NCBI GenBank assembly: GCA_947631855.1
Contig: CANRMX010000016.1
Coordinates: 1-42,776 of the forward strand
DNA: 42,776 bases
Direction of reading: 5' to 3'
Source of the DNA: an uncultured Clostridia bacterium
GTDB lineage: Bacteria > Bacillota > Clostridia > Oscillospirales > Acutalibacteraceae
Part shown: positions 1-42,776 of the stretch, piece by piece
How the letters are laid out: each line of letters opens with the position of its first letter
Numbering within the stretch: the stretch's first letter is position 1
Position numbers and translations under genes: made by a program
Notes under the pieces: generated by a model
Database searches by the model: none
Told to the model about the DNA's origin: nothing
What the model saw: only the letters and a program-made list of their open reading frames with translations

Positions 1-46
1 CGAAGCGGGGGAGGATAAAAAAACCTCATAAGTATGAACGCAAAAG

Positions 47-77
47 AAAAGCGCGCCCAGAAATCAGACGCGCTTTT
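47..77 (-). terminator. Rho-independent terminator of the tRNA-Arg
   Basis: On the minus strand the arms AAAAGCGCG and CGCGCTTTT enclose a 13-nt loop and are followed by a T-rich run (TTTTCTTTTG). It lies immediately downstream of the tRNA 3' end, which makes this a single-gene tRNA transcript. Confidence 0.8.
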
Positions 78-78
78 A

Positions 79-155
79 TGGCACCCCCGACCAGACTCTA
101 ACTGGTGGCCTTTCGCTTAGGAGGCGAACGCTCTATACAACTGAGCTACGGGGGC
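79..155 (-). tRNA. tRNA-Arg (anticodon CCT)
   Basis: The minus strand folds as a complete 77-nt cloverleaf with an encoded CCA end. The acceptor arm GCCCCCG pairs with CGGGGGT, with a G-U closing pair. The anticodon stem TTCGC/GCGAA encloses the loop CTCCTAA, giving anticodon CCT, which reads AGG. The T arm is ACCAG/CTGGT and the discriminator base is G. It decodes AGG, a rare Arg codon in this G+C-rich background. It is transcribed from the promoter at 219-247 and ends at the hairpin at 47-77. Confidence 0.95.
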
Positions 156-218
156 ATGGAAAACCGGGGATCCGGGGGCGGGGCGGGCCAATCGCCAAAA
201 GGAATCCGCCGCTTCTGT

Positions 219-247
219 ATTGTACCGCACAAACGGGATTTTGTCAA
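219..247 (-). promoter_or_regulatory. Sigma-A promoter of tRNA-Arg
   Basis: On the minus strand a consensus -35 TTGACA is followed by a 17-nt spacer and -10 TACAAT. The predicted transcript would start about 57 nt before the mature tRNA 5' end, so a leader must be trimmed. Its -35 box lies only 21 nt from that of the divergent rpsT promoter. Confidence 0.85.
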
Positions 248-268
248 CTTTAAAAAGAGAAAAAGTAC

Positions 269-297
269 TTGCAATTTTCCGGGATTTATGCTATCAT
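269..297 (+). promoter_or_regulatory. Sigma-A promoter of rpsT
   Basis: TTGCAA, a 17-nt spacer and TATCAT, about 30 nt before the rpsT ribosome-binding site. It is back-to-back with the tRNA-Arg promoter. Confidence 0.75.
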
Positions 298-332
298 ATT
301 TCTCGCTGAATAAAAGGCAAGGAGGTGTACTC

Positions 333-593
333 ATGCCGAACATCAAATCTGCCAAAAAGCGTGTGAAGGTCATCGCTACCAAGACCCTGCAGAATAAGGC
401 CGCCAATTCCGCGTTGAAGACGGAGATCAAGAAGGCGGTCGCTGCCATCGAATCCAACAGCGAAAACAAGGAGCAGGCTGTGCGCACGGCTGTCAAGAAG
501 ATCGACCAGGCCGCCGCCAAGGGGATCCTGCATCGGAATACTGCCGCGCGGAAGAAGGCCGCTCTGGGCCGGAAGCTCAACGCCAACGCGTAA
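333..593 (+). CDS. rpsT: 30S ribosomal protein S20
   Basis: This 86-residue, Lys/Ala-rich protein starts MPNIKSAKKRVKV and contains the S20 signature RNTAARKKAALGRKL near its C-terminus. S20 binds 16S rRNA early in small-subunit assembly. The ATG at 333 follows AAGGAGGTG with ideal spacing. A longer reading frame open upstream runs through the promoter and the tRNA and is not real. The gene is monocistronic: its promoter is at 269-297 and a strong terminator follows at 612-638. Length matches the family. Confidence 0.97.
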   Translation: MPNIKSAKKRVKVIATKTLQNKAANSALKTEIKKAVAAIESNSENKEQAVRTAVKKIDQAAAKGILHRNTAARKKAALGRKLNANA

Positions 594-611
594 AATGACC
601 CTATGAAAATC

Positions 612-638
612 AGGAGGGCGGCTGCCCTCCTCGTTTTT
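612..638 (+). terminator. Rho-independent terminator of rpsT
   Basis: A perfect 8-bp stem AGGAGGGC/GCCCTCCT with a GGCT loop is followed by CGTTTTT. It lies 18 nt after the rpsT stop. Confidence 0.92.
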
Positions 639-666
639 GTACCCAAAATTCGGCGGCATCTTTTTG

Positions 667-695
667 TTGACTTTTCCGCCAAAATTGGGTATGAT
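667..695 (+). promoter_or_regulatory. Sigma-A promoter of the small membrane protein
   Basis: TTGACT, a 17-nt spacer and TATGAT, about 40 nt before the start codon at 736. Confidence 0.82.
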
Positions 696-735
696 AGTCG
701 TAGCAATCAGGCAGAAACCTGCGGAGGTGTTTCTC

Positions 736-885
736 ATGAAAAAAGGAAGCAAGCTGGCTGTTTTGATCGGAATCGCCCTGGCCATCGTGGCGGTGGCGGC
801 TTCTGTGACGGCCCTGCTGCTGTATCTGGATAAAAAGAAATCCGACGAGGAACTGGAGGAATATCTGGACTGCTCCATCCAGTAA
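736..885 (+). CDS. Small single-pass membrane protein (49 aa), function unknown
   Basis: The ATG at 736 follows GGAGGTG. Residues 1-6 are basic (MKKGSK), residues 7-30 form one Ala/Leu/Val-rich transmembrane helix, and the tail is charged (LDKKKSDEELEEY) and ends in LDCSIQ. The topology is probably N-in, or an uncleaved signal anchor. The gene has its own promoter at 667-695, which argues that it is real although short. No T-rich terminator is visible before the aldo/keto reductase 121 nt downstream, so read-through is possible. I do not recognise a family. The lone Cys near the end is not in a lipobox. Confidence 0.7.
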   Translation: MKKGSKLAVLIGIALAIVAVAASVTALLLYLDKKKSDEELEEYLDCSIQ

Positions 886-1006
886 GGCGGGCCGCGTGCC
901 CGGTGCGTTCGGATTTGGCCATTCGCCTGCGGCGGGAAACTGCCGCGGGCTTAGTGTGCGTTTGAAGGGGTAGGGGAGAAGAATCCATAGAAAGGATGAG
1001 AAAAGC

Positions 1007-1924
1007 ATGAAAACCATCAATATCGGCGGCACAGGCGTATATGGCTCGGCCGTGGCAGTGGGGTGTATGCGCATCGCCGGGATGGGCGCGGAGAATCTTT
1101 CCCGGTATATCCACACCGCGCTGGAATACGGCGTCAATTTCTTTGACCACGCCGACATCTACGGCGGTGGCATGAGCGAGACGATCTTCGGGCAGGTGCT
1201 GGCTGCCGAGCCCGGCCTGCGGGAGAAGCTGGTGCTGCAGAGCAAGTGCGGCATCGGCAAGGGGATGTACGACTTCTCCAAGGAGCACATTTTGGAGAGC
1301 GTGGACGGCATCCTGCGCCGCCTGCACACCGATCATCTGGATTTCCTGCTGCTCCACCGCCCGGACGCCCTGATGGAGCCGGAGGAGGTGGGCGAGGCTT
1401 TCGACGCTTTGGAGGCCGCCGGAAAGGTGCTGCATTTCGGCGTGAGCAATTTCAGCACCCGGCAGCTGCGGCTGCTCCAGTCCGGCGTGCGGCAGAAGCT
1501 GTGCGTCAACCAGATGCAGTTCGGGCTCAAGTGCACCGGCATGATCGACCACGCCCTCAGCGCCAACACGGAATTCCCCCACGCCGCCGACCGGGACGGC
1601 GAGGTGCTGGATTACTGCCGGCTGGAGGGGATCACCCTGCAGACCTGGTCGCCGTTCCAGTACGGCTTCTTTGAGGGGCCCTTTATCGACAATGAAAACT
1701 TCCCCGAGCTCAACGCCTGCCTGGCGCAGATGGCCGAGAAATACGGGGTGACCAAGTCCGGCATTGCGGCCGCGTGGATCCTGCGCCACCCGGCGAAGAT
1801 GCAGGTGATCGCCGGGACGACCAATGCCCAGAGGCTGGGCGATATTGCCGTCGGTGCGGATATCCAGCTTTCCCGTGCGGATTGGTACGCGCTGTACCTG
1901 TCGGCAGGAAATCAGCTGCCGTAA
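1007..1924 (+). CDS. Aldo/keto reductase (YdhF-like)
   Basis: This 305-residue NADPH-type aldo/keto reductase is predicted to reduce carbonyl substrates in the cytosol; the substrate cannot be told. The catalytic tetrad is visible as Asp47 and Tyr52 (FFDHADIYGGG), Lys80 (LQSKCG) and His117 (LLLHRPD). The barrel continues through GVSNFSTRQL and LQTWSPFQYG to the cofactor region VIAGTTNAQRL. Among AKRs the pattern FFDHADIYGG and the overall length fit the E. coli YdhF group. The start is ATG 1007 after AAAGGATGAGAAAAGC. The last 27 codons and stop recur as a detached, mainly synonymously diverged copy at 1974-2055. Confidence 0.93.
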   Translation: MKTINIGGTGVYGSAVAVGCMRIAGMGAENLSRYIHTALEYGVNFFDHADIYGGGMSETIFGQVLAAEPGLREKLVLQSKCGIGKGMYDFSKEHILESVDGILRRLHTDHLDFLLLHRPDALMEPEEVGEAFDALEAAGKVLHFGVSNFSTRQLRLLQSGVRQKLCVNQMQFGLKCTGMIDHALSANTEFPHAADRDGEVLDYCRLEGITLQTWSPFQYGFFEGPFIDNENFPELNACLAQMAEKYGVTKSGIAAAWILRHPAKMQVIAGTTNAQRLGDIAVGADIQLSRADWYALYLSAGNQLP

Positions 1925-1939
1925 GCATTATCTTTTTTT

Positions 1940-1964
1940 GCTCCCTCCCCGTTGGGGAGGGAGC
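1940..1964. repeat. Perfect 25-nt palindromic element between two copies of the AKR 3' end
   Basis: Arms GCTCCCTCCCC and GGGGAGGGAGC (11 bp, perfect) with a GTT loop. A run of seven T lies 5' of the hairpin on the plus strand. That is the wrong side for a terminator on the plus strand, and on the minus strand it becomes an A-run. The same T-run-then-palindrome layout recurs in the array after mgtE. Confidence 0.9.
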
Positions 1965-1973
1965 GGCTTTGAG

Positions 1974-2055
1974 GGATATCGCCGGCGCGGATATCGCGCT
2001 TTCCCGGGCGGATTGGTATGCGCTGAACCTGTCGGCAGGGAATCAATTGCCGTAA
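1974..2055 (+). pseudogene. Detached copy of the aldo/keto reductase 3' end
   Basis: These 82 nt, including a stop codon, align with the last 85 nt of the gene at 1007-1924 (native 1840-1924). They would encode DIAGADIALSRADWYALN followed by LSAGNQLP and a stop. By hand, seven codons differ synonymously, two change an amino acid and one codon is missing. There is no upstream start, ribosome-binding site or remainder of the gene, so this is a stranded 3' end rather than a gene. It ends 44 nt before the SdpI-family start. Confidence 0.9.
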
Positions 2056-2099
2056 CCAGCGTATTCCCGCCGGAAGGCGCTTTGGAAAGAGAGGAAACC

Positions 2100-2492
2100 A
2101 TGGGCTTTTGGGTCTTTATGCTGTTGGTGGCGCTGCTGATGCCGTGCACCATGATCGGCTTTGGCCGTGTGTTTGCGAAGGGCGGGCCCAAGCAGATCAA
2201 CAGCCTCTACGGCTACCGCACCAAGCGCTCTATGCAAAACCGGGAGACTTGGGCATTCGCCCACCGGTATTTTGGCAGGCTGTGGCGGATCGGCGGCTGG
2301 GTGACCGCGCCGCTGTCTGTGCTCCCCATGCTGTGGGCGCTGGGCAGGGACGTGGAGACCGTGGCCTATGTGGGGCTGGCCGTTGTGATGGTGCAGCTCA
2401 TCCCCTTGCTTCTGCCGATGTTCGCTACCGAGCGGGCGCTGCGGCGGACATTCGATAAAAACGGAAAGAGGCGCACCGGCCCGGCGCGGTGA
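2100..2492 (+). CDS. SdpI/YhfL-family membrane protein
   Basis: This 130-residue integral membrane protein carries the SdpI-family signature: YGYRTKRSMQNRETWAFA followed by HRYFGRLW at about residues 38-63, a motif placed between helices. Hydrophobic segments lie at about 4-22, 68-85 and 89-108. In Bacillus subtilis SdpI is an immunity/signalling protein against the SDP toxin, but most family members in Clostridia have no known partner, and no toxin gene is adjacent here. The ATG at 2100 follows AGAGAGGAAACC. Transcription ends at the bidirectional terminator shared with the convergent VanZ-family gene. Confidence 0.85.
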   Translation: MGFWVFMLLVALLMPCTMIGFGRVFAKGGPKQINSLYGYRTKRSMQNRETWAFAHRYFGRLWRIGGWVTAPLSVLPMLWALGRDVETVAYVGLAVVMVQLIPLLLPMFATERALRRTFDKNGKRRTGPAR

Positions 2493-2521
2493 ATACCCCT
2501 GCGCCAGTCTAATGACATTCA

Positions 2522-2559
2522 AAAAAAGCATTCCTCCCGGTTGGGCGGAATGCTTTTTT
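2522..2559. terminator. Bidirectional terminator between the SdpI and VanZ genes
   Basis: A 13-bp stem AAAAAAGCATTCC/GGAATGCTTTTTT has a GC-rich inner extension. The A-run and T-run on either side allow it to act on both strands. It sits between the convergent genes ending at 2492 and 2573. Confidence 0.9.
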
Positions 2560-2572
2560 CTGTCAGCCCGCG

Positions 2573-3133
2573 CTATGGACGGAGCCTTTGCCCGATCTTT
2601 GGGACCAGCGCCCGGAGGGCCGTCCCGATCCCCACGCCTATGGCAGCGCCCAGGAAATTGAGGAAAAGATCGTCCACATCGAAGCTGCGCCCCGCGAAAG
2701 GCTGAAGCACCTCCACGCAGAGGATCACGCCCAGGGCCAGCAGCAGGGCCTGCCAGGGCTTGCGCGCCCAGAGAAGCAGGGTCAGCAGGCCGAAGGGGAA
2801 AAACAGCGTCAGATTGGAGAGCCACATGGTCCAGCCCCAGGAGCCGGTGGTGTACGTGCCCAGCAGCATTTCCAGCAGGCGGGAGCGGAACGAAAAATCC
2901 GGGGCAGACAGGGTGAGCTCAAAGGGGGAGAAGGTCACGGCAAGCAGCGCGGCGCAGTACAGCGCAAAGCACAGCAGCAGCGCCTCCCGCAGCAGGCCGG
3001 TCCAGCGGAGCCTTTTCCTTTTGATGAGCAGCCACCGCACCGCCCCATAGACCGGCAAGGTCAGCGCCAAAAGCCCGCCAAGCAGCGGGTTATCGTGCAG
3101 AAAGTCCAGCGCGTTTGCAACGATCGCGGCCAT
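2573..3133 (-). CDS. VanZ-like family membrane protein
   Basis: This is a 186-residue polytopic membrane protein. The VanZ-like pattern is clear in the second half: NLTLFFPFGLLTLLLW, then the conserved acidic/aromatic block VEVLQPFAGRSFDVDDLFLN and a Gly-rich last helix. At least four hydrophobic segments are visible. VanZ of the vanA cluster gives low-level teicoplanin resistance, but chromosomal homologues in Firmicutes are common, and no van genes are present here. The start is supported by GGAGGG seven nt upstream and by a promoter at 3154-3182. Confidence 0.88.
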   Translation of the reverse strand: MAAIVANALDFLHDNPLLGGLLALTLPVYGAVRWLLIKRKRLRWTGLLREALLLCFALYCAALLAVTFSPFELTLSAPDFSFRSRLLEMLLGTYTTGSWGWTMWLSNLTLFFPFGLLTLLLWARKPWQALLLALGVILCVEVLQPFAGRSFDVDDLFLNFLGAAIGVGIGTALRALVPKIGQRLRP

Positions 3134-3153
3134 ACGATCCCTCCTTTTTCTCG

Positions 3154-3182
3154 ATTATAGTGCGCGGCCGTGGAGAAATCAA
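3154..3182 (-). promoter_or_regulatory. Promoter of the VanZ-family gene
   Basis: On the minus strand TTGATT, a 17-nt spacer and TATAAT lie about 20 nt before the start codon at 3133. Confidence 0.8.
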
Positions 3183-3215
3183 GGCGGGCGGCGGAATCGT
3201 AAGGAAGGTTTAAGA

Positions 3216-3241
3216 AAAGCCCCCAAAAAACGGGGGGCTTT
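3216..3241 (-). terminator. Terminator of the pth-mfd-lipoprotein unit
   Basis: On the minus strand AAAGCCCCC and GGGGGCTTT pair around a CGTTTTTT loop, followed by TCTTAAA. It lies about 45 nt after the lipoprotein stop. Confidence 0.8.
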
Positions 3242-3286
3242 CTGCTGTTCTGTTGTTTAGCGGTAACGGGATGTCCCGCCGGGCGA

Positions 3287-4432
3287 TCACTCGTTGCCGG
3301 ACTCGGAGCTGACCGTGCTGGCGGTGCTGGAGGTGCTGGAGGTGTCCTCAGCGGCGGAGGAGACCGTGCCGTTGCGGTTGCCGTCGTCCACCAGCTTGGA
3401 GATCTTGATCCGGTTCATGGCCTTCTCGTTCCATTCGATGCCGGACACAGACGCGCTCTGCTCCTTGACGTAGGCTTCAAAATCCTTGCCCTTGTACCCG
3501 TACAGCAGATCGAACGCCTGATCCTCGTCGGCCACATACTCGTCGTAGTATTCCCGCACGGGCAGCTTGCGGATCACATAATAGTAGTTTTCGGAGCTGT
3601 CGGCCACCACGGCTTCGTTCTCATCGGCGTCGGCCAGAGCGTCGGAGAAGACGGTGCCCATGTTGTCGGTCAGGATCGTCACGGGAGAAACGTAGGTGCT
3701 TTCCGGCTCCTCCTCCTCGGAGAAGAGATTGGCGTAGCGCTGGGCGGCTTCCTCGGTGGTGAGGACGCCTGCATTGATCTGCTTGGCATACTGCTCCAGC
3801 TGATCCACCCGCATCTGCTTGTCGTTTTCGCCTAAATCAACGGTAGCGCCTTCCTCGTCGGTGCGGGTCATCACCGCGTAGAAATATTCGTAGCGGGAAT
3901 AGTTCTCGGTGAAGTAATCCTCCAATTCGCCCTCCGCCAGGGCCTGCGCGCCGCCCTCGCCATAGAGGGCCTGCATCAGCTTGTCGCCCAGCACTGCATT
4001 GCGGGCGTAGGAGGTCTTTAAGGAATCTTCGGAAACGCCGATCTCTTCAAACATGGTGCGGTAGATGCTCCAGGCGTATTCGGTGAGATCGTTCACGTTG
4101 GCCTCGTCTTCCTCGCTCAGCGTGATCCCCAGGGCGTTCAGCTGCTCCTGATAATAGCAATAGGTCTGGATGGACTGCTTGGCCTGCTCCCGAATCCACT
4201 CCTCGGCGGGCTTGCCCTCGATGGTGGATTTGAGCACCTCCTGGTCGCTGTTCACCATGGAGGCGGCCCGGGCATAGGCGGTGTTGAGGAAATAGATGTA
4301 GGTGCCGATGGAGATGGTCTCGTTGCCGTACTTGGCGGACCAGGTATTGTTTTCGCTGTAGCAGCCCGCGAAGCCGAGGCAGAGGGCTGCGGCCAGCAGC
4401 AGGGCCAGTGCGGATTTGAGATACTTTTTCAT
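3287..4432 (-). CDS. PrsA/SurA-like foldase lipoprotein
   Basis: This 381-residue secreted lipoprotein has a basic N-terminus and hydrophobic h-region, with a lipobox ending FAGC; lipidation is predicted on Cys24. The rest is helical and acidic, like the SurA/PrsA N-terminal chaperone fold. A region at about 180-310 could be a degenerate parvulin domain, but I cannot identify active-site residues, so isomerase activity is not supported. The last 35 residues are a Ser/Thr-rich low-complexity tail. PrsA-like proteins help exported proteins fold outside the membrane. The gene follows mfd, a common neighbourhood in Clostridia, but has its own promoter (4481-4509) and a terminator (3216-3241). Confidence 0.8.
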   Translation of the reverse strand: MKKYLKSALALLLAAALCLGFAGCYSENNTWSAKYGNETISIGTYIYFLNTAYARAASMVNSDQEVLKSTIEGKPAEEWIREQAKQSIQTYCYYQEQLNALGITLSEEDEANVNDLTEYAWSIYRTMFEEIGVSEDSLKTSYARNAVLGDKLMQALYGEGGAQALAEGELEDYFTENYSRYEYFYAVMTRTDEEGATVDLGENDKQMRVDQLEQYAKQINAGVLTTEEAAQRYANLFSEEEEPESTYVSPVTILTDNMGTVFSDALADADENEAVVADSSENYYYVIRKLPVREYYDEYVADEDQAFDLLYGYKGKDFEAYVKEQSASVSGIEWNEKAMNRIKISKLVDDGNRNGTVSSAAEDTSSTSSTASTVSSESGNE

Positions 4433-4480
4433 GTTCGATCATGCCTTTCCAATTCTAGTGGATTCAAACGTACGGCAAAT

Positions 4481-4509
4481 ATTATACTCCTTTTTCCGGG
4501 ATTTGTCTA
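4481..4509 (-). promoter_or_regulatory. Promoter of the foldase-like lipoprotein gene
   Basis: On the minus strand TAGACA, a 17-nt spacer and TATAAT lie in the 105-nt gap after mfd. The lipoprotein can therefore be transcribed independently of mfd. Confidence 0.8.
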
Positions 4510-4537
4510 CCGGTATTCGCGGAAATTCACCAAAACT

Positions 4538-7500
4538 TCACTTTGCCGCCGCGCCGGCTTCGGAATCGCCCATGACCGACAGCACCTGGGAAAGGGCCTC
4601 CAGCGGGGGCTGGCCCAGCAGCCGCACGCTGATATAGGGCCGGCTCCCGGCGGAGAGCATCACCCGGCCGTTCATGGCGCGGATCAGCCCGGCGGTCTGG
4701 CCCATGTCGAAGGATCTCTTGAACAGGAGCAGCGCGTCGCCCTGCTGCTTGATCTCCGTGATCCCCAGTCCTGCCGCGGTGTTGCGCAGCAGCGCCACCT
4801 CCAGCAGCCCGCGCACCGAGGCCGGCGGCTCGCCGAAGCGGTCGATCAGCTCGTCGGTCACGTCCATGGCGTCCTCCTGACTGCGCACGTCGGCGATGCG
4901 GCGGTACATCTCCAGCCGCAGCCGGGTGGAATCGATATAGCTTTCGGGGATGTGGGCCTGAATCTGCACGTCCACCAGACAGTCCTCGTCCACCGGGCGC
5001 GCCACTTCCTCGCCCTTCATCTCGGCCACAGCCTCGCTCAAAAGCCGCACGTACAGGTCGTATCCCACCGATTCCATGTGCCCGTGCTGCTCGCCGCCCA
5101 GCAGATTTCCGGCCCCACGAATCTCCAGGTCCCGCATGGCGATCTTGAAGCCGGAGCCGAATTCGGTGAATTCCCGGATGGCGGAGAGCCGCTTCTGGGA
5201 AATTTCTGTCAGGGCCCGGCCGCCGGGATAGGTGAGGTAGGCGTAGGCCCGGCGGGTGCTGCGGCCCACCCGGCCGCGAATCTGGTGCAATTGGGAAAGC
5301 CCCAGCCGTTCCGCGTTCTCGATGATCAGGGTGTTCACGTTGGGCACGTCCACGCCGGTCTCCAGAATGGTGGTGCACACCAGCACGTCGATCTCGTGAT
5401 CCAGAAGCCGCCGCCATACCTCGCTGAGCTCCTCCTCGGGCATCTGCCCGTGGCCGACGCCAATGCGTGCCTCGGGCACGCCCTGCTGGATGCGCGCGGC
5501 GGCCCGGGTGATGGAGGCCACATCGTTGTGCAGCACATACACCTGCCCGCCCCGGCGCAGCTCCCGCCGGATGGCGTCCCGGATCACCCCGGCGTCGTAT
5601 TCCATCACATAGGTCTGCACCGGGTGGCGATCCTGCGGGGCCTCCTCGATCACCGACATATCCCGGATGCCCGACAGCGCCATGTTCAGCGTCCGGGGGA
5701 TGGGGGTGGCCGACAGGGTCAGCACGTCGCAGCCCTGGGCGATGGACTTGAGCTTCTCCTTCTGGGCCACGCCGAAGCGCTGTTCCTCGTCGATGATGAC
5801 CAGCCCCAGGTCGTGGAATTCCACATCCTTGGACACCAGCCGGTGAGTGCCCACGATAATATCGATGCTGCCCCGCTTGACCTTCTTGAGGATCTCCGCC
5901 TGCTGGCCCGGGGAGCGGAACCGGGAGAGCAGTTCCACGTCCACGGGGAAGCCCTCCATCCGCCGCAGGATGGTCTGGTAGTGCTGGAAGGCCAGGATGG
6001 TGGTGGGCACCAGGATCGCGCACTGCTTCCCGGCGGTGACGCACTTGAAGGCCGCCCGCAGGGCCACTTCCGTTTTGCCGAAGCCCACGTCGCCGCACAG
6101 CAGCCGATCCATGGGCACCGCGCTTTCCATGTCGTCCTTGATCTCCCTGGCGCACCGCAGCTGATCCTCGGTCTCCTCGAACTCGAACCGGGCCTCGAAA
6201 TCCCGCTGCCACTCGCCGTCGGCCGGGAAAGCATAGCCCTTCTGCTGGGAGCGCTGGGCGTAGAGCTGGATCAGCTCCTTGGCGATGTCCTTCACCGCCG
6301 TGCGCACTTTGGCCTTCTGCCGCTGCCACTCGGCGCCCCCCAGCCTGCTCAGACGGAGGTTTGCGTCCTCTCTGGGGCCGATATATTTGGAGACCATGTC
6401 CAGCTGGGTGACGGGCACATAGAGGGTGTCGCTGCGGGCATAGCGGACTTTGATGTAGTCCTTGACCACGCCGTTCATCTCCAGATTGTGGATGCCCTCG
6501 AACACGCCGATGCCGTGGGCGGAATGCACCACATAATCCCCGGGAGAGAGCTCCGCCAGGGAGGAGATTTCCTGACTGTTCTTGTCCCGCTTCGCCTTGC
6601 GGGTACGGGCCGCGGCGGTGCGGCCGTGGGTGATGAGGGCAAAATCCCCACCGGGGATGTCGAACCCGGCAGAGAGCGCGCCGCAGGCCACGGTGACCGT
6701 CCCCTGCATCACGGAGGACGGGTTTTCGATGAAAGCGGCGGGGAATCCCGCGTCCTGCAATTCCCGGGCCAAAGCGGCCCCGGCCTTTGCGGAGCCCGCC
6801 AGCACTACGCAGGCCCGGTGGGCGGAGAGCAGGGGGGACAGGTCTTCCGCCAGCAGCTGCACGCCGCCGCCCCATACCGGCAGCTGGCGCACGGTGAAAT
6901 TGACCAGCGTCTTTAAGGGGATTTCATAGGAGCCCCGGGCGAACACGTCCATAAAGACCGTGGGGGCTTTTTCGGCCCGGGAAAGGGCGTAGGCCCAATC
7001 CTCGCTGAAAGCATCCAGCCCCTTGCAGAGCACGCCCTCGCTGAAAAGCCCAGGCAGATCCTCGCCCCACTGCACCAGCGCGGTGCGCATCCGATCCCTG
7101 AGCCGGTTGCCCTCGGAAAAGAACAGCAGGCTCTCTGAGGCGGGGAAATAATCGAACAGGGTGGAAATTTCCGGATAGACCAGGGTGATGAATTTGTCGA
7201 TGGAGCGGATCGTCAGGCCGTTTTTCAGTTTATCGGCCTCGGCCAGCAGCACTTCCTTCGCCTTGGGCGCGGTCTTGCCCCGCAGCCCGGCCGCCAGCTT
7301 TTCGATCTTTTTGGCCAGCACCGCGCCGTCCTCCGGGATCACCTCCACGCAGGGCGCAAGGGAAACGGAATCCACCGACTCTACCCGGCGCTGGGTGGCG
7401 GGATCAAAATAGGAGATGGAGTCGATCTCGTCCCCCCAGAACTCCACCCGCACGGGATTTTCGGAACCGGGCGAGAAAAAGTCCACGATACCGCCCCGGG

Positions 7501-8020
7501 CGCCGAACTGCCCCGGCCCTTCGATCTGCTCCTCCCGGGTATAGCCGCAGCGCACCAGCGCCCGCAGCAGGTCGTCCATCTTGAGGGCCATGCCGCTTGT
7601 CAGCTCCAACAGCCGGTCGGAAAGCGCCCCGGGGCCCATGGTGAATTGCAGCGCCGCGTCGATGCAGGCCACGATGCAGTCGCACCCGCCGGAAAGCAGC
7701 CGGGCCAGCGCCTCCAGCCGCAGCCGTTCGTATTCGTGGGAGACGCCCGCCGTGTCCCGGAAGCCAAAATCCCGCACCGGGTAGAAAGCGGGACGCAGCC
7801 CCAGGGCGGTGAGGTCCTCGGTGAAGCGCTGGGCCTCGGCCTCGTCGGCGGCCAGGATCAGGGCCTTTCTGCCGGAGCCCTCCAGCAGCGAGGCGATCAC
7901 CGCGCATTTGTGTACGCCGGAAAGCCCTGCGGCGGCCGCGGGCAGCTCCTGCTTTTCCACGGCCCGGCTCAGGGCGGCGTATTCCGGCGAGCGCTCCAGC
8001 GCGGGACGGATAAACTTCAT
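4538..8020 (-). CDS. mfd: Transcription-repair coupling factor Mfd
   Basis: This 1160-residue, full-length Mfd is a translocase that removes stalled RNA polymerase and recruits UvrA. In order it has a UvrB-like N-terminal module (about 1-350, with RLRLEALARLLSGG and the GARGGIVDFF strand), the RNA-polymerase-interacting domain (about 490-555, GDYVVHSAHGIGVFEG), and a RecG-like motor with Walker A GDVGFGKTE (Lys649). The motor continues with DEEQRFGV (Asp744), LSATPIPRTL and the motif VI region QIRGRVGRS (about 910-917), and a TRCF C-terminal domain follows. ATG 8020 follows GGAGG, which overlaps the pth stop codon; the gap to pth is 9 nt, so the two genes are co-transcribed and probably translationally coupled. 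Confidence 0.98.
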   Translation of the reverse strand: MKFIRPALERSPEYAALSRAVEKQELPAAAAGLSGVHKCAVIASLLEGSGRKALILAADEAEAQRFTEDLTALGLRPAFYPVRDFGFRDTAGVSHEYERLRLEALARLLSGGCDCIVACIDAALQFTMGPGALSDRLLELTSGMALKMDDLLRALVRCGYTREEQIEGPGQFGARGGIVDFFSPGSENPVRVEFWGDEIDSISYFDPATQRRVESVDSVSLAPCVEVIPEDGAVLAKKIEKLAAGLRGKTAPKAKEVLLAEADKLKNGLTIRSIDKFITLVYPEISTLFDYFPASESLLFFSEGNRLRDRMRTALVQWGEDLPGLFSEGVLCKGLDAFSEDWAYALSRAEKAPTVFMDVFARGSYEIPLKTLVNFTVRQLPVWGGGVQLLAEDLSPLLSAHRACVVLAGSAKAGAALARELQDAGFPAAFIENPSSVMQGTVTVACGALSAGFDIPGGDFALITHGRTAAARTRKAKRDKNSQEISSLAELSPGDYVVHSAHGIGVFEGIHNLEMNGVVKDYIKVRYARSDTLYVPVTQLDMVSKYIGPREDANLRLSRLGGAEWQRQKAKVRTAVKDIAKELIQLYAQRSQQKGYAFPADGEWQRDFEARFEFEETEDQLRCAREIKDDMESAVPMDRLLCGDVGFGKTEVALRAAFKCVTAGKQCAILVPTTILAFQHYQTILRRMEGFPVDVELLSRFRSPGQQAEILKKVKRGSIDIIVGTHRLVSKDVEFHDLGLVIIDEEQRFGVAQKEKLKSIAQGCDVLTLSATPIPRTLNMALSGIRDMSVIEEAPQDRHPVQTYVMEYDAGVIRDAIRRELRRGGQVYVLHNDVASITRAAARIQQGVPEARIGVGHGQMPEEELSEVWRRLLDHEIDVLVCTTILETGVDVPNVNTLIIENAERLGLSQLHQIRGRVGRSTRRAYAYLTYPGGRALTEISQKRLSAIREFTEFGSGFKIAMRDLEIRGAGNLLGGEQHGHMESVGYDLYVRLLSEAVAEMKGEEVARPVDEDCLVDVQIQAHIPESYIDSTRLRLEMYRRIADVRSQEDAMDVTDELIDRFGEPPASVRGLLEVALLRNTAAGLGITEIKQQGDALLLFKRSFDMGQTAGLIRAMNGRVMLSAGSRPYISVRLLGQPPLEALSQVLSVMGDSEAGAAAK

Positions 8021-8029
8021 GAGCGCCTC

Positions 8030-8629
8030 CTAATTGAACAGGCCCATGGCCTGGCCGATGTCCCCGCCCACGATGATCTCCGCCGCCTGGGCGGCATTTT
8101 CCAGAGCGGGCCGCAGGTCTTTCAGTTCCCAGTCGCTGAACCGGGACAGCACCCAGTCCGCCAAATTGTAATCGGGATGGGGCTTCTGGCCCACGCCGAT
8201 CTTCACCCGCGGGAACTGATCGGAACCGGCGAGATAGATGATGTTCTTCATACCGTTGTGGCCGCCGTCGCTGCCCTTGCGCCGAATGCGCAGCTTGCCC
8301 GGCGGCAGGTTGATGTCGTCAAAGAGAATGAGGGTGCGTTCCGGCGGCAGGTGATAGAAGCCCATGGCCTCTTTCACTGACTGGCCGCTGAGATTCATAA
8401 AGGTGCCGGGTTTTAAGAGCAGCACCCGCTTGCCCGCCAGCGTCCCTTCGCCGGTGAGGCCCTTGAATTTCACTTTCTTGATGGCGCAGCCCGCCTTTTC
8501 CGCCAGGATATCCAGCGCCATGAACCCGGCGTTGTGCCGGGTGTTTTCGTATTGCTTGCCGGGATTGCCCAGCCCCACGATGAGAAAATCCACCGGCCCC
8601 ACAGGCCGGGAGGAGAACAGCCGCAGCAT
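8030..8629 (-). CDS. pth: Peptidyl-tRNA hydrolase
   Basis: This 199-residue enzyme releases tRNA from prematurely dissociated peptidyl-tRNA. Key residues are visible: Asn22 in GLGNPG, His32 in TRHNAG (catalytic), Asn79 in FMNLSG, Asp104 in FDDINLPPGKLR and the block GSDGGHNGMKNI. The start at 8629 has AAGGGAG upstream. It gives an extension of about 12 residues (MLRLFSSRPVGP) relative to minimal Pth. A longer open frame reaches 8992 but runs through the promoter at 8729-8757 and into the ppdK start, so it is rejected. This is the first gene of the pth-mfd operon. Confidence 0.97.
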   Translation of the reverse strand: MLRLFSSRPVGPVDFLIVGLGNPGKQYENTRHNAGFMALDILAEKAGCAIKKVKFKGLTGEGTLAGKRVLLLKPGTFMNLSGQSVKEAMGFYHLPPERTLILFDDINLPPGKLRIRRKGSDGGHNGMKNIIYLAGSDQFPRVKIGVGQKPHPDYNLADWVLSRFSDWELKDLRPALENAAQAAEIIVGGDIGQAMGLFN

Positions 8630-8728
8630 GGGAACGCTCCCTTCTGTCCCTATCGAAAGATTATGCGCACGCACGGCTAAGGGCGGGCAGGGAAGAGCTC
8701 CCCGTCCGCCGGTGCGTTCTGCCCCTCT

Positions 8729-8757
8729 ATTATGCCAGCTTTCCCGGCGGATTTCAA
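8729..8757 (-). promoter_or_regulatory. Promoter of the pth-mfd operon
   Basis: On the minus strand TTGAAA, a 17-nt spacer and CATAAT preceded by TGG (extended -10). The predicted leader is about 90 nt, which fixes the pth start downstream at 8629. Confidence 0.82.
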
Positions 8758-8841
8758 GAGATTTTTCTGACGGATCGGGTGGTATTCTCCGCCGCAGGAG
8801 ATGATTTCCGAAAAATAATTCCATTTTCTTCGATTTGGGTA

Positions 8842-8870
8842 TAGCTTTTTTCCAAAGAGTTTGGTATAAT
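8842..8870 (+). promoter_or_regulatory. Extended -10 promoter of ppdK
   Basis: A perfect TATAAT at 8865-8870 is preceded by TGG (extended -10). The -35 at 17-nt spacing (TAGCTT) is weak. The leader of about 105 nt contains a hairpin, CGGGGC/GCCCCG with a CGA loop at 8896-8910, flanked by CCGT/ACGG. Its role is unknown. Confidence 0.75.
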
Positions 8871-8981
8871 TTGCACAGGACAAACCGTACCGGCGCGGGG
8901 CCGAGCCCCGGGACGGTCTCCTTGTCATGGAAAAGGGGAGAGTCCGAAAGAATCGGCAATATTTTGTAGGAGGTAATTCCA

Positions 8982-11618
8982 ATGAGCCACAAGTATGTCT
9001 ACCTGTTCAGCGAAGGCGATGCGAACATGCGGGAGCTTCTTGGTGGTAAAGGCGCCAACTTGGCCGAAATGACCAAGATCGGCCTGCCTGTACCCCAGGG
9101 CTTCACCATCTCCACCGAGGCCTGCACCCAGTATTATGAGGACGGCCGCCAGATCAACCCTGAGATCCAGGCGCAGATCATGGAGTATGTGGGCAAGATG
9201 GAAGAGATCACCGGCAAGAAGTTCGGCGATAAAGAGAATCCCCTGCTGGTCTCCGTGCGCTCCGGCGCCCGCGCTTCCATGCCCGGCATGATGGACACCA
9301 TCCTGAACCTGGGCCTCAACGAGGAAGTTGTGGAGGTCATGGCCAAGCAGTCCGGCAACGCCCGTTGGGCCTATGACTGCTATCGCAGATTCATCCAGAT
9401 GTATTCCGACGTCGTCATGGAAGTGGGCAAGAAGTATTTCGAGCAGCTCATCGACGAGATGAAGGAGAAGCGCGGCGTCACCCAGGATACCGAGCTGACC
9501 GCCGACGATCTCAAGGAGCTGGCCGAGCAGTTCAAGGCCGAGTACAAGGCCAAGATCGGCGAAGACTTCCCCACCGATCCCGTGGAGCAGCTGATGGGTG
9601 CCGTGAAGGCTGTGTTCCGTTCCTGGGACAACCCCCGCGCCAACGTCTACCGCAGAATGAACGAGATCCCCTATTCCTGGGGCACCGCTGTCAACGTGCA
9701 GATGATGGCCTTCGGCAACATGGGCGATGACTGCGGCACCGGCGTGGCCTTTACCCGCGACCCCGCCACCGGCGAGAAGAAGCTGATGGGCGAGTTCCTG
9801 ACCAACGCCCAGGGCGAAGATGTGGTGGCCGGCGTGCGTACGCCCATGCCCATTGCCCAGATGGCCGAGAAATTCCCCGAGGCTTTCGCCCAGTTCCAGA
9901 ACGTCTGCAAGACCCTGGAAGACCACTACAAGGATATGCAGGACATGGAGTTTACCGTCGAGCACGGCAAGCTGTACATGCTCCAGACCCGTAACGGCAA
10001 GCGCACCGCCACCGCCGCCATCAAGATCGCCTGCGATCTGATCGACGAGGGCATGAAGACCGAGGAAGAGGCCCTGCTGATGATCGATCCCAAGCAGCTG
10101 GATGCTCTGCTGCATCCCCAGTTCGATCAGGCTGCGCTGAAGGCTGCCACGCCTGTCGCCACCGCTCTGGCCGCTTCTCCCGGCGCTGCCTGCGGCAAGA
10201 TCGTCTTCACCGCTGAGGACGCTGTGGAGCAGGGCAAGGCCGGCGAAAAGGTGGTCCTGGTGCGTCTCGAGACCTCTCCCGAGGACATCGAAGGCATGAA
10301 CTATGCCCAGGGCATCCTCACCGTGCGCGGCGGCATGACCAGCCACGCGGCGGTGGTGGCCCGTGGCATGGGCACCTGCTGCGTTTCCGGCTGCGGCGCC
10401 ATCAAGATGGACGAGGCCAACAAGAAGTTTGAGCTGAACGGCCGCACCTATCACGAGGGCGATTACATCTCCCTGGACGGCACCACCGGCAACATCTATG
10501 GCGAGGCTATCCCCACCGTGCCCGCCTCCACCACCGGCGGCTACTTTGGCCGGATCATGGAGCTCTCCGACAAGTATCGGCAGCTCCAGGTGCGCACCAA
10601 CGCCGACACGCCCCGTGACGCCAAGCAGGCTGTGGCCTTCGGCGCCGAGGGCATTGGCCTGTGCCGTACCGAGCACATGTTCTTCGATCCCGACCGTATC
10701 GCGGCTATCCGCGAGATGATCTGCTCCGACACCGTGGAGCAGCGCAAGACCGCCCTGGCCAAGCTGGAGCCCATGCAGCAGGGTGACTTCGAGCAGCTGT
10801 ATGAGGCCCTCGAGGGCAAGCACGTGAACATCCGCTTCCTGGATCCGCCCCTGCACGAGTTCGTTCCCACCGAGGAGAAGGACATCGAGCTGCTGGCCGA
10901 GGCCCAGGGCAAGACCGTGGAAGACATCAAAGCCATCATCTCCAGCCTGCATGAGTTCAACCCCATGATGGGCCACCGTGGCTGCCGTCTGGCCGTCACC
11001 TATCCCGAGATCGCCGAGATGCAGACCGAGGCCGTCATCAAGGCCGCCATCAACGTGAACAAGGCGCATCCCGATTGGCACATCGTGCCCGAGATCATGA
11101 TCCCGCTGGTGGGCGAGCTGAAGGAACTCAAGTTCGTCAAGAAGACCGTGGTCGCCACTGCGGATAAGATCATCGCCGAGGCCGGTGTGGATCTGAAGTA
11201 CAAGGTGGGCACCATGATCGAGATCCCCCGTGCGGCCCTCACCGCCGACAAGATCGCCGAGGAGGCCGAGTTCTTCAGCTTCGGCACCAACGATCTGACC
11301 CAGATGACCTTCGGCTTCTCCCGCGACGACGCCGGCAAGTTCCTGGGCTCCTACTACGAGGAGAAGATCTACGAGAACGATCCCTTCGCCCGTCTGGATC
11401 AGGAGGGCGTGGGCCAGCTGGTGAAGATGGCTGCCGAAAAGGGCAAGTCCGTCCGTCCCGACATCGTGCTGGGCATCTGCGGCGAGCATGGCGGCGACCC
11501 GACCACCATCGAGTTCTGCCACAACGTGGGCCTGACCTACGTGTCCTGCTCTCCCTTCCGCGTGCCGATCGCCCGTCTGGCTGCTGCCCAGGCCGCGATC
11601 AAGAATCCGCGCGCGTAA
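8982..11618 (+). CDS. ppdK: Pyruvate, phosphate dikinase
   Basis: This 878-residue enzyme interconverts pyruvate, ATP and Pi with PEP, AMP and PPi. In anaerobic Clostridia it serves PPi-linked glycolysis or PEP synthesis. The N-terminal ATP-grasp domain begins YVYLFSEGDANMRELLGGKG. The swivelling phosphohistidine is His455 in GGMTSHAAVVARGMG, the same number as in the Clostridium symbiosum enzyme. The C-terminal PEP/pyruvate barrel ends with Cys833 in GICGEHGGDP. The ATG follows TAGGAGG. Arg codons are mostly CGT/CGC rather than the CGG common in neighbouring genes, which suggests high expression. Single-gene unit: promoter 8842-8870, terminator 11664-11693. Confidence 0.98.
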   Translation: MSHKYVYLFSEGDANMRELLGGKGANLAEMTKIGLPVPQGFTISTEACTQYYEDGRQINPEIQAQIMEYVGKMEEITGKKFGDKENPLLVSVRSGARASMPGMMDTILNLGLNEEVVEVMAKQSGNARWAYDCYRRFIQMYSDVVMEVGKKYFEQLIDEMKEKRGVTQDTELTADDLKELAEQFKAEYKAKIGEDFPTDPVEQLMGAVKAVFRSWDNPRANVYRRMNEIPYSWGTAVNVQMMAFGNMGDDCGTGVAFTRDPATGEKKLMGEFLTNAQGEDVVAGVRTPMPIAQMAEKFPEAFAQFQNVCKTLEDHYKDMQDMEFTVEHGKLYMLQTRNGKRTATAAIKIACDLIDEGMKTEEEALLMIDPKQLDALLHPQFDQAALKAATPVATALAASPGAACGKIVFTAEDAVEQGKAGEKVVLVRLETSPEDIEGMNYAQGILTVRGGMTSHAAVVARGMGTCCVSGCGAIKMDEANKKFELNGRTYHEGDYISLDGTTGNIYGEAIPTVPASTTGGYFGRIMELSDKYRQLQVRTNADTPRDAKQAVAFGAEGIGLCRTEHMFFDPDRIAAIREMICSDTVEQRKTALAKLEPMQQGDFEQLYEALEGKHVNIRFLDPPLHEFVPTEEKDIELLAEAQGKTVEDIKAIISSLHEFNPMMGHRGCRLAVTYPEIAEMQTEAVIKAAINVNKAHPDWHIVPEIMIPLVGELKELKFVKKTVVATADKIIAEAGVDLKYKVGTMIEIPRAALTADKIAEEAEFFSFGTNDLTQMTFGFSRDDAGKFLGSYYEEKIYENDPFARLDQEGVGQLVKMAAEKGKSVRPDIVLGICGEHGGDPTTIEFCHNVGLTYVSCSPFRVPIARLAAAQAAIKNPRA

Positions 11619-11663
11619 GCTTTAAGTACAAGTTCGATTTTTCATAAGAACTCCTTCCGAACG

Positions 11664-11693
11664 AAGAGGGCCTCGAGCGATCGGGGCCCTTTT
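11664..11693 (+). terminator. Rho-independent terminator of ppdK
   Basis: A 13-bp stem (AAGAGGGCCTCGA with TCGGGGCCCTTTT, including G-U pairs) closes a GCGA loop and runs into CTTTTCG. Confidence 0.88.
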
Positions 11694-11731
11694 CGTATGT
11701 CCGGGAATCGCCAGAATTCTGCGGCACCGCC

Positions 11732-11760
11732 TTGACATCTCCCCGGCGGATTCCTATAAT
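11732..11760 (+). promoter_or_regulatory. Full-consensus sigma-A promoter of the 11800-14111 operon
   Basis: TTGACA, a 17-nt spacer and TATAAT: both hexamers are perfect. It drives the small membrane protein, the phosphopantetheinyl transferase and probably the genes through rsuA. Confidence 0.92.
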
Positions 11761-11799
11761 AAATATAGAAAGAGAGTCGCCTGGAAAGGAAGCGTTCCC

Positions 11800-12051
11800 A
11801 TGGTCAACAAGCTCAAGACATGGATCTGTTCCATCCTCATGCCCTGCACGGTGGGGGTGTTTATCGGCAGCGCCGTGGAGCGCTGGATGGATCACCGAAA
11901 CCACCCGGGCCTGTATGAGATGAATTCCGCGCCGTGGTACACGCAAATCATGGCGAACGCGGTGCTGACGGCGCTGCTCCTGCTGCTGGAGGCCGCGCTG
12001 TACCTGCTGTTCCGCCATGTGGCCAAAAAGCGGCAGGAGCCGAAGAAATAA
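11800..12051 (+). CDS. Small two-helix membrane protein (83 aa), function unknown
   Basis: ATG 11800 is preceded by AAAGGAAGCG. The protein has a hydrophobic segment at about residues 9-26, a polar loop rich in His/Arg/Asp (ERWMDHRNHPGLYEMNS), a second helix at about 47-71 and a basic tail (RHVAKKRQEPKK). Both ends are therefore probably cytoplasmic. Its TAA stop abuts the GTG start of the phosphopantetheinyl transferase with no gap, so the two are translationally coupled. I recognise no family. Heading a unit from a perfect-consensus promoter suggests it is well expressed. Confidence 0.72.
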   Translation: MVNKLKTWICSILMPCTVGVFIGSAVERWMDHRNHPGLYEMNSAPWYTQIMANAVLTALLLLLEAALYLLFRHVAKKRQEPKK

Positions 12052-12654
12052 GTGCTGTACCTCACTCGGTTTGAAGTGCCCGCCTCGGGCGCGCCGCAGG
12101 AGCGGGCGCGGACGGAACACCAAATGGCCCGGCGGCTGCTGCTCTACGCCATGGGGGAGGAATATGGGCTCACGGCCCTTCCGGAGATCGTCCTCGGCCC
12201 CTGGGGAAAGCCGGCCTTTCGGGAGCACCCGGCGAAATTCAGCCTTGCCCACACCCGAGGGCTGGCCTGCTGTGCCCTTTCCGACCAGGAGATCGGCGTG
12301 GACGCGGAACGCATCCGGTCCTATGACGGGCGGCTGGCGGAGCGCATCTGCACCGAAGAAGAACGGGCGGCGGTGCTGTCCGCGAAGCGTCCTGACAAAA
12401 TGCTGATGGCCCTGTGGTGCCTCAAGGAGAGCCTGATGAAGCTCACCGGCCGGGGCATGGCCTACGGGTTTCAAAACGCGGCCTTTTCGTTTGATCGGGA
12501 CGGGCATCCCCGCTGTCATATTCCCGGCGTTTATGCCGCGCTGTTCGAGCCCGCGGAGGGCTTTATCACCGCCGCCTGTGGGGAGGAGCCCCTTCCCGGA
12601 CAAATTCATACGATCGATCCTGCATACCTGCCCGACCCCGCTCATATCTATTGA
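12052..12654 (+). CDS. 4'-phosphopantetheinyl transferase (Sfp-type superfamily)
   Basis: This 200-residue protein of the Sfp/HetI/AcpT superfamily transfers the phosphopantetheine arm of CoA to a Ser on carrier proteins. The Mg-binding motif IGVDAERI (about 75-82) and the second motif WCLKESLMKLTGRG (about 123-136) give the expected Asp, Glu and Lys. WGKPAF and FSLAHTRG upstream match the substrate-binding N-terminal half. Start: GTG 12052 directly after the upstream stop, with AGGAG 13 nt away. No carrier protein, NRPS or PKS gene is in this window, so the target is unknown. It could be the fatty-acid ACP or a distant pathway. Confidence 0.88.
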   Translation: MLYLTRFEVPASGAPQERARTEHQMARRLLLYAMGEEYGLTALPEIVLGPWGKPAFREHPAKFSLAHTRGLACCALSDQEIGVDAERIRSYDGRLAERICTEEERAAVLSAKRPDKMLMALWCLKESLMKLTGRGMAYGFQNAAFSFDRDGHPRCHIPGVYAALFEPAEGFITAACGEEPLPGQIHTIDPAYLPDPAHIY

Positions 12655-12715
12655 TAGGTTCGGGCGGGCCGGCGAGATTCCCCGGTGATGCCCAATAGGG
12701 AGGAACGGTGGAAAA

Positions 12716-13372
12716 ATGGTCGTATCGCTGAAAGCAAACCGAAAGAGAATCATCGCCTTTTTGATCCTGGCGGCCGTGGTGGTAGGGGCCTGCCTTTTCC
12801 TGCGGGGAGGCGGCGAGGAGCCCCAGGAGCTCCAGGCGTATCCGGGCGGGACAAACGAGGAACGGGTGCAGTTCCTGCAGGGCTTCGGCTGGGAGGTCAA
12901 CACGGAGCCCACGGAGACCCGGGAAGTGATGATCCCGGCGGAATTCAACGACGTGTACACGGCGTACAACGTGATGCAGCAGGCCCAGGGATTTGAGCTG
13001 AAGCCCTACGCCGGCGAGGTCTGCACCCAGTATCGGTACAAGATCAACAATTACGACAACGAGCCTGAGGTCTACGCCACGCTGCTGGTGTATGGCGACA
13101 AGATCATCGGCGGCGACGTGGCCAGCGCGGAGCTGGACGGCTTCATGCACGGCTTCGCCAAGGGCAGCGCCTACTACGGCGAAACGGGCTCCGGCGGCGA
13201 AACAGCGGAAAGCGCGCCGGAGAGCGCCGGGGCGGATACATCCTCACTGCCCGCTGAGAGCAGCCCGGCCAGCGCCGTGGAGAGTGGTGTGGACAGTGCC
13301 GCTGCCCAGGCGGAGGGTGTGGAATCCACCGCCGGGGACGTGCTCCCGGAGGACGCGTACCCCACGGATTGA
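12716..13372 (+). CDS. DUF4830 membrane-anchored protein
   Basis: This 218-residue protein has an N-terminal signal anchor (about 10-28, FLILAAVVVGACLFL). The conserved extracellular DUF4830 block at about 45-150 includes RVQFLQGFGWEV, IPAEFNDVYTAYNVMQ, QGFELKPYAGE and IIGGDVASAELDGFMHGF. The C-terminal 60 residues are a Ser/Ala/Glu/Gly low-complexity tail. The Cys in VVGACLF is not in a good lipobox. DUF4830 proteins are typical of Clostridia and have no assigned function. ATG 12716 follows AGGGAGG. The gap to the phosphopantetheinyl transferase is 61 nt and to rsuA 34 nt, which suggests one operon. Confidence 0.85.
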   Translation: MVVSLKANRKRIIAFLILAAVVVGACLFLRGGGEEPQELQAYPGGTNEERVQFLQGFGWEVNTEPTETREVMIPAEFNDVYTAYNVMQQAQGFELKPYAGEVCTQYRYKINNYDNEPEVYATLLVYGDKIIGGDVASAELDGFMHGFAKGSAYYGETGSGGETAESAPESAGADTSSLPAESSPASAVESGVDSAAAQAEGVESTAGDVLPEDAYPTD

Positions 13373-13406
13373 AACGATCAGGACGTGTAAAACAGGAGGG
13401 CGTGCC

Positions 13407-14111
13407 ATGAACGAGCGCCTGGATAAAATCCTGGCGTCCCAGGGGCTGGGCAGCCGCAAAGAGGCGGCCCGGATGCTCCGGGAGGGCCGGGTGACGGTGG
13501 ACGGCCAAGTGGTGCGGGATGCCGCCTTGAAGGCCGATCCCGACGGCTGCGTGATCGCGGTGGACGGCCAGCGGCTGATCTTCCGCAAATATCTCTACAT
13601 CCTGATGAACAAGCCCGCAGGGGTGCTTTCCGCCACGGAGGACAGCCGTCAGAGGACGGTGCTGGATCTGCTGCCGGAGGAACTGAACCGCCGCGGGCTG
13701 TTTCCGGCGGGACGGCTGGACAAGGACACCACGGGGCTGCTGATCATCACGGACGACGGGGATTTTGCCCATCGGATGCTTTCGCCCAGAGCCCATGTGG
13801 TGAAGCGCTACGCGGCCCGCACCCAGCGGTCCATCACCGATGAGGACATAGCGGCTTTCGCAGCGGGCGTGCAGTCGGGCGGCGACCGCTTTGCTCCGGC
13901 GCGGCTGTGGGCAGGGGAGGAGGATGGGCTGGCCTTTGTAGAAGTGACGGAGGGCAAATATCACCAGGTGAAGCGGATGTTCGAGGCCACCGGCAATCGG
14001 GTCCTGCAACTCACCCGGGTGCAGATCGGCGGGCTGGCGCTGCCGGAGGATCTGGCGCCGGGACAGGTGCGGGTATTGGAGCAAAATGAGGCTGCCCGGG
14101 TGTTTCTGTAG
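13407..14111 (+). CDS. rsuA: Pseudouridine synthase, RsuA family
   Basis: This 234-residue rRNA pseudouridine synthase has an N-terminal S4 RNA-binding domain (about 2-50, RLDKILASQGLGSRKEAARM). The catalytic domain contains GRLDKDTTGLL; Asp105 is the expected nucleophile. Conserved YILMNKPAGVLSAT and the C-terminal GKYHQVKRMF also fit. The RsuA-like length points to modification of 16S rRNA U516 rather than the 23S RluB target, but this is inference. ATG 13407 follows AGGAGGG; a longer open frame overlapping DUF4830 is rejected. No T-tailed terminator is seen downstream. Confidence 0.93.
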   Translation: MNERLDKILASQGLGSRKEAARMLREGRVTVDGQVVRDAALKADPDGCVIAVDGQRLIFRKYLYILMNKPAGVLSATEDSRQRTVLDLLPEELNRRGLFPAGRLDKDTTGLLIITDDGDFAHRMLSPRAHVVKRYAARTQRSITDEDIAAFAAGVQSGGDRFAPARLWAGEEDGLAFVEVTEGKYHQVKRMFEATGNRVLQLTRVQIGGLALPEDLAPGQVRVLEQNEAARVFL

Positions 14112-14215
14112 AAATTTGCACAAAAACAACCATGGGGTTTTGGATTTTATAGAAATCCCATAAACGGAGGGAAAAAAGTTTGGTCAAATAAAGACTACCA
14201 TAAATCTGAGATATC

Positions 14216-14224
14216 TGCTATACT
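14216..14224 (+). promoter_or_regulatory. Extended -10 promoter of the ABC ATPase
   Basis: TGC followed by TATACT. The -35 at 17 nt (TACCAT) is poor, so this depends on the extended -10 element. Transcription would start about 60 nt before the ATG at 14290. Confidence 0.6.
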
Positions 14225-14289
14225 TATGCCATACCAAAACGGTGTGCGCCGAAAGAGCGGCGCAACTCTATCAACAGGAGGTCATTTCT

Positions 14290-15402
14290 ATGGCAAGTTT
14301 ATCCCTGCAGCATATCTACAAGGTCTATGCTGGCGGCGTCACTGCGGTTTCCGATTTCAACCTGGAAATCAAGGACAAGGAGTTTATCATTCTGGTAGGC
14401 CCCTCCGGCTGCGGCAAGTCCACCACCCTGCGTATGATCGCCGGTCTGGAAGAGATCAGCAAGGGCGAGCTGTACATCGGCGACACGCTGGTCAACGATG
14501 TATCCCCCAAGGATCGTGACATCGCCATGGTGTTCCAGAACTACGCTCTGTATCCCCACATGACCGTGTACGACAACATGGCCTTCGGCCTGAAGCTCCG
14601 CAAGACTCCCAAGGATGTCATCAAGCAGCGCGTGGAAGAGGCTGCCAAGATCCTGGACATCGCCCACCTGCTTGACCGTAAGCCGAGAGCTCTTTCCGGC
14701 GGCCAGCGTCAGCGTGTTGCTCTGGGCCGTGCTATCGTCCGTGATCCCAAGGTCTTCCTGCTGGACGAGCCGCTGTCCAACCTGGACGCTAAGCTGCGTG
14801 CACAGATGAGAACCGAGATCGCCAAGCTGCACCAGAGACTGGGCACCACCTTTATCTATGTTACCCACGACCAGACCGAAGCTATGACCATGGGCGACCG
14901 CATCGTGGTTATGAAGGACGGCTTCGTACAGCAGGTCGATACGCCTCAGAACCTGTATGAGTATCCCGTCAACGAGTTCGTGGCCGGCTTCATGGGCTCT
15001 CCTCAGATGAACTTCATCGACGTCCTGCTGGGCAAGGAAGGCAACGACTACACGATCACCTTCGGCAAGTGCAAGCTGACCGTTCCCGCCAACAAGGCTG
15101 AGGGCACCAACATCGCCAACTATGTGGGCAAGGAAGTCGTCTTCGGCATCCGTCCCGAGGATGTGCACGACGAGCCCGACTTCATCGAGAAGGTCGGCGG
15201 CGCTCACGTCACCTGCGAAGTGGAAGTCACCGAATTGATGGGCGCTGAGACCTATCTGTACCTCACCTGCGAAGGCAAGGCTGTTACCGCCCGCGTGGAG
15301 CCCACCTCCACCGCCAAGGCCGGCGACACCTGCAAGATCGCTTTCGATCTGCAGAAGATGCACCTGTTCGACAAAGAGAACGAGGTCACCTTCCTCAACT
15401 AA
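14290..15402 (+). CDS. ugpC: Carbohydrate ABC importer ATPase (MsmX/UgpC type), orphan
   Basis: This 370-residue CUT1-type nucleotide-binding subunit energises sugar import at the membrane. Walker A is GPSGCGKST (37-45), the Q-loop [10 protein letters not shown], the signature LSGGQRQR from 135, Walker [16 protein letters not shown] (Asp159, catalytic Glu160) and the H-loop [11 protein letters not shown]-terminal OB-fold regulatory region (about 240-370) includes FGIRPEDV. No permease or binding-protein gene is nearby. In Firmicutes such lone ATPases (MsmX) serve several sugar importers. Codon use is biased to CGT/AAG-type codons, suggesting high expression. The start follows AGGAGG, and a strong terminator follows at 15422-15457. 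Confidence 0.95.
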
Positions 15403-15421
15403 GCAAATTCTCAGTTTCACC

Positions 15422-15457
15422 GGGGCCGTGCCTTTTGGCACGGCCCTACTTTTTTTT
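15422..15457 (+). terminator. Rho-independent terminator of the ABC ATPase gene
   Basis: A perfect 10-bp stem GGGCCGTGCC/GGCACGGCCC with a TTTT loop is followed, after TAC, by eight T. The T-run is also the 5' arm of the first unit of the adjacent hairpin repeat. Confidence 0.93.
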
Positions 15458-15661
15458 CGGAGAAAAAGTAGGCAAAAAGAACTCTGCATGGCTTGGGGCA
15501 GATTGCGTGCGGCCTTGGGATGTCTGTGGTTAGCACACAGTTTATTCCGCGACCCACTTTTTCTTTCGGAGAAAAAGTGGGCAAAAAGAGCTTCCCGTGG
15601 CTTGAGGCTGATTGCGTGCGGCCTTGGGTTGTCTGCGGTCAGTACATAGTCAATCCCGCGA
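15445..15661. repeat. Tandem pair of about 108-bp hairpin-bearing repeats
   Basis: Unit 1 is 15445-15552 and unit 2 is 15553-15661, directly abutting. Each opens with a 10-bp hairpin. Unit 1 pairs CCTACTTTTT with AAAAAGTAGG (15445-15454/15463-15472). Unit 2 pairs CCCACTTTTT with AAAAAGTGGG (15553-15562/15572-15581). The T-A pair has become C-G through changes in both arms. GATTGCGTGCGGCCTTGGG is shared by both units, and each ends in CCGCGA. No coding potential is seen. The 15403-15783 gap otherwise holds only the terminator and the XRE promoter/operator. Confidence 0.85.
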
Positions 15662-15706
15662 CCGGGCAGTTTTTTCCAGCACGCGCCAGCACGTCGCCGG
15701 TGCAGC

Positions 15707-15760
15707 GTCACGCTGCGAAACGGAGAGTAGCGTGACTTTTCCGGGGCAGTCTGCTAGAGT
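15707..15760 (+). promoter_or_regulatory. Promoter and putative operator of the XRE regulator
   Basis: An inverted repeat GTCACGCT (15707-15714) / AGCGTGAC (15729-15736) overlaps the -35 box GTGACT (15732-15737). After a 17-nt spacer comes TAGAGT at 15755-15760 with an extended TGC. A dyad over the -35 of a helix-turn-helix gene suggests autorepression; this is inference. Confidence 0.6.
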
Positions 15761-15783
15761 GAGGGGCAGGAGGTGTATCCAAA

Positions 15784-16272
15784 ATGTTTGGAGACAAATT
15801 GAAAAGACTGAGGACCGAAAACAATCTGACCCAGGACCAGCTGGCGGAGCGGCTGTACGTCACCCGGGCGGCGGTGTCCAAGTGGGAGACCGGCCGGGGA
15901 TACCCCAACATCGACAGCCTCAAGCAGCTGTCCAACCTGTTCGGCATCTCCATCGACCAGCTGATCGCCGACGAGGATGTGATAAATCACAACCTGCTGG
16001 AGCAGCGCAAGAGCCGGGTATTCTTCCGGTGGGCCATGGTGTGCCTGGGGATCACGTTCCTCGCGACCCTGGGCGCGGCGTTTACCCAATTGCCTTATAT
16101 GCGCTTTATCGGCTTGCTGGGGATGGTGGGCTACGTGGTCTGCGGCATCTTCTCCAAGCCCCGGTACAAGCGCATGGCCCTGCGGAAATACATCGTGCTC
16201 TATGTGATCTCCCGCGTGGTGGTGCTGGTGATCGTCCTGGCGGCGGCGATCGCCATGATAAGCACGCTTTAA
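15784..16272 (+). CDS. Membrane-anchored XRE-family transcriptional regulator
   Basis: In this 162-residue protein, residues 4-61 form a Cro/CI-type helix-turn-helix (LKRLRTENNLTQDQLAERL, then VTRAAVSKWETGRGYPNID). They are followed by three predicted membrane helices at about 79-100, 105-123 and 136-160. DNA binding would occur at the membrane; such XRE-TM proteins in Firmicutes may sense membrane or small-ligand signals, but nothing here shows which. ATG 15784 follows CAGGAGGTG. The gene has its own promoter with an inverted repeat over the -35, and the downstream DUF218 gene has a separate promoter, so it is probably monocistronic. Confidence 0.88.
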   Translation: MFGDKLKRLRTENNLTQDQLAERLYVTRAAVSKWETGRGYPNIDSLKQLSNLFGISIDQLIADEDVINHNLLEQRKSRVFFRWAMVCLGITFLATLGAAFTQLPYMRFIGLLGMVGYVVCGIFSKPRYKRMALRKYIVLYVISRVVVLVIVLAAAIAMISTL

Positions 16273-16276
16273 TGGG

Positions 16277-16305
16277 TTGTAATTTCCGACGCTTTCCGCT
16301 ATAAT
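16277..16305 (+). promoter_or_regulatory. Promoter of the DUF218-pyrC-pyrF unit
   Basis: TTGTAA, a 17-nt spacer and TATAAT, five nt after the XRE gene's stop codon. Confidence 0.82.
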
Positions 16306-16336
16306 AGGTGCAGTTGACTGCAAAGGAGGCACGGCC

Positions 16337-17104
16337 ATGAAACGAAAAAACCTCGTCAAGTGGGCGGGCCTTTTCCTGTGCCTGCTGGGCGCAGTGTGGT
16401 TCTGCCTGCCTTTGCTGCGGATGGCCTTTACCGTGGGCACGGTGTTCGGCGTGGCGGTGTGTATGCTGGGGGCAGGGCTGATCGGGCTCGGCCCGGGCTT
16501 TGCACAAAAAGGCCGGTGGCAGAAAATCGCGTTCCGGGCGCTGACGGTGTGCTATCTGCTGGGGCTGCTCTGGGCCGGCGTGCTCACCGGGCGGATGCTG
16601 TCCGTCCAATTGGAAGCCCCGCCCCGCGACCTGCCCGTGATCGTGCTGGGTGCGCAGATCAGGCCCAACGGTCAGCCCACGGCCAGCCTGACCTGCCGGA
16701 TCGACGCGGCGGCGGACTATCTGCTGGACAATCCCGGCACACCGTGTATCGTCACCGGCGGGCAGGGCGACGACGAGCCCCGCACCGAAGCGGAGGCCAT
16801 GGCCGAGGCACTGATTGCTCGGGGCGTGGGAGCGGAGCGAATCTATTTGGAAACGGAAGCCCGCAATACCCGACAAAACATGGAATTTGCCGCACAGCTG
16901 GCTAAGGAAAAGGGGCTGGGGGAGGAGTTCGTCATCGTGACCCAGGGGTACCATCTGTACCGCTCCATCCGACTGGCCAAAAGCGCGGGGCTGACGCCCT
17001 TCGGGTTGGCCGCCGAGACGGACCCCCTGCTGCTCCCGTCCTATTACGGGCGGGAACTGCTGAGCCTGACCAAATGGCAGCTGGAGCAGCTGTTTACCCC
17101 ATAA
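16337..17104 (+). CDS. YdcF/ElyC-family (DUF218) membrane protein
   Basis: This 255-residue protein has three N-terminal membrane helices (about 9-28, 31-53 and 67-87) and then an extracytoplasmic DUF218 domain (about 100-250). The family pattern is VIVLGAQIRPNGQPTASLTC, CIVTGGQGDDE, RIYLETEARNTRQNM and VIVTQGYHLYRS. Related proteins such as ElyC and SanA act in envelope/peptidoglycan-precursor homeostasis, but a reaction is not established. ATG 16337 follows AAAGGAGG. It lies 18 nt before pyrC and probably shares its transcript, although no functional link with pyrimidines is evident. Confidence 0.87.
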   Translation: MKRKNLVKWAGLFLCLLGAVWFCLPLLRMAFTVGTVFGVAVCMLGAGLIGLGPGFAQKGRWQKIAFRALTVCYLLGLLWAGVLTGRMLSVQLEAPPRDLPVIVLGAQIRPNGQPTASLTCRIDAAADYLLDNPGTPCIVTGGQGDDEPRTEAEAMAEALIARGVGAERIYLETEARNTRQNMEFAAQLAKEKGLGEEFVIVTQGYHLYRSIRLAKSAGLTPFGLAAETDPLLLPSYYGRELLSLTKWQLEQLFTP

Positions 17105-17122
17105 ACCGAAAGGAGCGACCCT

Positions 17123-18391
17123 ATGACCACGCTGCTGAAAAATCCACGGGTGATCGATCCAAGCCAGGGATTGGATCGGGTTTGCGATATTCTTATCGTG
17201 GACGGAAAGATCGCCCAGCTGGGCGAGGGTTTGAACGTCCCGGCGGATGAGACCGTGGATTGCGCCGGACTGATCGCGGCGCCCGGCCTGGTGGATATGC
17301 ACGTCCACCTGCGGGACCCGGGCCAGACCTACAAGGAGGATGTGTTTTCCGCCTGCCGGGCGGCTGCCGCCGGCGGAGTGACCAGCCTGCTGGCCATGCC
17401 CAACACCGTCCCGCCCATGGATTCTCCGGAAGCGGTGCAGAAGCTGCTGGAAAAGAGCCGATCTGCCGATGCGGCGGTGTACACGGCGGCGTGCATCACC
17501 AAGGTCCTCAAGGGGCAGGAACTGACCGATCTGCCGGCGTTGAGGGCTGCGGGTGCCATCGCCCTTTCCGACGACGGCAAGCCGGTGGGGAACACCGCCT
17601 GTCTGCTGGCAGCGCTGAAAGCCGCGCGACAGCTGGGGATGGTGGTCACGGCCCACTGCGAGGATCTGGACCTGGCGGCAGGCGGGCTGATGAACGAAGG
17701 GGAGACCGCCCGCAGGCTGGGCGTGCAGGGGATCCCTAACGCCGCCGAGGATTGCGGCACCGCCCGGGAGATCGCGGCAGCGGCCTCCATCGGTGCACCC
17801 ATCCATATCTGCCATGTGAGCACCCGGGGCAGCGTGGCGCTGATCCGGGACGCCAAGCGCCGGGGCGTTCCAGTGACGGCGGAGACCTGCCCCCATTACC
17901 TGCTGCTCACCGACGAGGCCCTTTCTGCCCGGGACGCGGATTACCGGATGAATCCGCCTCTGCGCACCCGGGCGGACGTGGAGGCGCTGAAAGAGGGGCT
18001 GCTGGACGGCACCATCGACGCTATTTCCACCGATCACGCGCCCCACGCGCCGGAAGAAAAGGCGGATTTTGAAAAGGCCCCCAACGGCTCCATCGGCATG
18101 GAGACCTCGCTGGCGGCGGTGCACACGGCGCTGGCGGGCACGCTGTCGCTGTCCCAAATCATAGAGAAGATGAGCACGGCTCCCGCCAAGATTTTGGGCA
18201 TCCCCGGCGGTACGCTGCGGGAAGGCGCGTGGGCCGACGTGGGCCTGTTCGATCCCGCCCGCCGGTGGAAGGTGGACCCCGACCGCCTCCACGGCAAGAG
18301 CCGCAACACCCCCTTCAAGGGCATGACCCTCACCGGGCGGGTGACGGCCACCTATTTCCGGGGCCGCAAGGTCTACGGGCTGGCGGAATAA
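17123..18391 (+). CDS. pyrC: Dihydroorotase (class I)
   Basis: This 422-residue amidohydrolase closes N-carbamoyl-aspartate to dihydroorotate, the third step of UMP synthesis. Zinc ligands His60 and His62 lie in DMHVHLRDPG. The family blocks GGVTSLLAMPNT, ALSDDGKPV, VTAHCEDL, IHICHVSTRG and AETCPHYL follow. Catalytic Asp304 is in STDHAPHAPEEK. ATG 17123 follows AAAGGAG. pyrF lies 36 nt downstream and pyrK/pyrD about 1.2 kb further on. The aspartate transcarbamoylase and orotate phosphoribosyltransferase genes are not in the window. Confidence 0.97.
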   Translation: MTTLLKNPRVIDPSQGLDRVCDILIVDGKIAQLGEGLNVPADETVDCAGLIAAPGLVDMHVHLRDPGQTYKEDVFSACRAAAAGGVTSLLAMPNTVPPMDSPEAVQKLLEKSRSADAAVYTAACITKVLKGQELTDLPALRAAGAIALSDDGKPVGNTACLLAALKAARQLGMVVTAHCEDLDLAAGGLMNEGETARRLGVQGIPNAAEDCGTAREIAAAASIGAPIHICHVSTRGSVALIRDAKRRGVPVTAETCPHYLLLTDEALSARDADYRMNPPLRTRADVEALKEGLLDGTIDAISTDHAPHAPEEKADFEKAPNGSIGMETSLAAVHTALAGTLSLSQIIEKMSTAPAKILGIPGGTLREGAWADVGLFDPARRWKVDPDRLHGKSRNTPFKGMTLTGRVTATYFRGRKVYGLAE

Positions 18392-18427
18392 GCACGTCTG
18401 CAATCCATCACAGAAAGGTTTGATACA

Positions 18428-19366
18428 ATGTCCATGGACAAGTTGATCCAAAAGATCGCCGCACTGCAAAACCCCACGGTGGCTGGGCTGGATCCCAAGC
18501 TCAGCTATATTCCCGCGCACATCCGGGCGCAAAGCTATGAAAAATACGGCAAGACTCTGGAAGGCGCGGCCGACGCGCTGCTCACCTTCAACCGGGGGCT
18601 GATCGACGCCCTCTGGGACGTGACCCCCGCCGTCAAGCCCCAGGCGGCCTACTATGAGCTGTACGGCTGGCCCGGCGTGCGCGCCCTGGCGGAGACCATC
18701 GCCTATGCCAAAAGCCGTGGGATGTACGTCATCACCGACGGCAAGCGCAACGACATCGGCGCGACCATGGAGGCATACGCCGCGGCCCATCTGGGCGTCA
18801 CCGACGTGGAAGGGGAGACCTTGGAGGCTTTCGGCGCGGACGCCCTGACAGTGAACGGCTATCTGGGCACCGACGGCATCGCGCCCCTCGTCCAGGTGTG
18901 CGCGGCGCGGGACAAGGGCATCTTCGTGCTGGCCAAGACCTCCAATCCCTCCTCCGGCGAGCTGCAGGATCAGGCCCTCGCCTCCGGCGAGACAGTGTAC
19001 CGCGCCATGGGGCAGCGGTGCGAGGAATGGGGCCGGGCGCTGCCGGGGCAGTACGGCTACTCCGGGGTTGGCGCTGTGGTGGGGGCGACCTATCCGGCAC
19101 AGCTGGCGGAATTGCGCAGGGCGCTGCCCCACACCTTCTTCCTGGTGCCGGGGTATGGGGCCCAGGGCGGCGGCGCGGAAGACGTAGCCCCTGCCTTTGA
19201 CGAAAACGGTCTGGGGGCGGTGGTGAATTCCTCCCGGGGGATCCTCTGCGCCTGGCAGAAGGAGAACTGCCCCGGCGAGGAGTACGCTCAGGCGGCCCGG
19301 CGGGAGGCAATACGGATGCGGGACGAGATCACCGCGCGGATCGGGAAGATCGTTTTGCCCGATTGA
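18428..19366 (+). CDS. pyrF: Orotidine 5'-phosphate decarboxylase (type 2)
   Basis: This 312-residue enzyme converts OMP to UMP. The catalytic Asp-Lys-X-X-Asp stretch is visible as Asp104, Lys106 and Asp109 in DGKRNDIG. The phosphate-binding end of the barrel is FLVPGYGAQGGG followed by VVNSSRGI. Length and sequence fit the long type 2 (PyrF subfamily 2) found in many Clostridia rather than the 230-residue type 1. ATG 18428 follows GAAAGG. A second in-frame ATG two codons on is possible. A gap of about 220 nt with leader-like structure then precedes pyrK. Confidence 0.96.
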   Translation: MSMDKLIQKIAALQNPTVAGLDPKLSYIPAHIRAQSYEKYGKTLEGAADALLTFNRGLIDALWDVTPAVKPQAAYYELYGWPGVRALAETIAYAKSRGMYVITDGKRNDIGATMEAYAAAHLGVTDVEGETLEAFGADALTVNGYLGTDGIAPLVQVCAARDKGIFVLAKTSNPSSGELQDQALASGETVYRAMGQRCEEWGRALPGQYGYSGVGAVVGATYPAQLAELRRALPHTFFLVPGYGAQGGGAEDVAPAFDENGLGAVVNSSRGILCAWQKENCPGEEYAQAARREAIRMRDEITARIGKIVLPD

Positions 19367-19539
19367 TTATGGTAAACCAATCAGCATGGGCAGCACCATC
19401 ATCTGATTTATAAACACGCGGCATCTCGTGTGCAGAGATATAGAAATTATGTAAATTATCAGATTGGCAATTTGTTTCCTGGTTTTAGTAATTCCCTAGA
19501 ATTGCGGAACTTATATTAAGAGTTATGTAAATATAAGGC

Positions 19540-19587
19540 GATTTCTCCGGGCGGCGGGCCCTGGGAGAAATCACCGAGAAAGAGGTG
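19540..19587 (+). promoter_or_regulatory. Leader with mutually exclusive hairpins before pyrK
   Basis: Hairpin 1 pairs GATTTCTCC (19540-19548) with GGAGAAATC (19564-19572), with extra GGG/CCC pairing inside. Hairpin 2 pairs CACC (19572-19575) with GGTG (19584-19587), part of the pyrK ribosome-binding site AGAGGTG, and shares base 19572 with hairpin 1. The AT-rich stretch 19380-19535 upstream probably carries a promoter, but I cannot choose one. I see no convincing PyrR-binding consensus. Confidence 0.45.
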
Positions 19588-19590
19588 CGT

Positions 19591-20352
19591 ATGGGAAAAT
19601 ACGATTCGATATTATGTAAAATTACACGGGCCGAACAGCTCACCGCCGACGTGTACGACTTCACGCTGGAGGCACCGGCGCTGGCGGTTCTGGCCCAGCC
19701 CGGGCAGTTCGCGCAGATTCGCCTGCCGGGCCACGCGCTGCGCAGACCCATCTCCATCTGCGGCATCGACCGTGCCGCCGGGACGCTGCGGTTCGTCTTT
19801 CAGGTGCGGGGGCAGGGCACGGCGGAGCTGGCCGGTTTTCGGGCCGGGGACGCGCTGGAAATTATGGCCCCGCTGGGCAACGGCTTCTCGCTGGATCTCT
19901 CCGGCAAGGTGCTGCTGCTGGGCGGTGGCATCGGCACGCCGCCGCTCCTGGGCTGCGCCGCCCACTACGGGAAAAACGCCATCGCCGCCCTGGGTTTCCG
20001 CACCCGAGAGGCTGTCATTCTGGAGGAGGACTTCCAATCCGCCGGGGCCGAGACCTTGATCGCCACCGACGACGGCACCTACGGCCACCACGGGCTGGTC
20101 ACCGAGCTGGCGGCGGAAAAGGACTTCTCCGCCGTGCTGGCCTGCGGCCCTGCACCCATGCTTCGGGCGGCGCAGGCTTTGGCCGCGACCCGCAGCGTTC
20201 CCTGTTTCCTCTCGCTGGAGGAGCGCATGGCCTGCGGCATCGGCGCATGCCTGGGGTGCGCGGTGGCGCTGGTGGGCGGCGACGGCCGGGAATATTACGG
20301 CCATGTCTGCAAGGACGGCCCGGTGTTCGACAGCCGGCAAGTACTTTTATAA
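19591..20352 (+). CDS. pyrK: Dihydroorotate dehydrogenase electron-transfer subunit
   Basis: This 253-residue iron-sulfur flavoprotein passes electrons from PyrD to NAD+. The FAD-binding motif is RRPISIC (51-57). The NAD-binding loop is GGGIGTPP (111-118), and CGPAPML lies near residue 185. The [2Fe-2S] ligands Cys215, Cys220, Cys223 and Cys240 come from ACGIGACLGC and HVCKDG. ATG 19591 is preferred because AGAGGTG lies five nt upstream; an in-frame GTG at 19585 is inside that ribosome-binding site. It is followed after 12 nt by pyrD, the partner subunit. Confidence 0.95.
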   Translation: MGKYDSILCKITRAEQLTADVYDFTLEAPALAVLAQPGQFAQIRLPGHALRRPISICGIDRAAGTLRFVFQVRGQGTAELAGFRAGDALEIMAPLGNGFSLDLSGKVLLLGGGIGTPPLLGCAAHYGKNAIAALGFRTREAVILEEDFQSAGAETLIATDDGTYGHHGLVTELAAEKDFSAVLACGPAPMLRAAQALAATRSVPCFLSLEERMACGIGACLGCAVALVGGDGREYYGHVCKDGPVFDSRQVLL

Positions 20353-20364
20353 GGAGAAAACGTC

Positions 20365-21276
20365 ATGGCTGATTTATCTGTAAAGGTGGCTGGGGTGGAC
20401 TTCCACAACCCGCTGATCGCCGCCTCCGGCACCTTCGGCTTTGGCCGGGAATACGCCGAATTCTACCCGCTGTCCGTTTTCGGCGGGATCAGCACCAAGG
20501 GCACCACGCTGCATCCCAGGCCGGGCAATCCGCCGCCCAGAGTCACCGAGACCCCTGCGGGGATGCTCAACGCCGTGGGGCTGCAAAATCCCGGGGTGGA
20601 TGCGTTTATCCGTGAGGAGCTGCCCTGGCTGTCCGGGCAGGGCACCCGTATCGTGGCCAATATCGCGGGCAGCGCCGTGGAGGACTACTGCCAGACCGTG
20701 GAGAAGCTGAATCCCACCTGCGTGGACATGGTGGAGCTCAACATCTCCTGCCCCAACGTGAAGGAGGGTGGGGTGCAGTTCGGCACCAGCGCCCAGAGCG
20801 TGTATGCCATCACGAAAGCCGTGCGGGACGTGTGCAAAAAGCCCCTGATGGTGAAGCTGTCCCCCAACGTCACCGACATCTCCGAAATGTCCGTGGCCGC
20901 TGAGCACGGCGGCGCGGACGCGGTATCCATGATCAACACTCTCACCGGCATGCGGGTGGATATCCACACTCGGCGGCCCATCATCCACAACAACACCGGC
21001 GGCCTGTCGGGCCCGGCGGTGCTGCCCGTGGCGCTGCGCATGGTGTGGCAGGCGTATCAGAAGGTGAAGATTCCCATCGTGGGGCTGGGCGGCATTTCCA
21101 CCTGGCAGGACGCGGTGGAGATGCTCCTCTGCGGCGCCACGGCCCTGCAGCTGGGCACGGTGCTGTTCACCGACCCCTACGCCCCGGTGAAGATCGCCCA
21201 GGGCCTCAGTGAATACATGGAAAAAAACGGCGTGGCCCATATCGCCGACCTGACGGGAGGTGTGCGCCCGTGGTGA
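20365..21276 (+). CDS. pyrD: Dihydroorotate dehydrogenase, class 1B catalytic subunit
   Basis: This 303-residue FMN-barrel subunit oxidises dihydroorotate to orotate, with electrons leaving through PyrK. The catalytic base is Cys129 in ELNISCPNVKEGG, which marks class 1B (NAD-linked) rather than the Ser of class 2. FMN contacts are visible in SGTFGFG, STKGTTL, NNTGGLSG and GLGGISTWQDA, with QLGTVLF near the end. ATG 20365 follows AAGGAG. The stop overlaps the start of the histidine-phosphatase gene by 7 nt, so pyrK, pyrD, the phosphatase and ruvX form one tightly packed operon. Confidence 0.97.
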   Translation: MADLSVKVAGVDFHNPLIAASGTFGFGREYAEFYPLSVFGGISTKGTTLHPRPGNPPPRVTETPAGMLNAVGLQNPGVDAFIREELPWLSGQGTRIVANIAGSAVEDYCQTVEKLNPTCVDMVELNISCPNVKEGGVQFGTSAQSVYAITKAVRDVCKKPLMVKLSPNVTDISEMSVAAEHGGADAVSMINTLTGMRVDIHTRRPIIHNNTGGLSGPAVLPVALRMVWQAYQKVKIPIVGLGGISTWQDAVEMLLCGATALQLGTVLFTDPYAPVKIAQGLSEYMEKNGVAHIADLTGGVRPW

Positions 21277-21932
21277 CCACGGCCTATCTGGTGCGGCACT
21301 GTCAGTCCACCGGCAACACGGAGGGCCGGTTTCAGGGCCGATTCGACGCGCCGGTGGGGGAGGAAGGCCGCAAACAGCTGGCGCTGCTGGCCCTGCGGTT
21401 TCGCAACGAGCCGCTGGATGCGCTCTATTCCAGCCCGCTGACCCGGGCCATGGAGACCGCCCGGGCGGTGAACGAATACCACCATCTGCCCATCCGGCAG
21501 CGGGAGGGCTTGCTGGAGATCAGCGCGGGAGACATCGAGAACATGCTGGTGACGGAGGTGGCACGGCGCTACCCAGAGCTCACCGACCACTGGAACCACG
21601 CCCCCGACCGCTGCGAATTCCCTCACGGCGAGACCATGGAGCAGGTCTATGCCCGGGTGAACCGGGAGCTGGACGAGATCATCGCGGAGAATCCCGGCCG
21701 CCGGGTGTTTATCGCCACCCACGGCGGCGTGATCCGCAACATCTACGCCCGGGTGGCTCACGGCAGCATCCTGGGCCTGCGGGACGGCACCGTCTTCGGC
21801 AACACCGGGGTCAACATCCTGCTGGCGGAGGACGGCAAACTCCGGTTTGCCCAGGTCAACGATCTGGCGCATCTGCCGGAGAGCCTGCGGCGCAAGCCCA
21901 CCATTTTCAGTTTCGAGACGGAGGCAATATGA
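21270..21932 (+). CDS. Histidine phosphatase (phosphoglycerate-mutase-like) protein
   Basis: In this 220-residue protein of the branch-1 histidine phosphatase superfamily the phosphate pocket is visible: Arg9-His10 (LVRHCQSTGN, His10 the nucleophile), Arg59 in SSPLTRAMETA, Glu83 in LLEISAG and His151 in ATHGGVIRN. The substrate is unknown; homologues act on phosphosugars, cobalamin precursors or phosphoglycerate. The start is GTG 21270 with GGGAGGTG upstream, overlapping the pyrD stop. Its own TGA overlaps the ruvX ATG (ATGA). A second family member lies at 24504-25034 beyond mgtE. Confidence 0.88.
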   Translation: MVTTAYLVRHCQSTGNTEGRFQGRFDAPVGEEGRKQLALLALRFRNEPLDALYSSPLTRAMETARAVNEYHHLPIRQREGLLEISAGDIENMLVTEVARRYPELTDHWNHAPDRCEFPHGETMEQVYARVNRELDEIIAENPGRRVFIATHGGVIRNIYARVAHGSILGLRDGTVFGNTGVNILLAEDGKLRFAQVNDLAHLPESLRRKPTIFSFETEAI

Positions 21933-22357
21933 TCATTTTAGCGGTTGATTTGGGCAAGGCCCGCACCGGCCTTGCCGTCTGCGACCCGGGCGAAGTGCTG
22001 GCCTCTCCGCTCACGGTGCTGCACGAAGCAGACCCGGAGCGGCTGGCGCAGCAGATCGCCCAGGCGGCCAAGGAGCGCGGGGCCGGGCAGCTTGTGGTGG
22101 GGCTGCCCCGCAACATGGACGGCACCGAAGGAGAGAGCGCCCAAAACGCCCGGCAGATGGCCGCCCGGCTGGAGACCCTCACCGGCCTACCCGTGGCGTT
22201 GATCGACGAGCGCCGCACCACGGTGACCGCCCACGGCTATCTGAACGAGACCAACGTCCGGGGCAAAAAGCGCAAGGCGGTGGTGGACGCGGTGGCCGCT
22301 ACGGTGATCCTGGACGCCTTTCTGGAGACCCGCCGGATGCAGGGCAAATCGTCTTGA
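21929..22357 (+). CDS. ruvX: Holliday-junction resolvase-like RuvX/YqgF
   Basis: This 142-residue RNase H-fold protein has Asp7 in ILAVDLGKARTGLA, then VVGLPRNMDGTEGE and the C-terminal DAVAATVILDAFLE with a late acidic residue, as in YqgF. Family members are linked to 16S rRNA 5' maturation and Holliday-junction cleavage. The start overlaps the previous stop (ATGA). A much longer frame open upstream is the out-of-frame shadow of the phosphatase. The TGA stop lies inside the -35 box of the mgtE promoter. In many Clostridia ruvX is next to a DUF1292 gene; here that gene is 3 kb away. Confidence 0.93.
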   Translation: MIILAVDLGKARTGLAVCDPGEVLASPLTVLHEADPERLAQQIAQAAKERGAGQLVVGLPRNMDGTEGESAQNARQMAARLETLTGLPVALIDERRTTVTAHGYLNETNVRGKKRKAVVDAVAATVILDAFLETRRMQGKSS

Positions 22358-22382
22358 CAAAAGGCCGCAAAAAGTGTACTCT
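22354..22382 (+). promoter_or_regulatory. Promoter of the mgtE leader
   Basis: A perfect -35 TTGACA contains the ruvX TGA stop; after a 17-nt spacer comes a weaker TACTCT. It produces a leader of about 250 nt before mgtE. Confidence 0.72.
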
Positions 22383-22427
22383 TATGGTGGACGTTTGGGT
22401 GTGTATCCCAGCGGCCGCCATTCTTTT

Positions 22428-22576
22428 ATGAAACAGTGAGGTGAGCAGCGTGAGCGTTCCGCGAAGTACCGACGGCGTAGGGCCCGAAGGACGACCATGT
22501 GGTCAAAAACAGGCGGAGCGCGGAACCTGCTCCGCCGCATAACGATACAGCGGCCTGCGCTTTCGCACCGGGCCGC
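22428..22576 (+). promoter_or_regulatory. Probable M-box (ykoK-type) Mg2+ riboswitch, divergent
   Basis: The mgtE leader holds pieces that resemble the M-box core in order: AGGTGAG (22439-22445), GGGCCCGAAGGACGACC up to GTGGTCAA and ACAG (22480-22512), and ATACAG (22545-22550). An 8-bp hairpin GGCGGAGC/GCTCCGCC (22512-22519/22529-22536) competes with GTTCCGCG/CGCGGAAC (22456-22463/22519-22526), as expected of a switch. A further stem GCGGCC/GGCCGC with inner TGCG/CGCA spans 22550-22576. There is no T-rich terminator, so any control would be translational or through a distal structure. The match was made by eye. Confidence 0.5.
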
Positions 22577-22641
22577 CGGTTCCTTTGGGCTTTGTGCTGT
22601 CTCTCCAATGTGCACCACTTTACTTAAGAGGAGGGAAACCC

Positions 22642-23976
22642 ATGGCCGAATCGATCGAAATGTTGTTGGAAGAAAAGAAATATTCGGAAGCCGCCGCCCG
22701 GGTCAAAGAGATGAATCCCGCGGACGCGGCGGTTTTGCTGGGCGAATTGGAAGCGACGAAGGTGCCCATCCTGTTCCGGCTGCTGCCCAAGGAGATGGCC
22801 AGCGAAGTCTTCGCCTACATGGAGTCCGAGGCCCAGGAGACGCTGATCCAGGCGTTCAGCGACCGGGAGCTGGGCGAAGTGATGGAGCAGCTGTACCTGG
22901 ACGACGCGGTGGACATGATCGAGGAAATGCCCGCCAATGTGGTCAAGCGCATCCTGCGCCACGTGGATGCGGACACCCGGACGATGATCAATCAGGTGCT
23001 CAACTACCCGGAGGACAGCGCCGGCAGCATCATGACCATCGAATATGTGGACCTCAAGGCCGGCATGACGGTGGAGCAGGCTTTTGAGCGAATCCGGGCC
23101 ACGGGTGTGGAGAAGGAGACCATCTACACCTGCTATGTCACCGATTCCCAGCGGAAGCTGGAGGGCATCGTCACGGTGAAGGACCTGCTGCTGGCCCCCA
23201 AGGACGAGATCATCCGCAACATCATGGAGACCAACATCAAATTTGTGTACACCTATACCGACCAGGAGGAAACAGCCTCCATGCTCAGCCACTACGACTT
23301 CCTGGCCATGCCCGTGGTGGACGCCGAGGAGCGGCTGGTGGGCATCGTCACGGTGGACGACGCCATCGACGTTCTGCAGGAGGAGGCCACGGAGGACATC
23401 GAAAAGATGGCGGCTATTTCGCCTTCGGATAAGCCCTACATGAAGACGGGCGTGTTTGCCACCTGGAAGAAGCGGGTGCCCTGGCTGTTGATCCTGATGG
23501 TGTCCGCCACCTTCACCAGCGCCATCATCGGCAGCTATGAGAGCGCCCTGGCGGCCAGCGTGGTGCTGACGAATTTCATTCCCATGCTCATGGATACCGG
23601 CGGCAATTCCGGCAGCCAGTCGTCCATCACCATCATCCGCAGCCTGTCTTTGGGCGAGATCCGCTTCGCCGATGTGCCCCGGATCCTCCTCAAAGAGTGC
23701 GCGGTGGCCCTGCTATGCGGCGGCACGCTGGCGGTGGGGGCTTTCATCAAGCTGATGCTCATTGACCGTGTGACCATCCCGGTGGCCCTGGTGGTCAGCG
23801 TGACCCTGGCGGTGGTGGTGCTGGTGGCAAACATCGTGGGCGCCACGCTGCCTATGCTGGCCAAGCGCCTGGGGTTTGACCCCACCGTCATGGCCAGCCC
23901 CTTCATCACGACCATCGTGGATGCCGTGGCCCTGATGCTCTACTTCAATATTGCGAAGCTGCTTTTGGGGATTTAA
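22642..23976 (+). CDS. mgtE: Magnesium transporter MgtE
   Basis: This 444-residue Mg2+ channel/transporter has a cytoplasmic N domain of helical repeats (about 1-125, e.g. DAAVLLGELEATKVPILFRL), two CBS domains (about 130-190 and 195-255) that sense Mg2+, a connecting helix and five membrane segments (about 285-444). The pore region has FIPMLMDTGGNSGSQSS and the last helix VDAVALMLYFNIAKLL. ATG 22642 follows GAGGAGGG. It has its own promoter and a long structured leader, fitting Mg2+ control. Its last 18 codons recur, synonymously changed, at 24084-24140, and a palindrome array follows the stop. Confidence 0.96.
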   Translation: MAESIEMLLEEKKYSEAAARVKEMNPADAAVLLGELEATKVPILFRLLPKEMASEVFAYMESEAQETLIQAFSDRELGEVMEQLYLDDAVDMIEEMPANVVKRILRHVDADTRTMINQVLNYPEDSAGSIMTIEYVDLKAGMTVEQAFERIRATGVEKETIYTCYVTDSQRKLEGIVTVKDLLLAPKDEIIRNIMETNIKFVYTYTDQEETASMLSHYDFLAMPVVDAEERLVGIVTVDDAIDVLQEEATEDIEKMAAISPSDKPYMKTGVFATWKKRVPWLLILMVSATFTSAIIGSYESALAASVVLTNFIPMLMDTGGNSGSQSSITIIRSLSLGEIRFADVPRILLKECAVALLCGGTLAVGAFIKLMLIDRVTIPVALVVSVTLAVVVLVANIVGATLPMLAKRLGFDPTVMASPFITTIVDAVALMLYFNIAKLLLGI

Positions 23977-24000
23977 AGCCCACCAAAGGGAAAAGAGCAG

Positions 24001-24452
24001 CTGCGGGGATTTAAAGCTCATCTGGCAGCGGGGCAGATATTTTGTTGTTCGCCCCCCTACGGGGGCGAACAACGGATAGATGAGATGCAGTCGCCCTGAT
24101 GCTCTACTTCAATATTGCGAAGTTACTTTTGGGTATTTGAAATCCAATTGACAACGAAGGAGTTTTTGTTATTCACCCCCTAAGGGGGGTGAATAACGGG
24201 ACGAAGCTACTGCTGGGGATTGGAAATCTAACTGGCAACGAAGAAGATTTTTTGTTGTTCGCCCCCTGCGGGGGCGAACAACGGGAAGAAGCCGTTGCTG
24301 GGGATTTGAAATCCAATTGACAACGAAGAAGATTTTTTATTCACCCCCTAAGGGGGCAAATAACGGGAAGAAGCCGCTGCTGGGGATTTGAGGCCCGACT
24401 GGCAGCGAAGAAGATTTTTGCTATTCACCCCTTATGAGGGCAATCAACGGAA
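24001..24452. repeat. Palindrome array of about five units derived from the mgtE 3' end
   Basis: The core period is 82-85 bp. Each unit holds a relic of the mgtE end (CTGCTGGGGATTTGA-like), a conserved linker (ATCCAATTGACAACGAAGAA), a T-run and a palindrome. Palindromes lie at 24044-24073, 24168-24197, 24254-24282, about 24337-24363 and about 24422-24447. The first three have perfect 13-bp arms and 3-4-nt loops; the last two are decayed. Arms are of two types, GTTGTTCGCCCCC and GTTATTCACCCCC, each with the matching partner arm. The first unit is longer and more diverged. Nothing else lies in 23977-24503. Confidence 0.92.
24084..24140 (+). pseudogene. Detached copy of the mgtE 3' end
   Basis: These 57 nt aligned with native 23920-23976 would encode DAVALMLYFNIAKLLLGI and a stop, the same 18 residues as MgtE. 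Four codons differ (GCC/GCA, GTG/GTC, CTG/TTA, GGG/GGT), all synonymous, and the stop is TGA instead of TAA. No start codon or upstream coding sequence is attached. Confidence 0.92.
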
Positions 24453-24503
24453 AAAGCTGAGCGTCAAACGCGCAGAAGCAAAATCACAAAGGAGGGGATT
24501 CCC

Positions 24504-25034
24504 ATGACTTTATATGTGACCCGTCACGGGGAAACCGAGTGGAACGCAAAAGGGCTGGTCTGCGGCCTGACCGATCTGGAGCTGGACGAGACCGGCGTCG
24601 CCCAGGCCCACGCCGTGGCGCAGCAGGCGGCGGGCAAGGGGATCGAGCTGATCCTGGCGTCGCCCATGAAGCGCACCCAGACCACGGCGGGCATCATCGC
24701 CCAGCACCTGGGAGTGCCCATCGTGACGGAGGCTCGGCTGATCGAGCAGAACTACGGCGTCTACGAGGGCAAGAGCTTTAAAGACCCGGGATTCCTCGGC
24801 AACAAGCGGTGCTTTGCCTTTAGATATCCCGGCGGGGAATCCATGATGCAGGTGGCGGCCCGGGTGTATCCGCTGCTGGACGAGATCAAAGAGCGCTACG
24901 CCGGCAAGACCGTGCTGATCGTCAGCCACGGCGGCGTGTGCCGGGTGCTGCGCACCTACTTTGTGGACATGACCAACGACGAGTTCTTCCACTACGCGCT
25001 GGACAACTGCGGGCTGGAGGAGTATCACTTTTAG
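24504..25034 (+). CDS. Histidine phosphatase family protein
   Basis: This 176-residue protein of the phosphoglycerate-mutase-like superfamily has Arg7-His8 in YVTRHGETEWN, Arg57 in SPMKRTQTTA, an acidic residue in RLIEQNYGVYEG and His142 in IVSHGGVCR. It is probably a small-molecule phosphatase of unknown substrate. ATG 24504 follows AAAGGAGGGG. A terminator follows at 25053-25089. It is separated from mgtE by the palindrome array, and no clear promoter is seen in the array, so its transcription source is uncertain. Confidence 0.9.
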   Translation: MTLYVTRHGETEWNAKGLVCGLTDLELDETGVAQAHAVAQQAAGKGIELILASPMKRTQTTAGIIAQHLGVPIVTEARLIEQNYGVYEGKSFKDPGFLGNKRCFAFRYPGGESMMQVAARVYPLLDEIKERYAGKTVLIVSHGGVCRVLRTYFVDMTNDEFFHYALDNCGLEEYHF

Positions 25035-25052
25035 TCTATCACGAAGCGCAAG

Positions 25053-25089
25053 AAAAGAGGCCGCGGGTGATCCGTGACCTCTTTCTTTT
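25053..25089 (+). terminator. Terminator of the histidine phosphatase gene
   Basis: AAAGAGG (25054-25060) pairs with CCTCTTT (25078-25084), followed by CTTTTA. The 240 nt from 25090 to 25333 hold no gene that I can support. Confidence 0.75.
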
Positions 25090-25333
25090 ATCGTACTTCC
25101 GCCCGACCGTAATGAGCGTCTCAATAACCTGCTACGTGTGAAGCAGGTGGGTGCCCTCCCAGGCGGTTCTCGCTCCCTTCGTCCAACGCCGGTCTGGCCG
25201 GCGCCGGGAGGTCTGCAGTCCGCGCCCGGAGGCGGGCTCCCTGAGTTATGAGTGTAGGGTTATTTGTGCACAGTCCGCGAATCGGGCAGAAAGTTTCCGA
25301 ATGTTTCGGGATGCGGCCGAAAACCGCCGACGA

Positions 25334-25633
25334 TTATTCTTCCTCGCCGTCCTCGAAATATTCCTCGTTGAACCGGGTCTCGAAGATCTCGGCTAGGGTG
25401 TTGAGCAGCTCGTCGTCGTCCACTTCCTGAAGCTGTTCCTCGCCGTCCTCCTCGATGACTTCAAAGATATAATACGTTTCGGCGTCGGTGAGATCGTTGG
25501 GGTCCTGCTGGGTAGGGACCAGGGCCATGAAATGCCCCAGGTCATTTTCCAGCTCGTCGATGATCTCAAATTCGTGCTCGTGCCCCTCGTCGTCGATGAG
25601 GGTGATCAGATCGGCTTCAAATTCGTTGTCCAT
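25334..25633 (-). CDS. DUF1292 (YrzB-family) acidic protein
   Basis: This 99-residue, very acidic protein has the DUF1292 pattern ITLIDDEGHEHEFEIID, YYIFEVIEEDGEE and VDDDELLNTLAEIFETRFNE. The function is unknown; it is widespread in Firmicutes and usually lies next to ruvX. Start 25633 is supported by AGAAAGGATC upstream and a near-consensus promoter at 25688-25716. It is transcribed alone, against the plus-strand histidine-phosphatase gene. The C-terminus ends in a short Glu/Asp cluster. Confidence 0.9.
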   Translation of the reverse strand: MDNEFEADLITLIDDEGHEHEFEIIDELENDLGHFMALVPTQQDPNDLTDAETYYIFEVIEEDGEEQLQEVDDDELLNTLAEIFETRFNEEYFEDGEEE

Positions 25634-25687
25634 GGGGTAAGATCCTTTCTGAATCGCAGCGCAGGGCGCGGAATACTGTCTATCCCC

Positions 25688-25716
25688 ATTCTACTGTCTG
25701 GCGCGGAAAATGTCAA
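25688..25716 (-). promoter_or_regulatory. Promoter of the DUF1292 gene
   Basis: On the minus strand TTGACA, a 17-nt spacer and TAGAAT lie about 55 nt before the start. Confidence 0.85.
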
Positions 25717-25822
25717 GGCTTTTTCATCGTCAAGTTTTGTCAGATGCTTTGGCTTTATTCTGCGCGTGATTGCGCGGCGCCCGCGCAAGGGGACGGACCT
25801 ATTTTTCCCAGCCCGGTTTCGG

Positions 25823-26581
25823 CTATTCTGCCGGGAAAGGATACCCCGAAAAATCCGTGACCCGATCCGCTTCCGCCACGCTCACCGGCCGATTGTCCCC
25901 GTCGGTCAGGAAGAAGAAGAAGTATCCGTATTCCTGCTCCACCGGGAAATCCTTCAGTTCCTCTGCTGTAAAGATCCCGACGACCCGGGTGTAGGGGCTT
26001 TCTTCGATTTGGGCATGGGGGTCTGTTTCGTTGTTCAAGACATACATCCAGCTGTGGGCCAGGTACAGCGGGCAGCCCAGATCGTTCAGCCGCTGATACT
26101 CGGCGGCCATTTCCTTGTCGGTGAGGGACACGCCCTTCGCCTTGAAGATGTCGATGGCCACCTGGAAAGCCGCGTCCTGCCCGGCGTATTCCTCCATAGC
26201 GGCCCGCACCTCCGTGGCAAACCCGCACTGGCCCGGCTTGGGGAAGGCATAGCTTGCGGTGGCCCCGGCGTTGAAAGAATTGATCACCTTCCCCGGGCGG
26301 CTGCCAATCAAGTTGTCGTCTCCGGCGGAGGGGCCGGGATCGCTGCCTGCTGTGCCAGAACCGGCGGGCCGGGAAGTGTTCTCCGTCTGTACGGGAAGGA
26401 ATCCACCGCTTTCGCCGTGGAGCAGCACCATTCCTGCCGCCGCTGCCACGGCCAGCACAAAGCACGCAGCCGCGGCGGCCCACAAAATCCTCAAAGGCTT
26501 CCTGCGCCGGGCCTGCCGGGCCTGCTCGATGTAGCGGTCGTCGATGTCGCCCAAAATCTCATAAAAGGTCGTGGTCGTCAC
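25823..26581 (-). CDS. Probable anti-sigma-like single-pass membrane protein
   Basis: This 252-residue protein has a short cytoplasmic N-terminus (FYEILGDIDDRYIEQARQARRR trimmed here to its pattern), as seen in partners of clostridial ECF factors. One membrane helix lies at about 33-54, followed by a Ser/Gly/Pro linker and an extracellular region of about 150 residues. That region includes KVINSFNAGATASYAFP, GQCGFATEVRAAM and a C-terminal FFFFLTDGDNRPVSVAEADR. Its ATG overlaps the sigma-factor stop by 4 nt (ATGA), so the two are coupled. An anti-sigma role is inferred from that coupling and the topology; the extracellular domain is not one I recognise. Confidence 0.72.
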   Translation of the reverse strand: MTTTTFYEILGDIDDRYIEQARQARRRKPLRILWAAAAACFVLAVAAAAGMVLLHGESGGFLPVQTENTSRPAGSGTAGSDPGPSAGDDNLIGSRPGKVINSFNAGATASYAFPKPGQCGFATEVRAAMEEYAGQDAAFQVAIDIFKAKGVSLTDKEMAAEYQRLNDLGCPLYLAHSWMYVLNNETDPHAQIEESPYTRVVGIFTAEELKDFPVEQEYGYFFFFLTDGDNRPVSVAEADRVTDFSGYPFPAE

Positions 26582-27138
26582 AGTTCAAAACCCCTTTCCG
26601 TCAAATATGCCCGGAGCTTTTTCCGCAGGCGATTCAGTGCCACGGAGACGGCGTTCTCCTTCATACCGAATCGCCGGGCCAGCTCGGGAATGCTTTCGGT
26701 ATACCAGTACCGGCAGATGAACAGCTCCCTTTTCTCCCGAGGGAGCGCGGCCAGGAACCCGTGGAGGGCTTTTGCCAGCTCCTGCCGATCCACGGCCTGT
26801 TCCACGTCCTCTTCGCCCGAGACGCACTCCGCCAGTTCCTCCAGCACGGCGGGCAATTCTCCGCCGCCCCGCTTTTGGGCGGCGCGCCCCTTGTAGCGGT
26901 TCAGGGAGAGATTCCGGGTGATCCTCCCCAGAAAAGCGGAGAGCACGCGGGGCCGCTGGGGCGGCATGGAGCCCCAGGCGTGGAGCCACGTATCGTTCAC
27001 GCACTCCTCCGCGTCCTCATCACTGCCCAGAATGTTCCGCGCGATGGCGGCGCAGTAGAGGCCGTATTTCTCCGCGCTGGCGTCGATGGCCCTGGGGTCC
27101 CTGTCCCAGTATAGCTGCACGATCCTGCTGTCTTCCAT
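26578..27138 (-). CDS. ECF-type RNA polymerase sigma factor
   Basis: In this 186-residue protein, region 2 (about 5-80) includes YGLYCAAIARNILGSDEDAE, DTWLHAW and FLGRITRNLSLNRYK. Region 4 (about 120-180) has LPREKRELFICRYW and a helix-turn-helix SIPELARRFGMKENAVSVAL followed by NRLRKKLR. Start 27138 is chosen because AGGAGGTG lies nine nt upstream; a GTG four codons earlier falls inside that ribosome-binding site. It is translationally coupled to the membrane protein at 25823. Three spaced CTGTA repeats lie upstream (27196-27224). Confidence 0.9.
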   Translation of the reverse strand: MEDSRIVQLYWDRDPRAIDASAEKYGLYCAAIARNILGSDEDAEECVNDTWLHAWGSMPPQRPRVLSAFLGRITRNLSLNRYKGRAAQKRGGGELPAVLEELAECVSGEEDVEQAVDRQELAKALHGFLAALPREKRELFICRYWYTESIPELARRFGMKENAVSVALNRLRKKLRAYLTERGFEL

Positions 27139-27195
27139 GGGCTGTTTCACCTCCTGTGGGTCTTTATCTCTAATGACAACTTTTTGCGGCGCATC

Positions 27196-27224
27196 TTACA
27201 GCCTGCCTACAGATTATTTTACAG
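27196..27224 (-). promoter_or_regulatory. Three phased CTGTA(A/G) repeats upstream of the ECF sigma gene
   Basis: On the plus strand TTACAG (27196-27201), CTACAG (27207-27212) and TTACAG (27219-27224) are direct repeats spaced 11 and 12 bp, about one helical turn. They lie 58-86 nt upstream of the sigma start. The layout resembles operators of OmpR/PhoB-type response regulators or an ECF-specific control region; which is unknown. Confidence 0.5.
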
Positions 27225-27281
27225 AATCTGCGCGGCTTCGTCCAGTGGGCTGGGCGAAAAAGCCGAAACCGCCCTTTTCCC

Positions 27282-27310
27282 TTGCAGGATCGGAAAAAAT
27301 TTGGTATACT
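27282..27310 (+). promoter_or_regulatory. Promoter of the GtrA-family gene
   Basis: TTGCAG, a 17-nt spacer and TATACT preceded by TGG. It overlaps an in-frame upstream ATG and so supports the start at 27354. Confidence 0.8.
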
Positions 27311-27353
27311 AATCCACGAATCTGAAAAAAGCGGCGGAAAGGCGGGGAATTCC

Positions 27354-27776
27354 ATGAAGGCGTTGTGGCACCGATATCGGGAGCTGATCCTGTATGTCTT
27401 TTTCGGCGGGGTGACCACGCTGGTCAACTGGGGCGCATACGCCCTTTTTGCGGATGTGTTCCGGGTGCCCTATTTGTGGGCCACGGCCATTGCCCAGGTG
27501 CTGGCGATCCTCACCGCCTATATCACCAACCGCACCTGGGTGTTCCAGAGCAGGGCAAAGGGCCTCAAGGGCATCCTGCTGGAGATGGGGCGGTTTTTCT
27601 CCGCCCGGCTGGTGTCTTTCGTCCTGGATATGGGCTGCATGTACGTGGGGGTGGACCTGCTCCACTTTAACGACGACCTGATGAAGCTCCTGTCCAACGT
27701 GGTGATCGTCATCGTCAACTACGTTTTGAGTAAGGTTTTTGTTTTCAGGGGCCGGGAAAAAGCGGTCAAGGATTGA
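27354..27776 (+). CDS. GtrA-family membrane protein
   Basis: This 140-residue GtrA-like protein has four predicted helices. The family pattern is LILYVFFGGVTTLVNWGAYA, ILTAYITNRTWVFQ, RLVSFVLDMGCMYVGVD and NYVLSKVFVFRGRE. GtrA proteins are thought to flip or pass lipid-linked sugars for cell-surface glycans. Start ATG 27354 follows AAAGGCGGGG; an upstream ATG at 27282 lies inside the promoter. It precedes two LCP genes, consistent with a cell-wall polymer role for the cluster. Its TGA stop lies in the -35 of the next promoter. Confidence 0.9.
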   Translation: MKALWHRYRELILYVFFGGVTTLVNWGAYALFADVFRVPYLWATAIAQVLAILTAYITNRTWVFQSRAKGLKGILLEMGRFFSARLVSFVLDMGCMYVGVDLLHFNDDLMKLLSNVVIVIVNYVLSKVFVFRGREKAVKD

Positions 27777-27801
27777 CGAATCCGCCAAAATGGGGTATAA
27801 T
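27773..27801 (+). promoter_or_regulatory. Promoter of the LCP operon
   Basis: TTGACG, a 17-nt spacer and TATAAT. The gtrA TGA stop is inside the -35 hexamer. Confidence 0.87.
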
Positions 27802-27835
27802 AAATCGTTTTCTATCAGCTGAAAGAGGTGGTCGC

Positions 27836-29050
27836 ATGGCCCGCAGGACCGGCAAAAAGCGAGAATTTGAGGAGCTTTCCAGCTACTCCTCCTCAAAAGA
27901 ATATCGAAAGCACCGCCGCCGGGGCCGGGTGCGCAAGGTGATCCTGGCCGTGGGGGTGGCGATCTTCCTGCTGCTGGGGATCGTGGGCGCGGTGCTGATC
28001 CACATCTCCACCACCTATGTTTCCAAGCTGTCCACCACTAGCATCACCAAGGACCCCGAGGCGCTGGGCATCAATACCATGGCCGGCACGCTGGTGCAGG
28101 ACGACAGCATCAAGAATATCGCCCTGTTCGGGCTGGATTCCCGCACTGATGTCTTCGAGGGCCTCAGCGACGTGACCATGATCCTGACGGTGGACAACCG
28201 CCACGACAAGGTGAAGCTCACCTCCATCATGCGGGATTCGGAGGTGCACATCGAGGGCCAGAGCTACAGCGGCTATGTGGACTGGTACAGCAAGATCAAC
28301 GCCTCCTATATGTTGGGCGGGCCGCAGCTGGCCATCCGCACCCTCAACCAGAACTTCGGGCTGGATATCACCGATTACGTCACCCTGAATTTCGCCAAGC
28401 TGGCCGCCCTGATCGATGCCTTCGGCGGGGTGGATTTGGAAGTGACCGGCGAGGAAGTGGTGCAGATCAACCAGAACCTGTTCGACCTGATGCGCGAGGT
28501 GGAGGAGCAGACCGAGCTGGATGAGGAAAACGGGGACAACTCGGTGCACGAGTACGCCGACATCGACTGGGGCGATTTCGTCTACCGGGACGATGGGGAG
28601 ATCAGCTTTTACGACAACATCTATGCGGACGGCGTGTACCATCTCACCGGCGACCAGGCCGTGGCCTATGGGCGCATCCGGCGCATCGGCGACGATTTCG
28701 AGCGGGTGCAGCGCCAGCAGAAGGTGCTGCGCAAGATGATGGAAAAGATCGCGGATATCAGCGTGGTGGAGTATCCCAATATCCTCCGGCAGCTGATGCC
28801 CCTTTGCGAGACTTCGCTGGAGCTGGACGACGTGCTGGGTATGGCGCCCATTGTGACCGTGGGCTTCACGGTGGAGACCATCAGCGTGCCCGATTATCAA
28901 TACGAGCTGGATCTCCACGATTCCGCCACCTACAATCTGGTCTATGACGTGGAGCAGGCGTCCCACCGGATCAACTGCTTCATTTATGAGGATATTTCCC
29001 CTTACTGGGACGAGTACGGATACGATACGGGCGTTTCGGCGGCTGAGTGA
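27836..29050 (+). CDS. LytR-CpsA-Psr (LCP) family cell-wall ligase 1
   Basis: This 404-residue protein has a basic cytoplasmic N-terminus (RRTGKKRE, KHRRRGRVRK), a signal-anchor helix at about 35-57 and an extracellular LCP domain from about 90. Family landmarks are IKNIALFGLDSR, MILTVDNRHDKVKLTSIMRD, YVTLNFAKLAALIDAFGGVD, YHLTGDQAVAYGRIR and RVQRQQKVL. LCP enzymes attach undecaprenyl-linked anionic polymers to peptidoglycan. ATG 27836 follows AAAGAGGTGG. It is followed after 43 nt by a close paralogue. Confidence 0.94.
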   Translation: MARRTGKKREFEELSSYSSSKEYRKHRRRGRVRKVILAVGVAIFLLLGIVGAVLIHISTTYVSKLSTTSITKDPEALGINTMAGTLVQDDSIKNIALFGLDSRTDVFEGLSDVTMILTVDNRHDKVKLTSIMRDSEVHIEGQSYSGYVDWYSKINASYMLGGPQLAIRTLNQNFGLDITDYVTLNFAKLAALIDAFGGVDLEVTGEEVVQINQNLFDLMREVEEQTELDEENGDNSVHEYADIDWGDFVYRDDGEISFYDNIYADGVYHLTGDQAVAYGRIRRIGDDFERVQRQQKVLRKMMEKIADISVVEYPNILRQLMPLCETSLELDDVLGMAPIVTVGFTVETISVPDYQYELDLHDSATYNLVYDVEQASHRINCFIYEDISPYWDEYGYDTGVSAAE

Positions 29051-29093
29051 TCCGGCCGACGGGAACAGCGAGGCGGGAAAGAGGTGAGGCAGC

Positions 29094-30668
29094 CTGGGCA
29101 GCAGACAGGAAAGCCGTCACGCGCGCGAAGTGCGCAGAAGACGGGAGGCCCGACGGGCCGACCGGGAACGGGCGCTTTTGGAAGAAGAATCCTACTGGGA
29201 TACCGGGGAGCTGGAGCCCACTGACGCGCCGCCCCGGCGTCCGCTGCGGGATCGGTACACCTATGAGGAGCCCCGGCGCGGCAGCCGGTATGCAGAGCAC
29301 CGCCGGGAGTACGAACCCCGGGCGCGGCAGGAGGACGCCCGCCGCAGGAAGAAGCGGGGAAGGGGCCGGCTTGCGGTCTGCCTGATCCTGCTGCTGGTGC
29401 TGGTGGCGGGCGGCGTGTACTACGTGTTTTTCTATATGCTGGGCGGGCTGACCCTGCGGAACATCACCCATGACCACAGCCTATTGGGGATCAATTCCGC
29501 GGTGCTCTCCGACAGCAGCATCAAAAATATCGCCCTGTTCGGGCTGGATTCCCGGGAGGATGACGGGGTGGGCCGCTCCGATGCGCTGATGGTGCTGACG
29601 GTGGACAACAAGCACGACAAGATCAAGCTGACTTCCATCCTCCGGGACAGCAATGTTTCCATCCGGCGCACAGATGAGGACGGAAGCATCTATTATATGG
29701 ATGACAAGATCACCCACGCCTATGCCTACGGCGGGCCGGAAACCGCCATCAACACCCTCAACCGGAACTTCAATCTGGACATCGAGGACTATGTGACGGT
29801 GAATTTCGCCCAGATGGCCAAGATCGTGGACGCCCTGGGCGGGGTGGATATGGAGATCAGCCCCGAGGAGATCGTGGAGATCAACAAGAATCTGCGGGAC
29901 CTCTGGTGGGAGATCGAACTGGAAAAGATGGAGGACGCCGAAAACGGCGTCTATGGGCAGATCGAGTACGCCAAGATCGCCGACAGCGACTACTTCCGGA
30001 ACGCCTACGGCGAGGCGGAGGAAGAGGACCCCTCGGTCTTTACCGGCGGGGTGTACCGGCTGAACGGCAATCAGGCGGTGGCATACGCTCGCATCCGGCA
30101 CATCGATGGGGACGATGCCCGGGCCGGTCGGCAGCAGAAGGTGCTCAAGGCCCTGCTGGACGGCCTCAAGAACAAGAGCAAGCTGGAGTACCCGGACCTG
30201 ATCCACACCCTGATGCCCCTTTGCGAGACTTCTCTGGATTTTGGGGATATTATGGATATGTCGCCCATCGTGCTGACGGATTTCACCTTCGAGACCCTGT
30301 CCATCCCCAACGAGGAGGAAGCGGATTTCGGCTTCAACAGTCAGGGCAGCTGGGTGTATGTGTACGATCTGGAAGCGGCGGCCAACCGGCTGGGCCAGTT
30401 CATCTACGAGGAGGACGCCGTGGCCGTGACGCTGGGCAGCGACGTCACCGATGTGGTGGCCGGCGCGCTGGCGGGCAATTATGACGAGAATACCGACGAA
30501 GGCTACGATCCGAGTTACGACGAAAATACTGACCAGGGGTATGACGAAAGTTACGACCCGGGCTACGACGAAAACAGCGACCAGGGCTATGATGACGGGT
30601 ATGACGCAGGTAACGACGAAAGCTATGGCCCAGAGGATATAGCTTACGACGAAGGGTATACCGAATAA
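29094..30668 (+). CDS. LytR-CpsA-Psr (LCP) family cell-wall ligase 2, probable CTG start
   Basis: This LCP paralogue of about 524 residues has an Arg/Glu-rich cytoplasmic N-terminus, a membrane helix at about residues 96-116 and an LCP domain (IKNIALFGLDSRED, LMVLTVDNKHDKIKLTSILR, YVTVNFAQMAKIVDALGGVD, YRLNGNQAVAYARIRHID, RQQKVLKALL). The last 60 residues are a Tyr/Asp repeat tail. No ATG exists in frame after the stop at 29085-29087. CTG 29094 lies six nt after GAGGTGA, the only good ribosome-binding site; the alternative GTG 29130 has none. I place the start at CTG. Confidence 0.88.
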   Translation: MGSRQESRHAREVRRRREARRADRERALLEEESYWDTGELEPTDAPPRRPLRDRYTYEEPRRGSRYAEHRREYEPRARQEDARRRKKRGRGRLAVCLILLLVLVAGGVYYVFFYMLGGLTLRNITHDHSLLGINSAVLSDSSIKNIALFGLDSREDDGVGRSDALMVLTVDNKHDKIKLTSILRDSNVSIRRTDEDGSIYYMDDKITHAYAYGGPETAINTLNRNFNLDIEDYVTVNFAQMAKIVDALGGVDMEISPEEIVEINKNLRDLWWEIELEKMEDAENGVYGQIEYAKIADSDYFRNAYGEAEEEDPSVFTGGVYRLNGNQAVAYARIRHIDGDDARAGRQQKVLKALLDGLKNKSKLEYPDLIHTLMPLCETSLDFGDIMDMSPIVLTDFTFETLSIPNEEEADFGFNSQGSWVYVYDLEAAANRLGQFIYEEDAVAVTLGSDVTDVVAGALAGNYDENTDEGYDPSYDENTDQGYDESYDPGYDENSDQGYDDGYDAGNDESYGPEDIAYDEGYTE

Positions 30669-30689
30669 AGGAAAGCGAGGAGAACGACC

Positions 30690-31619
30690 ATGGAAGAACC
30701 GGTACTGGTGATTCTGGCAGCAGGCATGGGGAGCCGTTACGGCGGCCTCAAGCAGATCGACCCGGTGGGGGCGTATGGGGAGAAGATCATCGATTACTCC
30801 CTGTTTGACGCTTTGCGCGCGGGCTTCAAGCGGGCGGTGTTCATCATCAAGGAGGAGCTGGCGGAGGAATTCGAGGAATCCGTATTCAAGCGCGTGCGGC
30901 CCTATATGGAGATCGAAACGGTGTTCCAGCGGATGGACGACGTGCCCGCGGGCGTGGTGATCCCAGAAAACCGGGTGAAGCCCTGGGGCACGGGCCATGC
31001 GGCCCTCACCGCCGCACGGACGCTGGGGGACGCGCCCTTCTGCGTCATCAACGCCGACGATTTCTACGGCCGGGAGGCCTATCAGAAAATTTATACCTTC
31101 CTCAAGACCCTGCCCGCGCAGACGGAGAAGATCAGCTGCGCGATGGTGGGCTACCAGCTGCAAAACACCGTCACCGAGCATGGGTCGGTGTCCCGGGGCG
31201 TGTGCCAGATGCGGGCGGGCCAGCTCAAGAGCATCACCGAGCGCACCCGCATCGAGAAGCGGGAGGACGGCATCGCCTATACCGAGGACGGGGAAACCTG
31301 GGTGCCGTTGCCCGAAAACGCCACGGTTTCCATGAATTTCTGGGGATTCCCGCCCACTTTCACCCGGGCGCTGGAGCGGGACTTCGTCCGCTTCTTCCGG
31401 GAGGACGTGCCAAAGAATCCGGAAAAGGCAGAGCTGTACCTGCCCTTTGTGGTGGACGGCCTGCTGCAGGGGGACCAGGCCGAGGTGCTGGTGCTCACCT
31501 CCACCGACAAGTGGTATGGGGTCACCTATCAGGAGGATAAGCAATCGGTGAAGACCGCCCTGCAGGAGCTCACCGCCGCCGGGCGCTATCCCTCGCCTCT
31601 GTGGCCGGAGAAGAAGTAG
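30690..31619 (+). CDS. Sugar-phosphate nucleotidyltransferase-like protein
   Basis: This 309-residue NTP-transferase-fold protein has the nucleotide-binding loop LAAGMGSRYGGLKQIDPVG (9-27), KPWGTGHAAL and a metal-binding pair at Asp123-Asp124 in CVINADDFYG. MNFWGFPPTF is conserved further on. It probably activates a sugar or alditol phosphate as an NDP derivative. The substrate is unknown, and it differs from classic GalU/RfbA. It lies 21 nt after the second LCP gene (RBS GGAGAACG), so it is the last gene of the LCP operon and may make a precursor for the wall polymer that LCP proteins attach. Confidence 0.87.
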   Translation: MEEPVLVILAAGMGSRYGGLKQIDPVGAYGEKIIDYSLFDALRAGFKRAVFIIKEELAEEFEESVFKRVRPYMEIETVFQRMDDVPAGVVIPENRVKPWGTGHAALTAARTLGDAPFCVINADDFYGREAYQKIYTFLKTLPAQTEKISCAMVGYQLQNTVTEHGSVSRGVCQMRAGQLKSITERTRIEKREDGIAYTEDGETWVPLPENATVSMNFWGFPPTFTRALERDFVRFFREDVPKNPEKAELYLPFVVDGLLQGDQAEVLVLTSTDKWYGVTYQEDKQSVKTALQELTAAGRYPSPLWPEKK

Positions 31620-31620
31620 T

Positions 31621-32012
31621 TCCCGTAGATCGGGAGCGGAGGTAGCCAATTTATCCCGCCAAGTTCCGCTTGGGCCGCCTGATTGGGTTTACTGCGCATT
31701 TCCACGCGCGACTTGGCCCCACGGCCAAGCCGAGATAGATTATCGTGCAAAGCACAGCGCGTGCCGCACGCTTTAGATTCTGGCTTGTTTCCACGCGCGA
31801 CTTGGCCCCCACGGCCCCGTGGAATAAACAAGCCCTTTGGCTGAGATCCTCCAGAGATCCCGCCAAAGGGCAAGCAGTCGGGGCCCGGAAAGGCAAATCA
31901 TTCACAGGTCCTTCTGAAAAGAGCGCTGCCTTTTCCGGGCCCTGAAGGTTTCGCTTTTTCTGGGCAAGCAAACGCCGCCCGGCTGCGTAGTCCTAGTGTG
32001 GCCCGCGGGCGG
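31621..32012. repeat. Gene-free region made of strong stem-loops and an internal repeat
   Basis: I see no gene here. A motif containing CCACGCGCGACTTGGCCCC occurs twice, about 89 nt apart. The second occurrence sits within a long hairpin (GGCTTGTTT...CCACG with CGTGG...AAACAAGCC, about 31781-31834). GCCCTTTGGC/GCCAAAGGGC pairs at 31832-31841/31862-31871. A 15-bp near-perfect stem (GGGCCCGGAAAGGCA with TGCCTTTTCCGGGCCC) is at 31881-31895/31927-31942. CCGCCCG/CGGGCGG pairs at 31975-31981/32006-32012. It may be a structured RNA or a pile-up of palindromic repeats. Confidence 0.75.
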
Positions 32013-32060
32013 AAAATTATGCGGGGAATGAAAAAAATCTCAAATCGGGGACATACCCCC

Positions 32061-32089
32061 TTGCAAATTCGGGGCGGGTATGCTATACT
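32061..32089 (+). promoter_or_regulatory. Promoter of secG
   Basis: TTGCAA, a 17-nt spacer and TATACT with extended TGC, about 34 nt before the ATG. Confidence 0.85.
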
Positions 32090-32122
32090 GCATGGTGTAG
32101 TTTTTATTGGAGGAATCTGTAT

Positions 32123-32371
32123 ATGGGTGCTCTTGAGATCATTTTCGGAATTATTTTGCTGTTGTTCTCGCTGGCGATCATCGTGGTGGTGCTGCTGCAG
32201 GAAGGCAGCCAGAAGAATCTGGGGACCATCACCGGCGGCGCGGAGACTTTCCTCTCCAAGAACAAGGCCCGCAGCGTGGATGCTTTTCTGGCCCGCTGGA
32301 CAAAGTTTATCGCTATCGCTTTCTTTGTGCTGGTGATCCTGGCCAATATCCTGATGTACTTTTTGACCTGA
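32123..32371 (+). CDS. secG: Preprotein translocase subunit SecG
   Basis: This 82-residue SecG has a first helix at about 5-24 and the conserved junction VVLLQEGSQKNLGTITGGAETF, of which LLQEGSQKNLG is diagnostic. A short cytoplasmic loop (SKNKARSVDAFLARWTK) and a second helix at about 62-80 follow. SecG associates with SecYE and assists SecA-driven export. ATG 32123 follows TTGGAGG. It is monocistronic, with its own promoter and the terminator at 32412-32445. Confidence 0.95.
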   Translation: MGALEIIFGIILLLFSLAIIVVVLLQEGSQKNLGTITGGAETFLSKNKARSVDAFLARWTKFIAIAFFVLVILANILMYFLT

Positions 32372-32411
32372 TCGGCGACGCCGGCCGGGAAGAAGATCAC
32401 GCAATGAACTG

Positions 32412-32445
32412 CCGGGCAGGTCATTCTCCTGCCCGGTTGATTTTT
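32412..32445 (+). terminator. Rho-independent terminator of secG
   Basis: A 9-bp perfect stem CCGGGCAGG/CCTGCCCGG with a 7-nt loop is followed by TTGATTTTT. Confidence 0.9.
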
Positions 32446-32463
32446 GCCTGCGGAGGGGATCGG

Positions 32464-33204
32464 ATGATCATACAGGTGGAAACAGAGGAGGAAAAGGAGC
32501 GGCTGCTGTCCCGCTGCGAGCGGAACGCATTCGGCTGCAAGATCTATGCCCTGGCCCACGCCTATGGCTTTGACAAGGGTTTTTCCTGCTTCTGGGTGGA
32601 TTCCGAAAGCCGGGCGGCCTACGCCCTCAGCGACGGGGTGATGGTGATCTCAGGCTCCGTAGGCGATCCCGCGGAGGCGGGAGAATTCCTGCGGGCGGTG
32701 GGCGCGGACCGGGTGTTCTGTCCCCTGCGCACGGCGGAGGCCCTGGGACTGCGACCCGACGGGACGGGGGATGTGCTGAGAAAAGCCCTGCCCGATGGAG
32801 AGCACTCGCCCCAGTCCTACCGGGAAGTGAATATCCGGGAGCTGTACGGGCTGCTGTCCGGCAGCGGCATGGCCGTCGGCGAATTTGAACCCTTCTATCT
32901 GGACCTTTCCCACCGGCTGCGCCACGATTCCGCGCTGGTCTTCACCCAGCGCCGGGACGATGCCCTGGCGGGATGCGCGGTGGTGTCCGCCATCAGCGGG
33001 GCGGGCGCGATCCTGTCGGCGGTGGCGGTGCAGGAGGAATACAGGCGGCAGGGACTGGGCAGCGCCCTGGTGTGCCGAGCGGAACAGGCTCTGCCCGGCA
33101 AGACGATGTACATATTCAGAGAGCGGGGCGCCCACGTCCAATTTTACCGCGGGCTGGGCTACGACTGGTGCGACACCTGGACGACCACGGCCCTGCGCGG
33201 ATGA
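32464..33204 (+). CDS. GNAT-family N-acetyltransferase
   Basis: This 246-residue protein has a C-terminal GNAT domain. The acetyl-CoA loop is VAVQEEYRRQGLGSALV (about 187-203), followed by GAHVQFYRGLGYDWCDTW. The N-terminal 120 residues are less recognisable and could be a second, degenerate GNAT half. The substrate is unknown. ATG 32464 follows GGAGGGG; an upstream frame from 32404 overlaps the secG terminator and is rejected. Its stop is 14 nt before the start of the PLP enzyme, so the two are likely co-transcribed. Confidence 0.85.
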   Translation: MIIQVETEEEKERLLSRCERNAFGCKIYALAHAYGFDKGFSCFWVDSESRAAYALSDGVMVISGSVGDPAEAGEFLRAVGADRVFCPLRTAEALGLRPDGTGDVLRKALPDGEHSPQSYREVNIRELYGLLSGSGMAVGEFEPFYLDLSHRLRHDSALVFTQRRDDALAGCAVVSAISGAGAILSAVAVQEEYRRQGLGSALVCRAEQALPGKTMYIFRERGAHVQFYRGLGYDWCDTWTTTALRG

Positions 33205-33218
33205 TCACGGAGGAAAGT

Positions 33219-34490
33219 ATGATCCCATTTTTTCAGATCGACGGGAGACTGCTGACGCTGGCGGCAGCGGCGGAGGCGTGGATCCACGATACTTTTGCAC
33301 GGATCGAAGGGACGCAGCGGTACAATCAGCAGAAGATGCTTGCGGCGTTCCAGCAGGCGGGCGTCAGCGAGAGCCATTTTGCCGGCTCCACGGGCTACGG
33401 CTATGACGACCGGGGGAGAGAGGTGCTGGATCGGGTGTACGCCCTGGCGTTTGGCGCGGAGGACGCGCTGGCCCGGTGGAATTTCGTCAGCGGTACCCAC
33501 ACTCTCACGGTGGCGCTTTTCGGGATGCTTCGCCCGGGCGACCGGATGCTCTGCGTCACCGGCACGCCCTACGACACCATTCAAGGGGTGATCGGCCTGC
33601 CGGGCCGGGAGGAGCCGGGCAGTCTCAAAGAGTTCGGCATCGGCTACGAGCAGATCGATCTGCTGCCCGACGGCACGCCCGACCTGAAAGCCATCGAGGC
33701 CACGGTCAGCGATCGGTACCGCATGGTGTATATCCAGCGCTCCCGGGGCTATACCCTGCGGCCCTCTCTGTTTGTGGAGGAGATCGGCCGCATTGCGGAG
33801 ATCGTCAAGCGCAAGGCGCCGGGGTGCATCGTCATGGTGGACAACTGCTACGGCGAATTCGTCCAGCGGGAGGAGCCCCTGGCCTACGGCGCGGACATCA
33901 TCGCCGGCTCCATGATCAAAAATCCCGGGGGCGGCATCGCACCCACGGGAGGCTATATCGCCGGACGGAAGGAGCTGGTGGAGCTCTGCGCCTACCGGCT
34001 CACCACGCCGGGCACCGGCCGGGAATTGGGCTGCACCCTGGGCGTCAGCCGTGAGATGTTCCTGGGGGCATTCCACGCGCCCTTCGTCACCGGCGAGGCC
34101 CTCAAGACCGCCGCCTTTGCCGCCGCCCTGTTCAATGAGCTGGGGTATGCGGTCTCGCCCGGGCCGGAGGAAGCGCGGGCGGATATCATCCAGTCCATCC
34201 AGCTGAAAACCTCCGAGGCGCTGGTCGCTTTCTGCAAGGGGATCCAAAAGGGCGCGCCGGTGGATGCTTACGTTTCGCCGGAGCCCAGCCCCATGCCCGG
34301 CTACGACAGCCCGGTGATCATGGCGGCGGGCACCTTCACCCTGGGCTCGTCCATCGAACTGTCTGCGGATGCGCCCCTGCGAGAGCCCTTCGCCGTGTGG
34401 ATGCAGGGCGGGCTCAATTACCCCAGCGGGCAGATCGGCGTGCTGCTGGCCGCCCAGGAGATGCTGGAGCGGGGGATTATCACCCTGTAA
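33219..34490 (+). CDS. PLP-dependent enzyme of the YnbB / methionine gamma-lyase family
   Basis: This 423-residue type I PLP enzyme belongs to the family annotated as aluminium-resistance protein YnbB or Met_gamma_lyase. Blocks seen are GSTGYGYDDRGREVLDRVYA, FVSGTHTLTVALFGMLRPGD, MVYIQRSRGYTLRPSL and MVDNCYGEFV. The PLP lysine is Lys234 in SMIKNPGGGIAPTGGYIAG. Reaction and substrate are not established for this clade. ATG 33219 is chosen because GGAGG lies 7 nt upstream; an ATG at 33201 lies before that site and overlaps the previous gene's stop. In Bacillus the family is next to glutamine-synthetase regulators, which are absent here. Confidence 0.9.
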   Translation: MIPFFQIDGRLLTLAAAAEAWIHDTFARIEGTQRYNQQKMLAAFQQAGVSESHFAGSTGYGYDDRGREVLDRVYALAFGAEDALARWNFVSGTHTLTVALFGMLRPGDRMLCVTGTPYDTIQGVIGLPGREEPGSLKEFGIGYEQIDLLPDGTPDLKAIEATVSDRYRMVYIQRSRGYTLRPSLFVEEIGRIAEIVKRKAPGCIVMVDNCYGEFVQREEPLAYGADIIAGSMIKNPGGGIAPTGGYIAGRKELVELCAYRLTTPGTGRELGCTLGVSREMFLGAFHAPFVTGEALKTAAFAAALFNELGYAVSPGPEEARADIIQSIQLKTSEALVAFCKGIQKGAPVDAYVSPEPSPMPGYDSPVIMAAGTFTLGSSIELSADAPLREPFAVWMQGGLNYPSGQIGVLLAAQEMLERGIITL

Positions 34491-34504
34491 TTATGCAAAA
34501 TAAG

Positions 34505-34532
34505 GACCCGGCCTCGCGGCTGGGTCTGTTTT
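34505..34532. terminator. Terminator between convergent genes
   Basis: A 9-bp stem GACCCGGCC/GGCTGGGTC (one G-U) with a TCGC loop is followed by TGTTTTCGTTTTG on the plus strand. On the minus strand it is followed by CTTATTTTG, so it may also serve the XRE gene. Confidence 0.82.
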
Positions 34533-34539
34533 CGTTTTG

Positions 34540-34761
34540 TTATACGTTTTTTTCTTCCTCCGGGGCGTATTCCAGCAGGTCGCCGGGTTGGCAGTTCAGC
34601 GCCTTGCAGATCGCCTCCAGCGTGGAGAAACGGATGGCGCTGACCTTGCCGGTCTTGATTTTGGAGAGGTTTACATTGGCGATGCCAACCTGCTCCGCCA
34701 GCTCTTTTAAAGACATTTTCCGATCAGCCATGACCCGGTCCAGTCGAAGAATGATCGCCAT
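34540..34761 (-). CDS. Small XRE/Cro-CI transcriptional regulator
   Basis: This 73-residue, single-domain helix-turn-helix protein (LDRVMADRKMSLKELAEQ, NVNLSKIKTGKVSAIRFSTL, CKALNCQPGDLLEY) is typical of the YozG-type group that accompanies DUF2975 membrane proteins. It probably represses its own operon. Start 34761 follows GAGGTG, 9 nt after the DUF2975 stop, so the two are co-transcribed from the promoter at 35402-35430. The family usually binds DNA as a dimer. Confidence 0.92.
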   Translation of the reverse strand: MAIILRLDRVMADRKMSLKELAEQVGIANVNLSKIKTGKVSAIRFSTLEAICKALNCQPGDLLEYAPEEEKNV

Positions 34762-34770
34762 AAATTCACC

Positions 34771-35370
34771 TCACAGGGTTTCGTCGCTCAGCCGCTGGAG
34801 CTCTTCACCATATTTAAAGATATGGGCCAGCAGAAACAACATCCCCGCCATCAGCAGCCAGCCCAAATCGTACTGAAGATTGATGGTGTAGCCGTTGACA
34901 TTGTCCCCAAAAAAGCCGGAAAGAGCGTAGAGGTGCGCTGCCAGAAAAAGGCTGATTCCGCGCAGCAGGAAGAACACCGCGCTCTCAATAATTGTCATCC
35001 AGCCCAACCTATTCAGGGTGGCGGGAACAGAACAGTCAAAAGGCCTTCCCTCTTTCATAGGGAGCAGCAGGCGATGAATTTCACGGCCGACCCATGCCAT
35101 GAAGAAAAGGGCAGCGAGGGCGGTGAGAAGCAGGACGCAGATGGAGGGTTTGAGGTTTTCCGGCGCACTCAGCGGTTCTTTCAGTGTCAGGGTAATGCTT
35201 CCAAACTCCAGATTCAACCATTTGCCCACCAAGCTTTCATAGCGAGAGGCAGGCAGACACAGTGCGGCGGCCATGAGCAGGGTTGAAGCGCACCCAAGAC
35301 CGAAAAAGATGCCAGTGAGCACCCGTACCACCGTGTCCAGTACTCGGGAGATTTTCATCAGTTTTTCCAT
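34771..35370 (-). CDS. DUF2975 membrane protein
   Basis: This 199-residue protein has four predicted helices (about 10-37, 72-92, 120-142 and 158-180). The conserved segment REIHRLLLPMKEGRPFDCSV and ATLNRLGWMTIIESAVFFLL lie around the second and third helices, and DLGWLLMAGMLFLLAHIFKYGEELQRL closes the protein. DUF2975 genes are almost always paired with a small XRE regulator, as here. The function is unknown. Start 35370 follows AGGAGG; an upstream in-frame ATG lies beyond the promoter and is rejected. Confidence 0.9.
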   Translation of the reverse strand: MEKLMKISRVLDTVVRVLTGIFFGLGCASTLLMAAALCLPASRYESLVGKWLNLEFGSITLTLKEPLSAPENLKPSICVLLLTALAALFFMAWVGREIHRLLLPMKEGRPFDCSVPATLNRLGWMTIIESAVFFLLRGISLFLAAHLYALSGFFGDNVNGYTINLQYDLGWLLMAGMLFLLAHIFKYGEELQRLSDETL

Positions 35371-35401
35371 AAGGTTGTTCCTCCTAGGATTTGATGGCCT
35401 T

Positions 35402-35430
35402 ATTGTAGCGGAAAAATTGATGTTTGTCAA
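35402..35430 (-). promoter_or_regulatory. Promoter of the DUF2975-XRE operon
   Basis: On the minus strand a perfect TTGACA, a 17-nt spacer and TACAAT lie about 32 nt before the start. It sits only 29 bp downstream of the stop of the upstream co-oriented gene. Confidence 0.88.
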
Positions 35431-35458
35431 CTGTTTTTTAATGATTGTCGTAAATTTC

Positions 35459-36268
35459 TTAATCTATTTCATTCGCACCATCCCACAGGCACCGCTTGAG
35501 ATCGGCTCGCCCGTCGGGGAGAAACTCCACGCCTTCTTCCAGCAGCAGCCGACGCTGATCTTCCTTTTCCAGCGAGCCGGGAAAGCTCATCCGGCCGTCG
35601 CCGTACACCACCCGGTGGCAGGGTAGATTTCCCGGCGCCCGTGCCATGGCCGCCCCCACGATGCGGGAGGCCCGGGGACTGCCCAGCAGCAGGGCCAGCT
35701 GCCCGTAGGTGGACACTTTTCCTTTGGGGATTTGGGCCACCAGCCCGTACACCCGTTGGGGGAAAGTCATACTGTTTGCGCGAAAAGCGCTGCGGTCAAT
35801 GGAGAAGGCAGGGTCTCCATTTTCGTAAAACCCGTCCTGTCGCATGCCGATTTTTTCCATCACCCGGAATGAGGCTCGGTTTTCTTTCGCGCAGCCGCCG
35901 TAGATTTTATCGTACCCCATTTCTTCAAAGGCGTACCGCAGCAGCTCGGCGGCACATTGGGTGGCGTAGCCGCAGCCGCGAAACGCTTCGTCGATGATGT
36001 AAAAAAGCACGGTCTTTCCGGGCTCGGCCTCGCCGTCCAGCCCGCACCAGCCAATGATCCGCCGAGAATCCTTTCGCTCAAAAACAGAAAGGCACAGGTG
36101 TCGGATCGCACCGGGCCGGTTGAGTCTTCGGGCCTTCTCCATCCTTTGCAGAGCCGCCCGGGCGTCCTCAAGGGAGGTGCGCTCCGGGTATGCCCACATT
36201 CTGGCTACCTCTGGCAGATCGTTCTCCGTGGGGGGCCGCAGGAGCAAATCGGCTGTCATGAACTGCAT
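35459..36268 (-). CDS. GNAT acetyltransferase fused to an O6-alkylguanine-DNA alkyltransferase-like domain
   Basis: Residues 1-165 of this 269-residue two-domain protein are a RimJ/RimL-type GNAT (LLLRPPTENDLPEVARM, GWCGLDGEAEPGKTVLFYII, FRGCGYATQCAAELLRYAFE, NRASFRVMEKIGMRQDG). Residues 167-250 are the MGMT/ATL DNA-binding fold (TFPQRVYGLVAQIPKGKVST, RIVGAAMARAPGNLPCHRVV) with the alkyl-acceptor Cys217 in PCHR. The PCHR cysteine is intact, so repair rather than alkyltransferase-like signalling is possible. What the GNAT half modifies is unknown. The start is fixed by GGAGGTG 7 nt upstream. It is one continuous frame with no sign of frameshift at the join. Confidence 0.9.
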   Translation of the reverse strand: MQFMTADLLLRPPTENDLPEVARMWAYPERTSLEDARAALQRMEKARRLNRPGAIRHLCLSVFERKDSRRIIGWCGLDGEAEPGKTVLFYIIDEAFRGCGYATQCAAELLRYAFEEMGYDKIYGGCAKENRASFRVMEKIGMRQDGFYENGDPAFSIDRSAFRANSMTFPQRVYGLVAQIPKGKVSTYGQLALLLGSPRASRIVGAAMARAPGNLPCHRVVYGDGRMSFPGSLEKEDQRRLLLEEGVEFLPDGRADLKRCLWDGANEID

Positions 36269-36303
36269 GGCAAATCACCTCCGATGGCAGTGTAACCCAC
36301 CCC

Positions 36304-36380
36304 GCCGCGAACAGCGCCGCCTCCGGCGGCCGCCCGCGTTCCGCGTGCGCGCGGCCCAAGGCCCCGCGGCTGTTCGCGGC
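36304..36380. repeat. Nested palindromic element downstream of the methyltransferase
   Basis: Outer 12-bp perfect arms GCCGCGAACAGC (36304-36315) and GCTGTTCGCGGC (36369-36380) enclose a perfect 6-bp hairpin GCCGCC/GGCGGC with a TCC loop (36316-36330) and further GC-rich pairing. There is no T-run, so it is not a typical terminator. Confidence 0.85.
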
Positions 36381-36389
36381 AGGCCGGGC

Positions 36390-37160
36390 TCACGGCTTTC
36401 GCCCCAGATAGAGATCGATGGTGTCGTAGATGTTGATCCCGCCGCCCACCCCGTCAATGGCATCCCGCATGGCCGTCTCAAAGGCGTCCTTTTGCTGGGG
36501 CGGCAGCGCCCGGTGGTCCGAATAGGTGTTGAGGAGATGGATGTAGTCCTCCGTGCCCAGCCGCCGCACCCGCTTGTAAAGCCGACAGGTGACGTGCGCA
36601 AACCCCTGGGCCTCCAGCTCCCGAACCATGGGCAGACAGTCCTCCGGGCCGAATTCCTTCGGCTCCCTGCCCGAGGGCCGCAAGGCGTCGTACACCCGGC
36701 GGCTGGCCACGTTGCTGGGGTCGTCCATGCGGTTGGGGAAGGGGTGATTCCAAAACAGCGCGATGCAGCCGCCCGGCTTCAGCCCCCGCATGATCTTCGG
36801 GTAGGCCGCCTCCTTGGGCAGCCAGTGAAACGCCGTGGCGGAATAGACGAGGTCGCAGCTTTCCGCCTCCAGCGGGTAGGCCATAAAATCCTGATTGACC
36901 GCCGAAAAGCCGGGGTACGCGCGGAATTTCTCAGCAGCGTACGCGCTGAGGTTTTCGCCCAGTTCGATCCCGGTGATTTTGCACCCCGCCAGCAGGAAGG
37001 GCAGCGTGGCCTGCCCGGTGCCCACGCCGATCTCCAGCAGCCGGCTGTCCGCCGTCAGGCCCGCATAGGCCCGCACGTCGGCAAACAGCGCCTCCGGGTA
37101 GCCGGGCCGGTATCGGTCGTAGTTCACCGCATCTTCGTCAAAGCTCTTCCTCAGTTCCAT
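36390..37160 (-). CDS. Class I SAM-dependent methyltransferase
   Basis: This 256-residue methyltransferase_11-type enzyme has FDEDAVNYDRYRPGYPEALF at the N-terminus and SAM motif I LLEIGVGTGQAT (41-52). GIELGENL follows as motif II, then SATAFHWLP and MRGLKPGGCIALF. The substrate is unknown; homologues near sugar or small-molecule genes methylate metabolites. Start 37160 follows GGCGAGGTG. That ribosome-binding site lies directly after the detached uxaC 3' end (37177-37305), so the sequence before this gene belonged to the original uxaC downstream region. Confidence 0.9.
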   Translation of the reverse strand: MELRKSFDEDAVNYDRYRPGYPEALFADVRAYAGLTADSRLLEIGVGTGQATLPFLLAGCKITGIELGENLSAYAAEKFRAYPGFSAVNQDFMAYPLEAESCDLVYSATAFHWLPKEAAYPKIMRGLKPGGCIALFWNHPFPNRMDDPSNVASRRVYDALRPSGREPKEFGPEDCLPMVRELEAQGFAHVTCRLYKRVRRLGTEDYIHLLNTYSDHRALPPQQKDAFETAMRDAIDGVGGGINIYDTIDLYLGRKP

Positions 37161-37176
37161 CGAAAGCACCTCGCCT

Positions 37177-37305
37177 TTATAATCCAAAATACTTGGCCGC
37201 GTTCCCGAAACAGATGTCTTCCACCATGCCGCCCACCAGCGCAAAGTCCCCGGGAATCTCTCCCCGTTCCATCCGCCCGCCCAGCAGGTTGCACAGCACC
37301 CGCCG
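37177..37305 (-). pseudogene. Detached copy of the uxaC 3' end
   Basis: These 129 nt (43 codons with stop) align without gaps with native uxaC 37346-37474 and are about 91% identical by hand. They would encode a tail ending [14 protein letters not shown]. Seven sense codons differ synonymously, four change a residue (R/K, K/E, S/G, W/R), and the stop is TAA instead of TAG. There is no upstream coding sequence. Confidence 0.92.
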
Positions 37306-37319
37306 TTCTCGTTCCGGGC

Positions 37320-37340
37320 TTTTCCGCCATCGGCGGAAAA
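37320..37340. repeat. Perfect 21-nt palindrome between the two uxaC 3' ends
   Basis: Arms TTTTCCGCC (37320-37328) and GGCGGAAAA (37332-37340) with an ATC loop sit in a 40-nt spacer that separates the attached uxaC end from the detached copy. Confidence 0.9.
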
Positions 37341-37345
37341 CGGCT

Positions 37346-38746
37346 CTATAATCCAAAATACCTGGCCGCGTTTCCGAAGCAGATGTCTTTCACCATGCTG
37401 CCCACCAGCGCAAAGTCTCCGGGAATTTCTCCCCGTTCCATCCACCCGCCCAGCAGATTGCAGAGTACCCGCCGGAAATACTCGTGTCTGGCGTAGGAGA
37501 GGAAGCTCCGGGAGTCGGTGAGCATCCCGATAAACCCGCTGAGCAGCCCGGTGTTGGCCAGAGCTTTCAGCATCTTTTCCATGCCGTCTCTGTGGTCGGA
37601 GAACCACCATGGCGTGCCCAGCTGCATCTTCTGGGGGAAGCATCCCTCCTGGAAGCACCCCAGGACGGCGGCCAGCTTGTCGTCGTCGCCGCCGTTGAGG
37701 GAGTAGACAACGGTTTTGGGTAATTCATCGGTCCGATCCAGCGCGTCAAAGAGGGCGGCCACAGAGGCAGCGGAGATGCCGTCGCCCACCGAATCGAACC
37801 CGGCGTCGGCGCCGGCGATGGAGTACATCCGACTGTTTACGTTGCGCAGCACGCCGAAGTGCAGCTGCATGACAAAGCCCATCTTCCGGTAGATCTTGCC
37901 CAGTGAGCGCATCAGCTGGGACTGGTACGCATTCAGCGCGTCTGGCGAAAGGGCCTCGCCCGCCCGGGCCCTGCGGAAAGCGGCCTCGGCTTCTTCCCGG
38001 GTGCCCCGGGCGAAATCGGGGGCCTGCAAACTCTGGTCGGCGATCAGGCAGCCGTTTTCTTTGAAGAATTCTGCCCGCTCCAGCAGGGCGCTTTCCAGCG
38101 CCGCCAGGGTGTCGATGCTCCGCCCGGTGACAGCTTCCATGCGGTCGATCCACGGGAGGAAGGCGGCGGTCTCCGGGTGCAGGGCGTTTTCCGGGCGGAA
38201 AGCGGGCAGCACCCGCACGGGGAAACTCTCATCCTCCCGGAGGAGCTGATGGTACCGCAGATCGTCCGCAGGGTCGTCGGTGGTGCACAGGGCCTTCACG
38301 CCGCTGCGCAGGATGAGCCCCCGGGCGGAGAAGCCCGGCTGGGCCAGCACCCGGTTGCACTGTTCCCAAATCGCCGGCGCGGAGGCGGTATTGAGCAGCT
38401 GGGAGACCCCGAAATACCGCTTCAATTCCAGATGGGTCCAGGCATAGAGGGGATTGCCCACACTCTTTTCCACCGTCCCGGCCCAGTAGAGGAACTTCTC
38501 ATAGGGGTCGCCATCGCCGGTGACAAATTTCTCCGGCACGCCGCAGGCCCGCATCAGCCGCCACTTGTAGTGGTCGCCGGAAAGCCACACGTCGGTGATG
38601 TGGGGGAAGGACTTGTCCTCGTAGATCTCCTTGGGGGATAGGTGGCAGTGGAAGTCGAAGATCGGCTGGGACTGGGCAAATTCGTGGTAGAGCCGCCGGG
38701 CCGCGTCCCCTTGCAGCAGATAGTCGTCGTGGATGTAGTCCGCCAT
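37346..38746 (-). CDS. uxaC: Glucuronate isomerase
   Basis: This 466-residue uronate isomerase converts D-glucuronate to D-fructuronate and D-galacturonate to D-tagaturonate, the first step of uronic-acid use. Metal-site histidines His33 and His35 are in [17 protein letters not shown]. Other family blocks are [63 protein letters not shown] and the C-terminal [21 protein letters not shown]. Start 38746 follows CAGGAGG, with a promoter at 38787-38815. No other uronate gene (uxaA/B, uxuA/B, kdgK) is in the window. The 3' end is duplicated downstream. Confidence 0.97.
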
Positions 38747-38786
38747 GAAATTGGCCTCCTGTCATGCAGATGTTTTTTCCGATTTC

Positions 38787-38815
38787 ATTCTACCATAGTC
38801 GCGGGAAAAAAACAA
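38787..38815 (-). promoter_or_regulatory. Promoter of uxaC
   Basis: On the minus strand TTGTTT, a 17-nt spacer and TAGAAT preceded by TGG. It is divergent from and 13 bp away from the promoter at 38829-38857. Confidence 0.75.
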
Positions 38816-38828
38816 GCCCAAACCGGGG

Positions 38829-38857
38829 TTGTGCGGCGAGAAAAAAGGGAGTACACT
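38829..38857 (+). promoter_or_regulatory. Promoter of the AadA-like gene
   Basis: TTGTGC, a 17-nt spacer and TACACT, about 22 nt before the start codon. Confidence 0.7.
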
Positions 38858-38879
38858 ATCTGTGAAGGAGGGGAGCGCC

Positions 38880-39662
38880 ATGCCCTATGAAGAATTGCTC
38901 CGGGATTTCTGCGCCAAGAGCCGGGCGGTCTTTGGAGAGAACCTGGTGGGGGTTTATCTCCACGGCTCCGCAGCGATGGGCTGCTTTAACCCAAAGAAAA
39001 GCGATCTTGATCTGCTCCTGGTGGTGGAGCGCCCGCCCACGCGGGAGGAGAAGCTGGCGTTCTTGGGGGTGACGCTTCGCGCCAACGCCCAGGCTCCTGC
39101 CAAGGGACTGGAGCTGAGCGTAGTCCGCCGGGCGGTGTGCAGCCCCTTTGTGTATCCCACGCCCTACGAATTCCACTTTTCCAACGGCCACCGCGCCTGG
39201 GCGGAAAAGGACCCGCAGGACTATGTGGACAACATGCAGGGCACCGATAAAGACCTGGCGGCGCACTGTACCGTGATCAATCACTATGGCATCGCCCTGT
39301 ACGGCCCGCCGGTGCAAGAGGTCTTTGGCCCGGTGCCGCCCGCCGCCTATCTGGACAGCCTGTGGTACGACGTGCAAAACGCCCAGCAGGATATTCTGGA
39401 AGACCCGGTGTACGTCACGCTGAACCTGTGCCGGGTGCTGGCCTTTCTGCAGGACGGCGCAGTGCTGTCGAAAAAATCCGGCGGGGAATGGGGGCTGCGG
39501 GAATTGCCCGGGGAATACGGGCCCCTGATCGTCTCGGCGCTGGAAAGCTACGGCGGCGAGGGCGAGATGGAATCGGACCCGGCGGAACGGGTGCGATTCG
39601 CCAGAGAGATGCTGGCGCGCATCCAGCGGGGCAAAATCGCCCTTTGCGGGCCGGACTCTTGA
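38880..39662 (+). CDS. AadA/ANT(9)-like nucleotidyltransferase (DUF4111)
   Basis: This 260-residue protein has an N-terminal nucleotidyltransferase core, GVYLHGSAAMGCFNPKKSDL, with Gly29-Ser30 and the metal pair Asp42/Asp44. The C-terminal helical DUF4111 domain has YVTLNLCRVLAFLQDGAVLS and KKSGGEWGLRELP. This is the architecture of aminoglycoside 3''/9-adenylyltransferases, and residues used for spectinomycin/streptomycin adenylylation may be present. Chromosomal homologues often have no proven resistance role, so I do not claim one. ATG 38880 follows GAAGGAGGGG. Its TGA stop is inside the next gene's -35 box. Confidence 0.85.
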   Translation: MPYEELLRDFCAKSRAVFGENLVGVYLHGSAAMGCFNPKKSDLDLLLVVERPPTREEKLAFLGVTLRANAQAPAKGLELSVVRRAVCSPFVYPTPYEFHFSNGHRAWAEKDPQDYVDNMQGTDKDLAAHCTVINHYGIALYGPPVQEVFGPVPPAAYLDSLWYDVQNAQQDILEDPVYVTLNLCRVLAFLQDGAVLSKKSGGEWGLRELPGEYGPLIVSALESYGGEGEMESDPAERVRFAREMLARIQRGKIALCGPDS

Positions 39663-39687
39663 AAAACCCGCCGGCCTCTGGTATACT
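39659..39687 (+). promoter_or_regulatory. Promoter of the small membrane protein at 39714
   Basis: TTGAAA contains the upstream TGA stop; after a 17-nt spacer comes TATACT preceded by TGG. Confidence 0.83.
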
Positions 39688-39713
39688 ACAAGAAAAAAGA
39701 GGGAGTGTTGACC

Positions 39714-40055
39714 GTGCCCGGAGGATTGATTGGGACCCTGATCTGGCTGTTCTGCCTGTTGTTTGTGGGAGGCGTGTGCCTCGGCATGGGGATCAAATGG
39801 AGCAAGGGGCGGGAGCCCGCCGGGCCGTGGGCCAAGGGCAAAGCCCCCAAGCGCACCGATTTCACCGATGTGGACGCGTACAACCGCGCCATGGGCCGGC
39901 AGTTGAAGCTCTATTCCATCCCGTTTTTCCTGGCGGCGGTGTGCTTTTTCTGGCGTCCTCTGGTGGCGGGCATCCTGGCGGCGGTGACGTGCATCCCGGG
40001 GTTGATCTTGCTGCTAGTGCGCTTCGGGAAGATTTACCAGAAATACATCAAATAG
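39714..40055 (+). CDS. Small membrane protein (113 aa), function unknown
   Basis: One hydrophobic segment lies at about 4-27 (GLIGTLIWLFCLLFVGGVCL). A polar Lys/Asp-rich loop with RTDFTDVDAYNRAMGRQLKL follows, then two closely spaced hydrophobic stretches (about 67-95) and a basic tail FGKIYQKYIK. GTG 39714 lies 8 nt after GAGGGAG; the earlier GTG at 39705 overlaps that site. I recognise no named family. The last 104 nt and about 60 nt of downstream sequence are duplicated at 40209-40372. Confidence 0.75.
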   Translation: MPGGLIGTLIWLFCLLFVGGVCLGMGIKWSKGREPAGPWAKGKAPKRTDFTDVDAYNRAMGRQLKLYSIPFFLAAVCFFWRPLVAGILAAVTCIPGLILLLVRFGKIYQKYIK

Positions 40056-40372
40056 AAAATCCCACGCCATCGATCAGTACCCAGTGAATTCCGCGATAGG
40101 AGCGCTTGTTTTCAGCGCCCACCAGTGCGCCCTCAGCGCGCGCTCCGCGAAGTGAGAACGGCGGCTCGCCGTGCCCGCCTGCGGCGGGGGATCGGCAGAG
40201 GGTTTCCCGGCGTCCTCTGGTGGCGGGCATCCTGGCGGCGGTGACGTGCATCCCGGGGTTGATCTTGCTGCTAGTGCGCTTCGGGAAGATTTATCAGAAA
40301 TACATCAAATAAATGATCCCCCGCCATCGACCAGTACCCGGTGAATTCCGCGATAGGGGCGCTTGTTTCCAG
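40056..40372. repeat. Duplicated downstream segment and palindromic spacer
   Basis: About 60 nt after each stop also match (40056-40116 and 40313-40372, roughly 85-90% by eye, sharing GTGAATTCCGCGATAGG), so the whole unit repeats with a 257-bp period. Between the copies (about 40117-40208) lie ACGGCG/CGCCGT with a GCT loop (40158-40172) and CCCGCC/GGCGGG with a TGC loop (40174-40188). No gene is visible in 40313-40428. Confidence 0.88.
40209..40312 (+). pseudogene. Detached copy of the 39714 gene's 3' end
   Basis: These 104 nt align with native 39952-40055. Only two positions differ: TAC/TAT (synonymous) and stop TAG/TAA. It is the youngest-looking of the four detached ends. There is no start codon or remainder of the gene. 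Confidence 0.93.
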
Positions 40373-40428
40373 CACGCGCTCCGCATTCTTGTATTGTCAA
40401 ATTCAATGTTATGATAGGAGGATGAATC

Positions 40429-40704
40429 ATGAATCAACAGGAAAACCCGAAAACCGGCGGGGAGGATCGTCCCGCGCTGTGTTGTCCCAAATGCGGCCGC
40501 CCGATGGAGCCGGGCTTTTTGCAGGCCCAGCAGATCATGGCCTTCAATAAAAAACGGTACAAATTCCGCATCTTCCATGGGGAGGACCCGGACAGCGTGA
40601 TCCTCTCCCAGCGGGTGCTCTCCGGTGCGGATTTTCACGGGTACATCTGCAAGGACTGCGGGCTGGTGGTGTTCGATTACAAAACCCCCATCACGCACTG
40701 GTGA
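40429..40704 (+). CDS. Zinc-ribbon protein (DUF6487-like)
   Basis: This 91-residue protein has a two-part zinc ribbon: Cys19 and Cys22 in CCPKCGRPMEPGFLQ, and Cys74 and Cys77 in GYICKDCGLVVFDY. The conserved run of residues after the first knuckle (PMEPGFLQ) fits small DUF6487-type proteins of Clostridia. The function is unknown; the ribbon may bind nucleic acid or protein. ATG 40429 follows AGGAGG. A possible TATGAT -10 lies at 40410-40415, but the best -35 (TTGTAT) is only 15 nt away, so the promoter is uncertain. Confidence 0.85.
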   Translation: MNQQENPKTGGEDRPALCCPKCGRPMEPGFLQAQQIMAFNKKRYKFRIFHGEDPDSVILSQRVLSGADFHGYICKDCGLVVFDYKTPITHW

Positions 40705-40775
40705 CAGCCCCCGCGGAAAGCGGCGGAAAGCGGGAAAAGTCAAGAGGTAAATGCGAAAAAATTCAAAAAATTTTT

Positions 40776-41763
40776 TTAGAGGGTCGATAGGGCCGTTTCC
40801 ACCGATGCCTCGAACACGGTTTCGGCGCTGAGATAGCCGAGGATCTTCCGGGGGTAGTTGTTCAGCCAGTCCTCGATCTGGGCCACCCGCTCGTCGGTGA
40901 GATCCTCGAAGCTCGTCCCTTTCGGAAGGAAACGCCGGATCAGTTTGTTCGCGTTCTCATTGCTCCCCCTCTCGTAGGCGCTATATGGGTGGCAGTAGTA
41001 CAGCTTGGTCCGCTTGCCGCCCTGGAGGCAGCTGCGCTCGATTCCATCGGTGTCTGCAAACTCCGGGCCGTTGTCACAGGTGATCGTTCTGAAGATCAGC
41101 GGGAACAGTTCGCCGTACCGGCGCTCCAGGTCATCCAGCGCCCGGTTCACGCTGGCGGCGGTTTTGTCCTCCAGCTTTCGCACGACTTCTTTTCGGGCTT
41201 TCCGTTCCGTGAGGACCAGGAGGGCCTTTTTGCTGGGCCGGGCCGACACCACCGTGTCCATCTCCCAGTTGCCGAAGGTTTCCCGGCTGTCGACATCCTC
41301 CGGGCGCTTTTCGATGCTCTCCCCCTTGGAGGGCCGGGCAGCCTCTTTCACCTTATGGTATCCCCGCTTGCGGGTGGATTTTACCGGGAGGTCTTTGTTG
41401 GTGATCCGCAGGAACACCTCTTTGTCGATGTAGCTGTAGAGGGTGGTGGTGGATATGGTAGTCTCAAACTGGAGGCCCTGGGTGGCGATCTCTCCGAGGA
41501 CGGCGGCGGGGCTGTACTTCTCATCCGCGATCTTCTTTTCGATGTGCGTGGCGAGGGCGTGGTCTTTGCCGATCTTCAGCTGCGGCCCCTTTGCCCGGAG
41601 GTTCTCCCGGTACCGCTCATGTGCGATGTCCGGGCTGTAGCGCATCTCGGTGGTGTAGTCCGAGTTGAGATGCTCGTACTGCCCCCGCTGCAGTTCCCGG
41701 TAAATGGTGGAGATGTGAACGCCGAGGGTTTCGGCTATCTCTTTTGGTTTCTGCCCGGCATTC
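40776..41763 (-). pseudogene. IS30-family transposase, 5'-truncated
   Basis: About 329 codons of an IS30-type DDE transposase remain. A helix-turn-helix (QKPKEIAETLGVHISTIYRE) is followed by the catalytic core with NWEMDTVVSARPSKKALLVL (first Asp), TITCDNGPEFAD (second Asp) and YERGSNENANKLIRRFLPKG (Glu). The frame is open to about 41763, where it meets foreign sequence and a stop. The start codon and roughly 20-30 N-terminal residues are missing. The 3' end is intact, followed on the minus strand by an A/T-rich stretch. No matching pair of terminal inverted repeats can be shown because the left end is gone. Confidence 0.88.
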
Positions 41764-41941
41764 GTGTATTACGCTTAGTAAGATCACCATATTCAGAGGT
41801 AAGCCCGATCATCTGTTTAATATCGGTAAGCCCACGCTCCCAGAGCTGTACCTGTTTATCCTTATCTTTCTCATCCAGATTAACCATCTGGAGAAACATT
41901 CTCAGAGAGGGCTTGCTATAACCCTCTACAGCCTCCCCCAT
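41764..41941 (-). pseudogene. Truncated ORF of unknown function in the AT-richer fragment
   Basis: ATG 41941 (MGEAVEGYSKPSLRM) follows AAAAGGATCTT. The reading continues through NLDEKDKDKQVQLWERGLTD and then IKQMIGLTSEYGDLTKRNT, where it meets the IS30 junction; the last few codons before its apparent stop (41735) come from the transposase in another frame. Composition and codon use are AT-richer than the rest of the window. I recognise no family; a phage or plasmid origin is a guess. Confidence 0.5.
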
Positions 41942-41950
41942 AAGATCCTT

Positions 41951-42190
41951 TTAGAAAACCCTGTTAGCCGCCGCTCTACCGCCGCTAGGCTTACCAGAGC
42001 CCTCATCCTCTGCATTATTGCCCTTGCTGAGCTGGAGCCGCCCCTCAATAGCCTTGATCTGATCCTCTTTGTTAAGATCCAGAATGAGAGAGCCTACCAA
42101 ATTCTGAGCCTCAGGTACCTCCATATCAGTAGGATCCTTAGGGAAATACTGATAGGTAGTTTTCAGAGAGCCCTTAGAGCCAGATCTCAC
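41951..42190 (-). CDS. Partial ORF of unknown function in the AT-richer fragment
   Basis: A 79-codon reading ends nine nt before the next ORF in the same direction, so the two look like an operon. It reads SGSKGSLKTTYQYFPKDP, AQNLVGSLILDLNKEDQI and a Ser/Gly/Ala-rich tail. Its apparent start is a GTG at the junction with the helicase fragment; the frame is open across the junction (IKIVRSGSKGS), so the true N-terminus is probably missing. The TYQYFP-like stretch faintly recalls phage ssDNA-binding-type proteins; low confidence. Confidence 0.45.
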   Translation of the reverse strand: MRSGSKGSLKTTYQYFPKDPTDMEVPEAQNLVGSLILDLNKEDQIKAIEGRLQLSKGNNAEDEGSGKPSGGRAAANRVF

Positions 42191-42776
42191 AATCTTGATA
42201 GGCTACGATCTGCTTTCGGTTGAAGCCTCCCATCACCGCGTATCGGTTGCGGAAAACGTAGAAGTTCTGGCCGAAGATCGTAGGGTCGAGGAAACGGTAT
42301 TGACTGAAGATGTCCACCGCCTCATTCTGGACCGGGGTGCCGGAGAGGATCATCTTGTACCGGGCTTTGTCGCCCAGCCGGTGCATGGCCTTGCTCTGTT
42401 CGCTGTCATGGGTCTTTATTCGCTGGCTCTCATCCGCGATGATCAGGTCCGCATCGTAATCCTCCAGCGCCTCGTATAAGCCGTCCCGCCAGGTGGATTC
42501 GTAGTTGATAACGGCCACCTTGAGGTGCGGGTAGGGAAACTTGATCAGGTCATCCAGTTCCTTGAGGCGCTTTTTCTTGTCGCCCAGCATCGTCTTGATG
42601 GTGTAGGGGAAGGCGGCATAGTCTTGAAACTCTTTCGGCCAAACCGCGCAGACCGAGGTGGGGGCCACGATCAGCACCCGCTTGATCTTGCCCATCTGGT
42701 AGGCTGCGCCGGTGATCGCTATGGCCGTCAGGGTCTTTCCGCAGCCCATCTCGAAGAGGAGGCCGAAGCCCTTATT
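42174..42776 (-). CDS. Phage-type SNF2/DEAD helicase, partial at both ends
   Basis: The frame runs off the window edge (5' side) and reads GFGLLFEMGCGKTLTAIAI (Walker A). It continues with VLIVAPTSVCAVWPKEF, VAVINYESTW, LIIADESQRIK (DESQ box), MILSGTPVQNEAVDIFSQYR and NFYVFRNRYAVMGGF: the N-terminal half of an SNF2-like helicase of phage/plasmid type. After about QIVAYQD the family similarity stops and five unrelated residues (CEIWL) lead to a stop at 42174. The gene is therefore cut at the junction with the AT-richer fragment near 42190. Confidence 0.82.
   Translation of the reverse strand, partial: NKGFGLLFEMGCGKTLTAIAITGAAYQMGKIKRVLIVAPTSVCAVWPKEFQDYAAFPYTIKTMLGDKKKRLKELDDLIKFPYPHLKVAVINYESTWRDGLYEALEDYDADLIIADESQRIKTHDSEQSKAMHRLGDKARYKMILSGTPVQNEAVDIFSQYRFLDPTIFGQNFYVFRNRYAVMGGFNRKQIVAYQDCEIWL

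Follow-up and report, generated by a model that had tools for sequence, protein, structure and literature searches.

In the analysed stretch of DNA (42,776 nucleotides, the window), four gene 3′ ends are doubled as direct repeats, each of which spans the stop codon of a called gene, and the same arrangement recurs elsewhere in G000, the MAG of the uncultured gut bacterium from which the window comes. The explanation that we tentatively put first, as quite possibly but not yet probably the correct one, is displacement of gene ends: a gene would have exchanged its end by recombination with homologous but diverged DNA, with the far junction at a hairpin, and the old end would have stayed downstream. 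A preliminary description of the window had reported doubled ends at these four genes, and all were found again at the same offsets. It had also described each pair as separated by palindromes, which holds at all four loci, while the mgtE locus is no simple pair and continues as five hairpin units to position 24453. The features are:

1007-1924, plus strand, gene for an aldo/keto reductase (AKR; PF00248)
1849-1927 and 1980-2058, direct repeat at AKR, offset 131
1849-1924, plus strand, attached 3′ end of AKR
1940-1964, plus strand, AKR hairpin (11-bp stem, 3-nt loop), directly 5′ of the second end and preceded by a T-run
1980-2055, plus strand, detached second 3′ end of AKR, gapped match from about 1962
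22642-23976, plus strand, mgtE gene as called (TIGR00400)
23920-23982 and 24084-24146, direct repeat at mgtE, offset 164
23920-23976, plus strand, attached 3′ end of mgtE
24044-24073, plus strand, first mgtE hairpin (13-bp stem, 4-nt loop), between both ends
24084-24140, plus strand, detached second 3′ end of mgtE including the stop
24042-24453, plus strand, mgtE array of five consecutive hairpin units, spacing 82-123 nt
37346-38746, minus strand, uxaC gene (PF02614)
37172-37305 and 37341-37474, direct repeat at uxaC, offset 169
37346-37474, minus strand, attached 3′ end of uxaC
37320-37340, minus strand, uxaC hairpin past the stop (9-bp stem, 3-nt loop), at whose edge the gapped match of the second end begins
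37177-37305, minus strand, detached second 3′ end of uxaC
39705-40055, plus strand, gene for a 116-aa product (39705 gene)
39946-40116 and 40203-40373, direct repeat at the 39705 gene, offset 257
39946-40055, plus strand, attached 3′ end of the 39705 gene, homology running beyond the stop to 40116
40174-40188, plus strand, hairpin before the second end of the 39705 gene (6-bp stem, 3-nt loop)
40203-40312, plus strand, detached second 3′ end of the 39705 gene, homology running on to 40373

The four are mostly housekeeping genes; the 116-aa protein has no match in Pfam or NCBIfam. The later units of the mgtE array contain only short gene-end remnants. Attached and detached ends are 83-94% identical and differ by 18 synonymous and 9 replacement codons (AKR 6:3, mgtE 4:0, uxaC 7:4, 39705 gene 1:2), with an additional 3-nt deletion in the detached AKR copy, which is close to an earlier hand count of 19:6 plus one codon deletion. 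Both replacements in the 39705 gene fall where the match begins, in its first codons, and could be junction sequence.

In the displacement model, the 3′ end of a gene and the stretch behind it would recombine with diverged homologous DNA from another strain or a close species. One crossover would be homologous and lie inside the gene; the other junction would be illegitimate, fall at a hairpin edge and land 34-156 nt upstream of the resident stop. The resident end would be stranded downstream, giving the order gene body, new end, hairpin, old end, next gene. Because the gene itself remains complete, it is chiefly at 3′ ends that these events would persist. Afterwards the stranded end would decay, and the unit of end plus hairpin could amplify into an array. 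We infer that a donor was involved, that the attached end is the newcomer and that the hairpin caused the break. A serious rival, which we consider possible but on the unlikely side, is plain local tandem duplication at hairpins, in which replication slippage, template switching or break repair would produce minisatellite-like arrays happening to start in the gene tail. The 3′ bias would then reflect selection, as duplications elsewhere damage genes, and the silent bias would require repeated turnover of arrays among strains.

Doubled ends were counted genome-wide, as the preliminary description had proposed. Outside the window, 40 other stretches of G000, each 20 kb long, contain 632 gene 3′ ends, 8 of them doubled; with the window it is 12 of 670, roughly one gene in eighty. 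Reversed-sequence controls gave none (0/348 and 0/670), thus doubled ends exceed chance. Two 5′ ends are doubled (of 665 with and 628 without the window), and without the window the 3′ excess is not significant (p = 0.11), in line with plain tandem duplication. The window is unusually rich (4/38 ends against 8/632 in the other stretches), which presumably is the reason why it drew notice. A second MAG, G006, has 3 of 113 3′ ends doubled. Altogether, 15 loci in the two genomes have displaced versions of the gene's own end downstream of the intact gene, with offsets of 102-439 nt (120-260 at 12 of them) and gaps of 13-365 nt between the ends. The left edge of the second end is abrupt at all 15, which fits an illegitimate junction as far as the sequence can tell, and homology runs past the stop at eight, which suits tandem duplication. 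The MAGs are about 81% (G000) and 86% (G006) complete, and identical young duplicates longer than about 77 nt would probably collapse in such an assembly and be missed.

For the count of doubled ends in relatives, 11 genomes of the same genus were sampled. Apart from G006, the ten others have no doubled 3′ end (0/1080); single-contig G003 and G028 each have 0 of 157. Two of the relatives' 1189 5′ ends are doubled, both in G022. In the same genome 17 nt of a gene end are doubled at L083, which is below the scan threshold and was left out of the counts. Single-ended sites, proposed earlier as a check, were found throughout: at six loci all readable relative ends are single (81/81), and in six relatives the one murB end can be aligned with either G000 copy and leads on into the same following gene. 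Using a criterion of a stem of at least 8 within 120 nt, neither second end nor hairpin is present in relatives at uxaC (18/18), the L048 gene (10/10), murB (19/19) and mostly AKR (10/11), but a hairpin is present at the site at mgtE (9/19) and the L040 gene (2/3). At murB, G000 itself has no recognised hairpin. No donor was seen, as none of the relatives stands specifically nearer to the detached end, and this counts against displacement. The possibility raised earlier that the detached ends are remnants of full paralogues was rejected, as the matches span only the last 34-156 nt and the readable relative ends are single.

At 10 of 16 loci the second end lies behind a hairpin; the other six have no recognised hairpin, a point against displacement. 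At all ten, the second end starts -3 to +10 nt from the hairpin edge (combined p = 5e-4), a nearness that rests on gapped alignment and depends on the aligner; second ends that begin at hairpin edges also agree with tandem duplication. Hairpins are found in 8 of 12 spacers versus 2.87 expected from length-matched regions, which bears out the palindrome at the junction in the preliminary description. A strict anchored test for decayed homology between hairpin and second end found no extension (0/15 loci); the match lengthens only under gapped alignment. Hairpin density in G000 (1.76 per intergenic kb) is not unusual, five relatives having 1.11-3.26. The palindromes do not behave as standard terminators: in a comparison of the first hairpin within 250 nt of the stop, with regions not length-matched, a T-run follows it at 0/10 doubled ends versus 15/118 other genes and precedes it at 3/10 versus 5/118. 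An exception is L213 of G006 (oriented stop 4779), where the hairpin has an A-run and a T-run.

The differences between attached and first detached ends are mainly synonymous. Omega is 0.126 for the 12 G000 loci (bootstrap 0.075-0.19; 50 synonymous and 22 replacement differences) and 0.121 without the window loci, while under neutrality 25-36% of changes are expected to be synonymous. The ends are thus unlike a neutral stranded copy, which agrees with the earlier proposal that one end was once a functional allele, and omega is far below the level that tandem duplication with one free copy would give. By their look, both tails were functional until one was moved out of the way. In G006, omega is higher (0.275; 10 and 8 differences), which counts against displacement. 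Gene conversion between the ends was considered and, by reasoning, alone would not lower omega so far. Polarising the changes by relatives at six loci gave 19 synonymous and 10 replacement changes in detached ends versus 11 and 3 in attached ends; four could not be polarised, and 8 of the 43 rest on a one-relative majority. Detached ends have changed more (29 versus 14, p = 0.03), and their change is far from neutral (p = 5e-6 to 0.001). They also show damage: a 1-nt insertion at L181, loss of the stop at murB, and replacements at sites conserved in relatives (uxaC W to R, AKR Y to N, murB K to R and L to M). Eight loci have noncoding sequence after the stop that can be aligned; there, per-site divergence is 0.185 synonymous, 0.085 noncoding and 0.055 replacement. 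That synonymous exceeds duplicated noncoding divergence argues against tandem duplication, but noncoding and replacement divergence do not differ significantly (p = 0.11), which is in its favour.

At six loci (five in G000, one in G006) three to five ends form an array in which, as in minisatellites, a single unit is repeated head to tail; the loci with two copies resemble minisatellites only in part. The array copies have left-edge indels in common, thus part of the copying is ordinary tandem duplication. These arrays and the many purely noncoding local duplications in G000, G022, G019 and G024 support tandem duplication. Within arrays, detached-detached pairs are near neutral (30:46 synonymous to replacement) and attached-detached pairs more silent (56:46; p = 0.049, pairs not independent). 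At L048, the second copy is followed by the left hairpin arm only. A snap-back template switch, which would make hairpin and duplicate in one step, fits L048 and not the arrays with a hairpin per unit; it is retained as part of the tandem-duplication explanation.

It is improbable that a metagenome assembler placed the alleles of two co-occurring strains in tandem. Such an error would be expected to give the low omega, both genomes with doubled ends are MAGs while G003 and G028 have none, and several pairs of contig termini match at 92-98% over 46-92 nt (groups C8/C17/C18/C19 and C1/C5/C14; C17/C19), although these look like dispersed repeats. Against it, two terminus pairs overlap by exactly 77 nt, as in unscaffolded de Bruijn contigs, and therefore each junction should need real reads that long; arrays of three to five ends and the damaged detached ends likewise speak against it.

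The preliminary description had offered two options, a recombination process acting at palindromes, which is the better one, and non-autonomous mini-elements whose insertion into the tail of a gene would provide it with a new 3′ end. The compact offsets and the joint absence of hairpin and second end in relatives at uxaC and the L048 gene would suit such a family, but it is very improbable: the inserts share no sequence, each being gene-specific with its own gene's end and a different hairpin, six loci are arrays, and noncoding stretches are duplicated as well. Searches for a Y1 (RAYT/IS200) transposase, a co-occurring enzyme that had been suggested, and for a reverse transcriptase found neither in G000 or G006, both of which are incomplete; 9 and 12 of 29 genus genomes, respectively, have a match. 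The gaps encode no integrase of the e14 type or other enzyme. Reverse transcription of mRNA ends, which would explain an end at a hairpin, was rejected, as no reverse transcriptase was found in these two incomplete genomes.

If displacement of gene ends is the correct explanation, a process described for toxin genes and for fungal mitochondria, C-terminal displacement, extends to housekeeping genes genome-wide with a breakpoint tied to DNA hairpins, and the spare ends directly mark short-tract recombination, which in uncultured bacteria is otherwise hard to see. A wider and rather doubtful generalisation is that in some gut Clostridia the final tens of codons in ordinary genes are continually exchanged, without an integrase, for other strains' versions, the incoming piece being cut at a hairpin, so that spare ends would record past recombination. 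Even under plain duplication, more than 1% doubled gene tails versus none in ten sampled relatives would be a useful natural case of hairpin-linked duplication.

Two familiar systems place sequences at gene ends: MIRU/VNTR minisatellites form tandem units at gene boundaries, MIRU with one common sequence, and phage e14 replaces the 3′ end of icd and carries an integrase. The units of G000 and G006 are gene-specific and carry no integrase. In Streptococcus pneumoniae, in transformation-driven merodiploidy, imported DNA can lead to tandem duplication by unequal pairing; those duplications are about 100-900 kb and repeat-bordered, unlike the doubled ends (PMC3784515). Gene hybrids made by mobile ORFs in fungal mitochondria likewise have an inserted in-phase C-terminal end with the native end downstream, and there, too, synonymous differences from a relative are reported, but the fungal inserts carry an endonuclease gene and the short gaps in G000 and G006 encode no enzyme (Beaudet et al., 2013, PMC3630166). 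For the orphan immunity arrays of Vibrio T6SS, homology-facilitated illegitimate recombination has been proposed, which has in common with our model a single homologous anchor, a single illegitimate junction, the persistence of old material downstream and repetition that builds arrays; there whole effector-immunity modules are involved, and the part of the report considered here states no link to hairpins (PMC5361080). C-terminal displacement of rhs genes leaves strings of dissociated tips behind an intact gene; the authors propose that the old end is pushed downstream when the gene recombines with a transferred alternative, and they note the same layout for mafB (Jackson et al., 2009, PMC2935791). 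The rhs tips all come from a single gene family and are non-homologous ends of toxins, whereas the ends in G000 are short, near-identical and found in unrelated housekeeping genes with hairpins at the junctions; common to both is an intact gene with displaced versions of its end behind it.

All four gene ends that the preliminary description had reported as doubled, those of the aldo/keto reductase gene, mgtE, uxaC and the 39705 gene, were recovered at the positions described, with 83-94% identity between the copies and each match spanning the stop of the called gene. The window corresponds to contig 16 from the 81% complete MAG G000, whose 59 contigs total 1.84 Mb. The 3′ ends were scanned using genes of at least 300 nt called by a codon-based gene caller, the last 150 nt of which were sought up to 600 nt downstream with a score of at least 50. 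In the window and 20 further G000 stretches 9/348 3′ ends were doubled, compared with 0/348 in the reversed control and 2/345 5′ ends. After the addition of another 20 stretches the counts were 12/670 for 3′ ends (window 4/38, the two samples 5/310 and 3/322), 2/665 for 5′ ends and 1/438 for interior segments. The original observation is correct and reaches further than first described. The excess of doubled 3′ over 5′ ends has a p of 0.013 with the window and 0.11 without it. Among the genes doubled elsewhere in G000 are murB, PAP2 and Band 7 genes, and genes for a family-4 uracil-DNA glycosylase, a sugar-isomerase-like protein, an HGSNAT-like protein and an aldo/keto reductase that carries an Fe-S domain. 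In stretch L038 a dipeptidase gene (stop at 17567) is followed by three short tails; it does not count among the 12 but was included manually in the array, junction and spacer/noncoding analyses.

Comparison of the end attached to the intact gene with the detached copy downstream at the 12 G000 loci revealed 50 synonymous and 22 replacement changes, giving an omega of 0.126 (bootstrap 0.075-0.19; the first three codons of each match omitted). Omega is 0.121 without the window and 0.275 in G006, a relative of the same genus. Changes were polarised with relatives at six loci (47 differing codons, tallied by hand, eight assignments resting on a majority of one): 19 synonymous and 10 replacement changes fell to the detached end, 11 and 3 to the attached end, and 4 stayed unassigned. 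The detached end changed more often (29 vs 14, p 0.03); the ratio of its changes nevertheless departs strongly from neutrality (p 5e-6 to 0.001 for neutral fractions of 0.25 to 0.36) and does not differ from that of the attached end (p 0.49). The omega and the non-neutral detached ratio support the view that both ends were once functional. A two-phase calculation, to be taken as a guide only, placed the bulk of the divergence before stranding at every assumed omega tried. At the six loci compared, relatives carry the base of the attached end in 383 site matches and that of the detached end in 184, and no relative was significantly nearer to the detached end.

A hairpin with a stem of at least 8 lies in 8/12 spacers (2.87 expected, p 0.0008). 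Among 16 loci, 13 in G000 and three in G006, a hairpin was found at 10 and none was recognised at 6. At all 10 the second end begins from 3 nt inside to 10 nt beyond the hairpin edge, a position that rests on gapped alignment (single p 0.02-0.19, combined 5e-4). Homology continues beyond the stop at 8/15 loci and stops near it at 7/15. Since the copies in each of the arrays at L038 and L181 have left-edge indels in common, these arrays grew by copying a unit already displaced. At the G006 locus L213 2583 the first 60 nt hold 6 differences between the ends and the last 81 nt none, a mosaic consistent with recombination or conversion. Behind mgtE (window 24042-24453) there are five hairpins, and outer stem bases co-vary on both arms in the first three units.

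The identical scan of samples from 11 same-genus genomes detected 3/1193 doubled 3′ ends, every one in G006 (3/113); the other ten relatives had 0/1080, including 0/157 each in single-contig G003 and in G028. The G000 sample without the window differs from these ten (p 3e-4). Doubled 5′ ends numbered 2/1189, both from G022. At six loci none of the 81 readable ends of relatives was doubled (aldo/keto reductase gene 11, mgtE 19, uxaC 18, L048 gene 10, L040 gene 4, murB 19), with a downstream stretch of limited length in some, as little as 117 nt. In G022, G012, G009, G019, G011 and G015 there are overlapping murB matches to both G000 copies, and the match to the second copy extends into the next gene, which we take to be rapZ. 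Stems of at least 8 within 120 nt of the stop occur in relatives at 0/18 uxaC, 0/10 L048, 0/19 murB and 1/11 aldo/keto reductase ends, at 9/19 mgtE ends and at 2/3 L040 ends. For uxaC and the L048 gene, hairpin and second end therefore occur together, and for the aldo/keto reductase gene this almost holds; at mgtE hairpins are frequent in relatives regardless of doubling.

Plain duplication may account for the eight loci where noncoding sequence past the stop could be aligned. There 35/414 noncoding sites differ (0.085, probably an underestimate, as local alignment drops mismatches near the stop), compared with 0.055 of replacement and 0.185 of synonymous sites; noncoding and replacement divergence do not differ significantly (p 0.11). 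At the six multi-copy loci synonymous and replacement changes number 30:46 between detached ends and 56:46 between detached end and gene (p 0.049, non-independent pairs). Duplication is also favoured by repeats away from any gene end, of which there are many in G000 and several more in the genomes G022, G019 and G024. Assembly error is an unlikely but conceivable source of the doubled ends. Two overlaps of exactly 77 nt between contig termini have the form expected of de Bruijn contigs left unscaffolded, but other termini match at 92-98% and resemble dispersed repeats. The mobile mini-elements proposed in the preliminary description were not borne out; neither Y1 transposase nor reverse transcriptase was found in G000 or G006 (about 81% and 86% complete), but several undoubled relatives also have neither.

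Other repeats and features were observed alongside. Termini of G000 contigs C1, C5, C8, C14, C17, C18 and C19 have 46-92-nt sequences in common (92-98% identity), which may be where dispersed repeats end. A unit of some 400 nt that looks noncoding, with a small holin-like peptide frame inside by eye, is tandemly doubled at 88-89% in both L044 (14933-15754) and L046 (14143-14973). In L038 a 51-nt interior piece (13834-13884) of gene 13715-14218, containing no 3′ end, recurs at 14229-14279, 11 nt past the stop. L042 2196-3288 is a tandem array of units of about 150 nt between two genes, overlapping the 3′ end of one of them by 9-27 nt. Further window features are:
82-155, -, tRNA (Rfam)
15441-15658, intergenic tandem pair contacting no gene end
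25093-25295, -, 6S RNA (Rfam)
27836-29050 and 29178-30668, adjacent genes, 63% similar in DNA and probably paralogous
31651-31809, intergenic tandem pair contacting no gene end

Taken together, the results modestly favour displacement over plain duplication, with recombination at hairpins bringing in diverged DNA and leaving the old gene end downstream. Nothing relevant on displaced ends in ordinary bacterial genes was found in the open-access literature. Displaced ends have been reported for rhs and mafB (PMC2935791), for T6SS immunity genes (PMC5361080) and in fungal mitochondria (PMC3630166).
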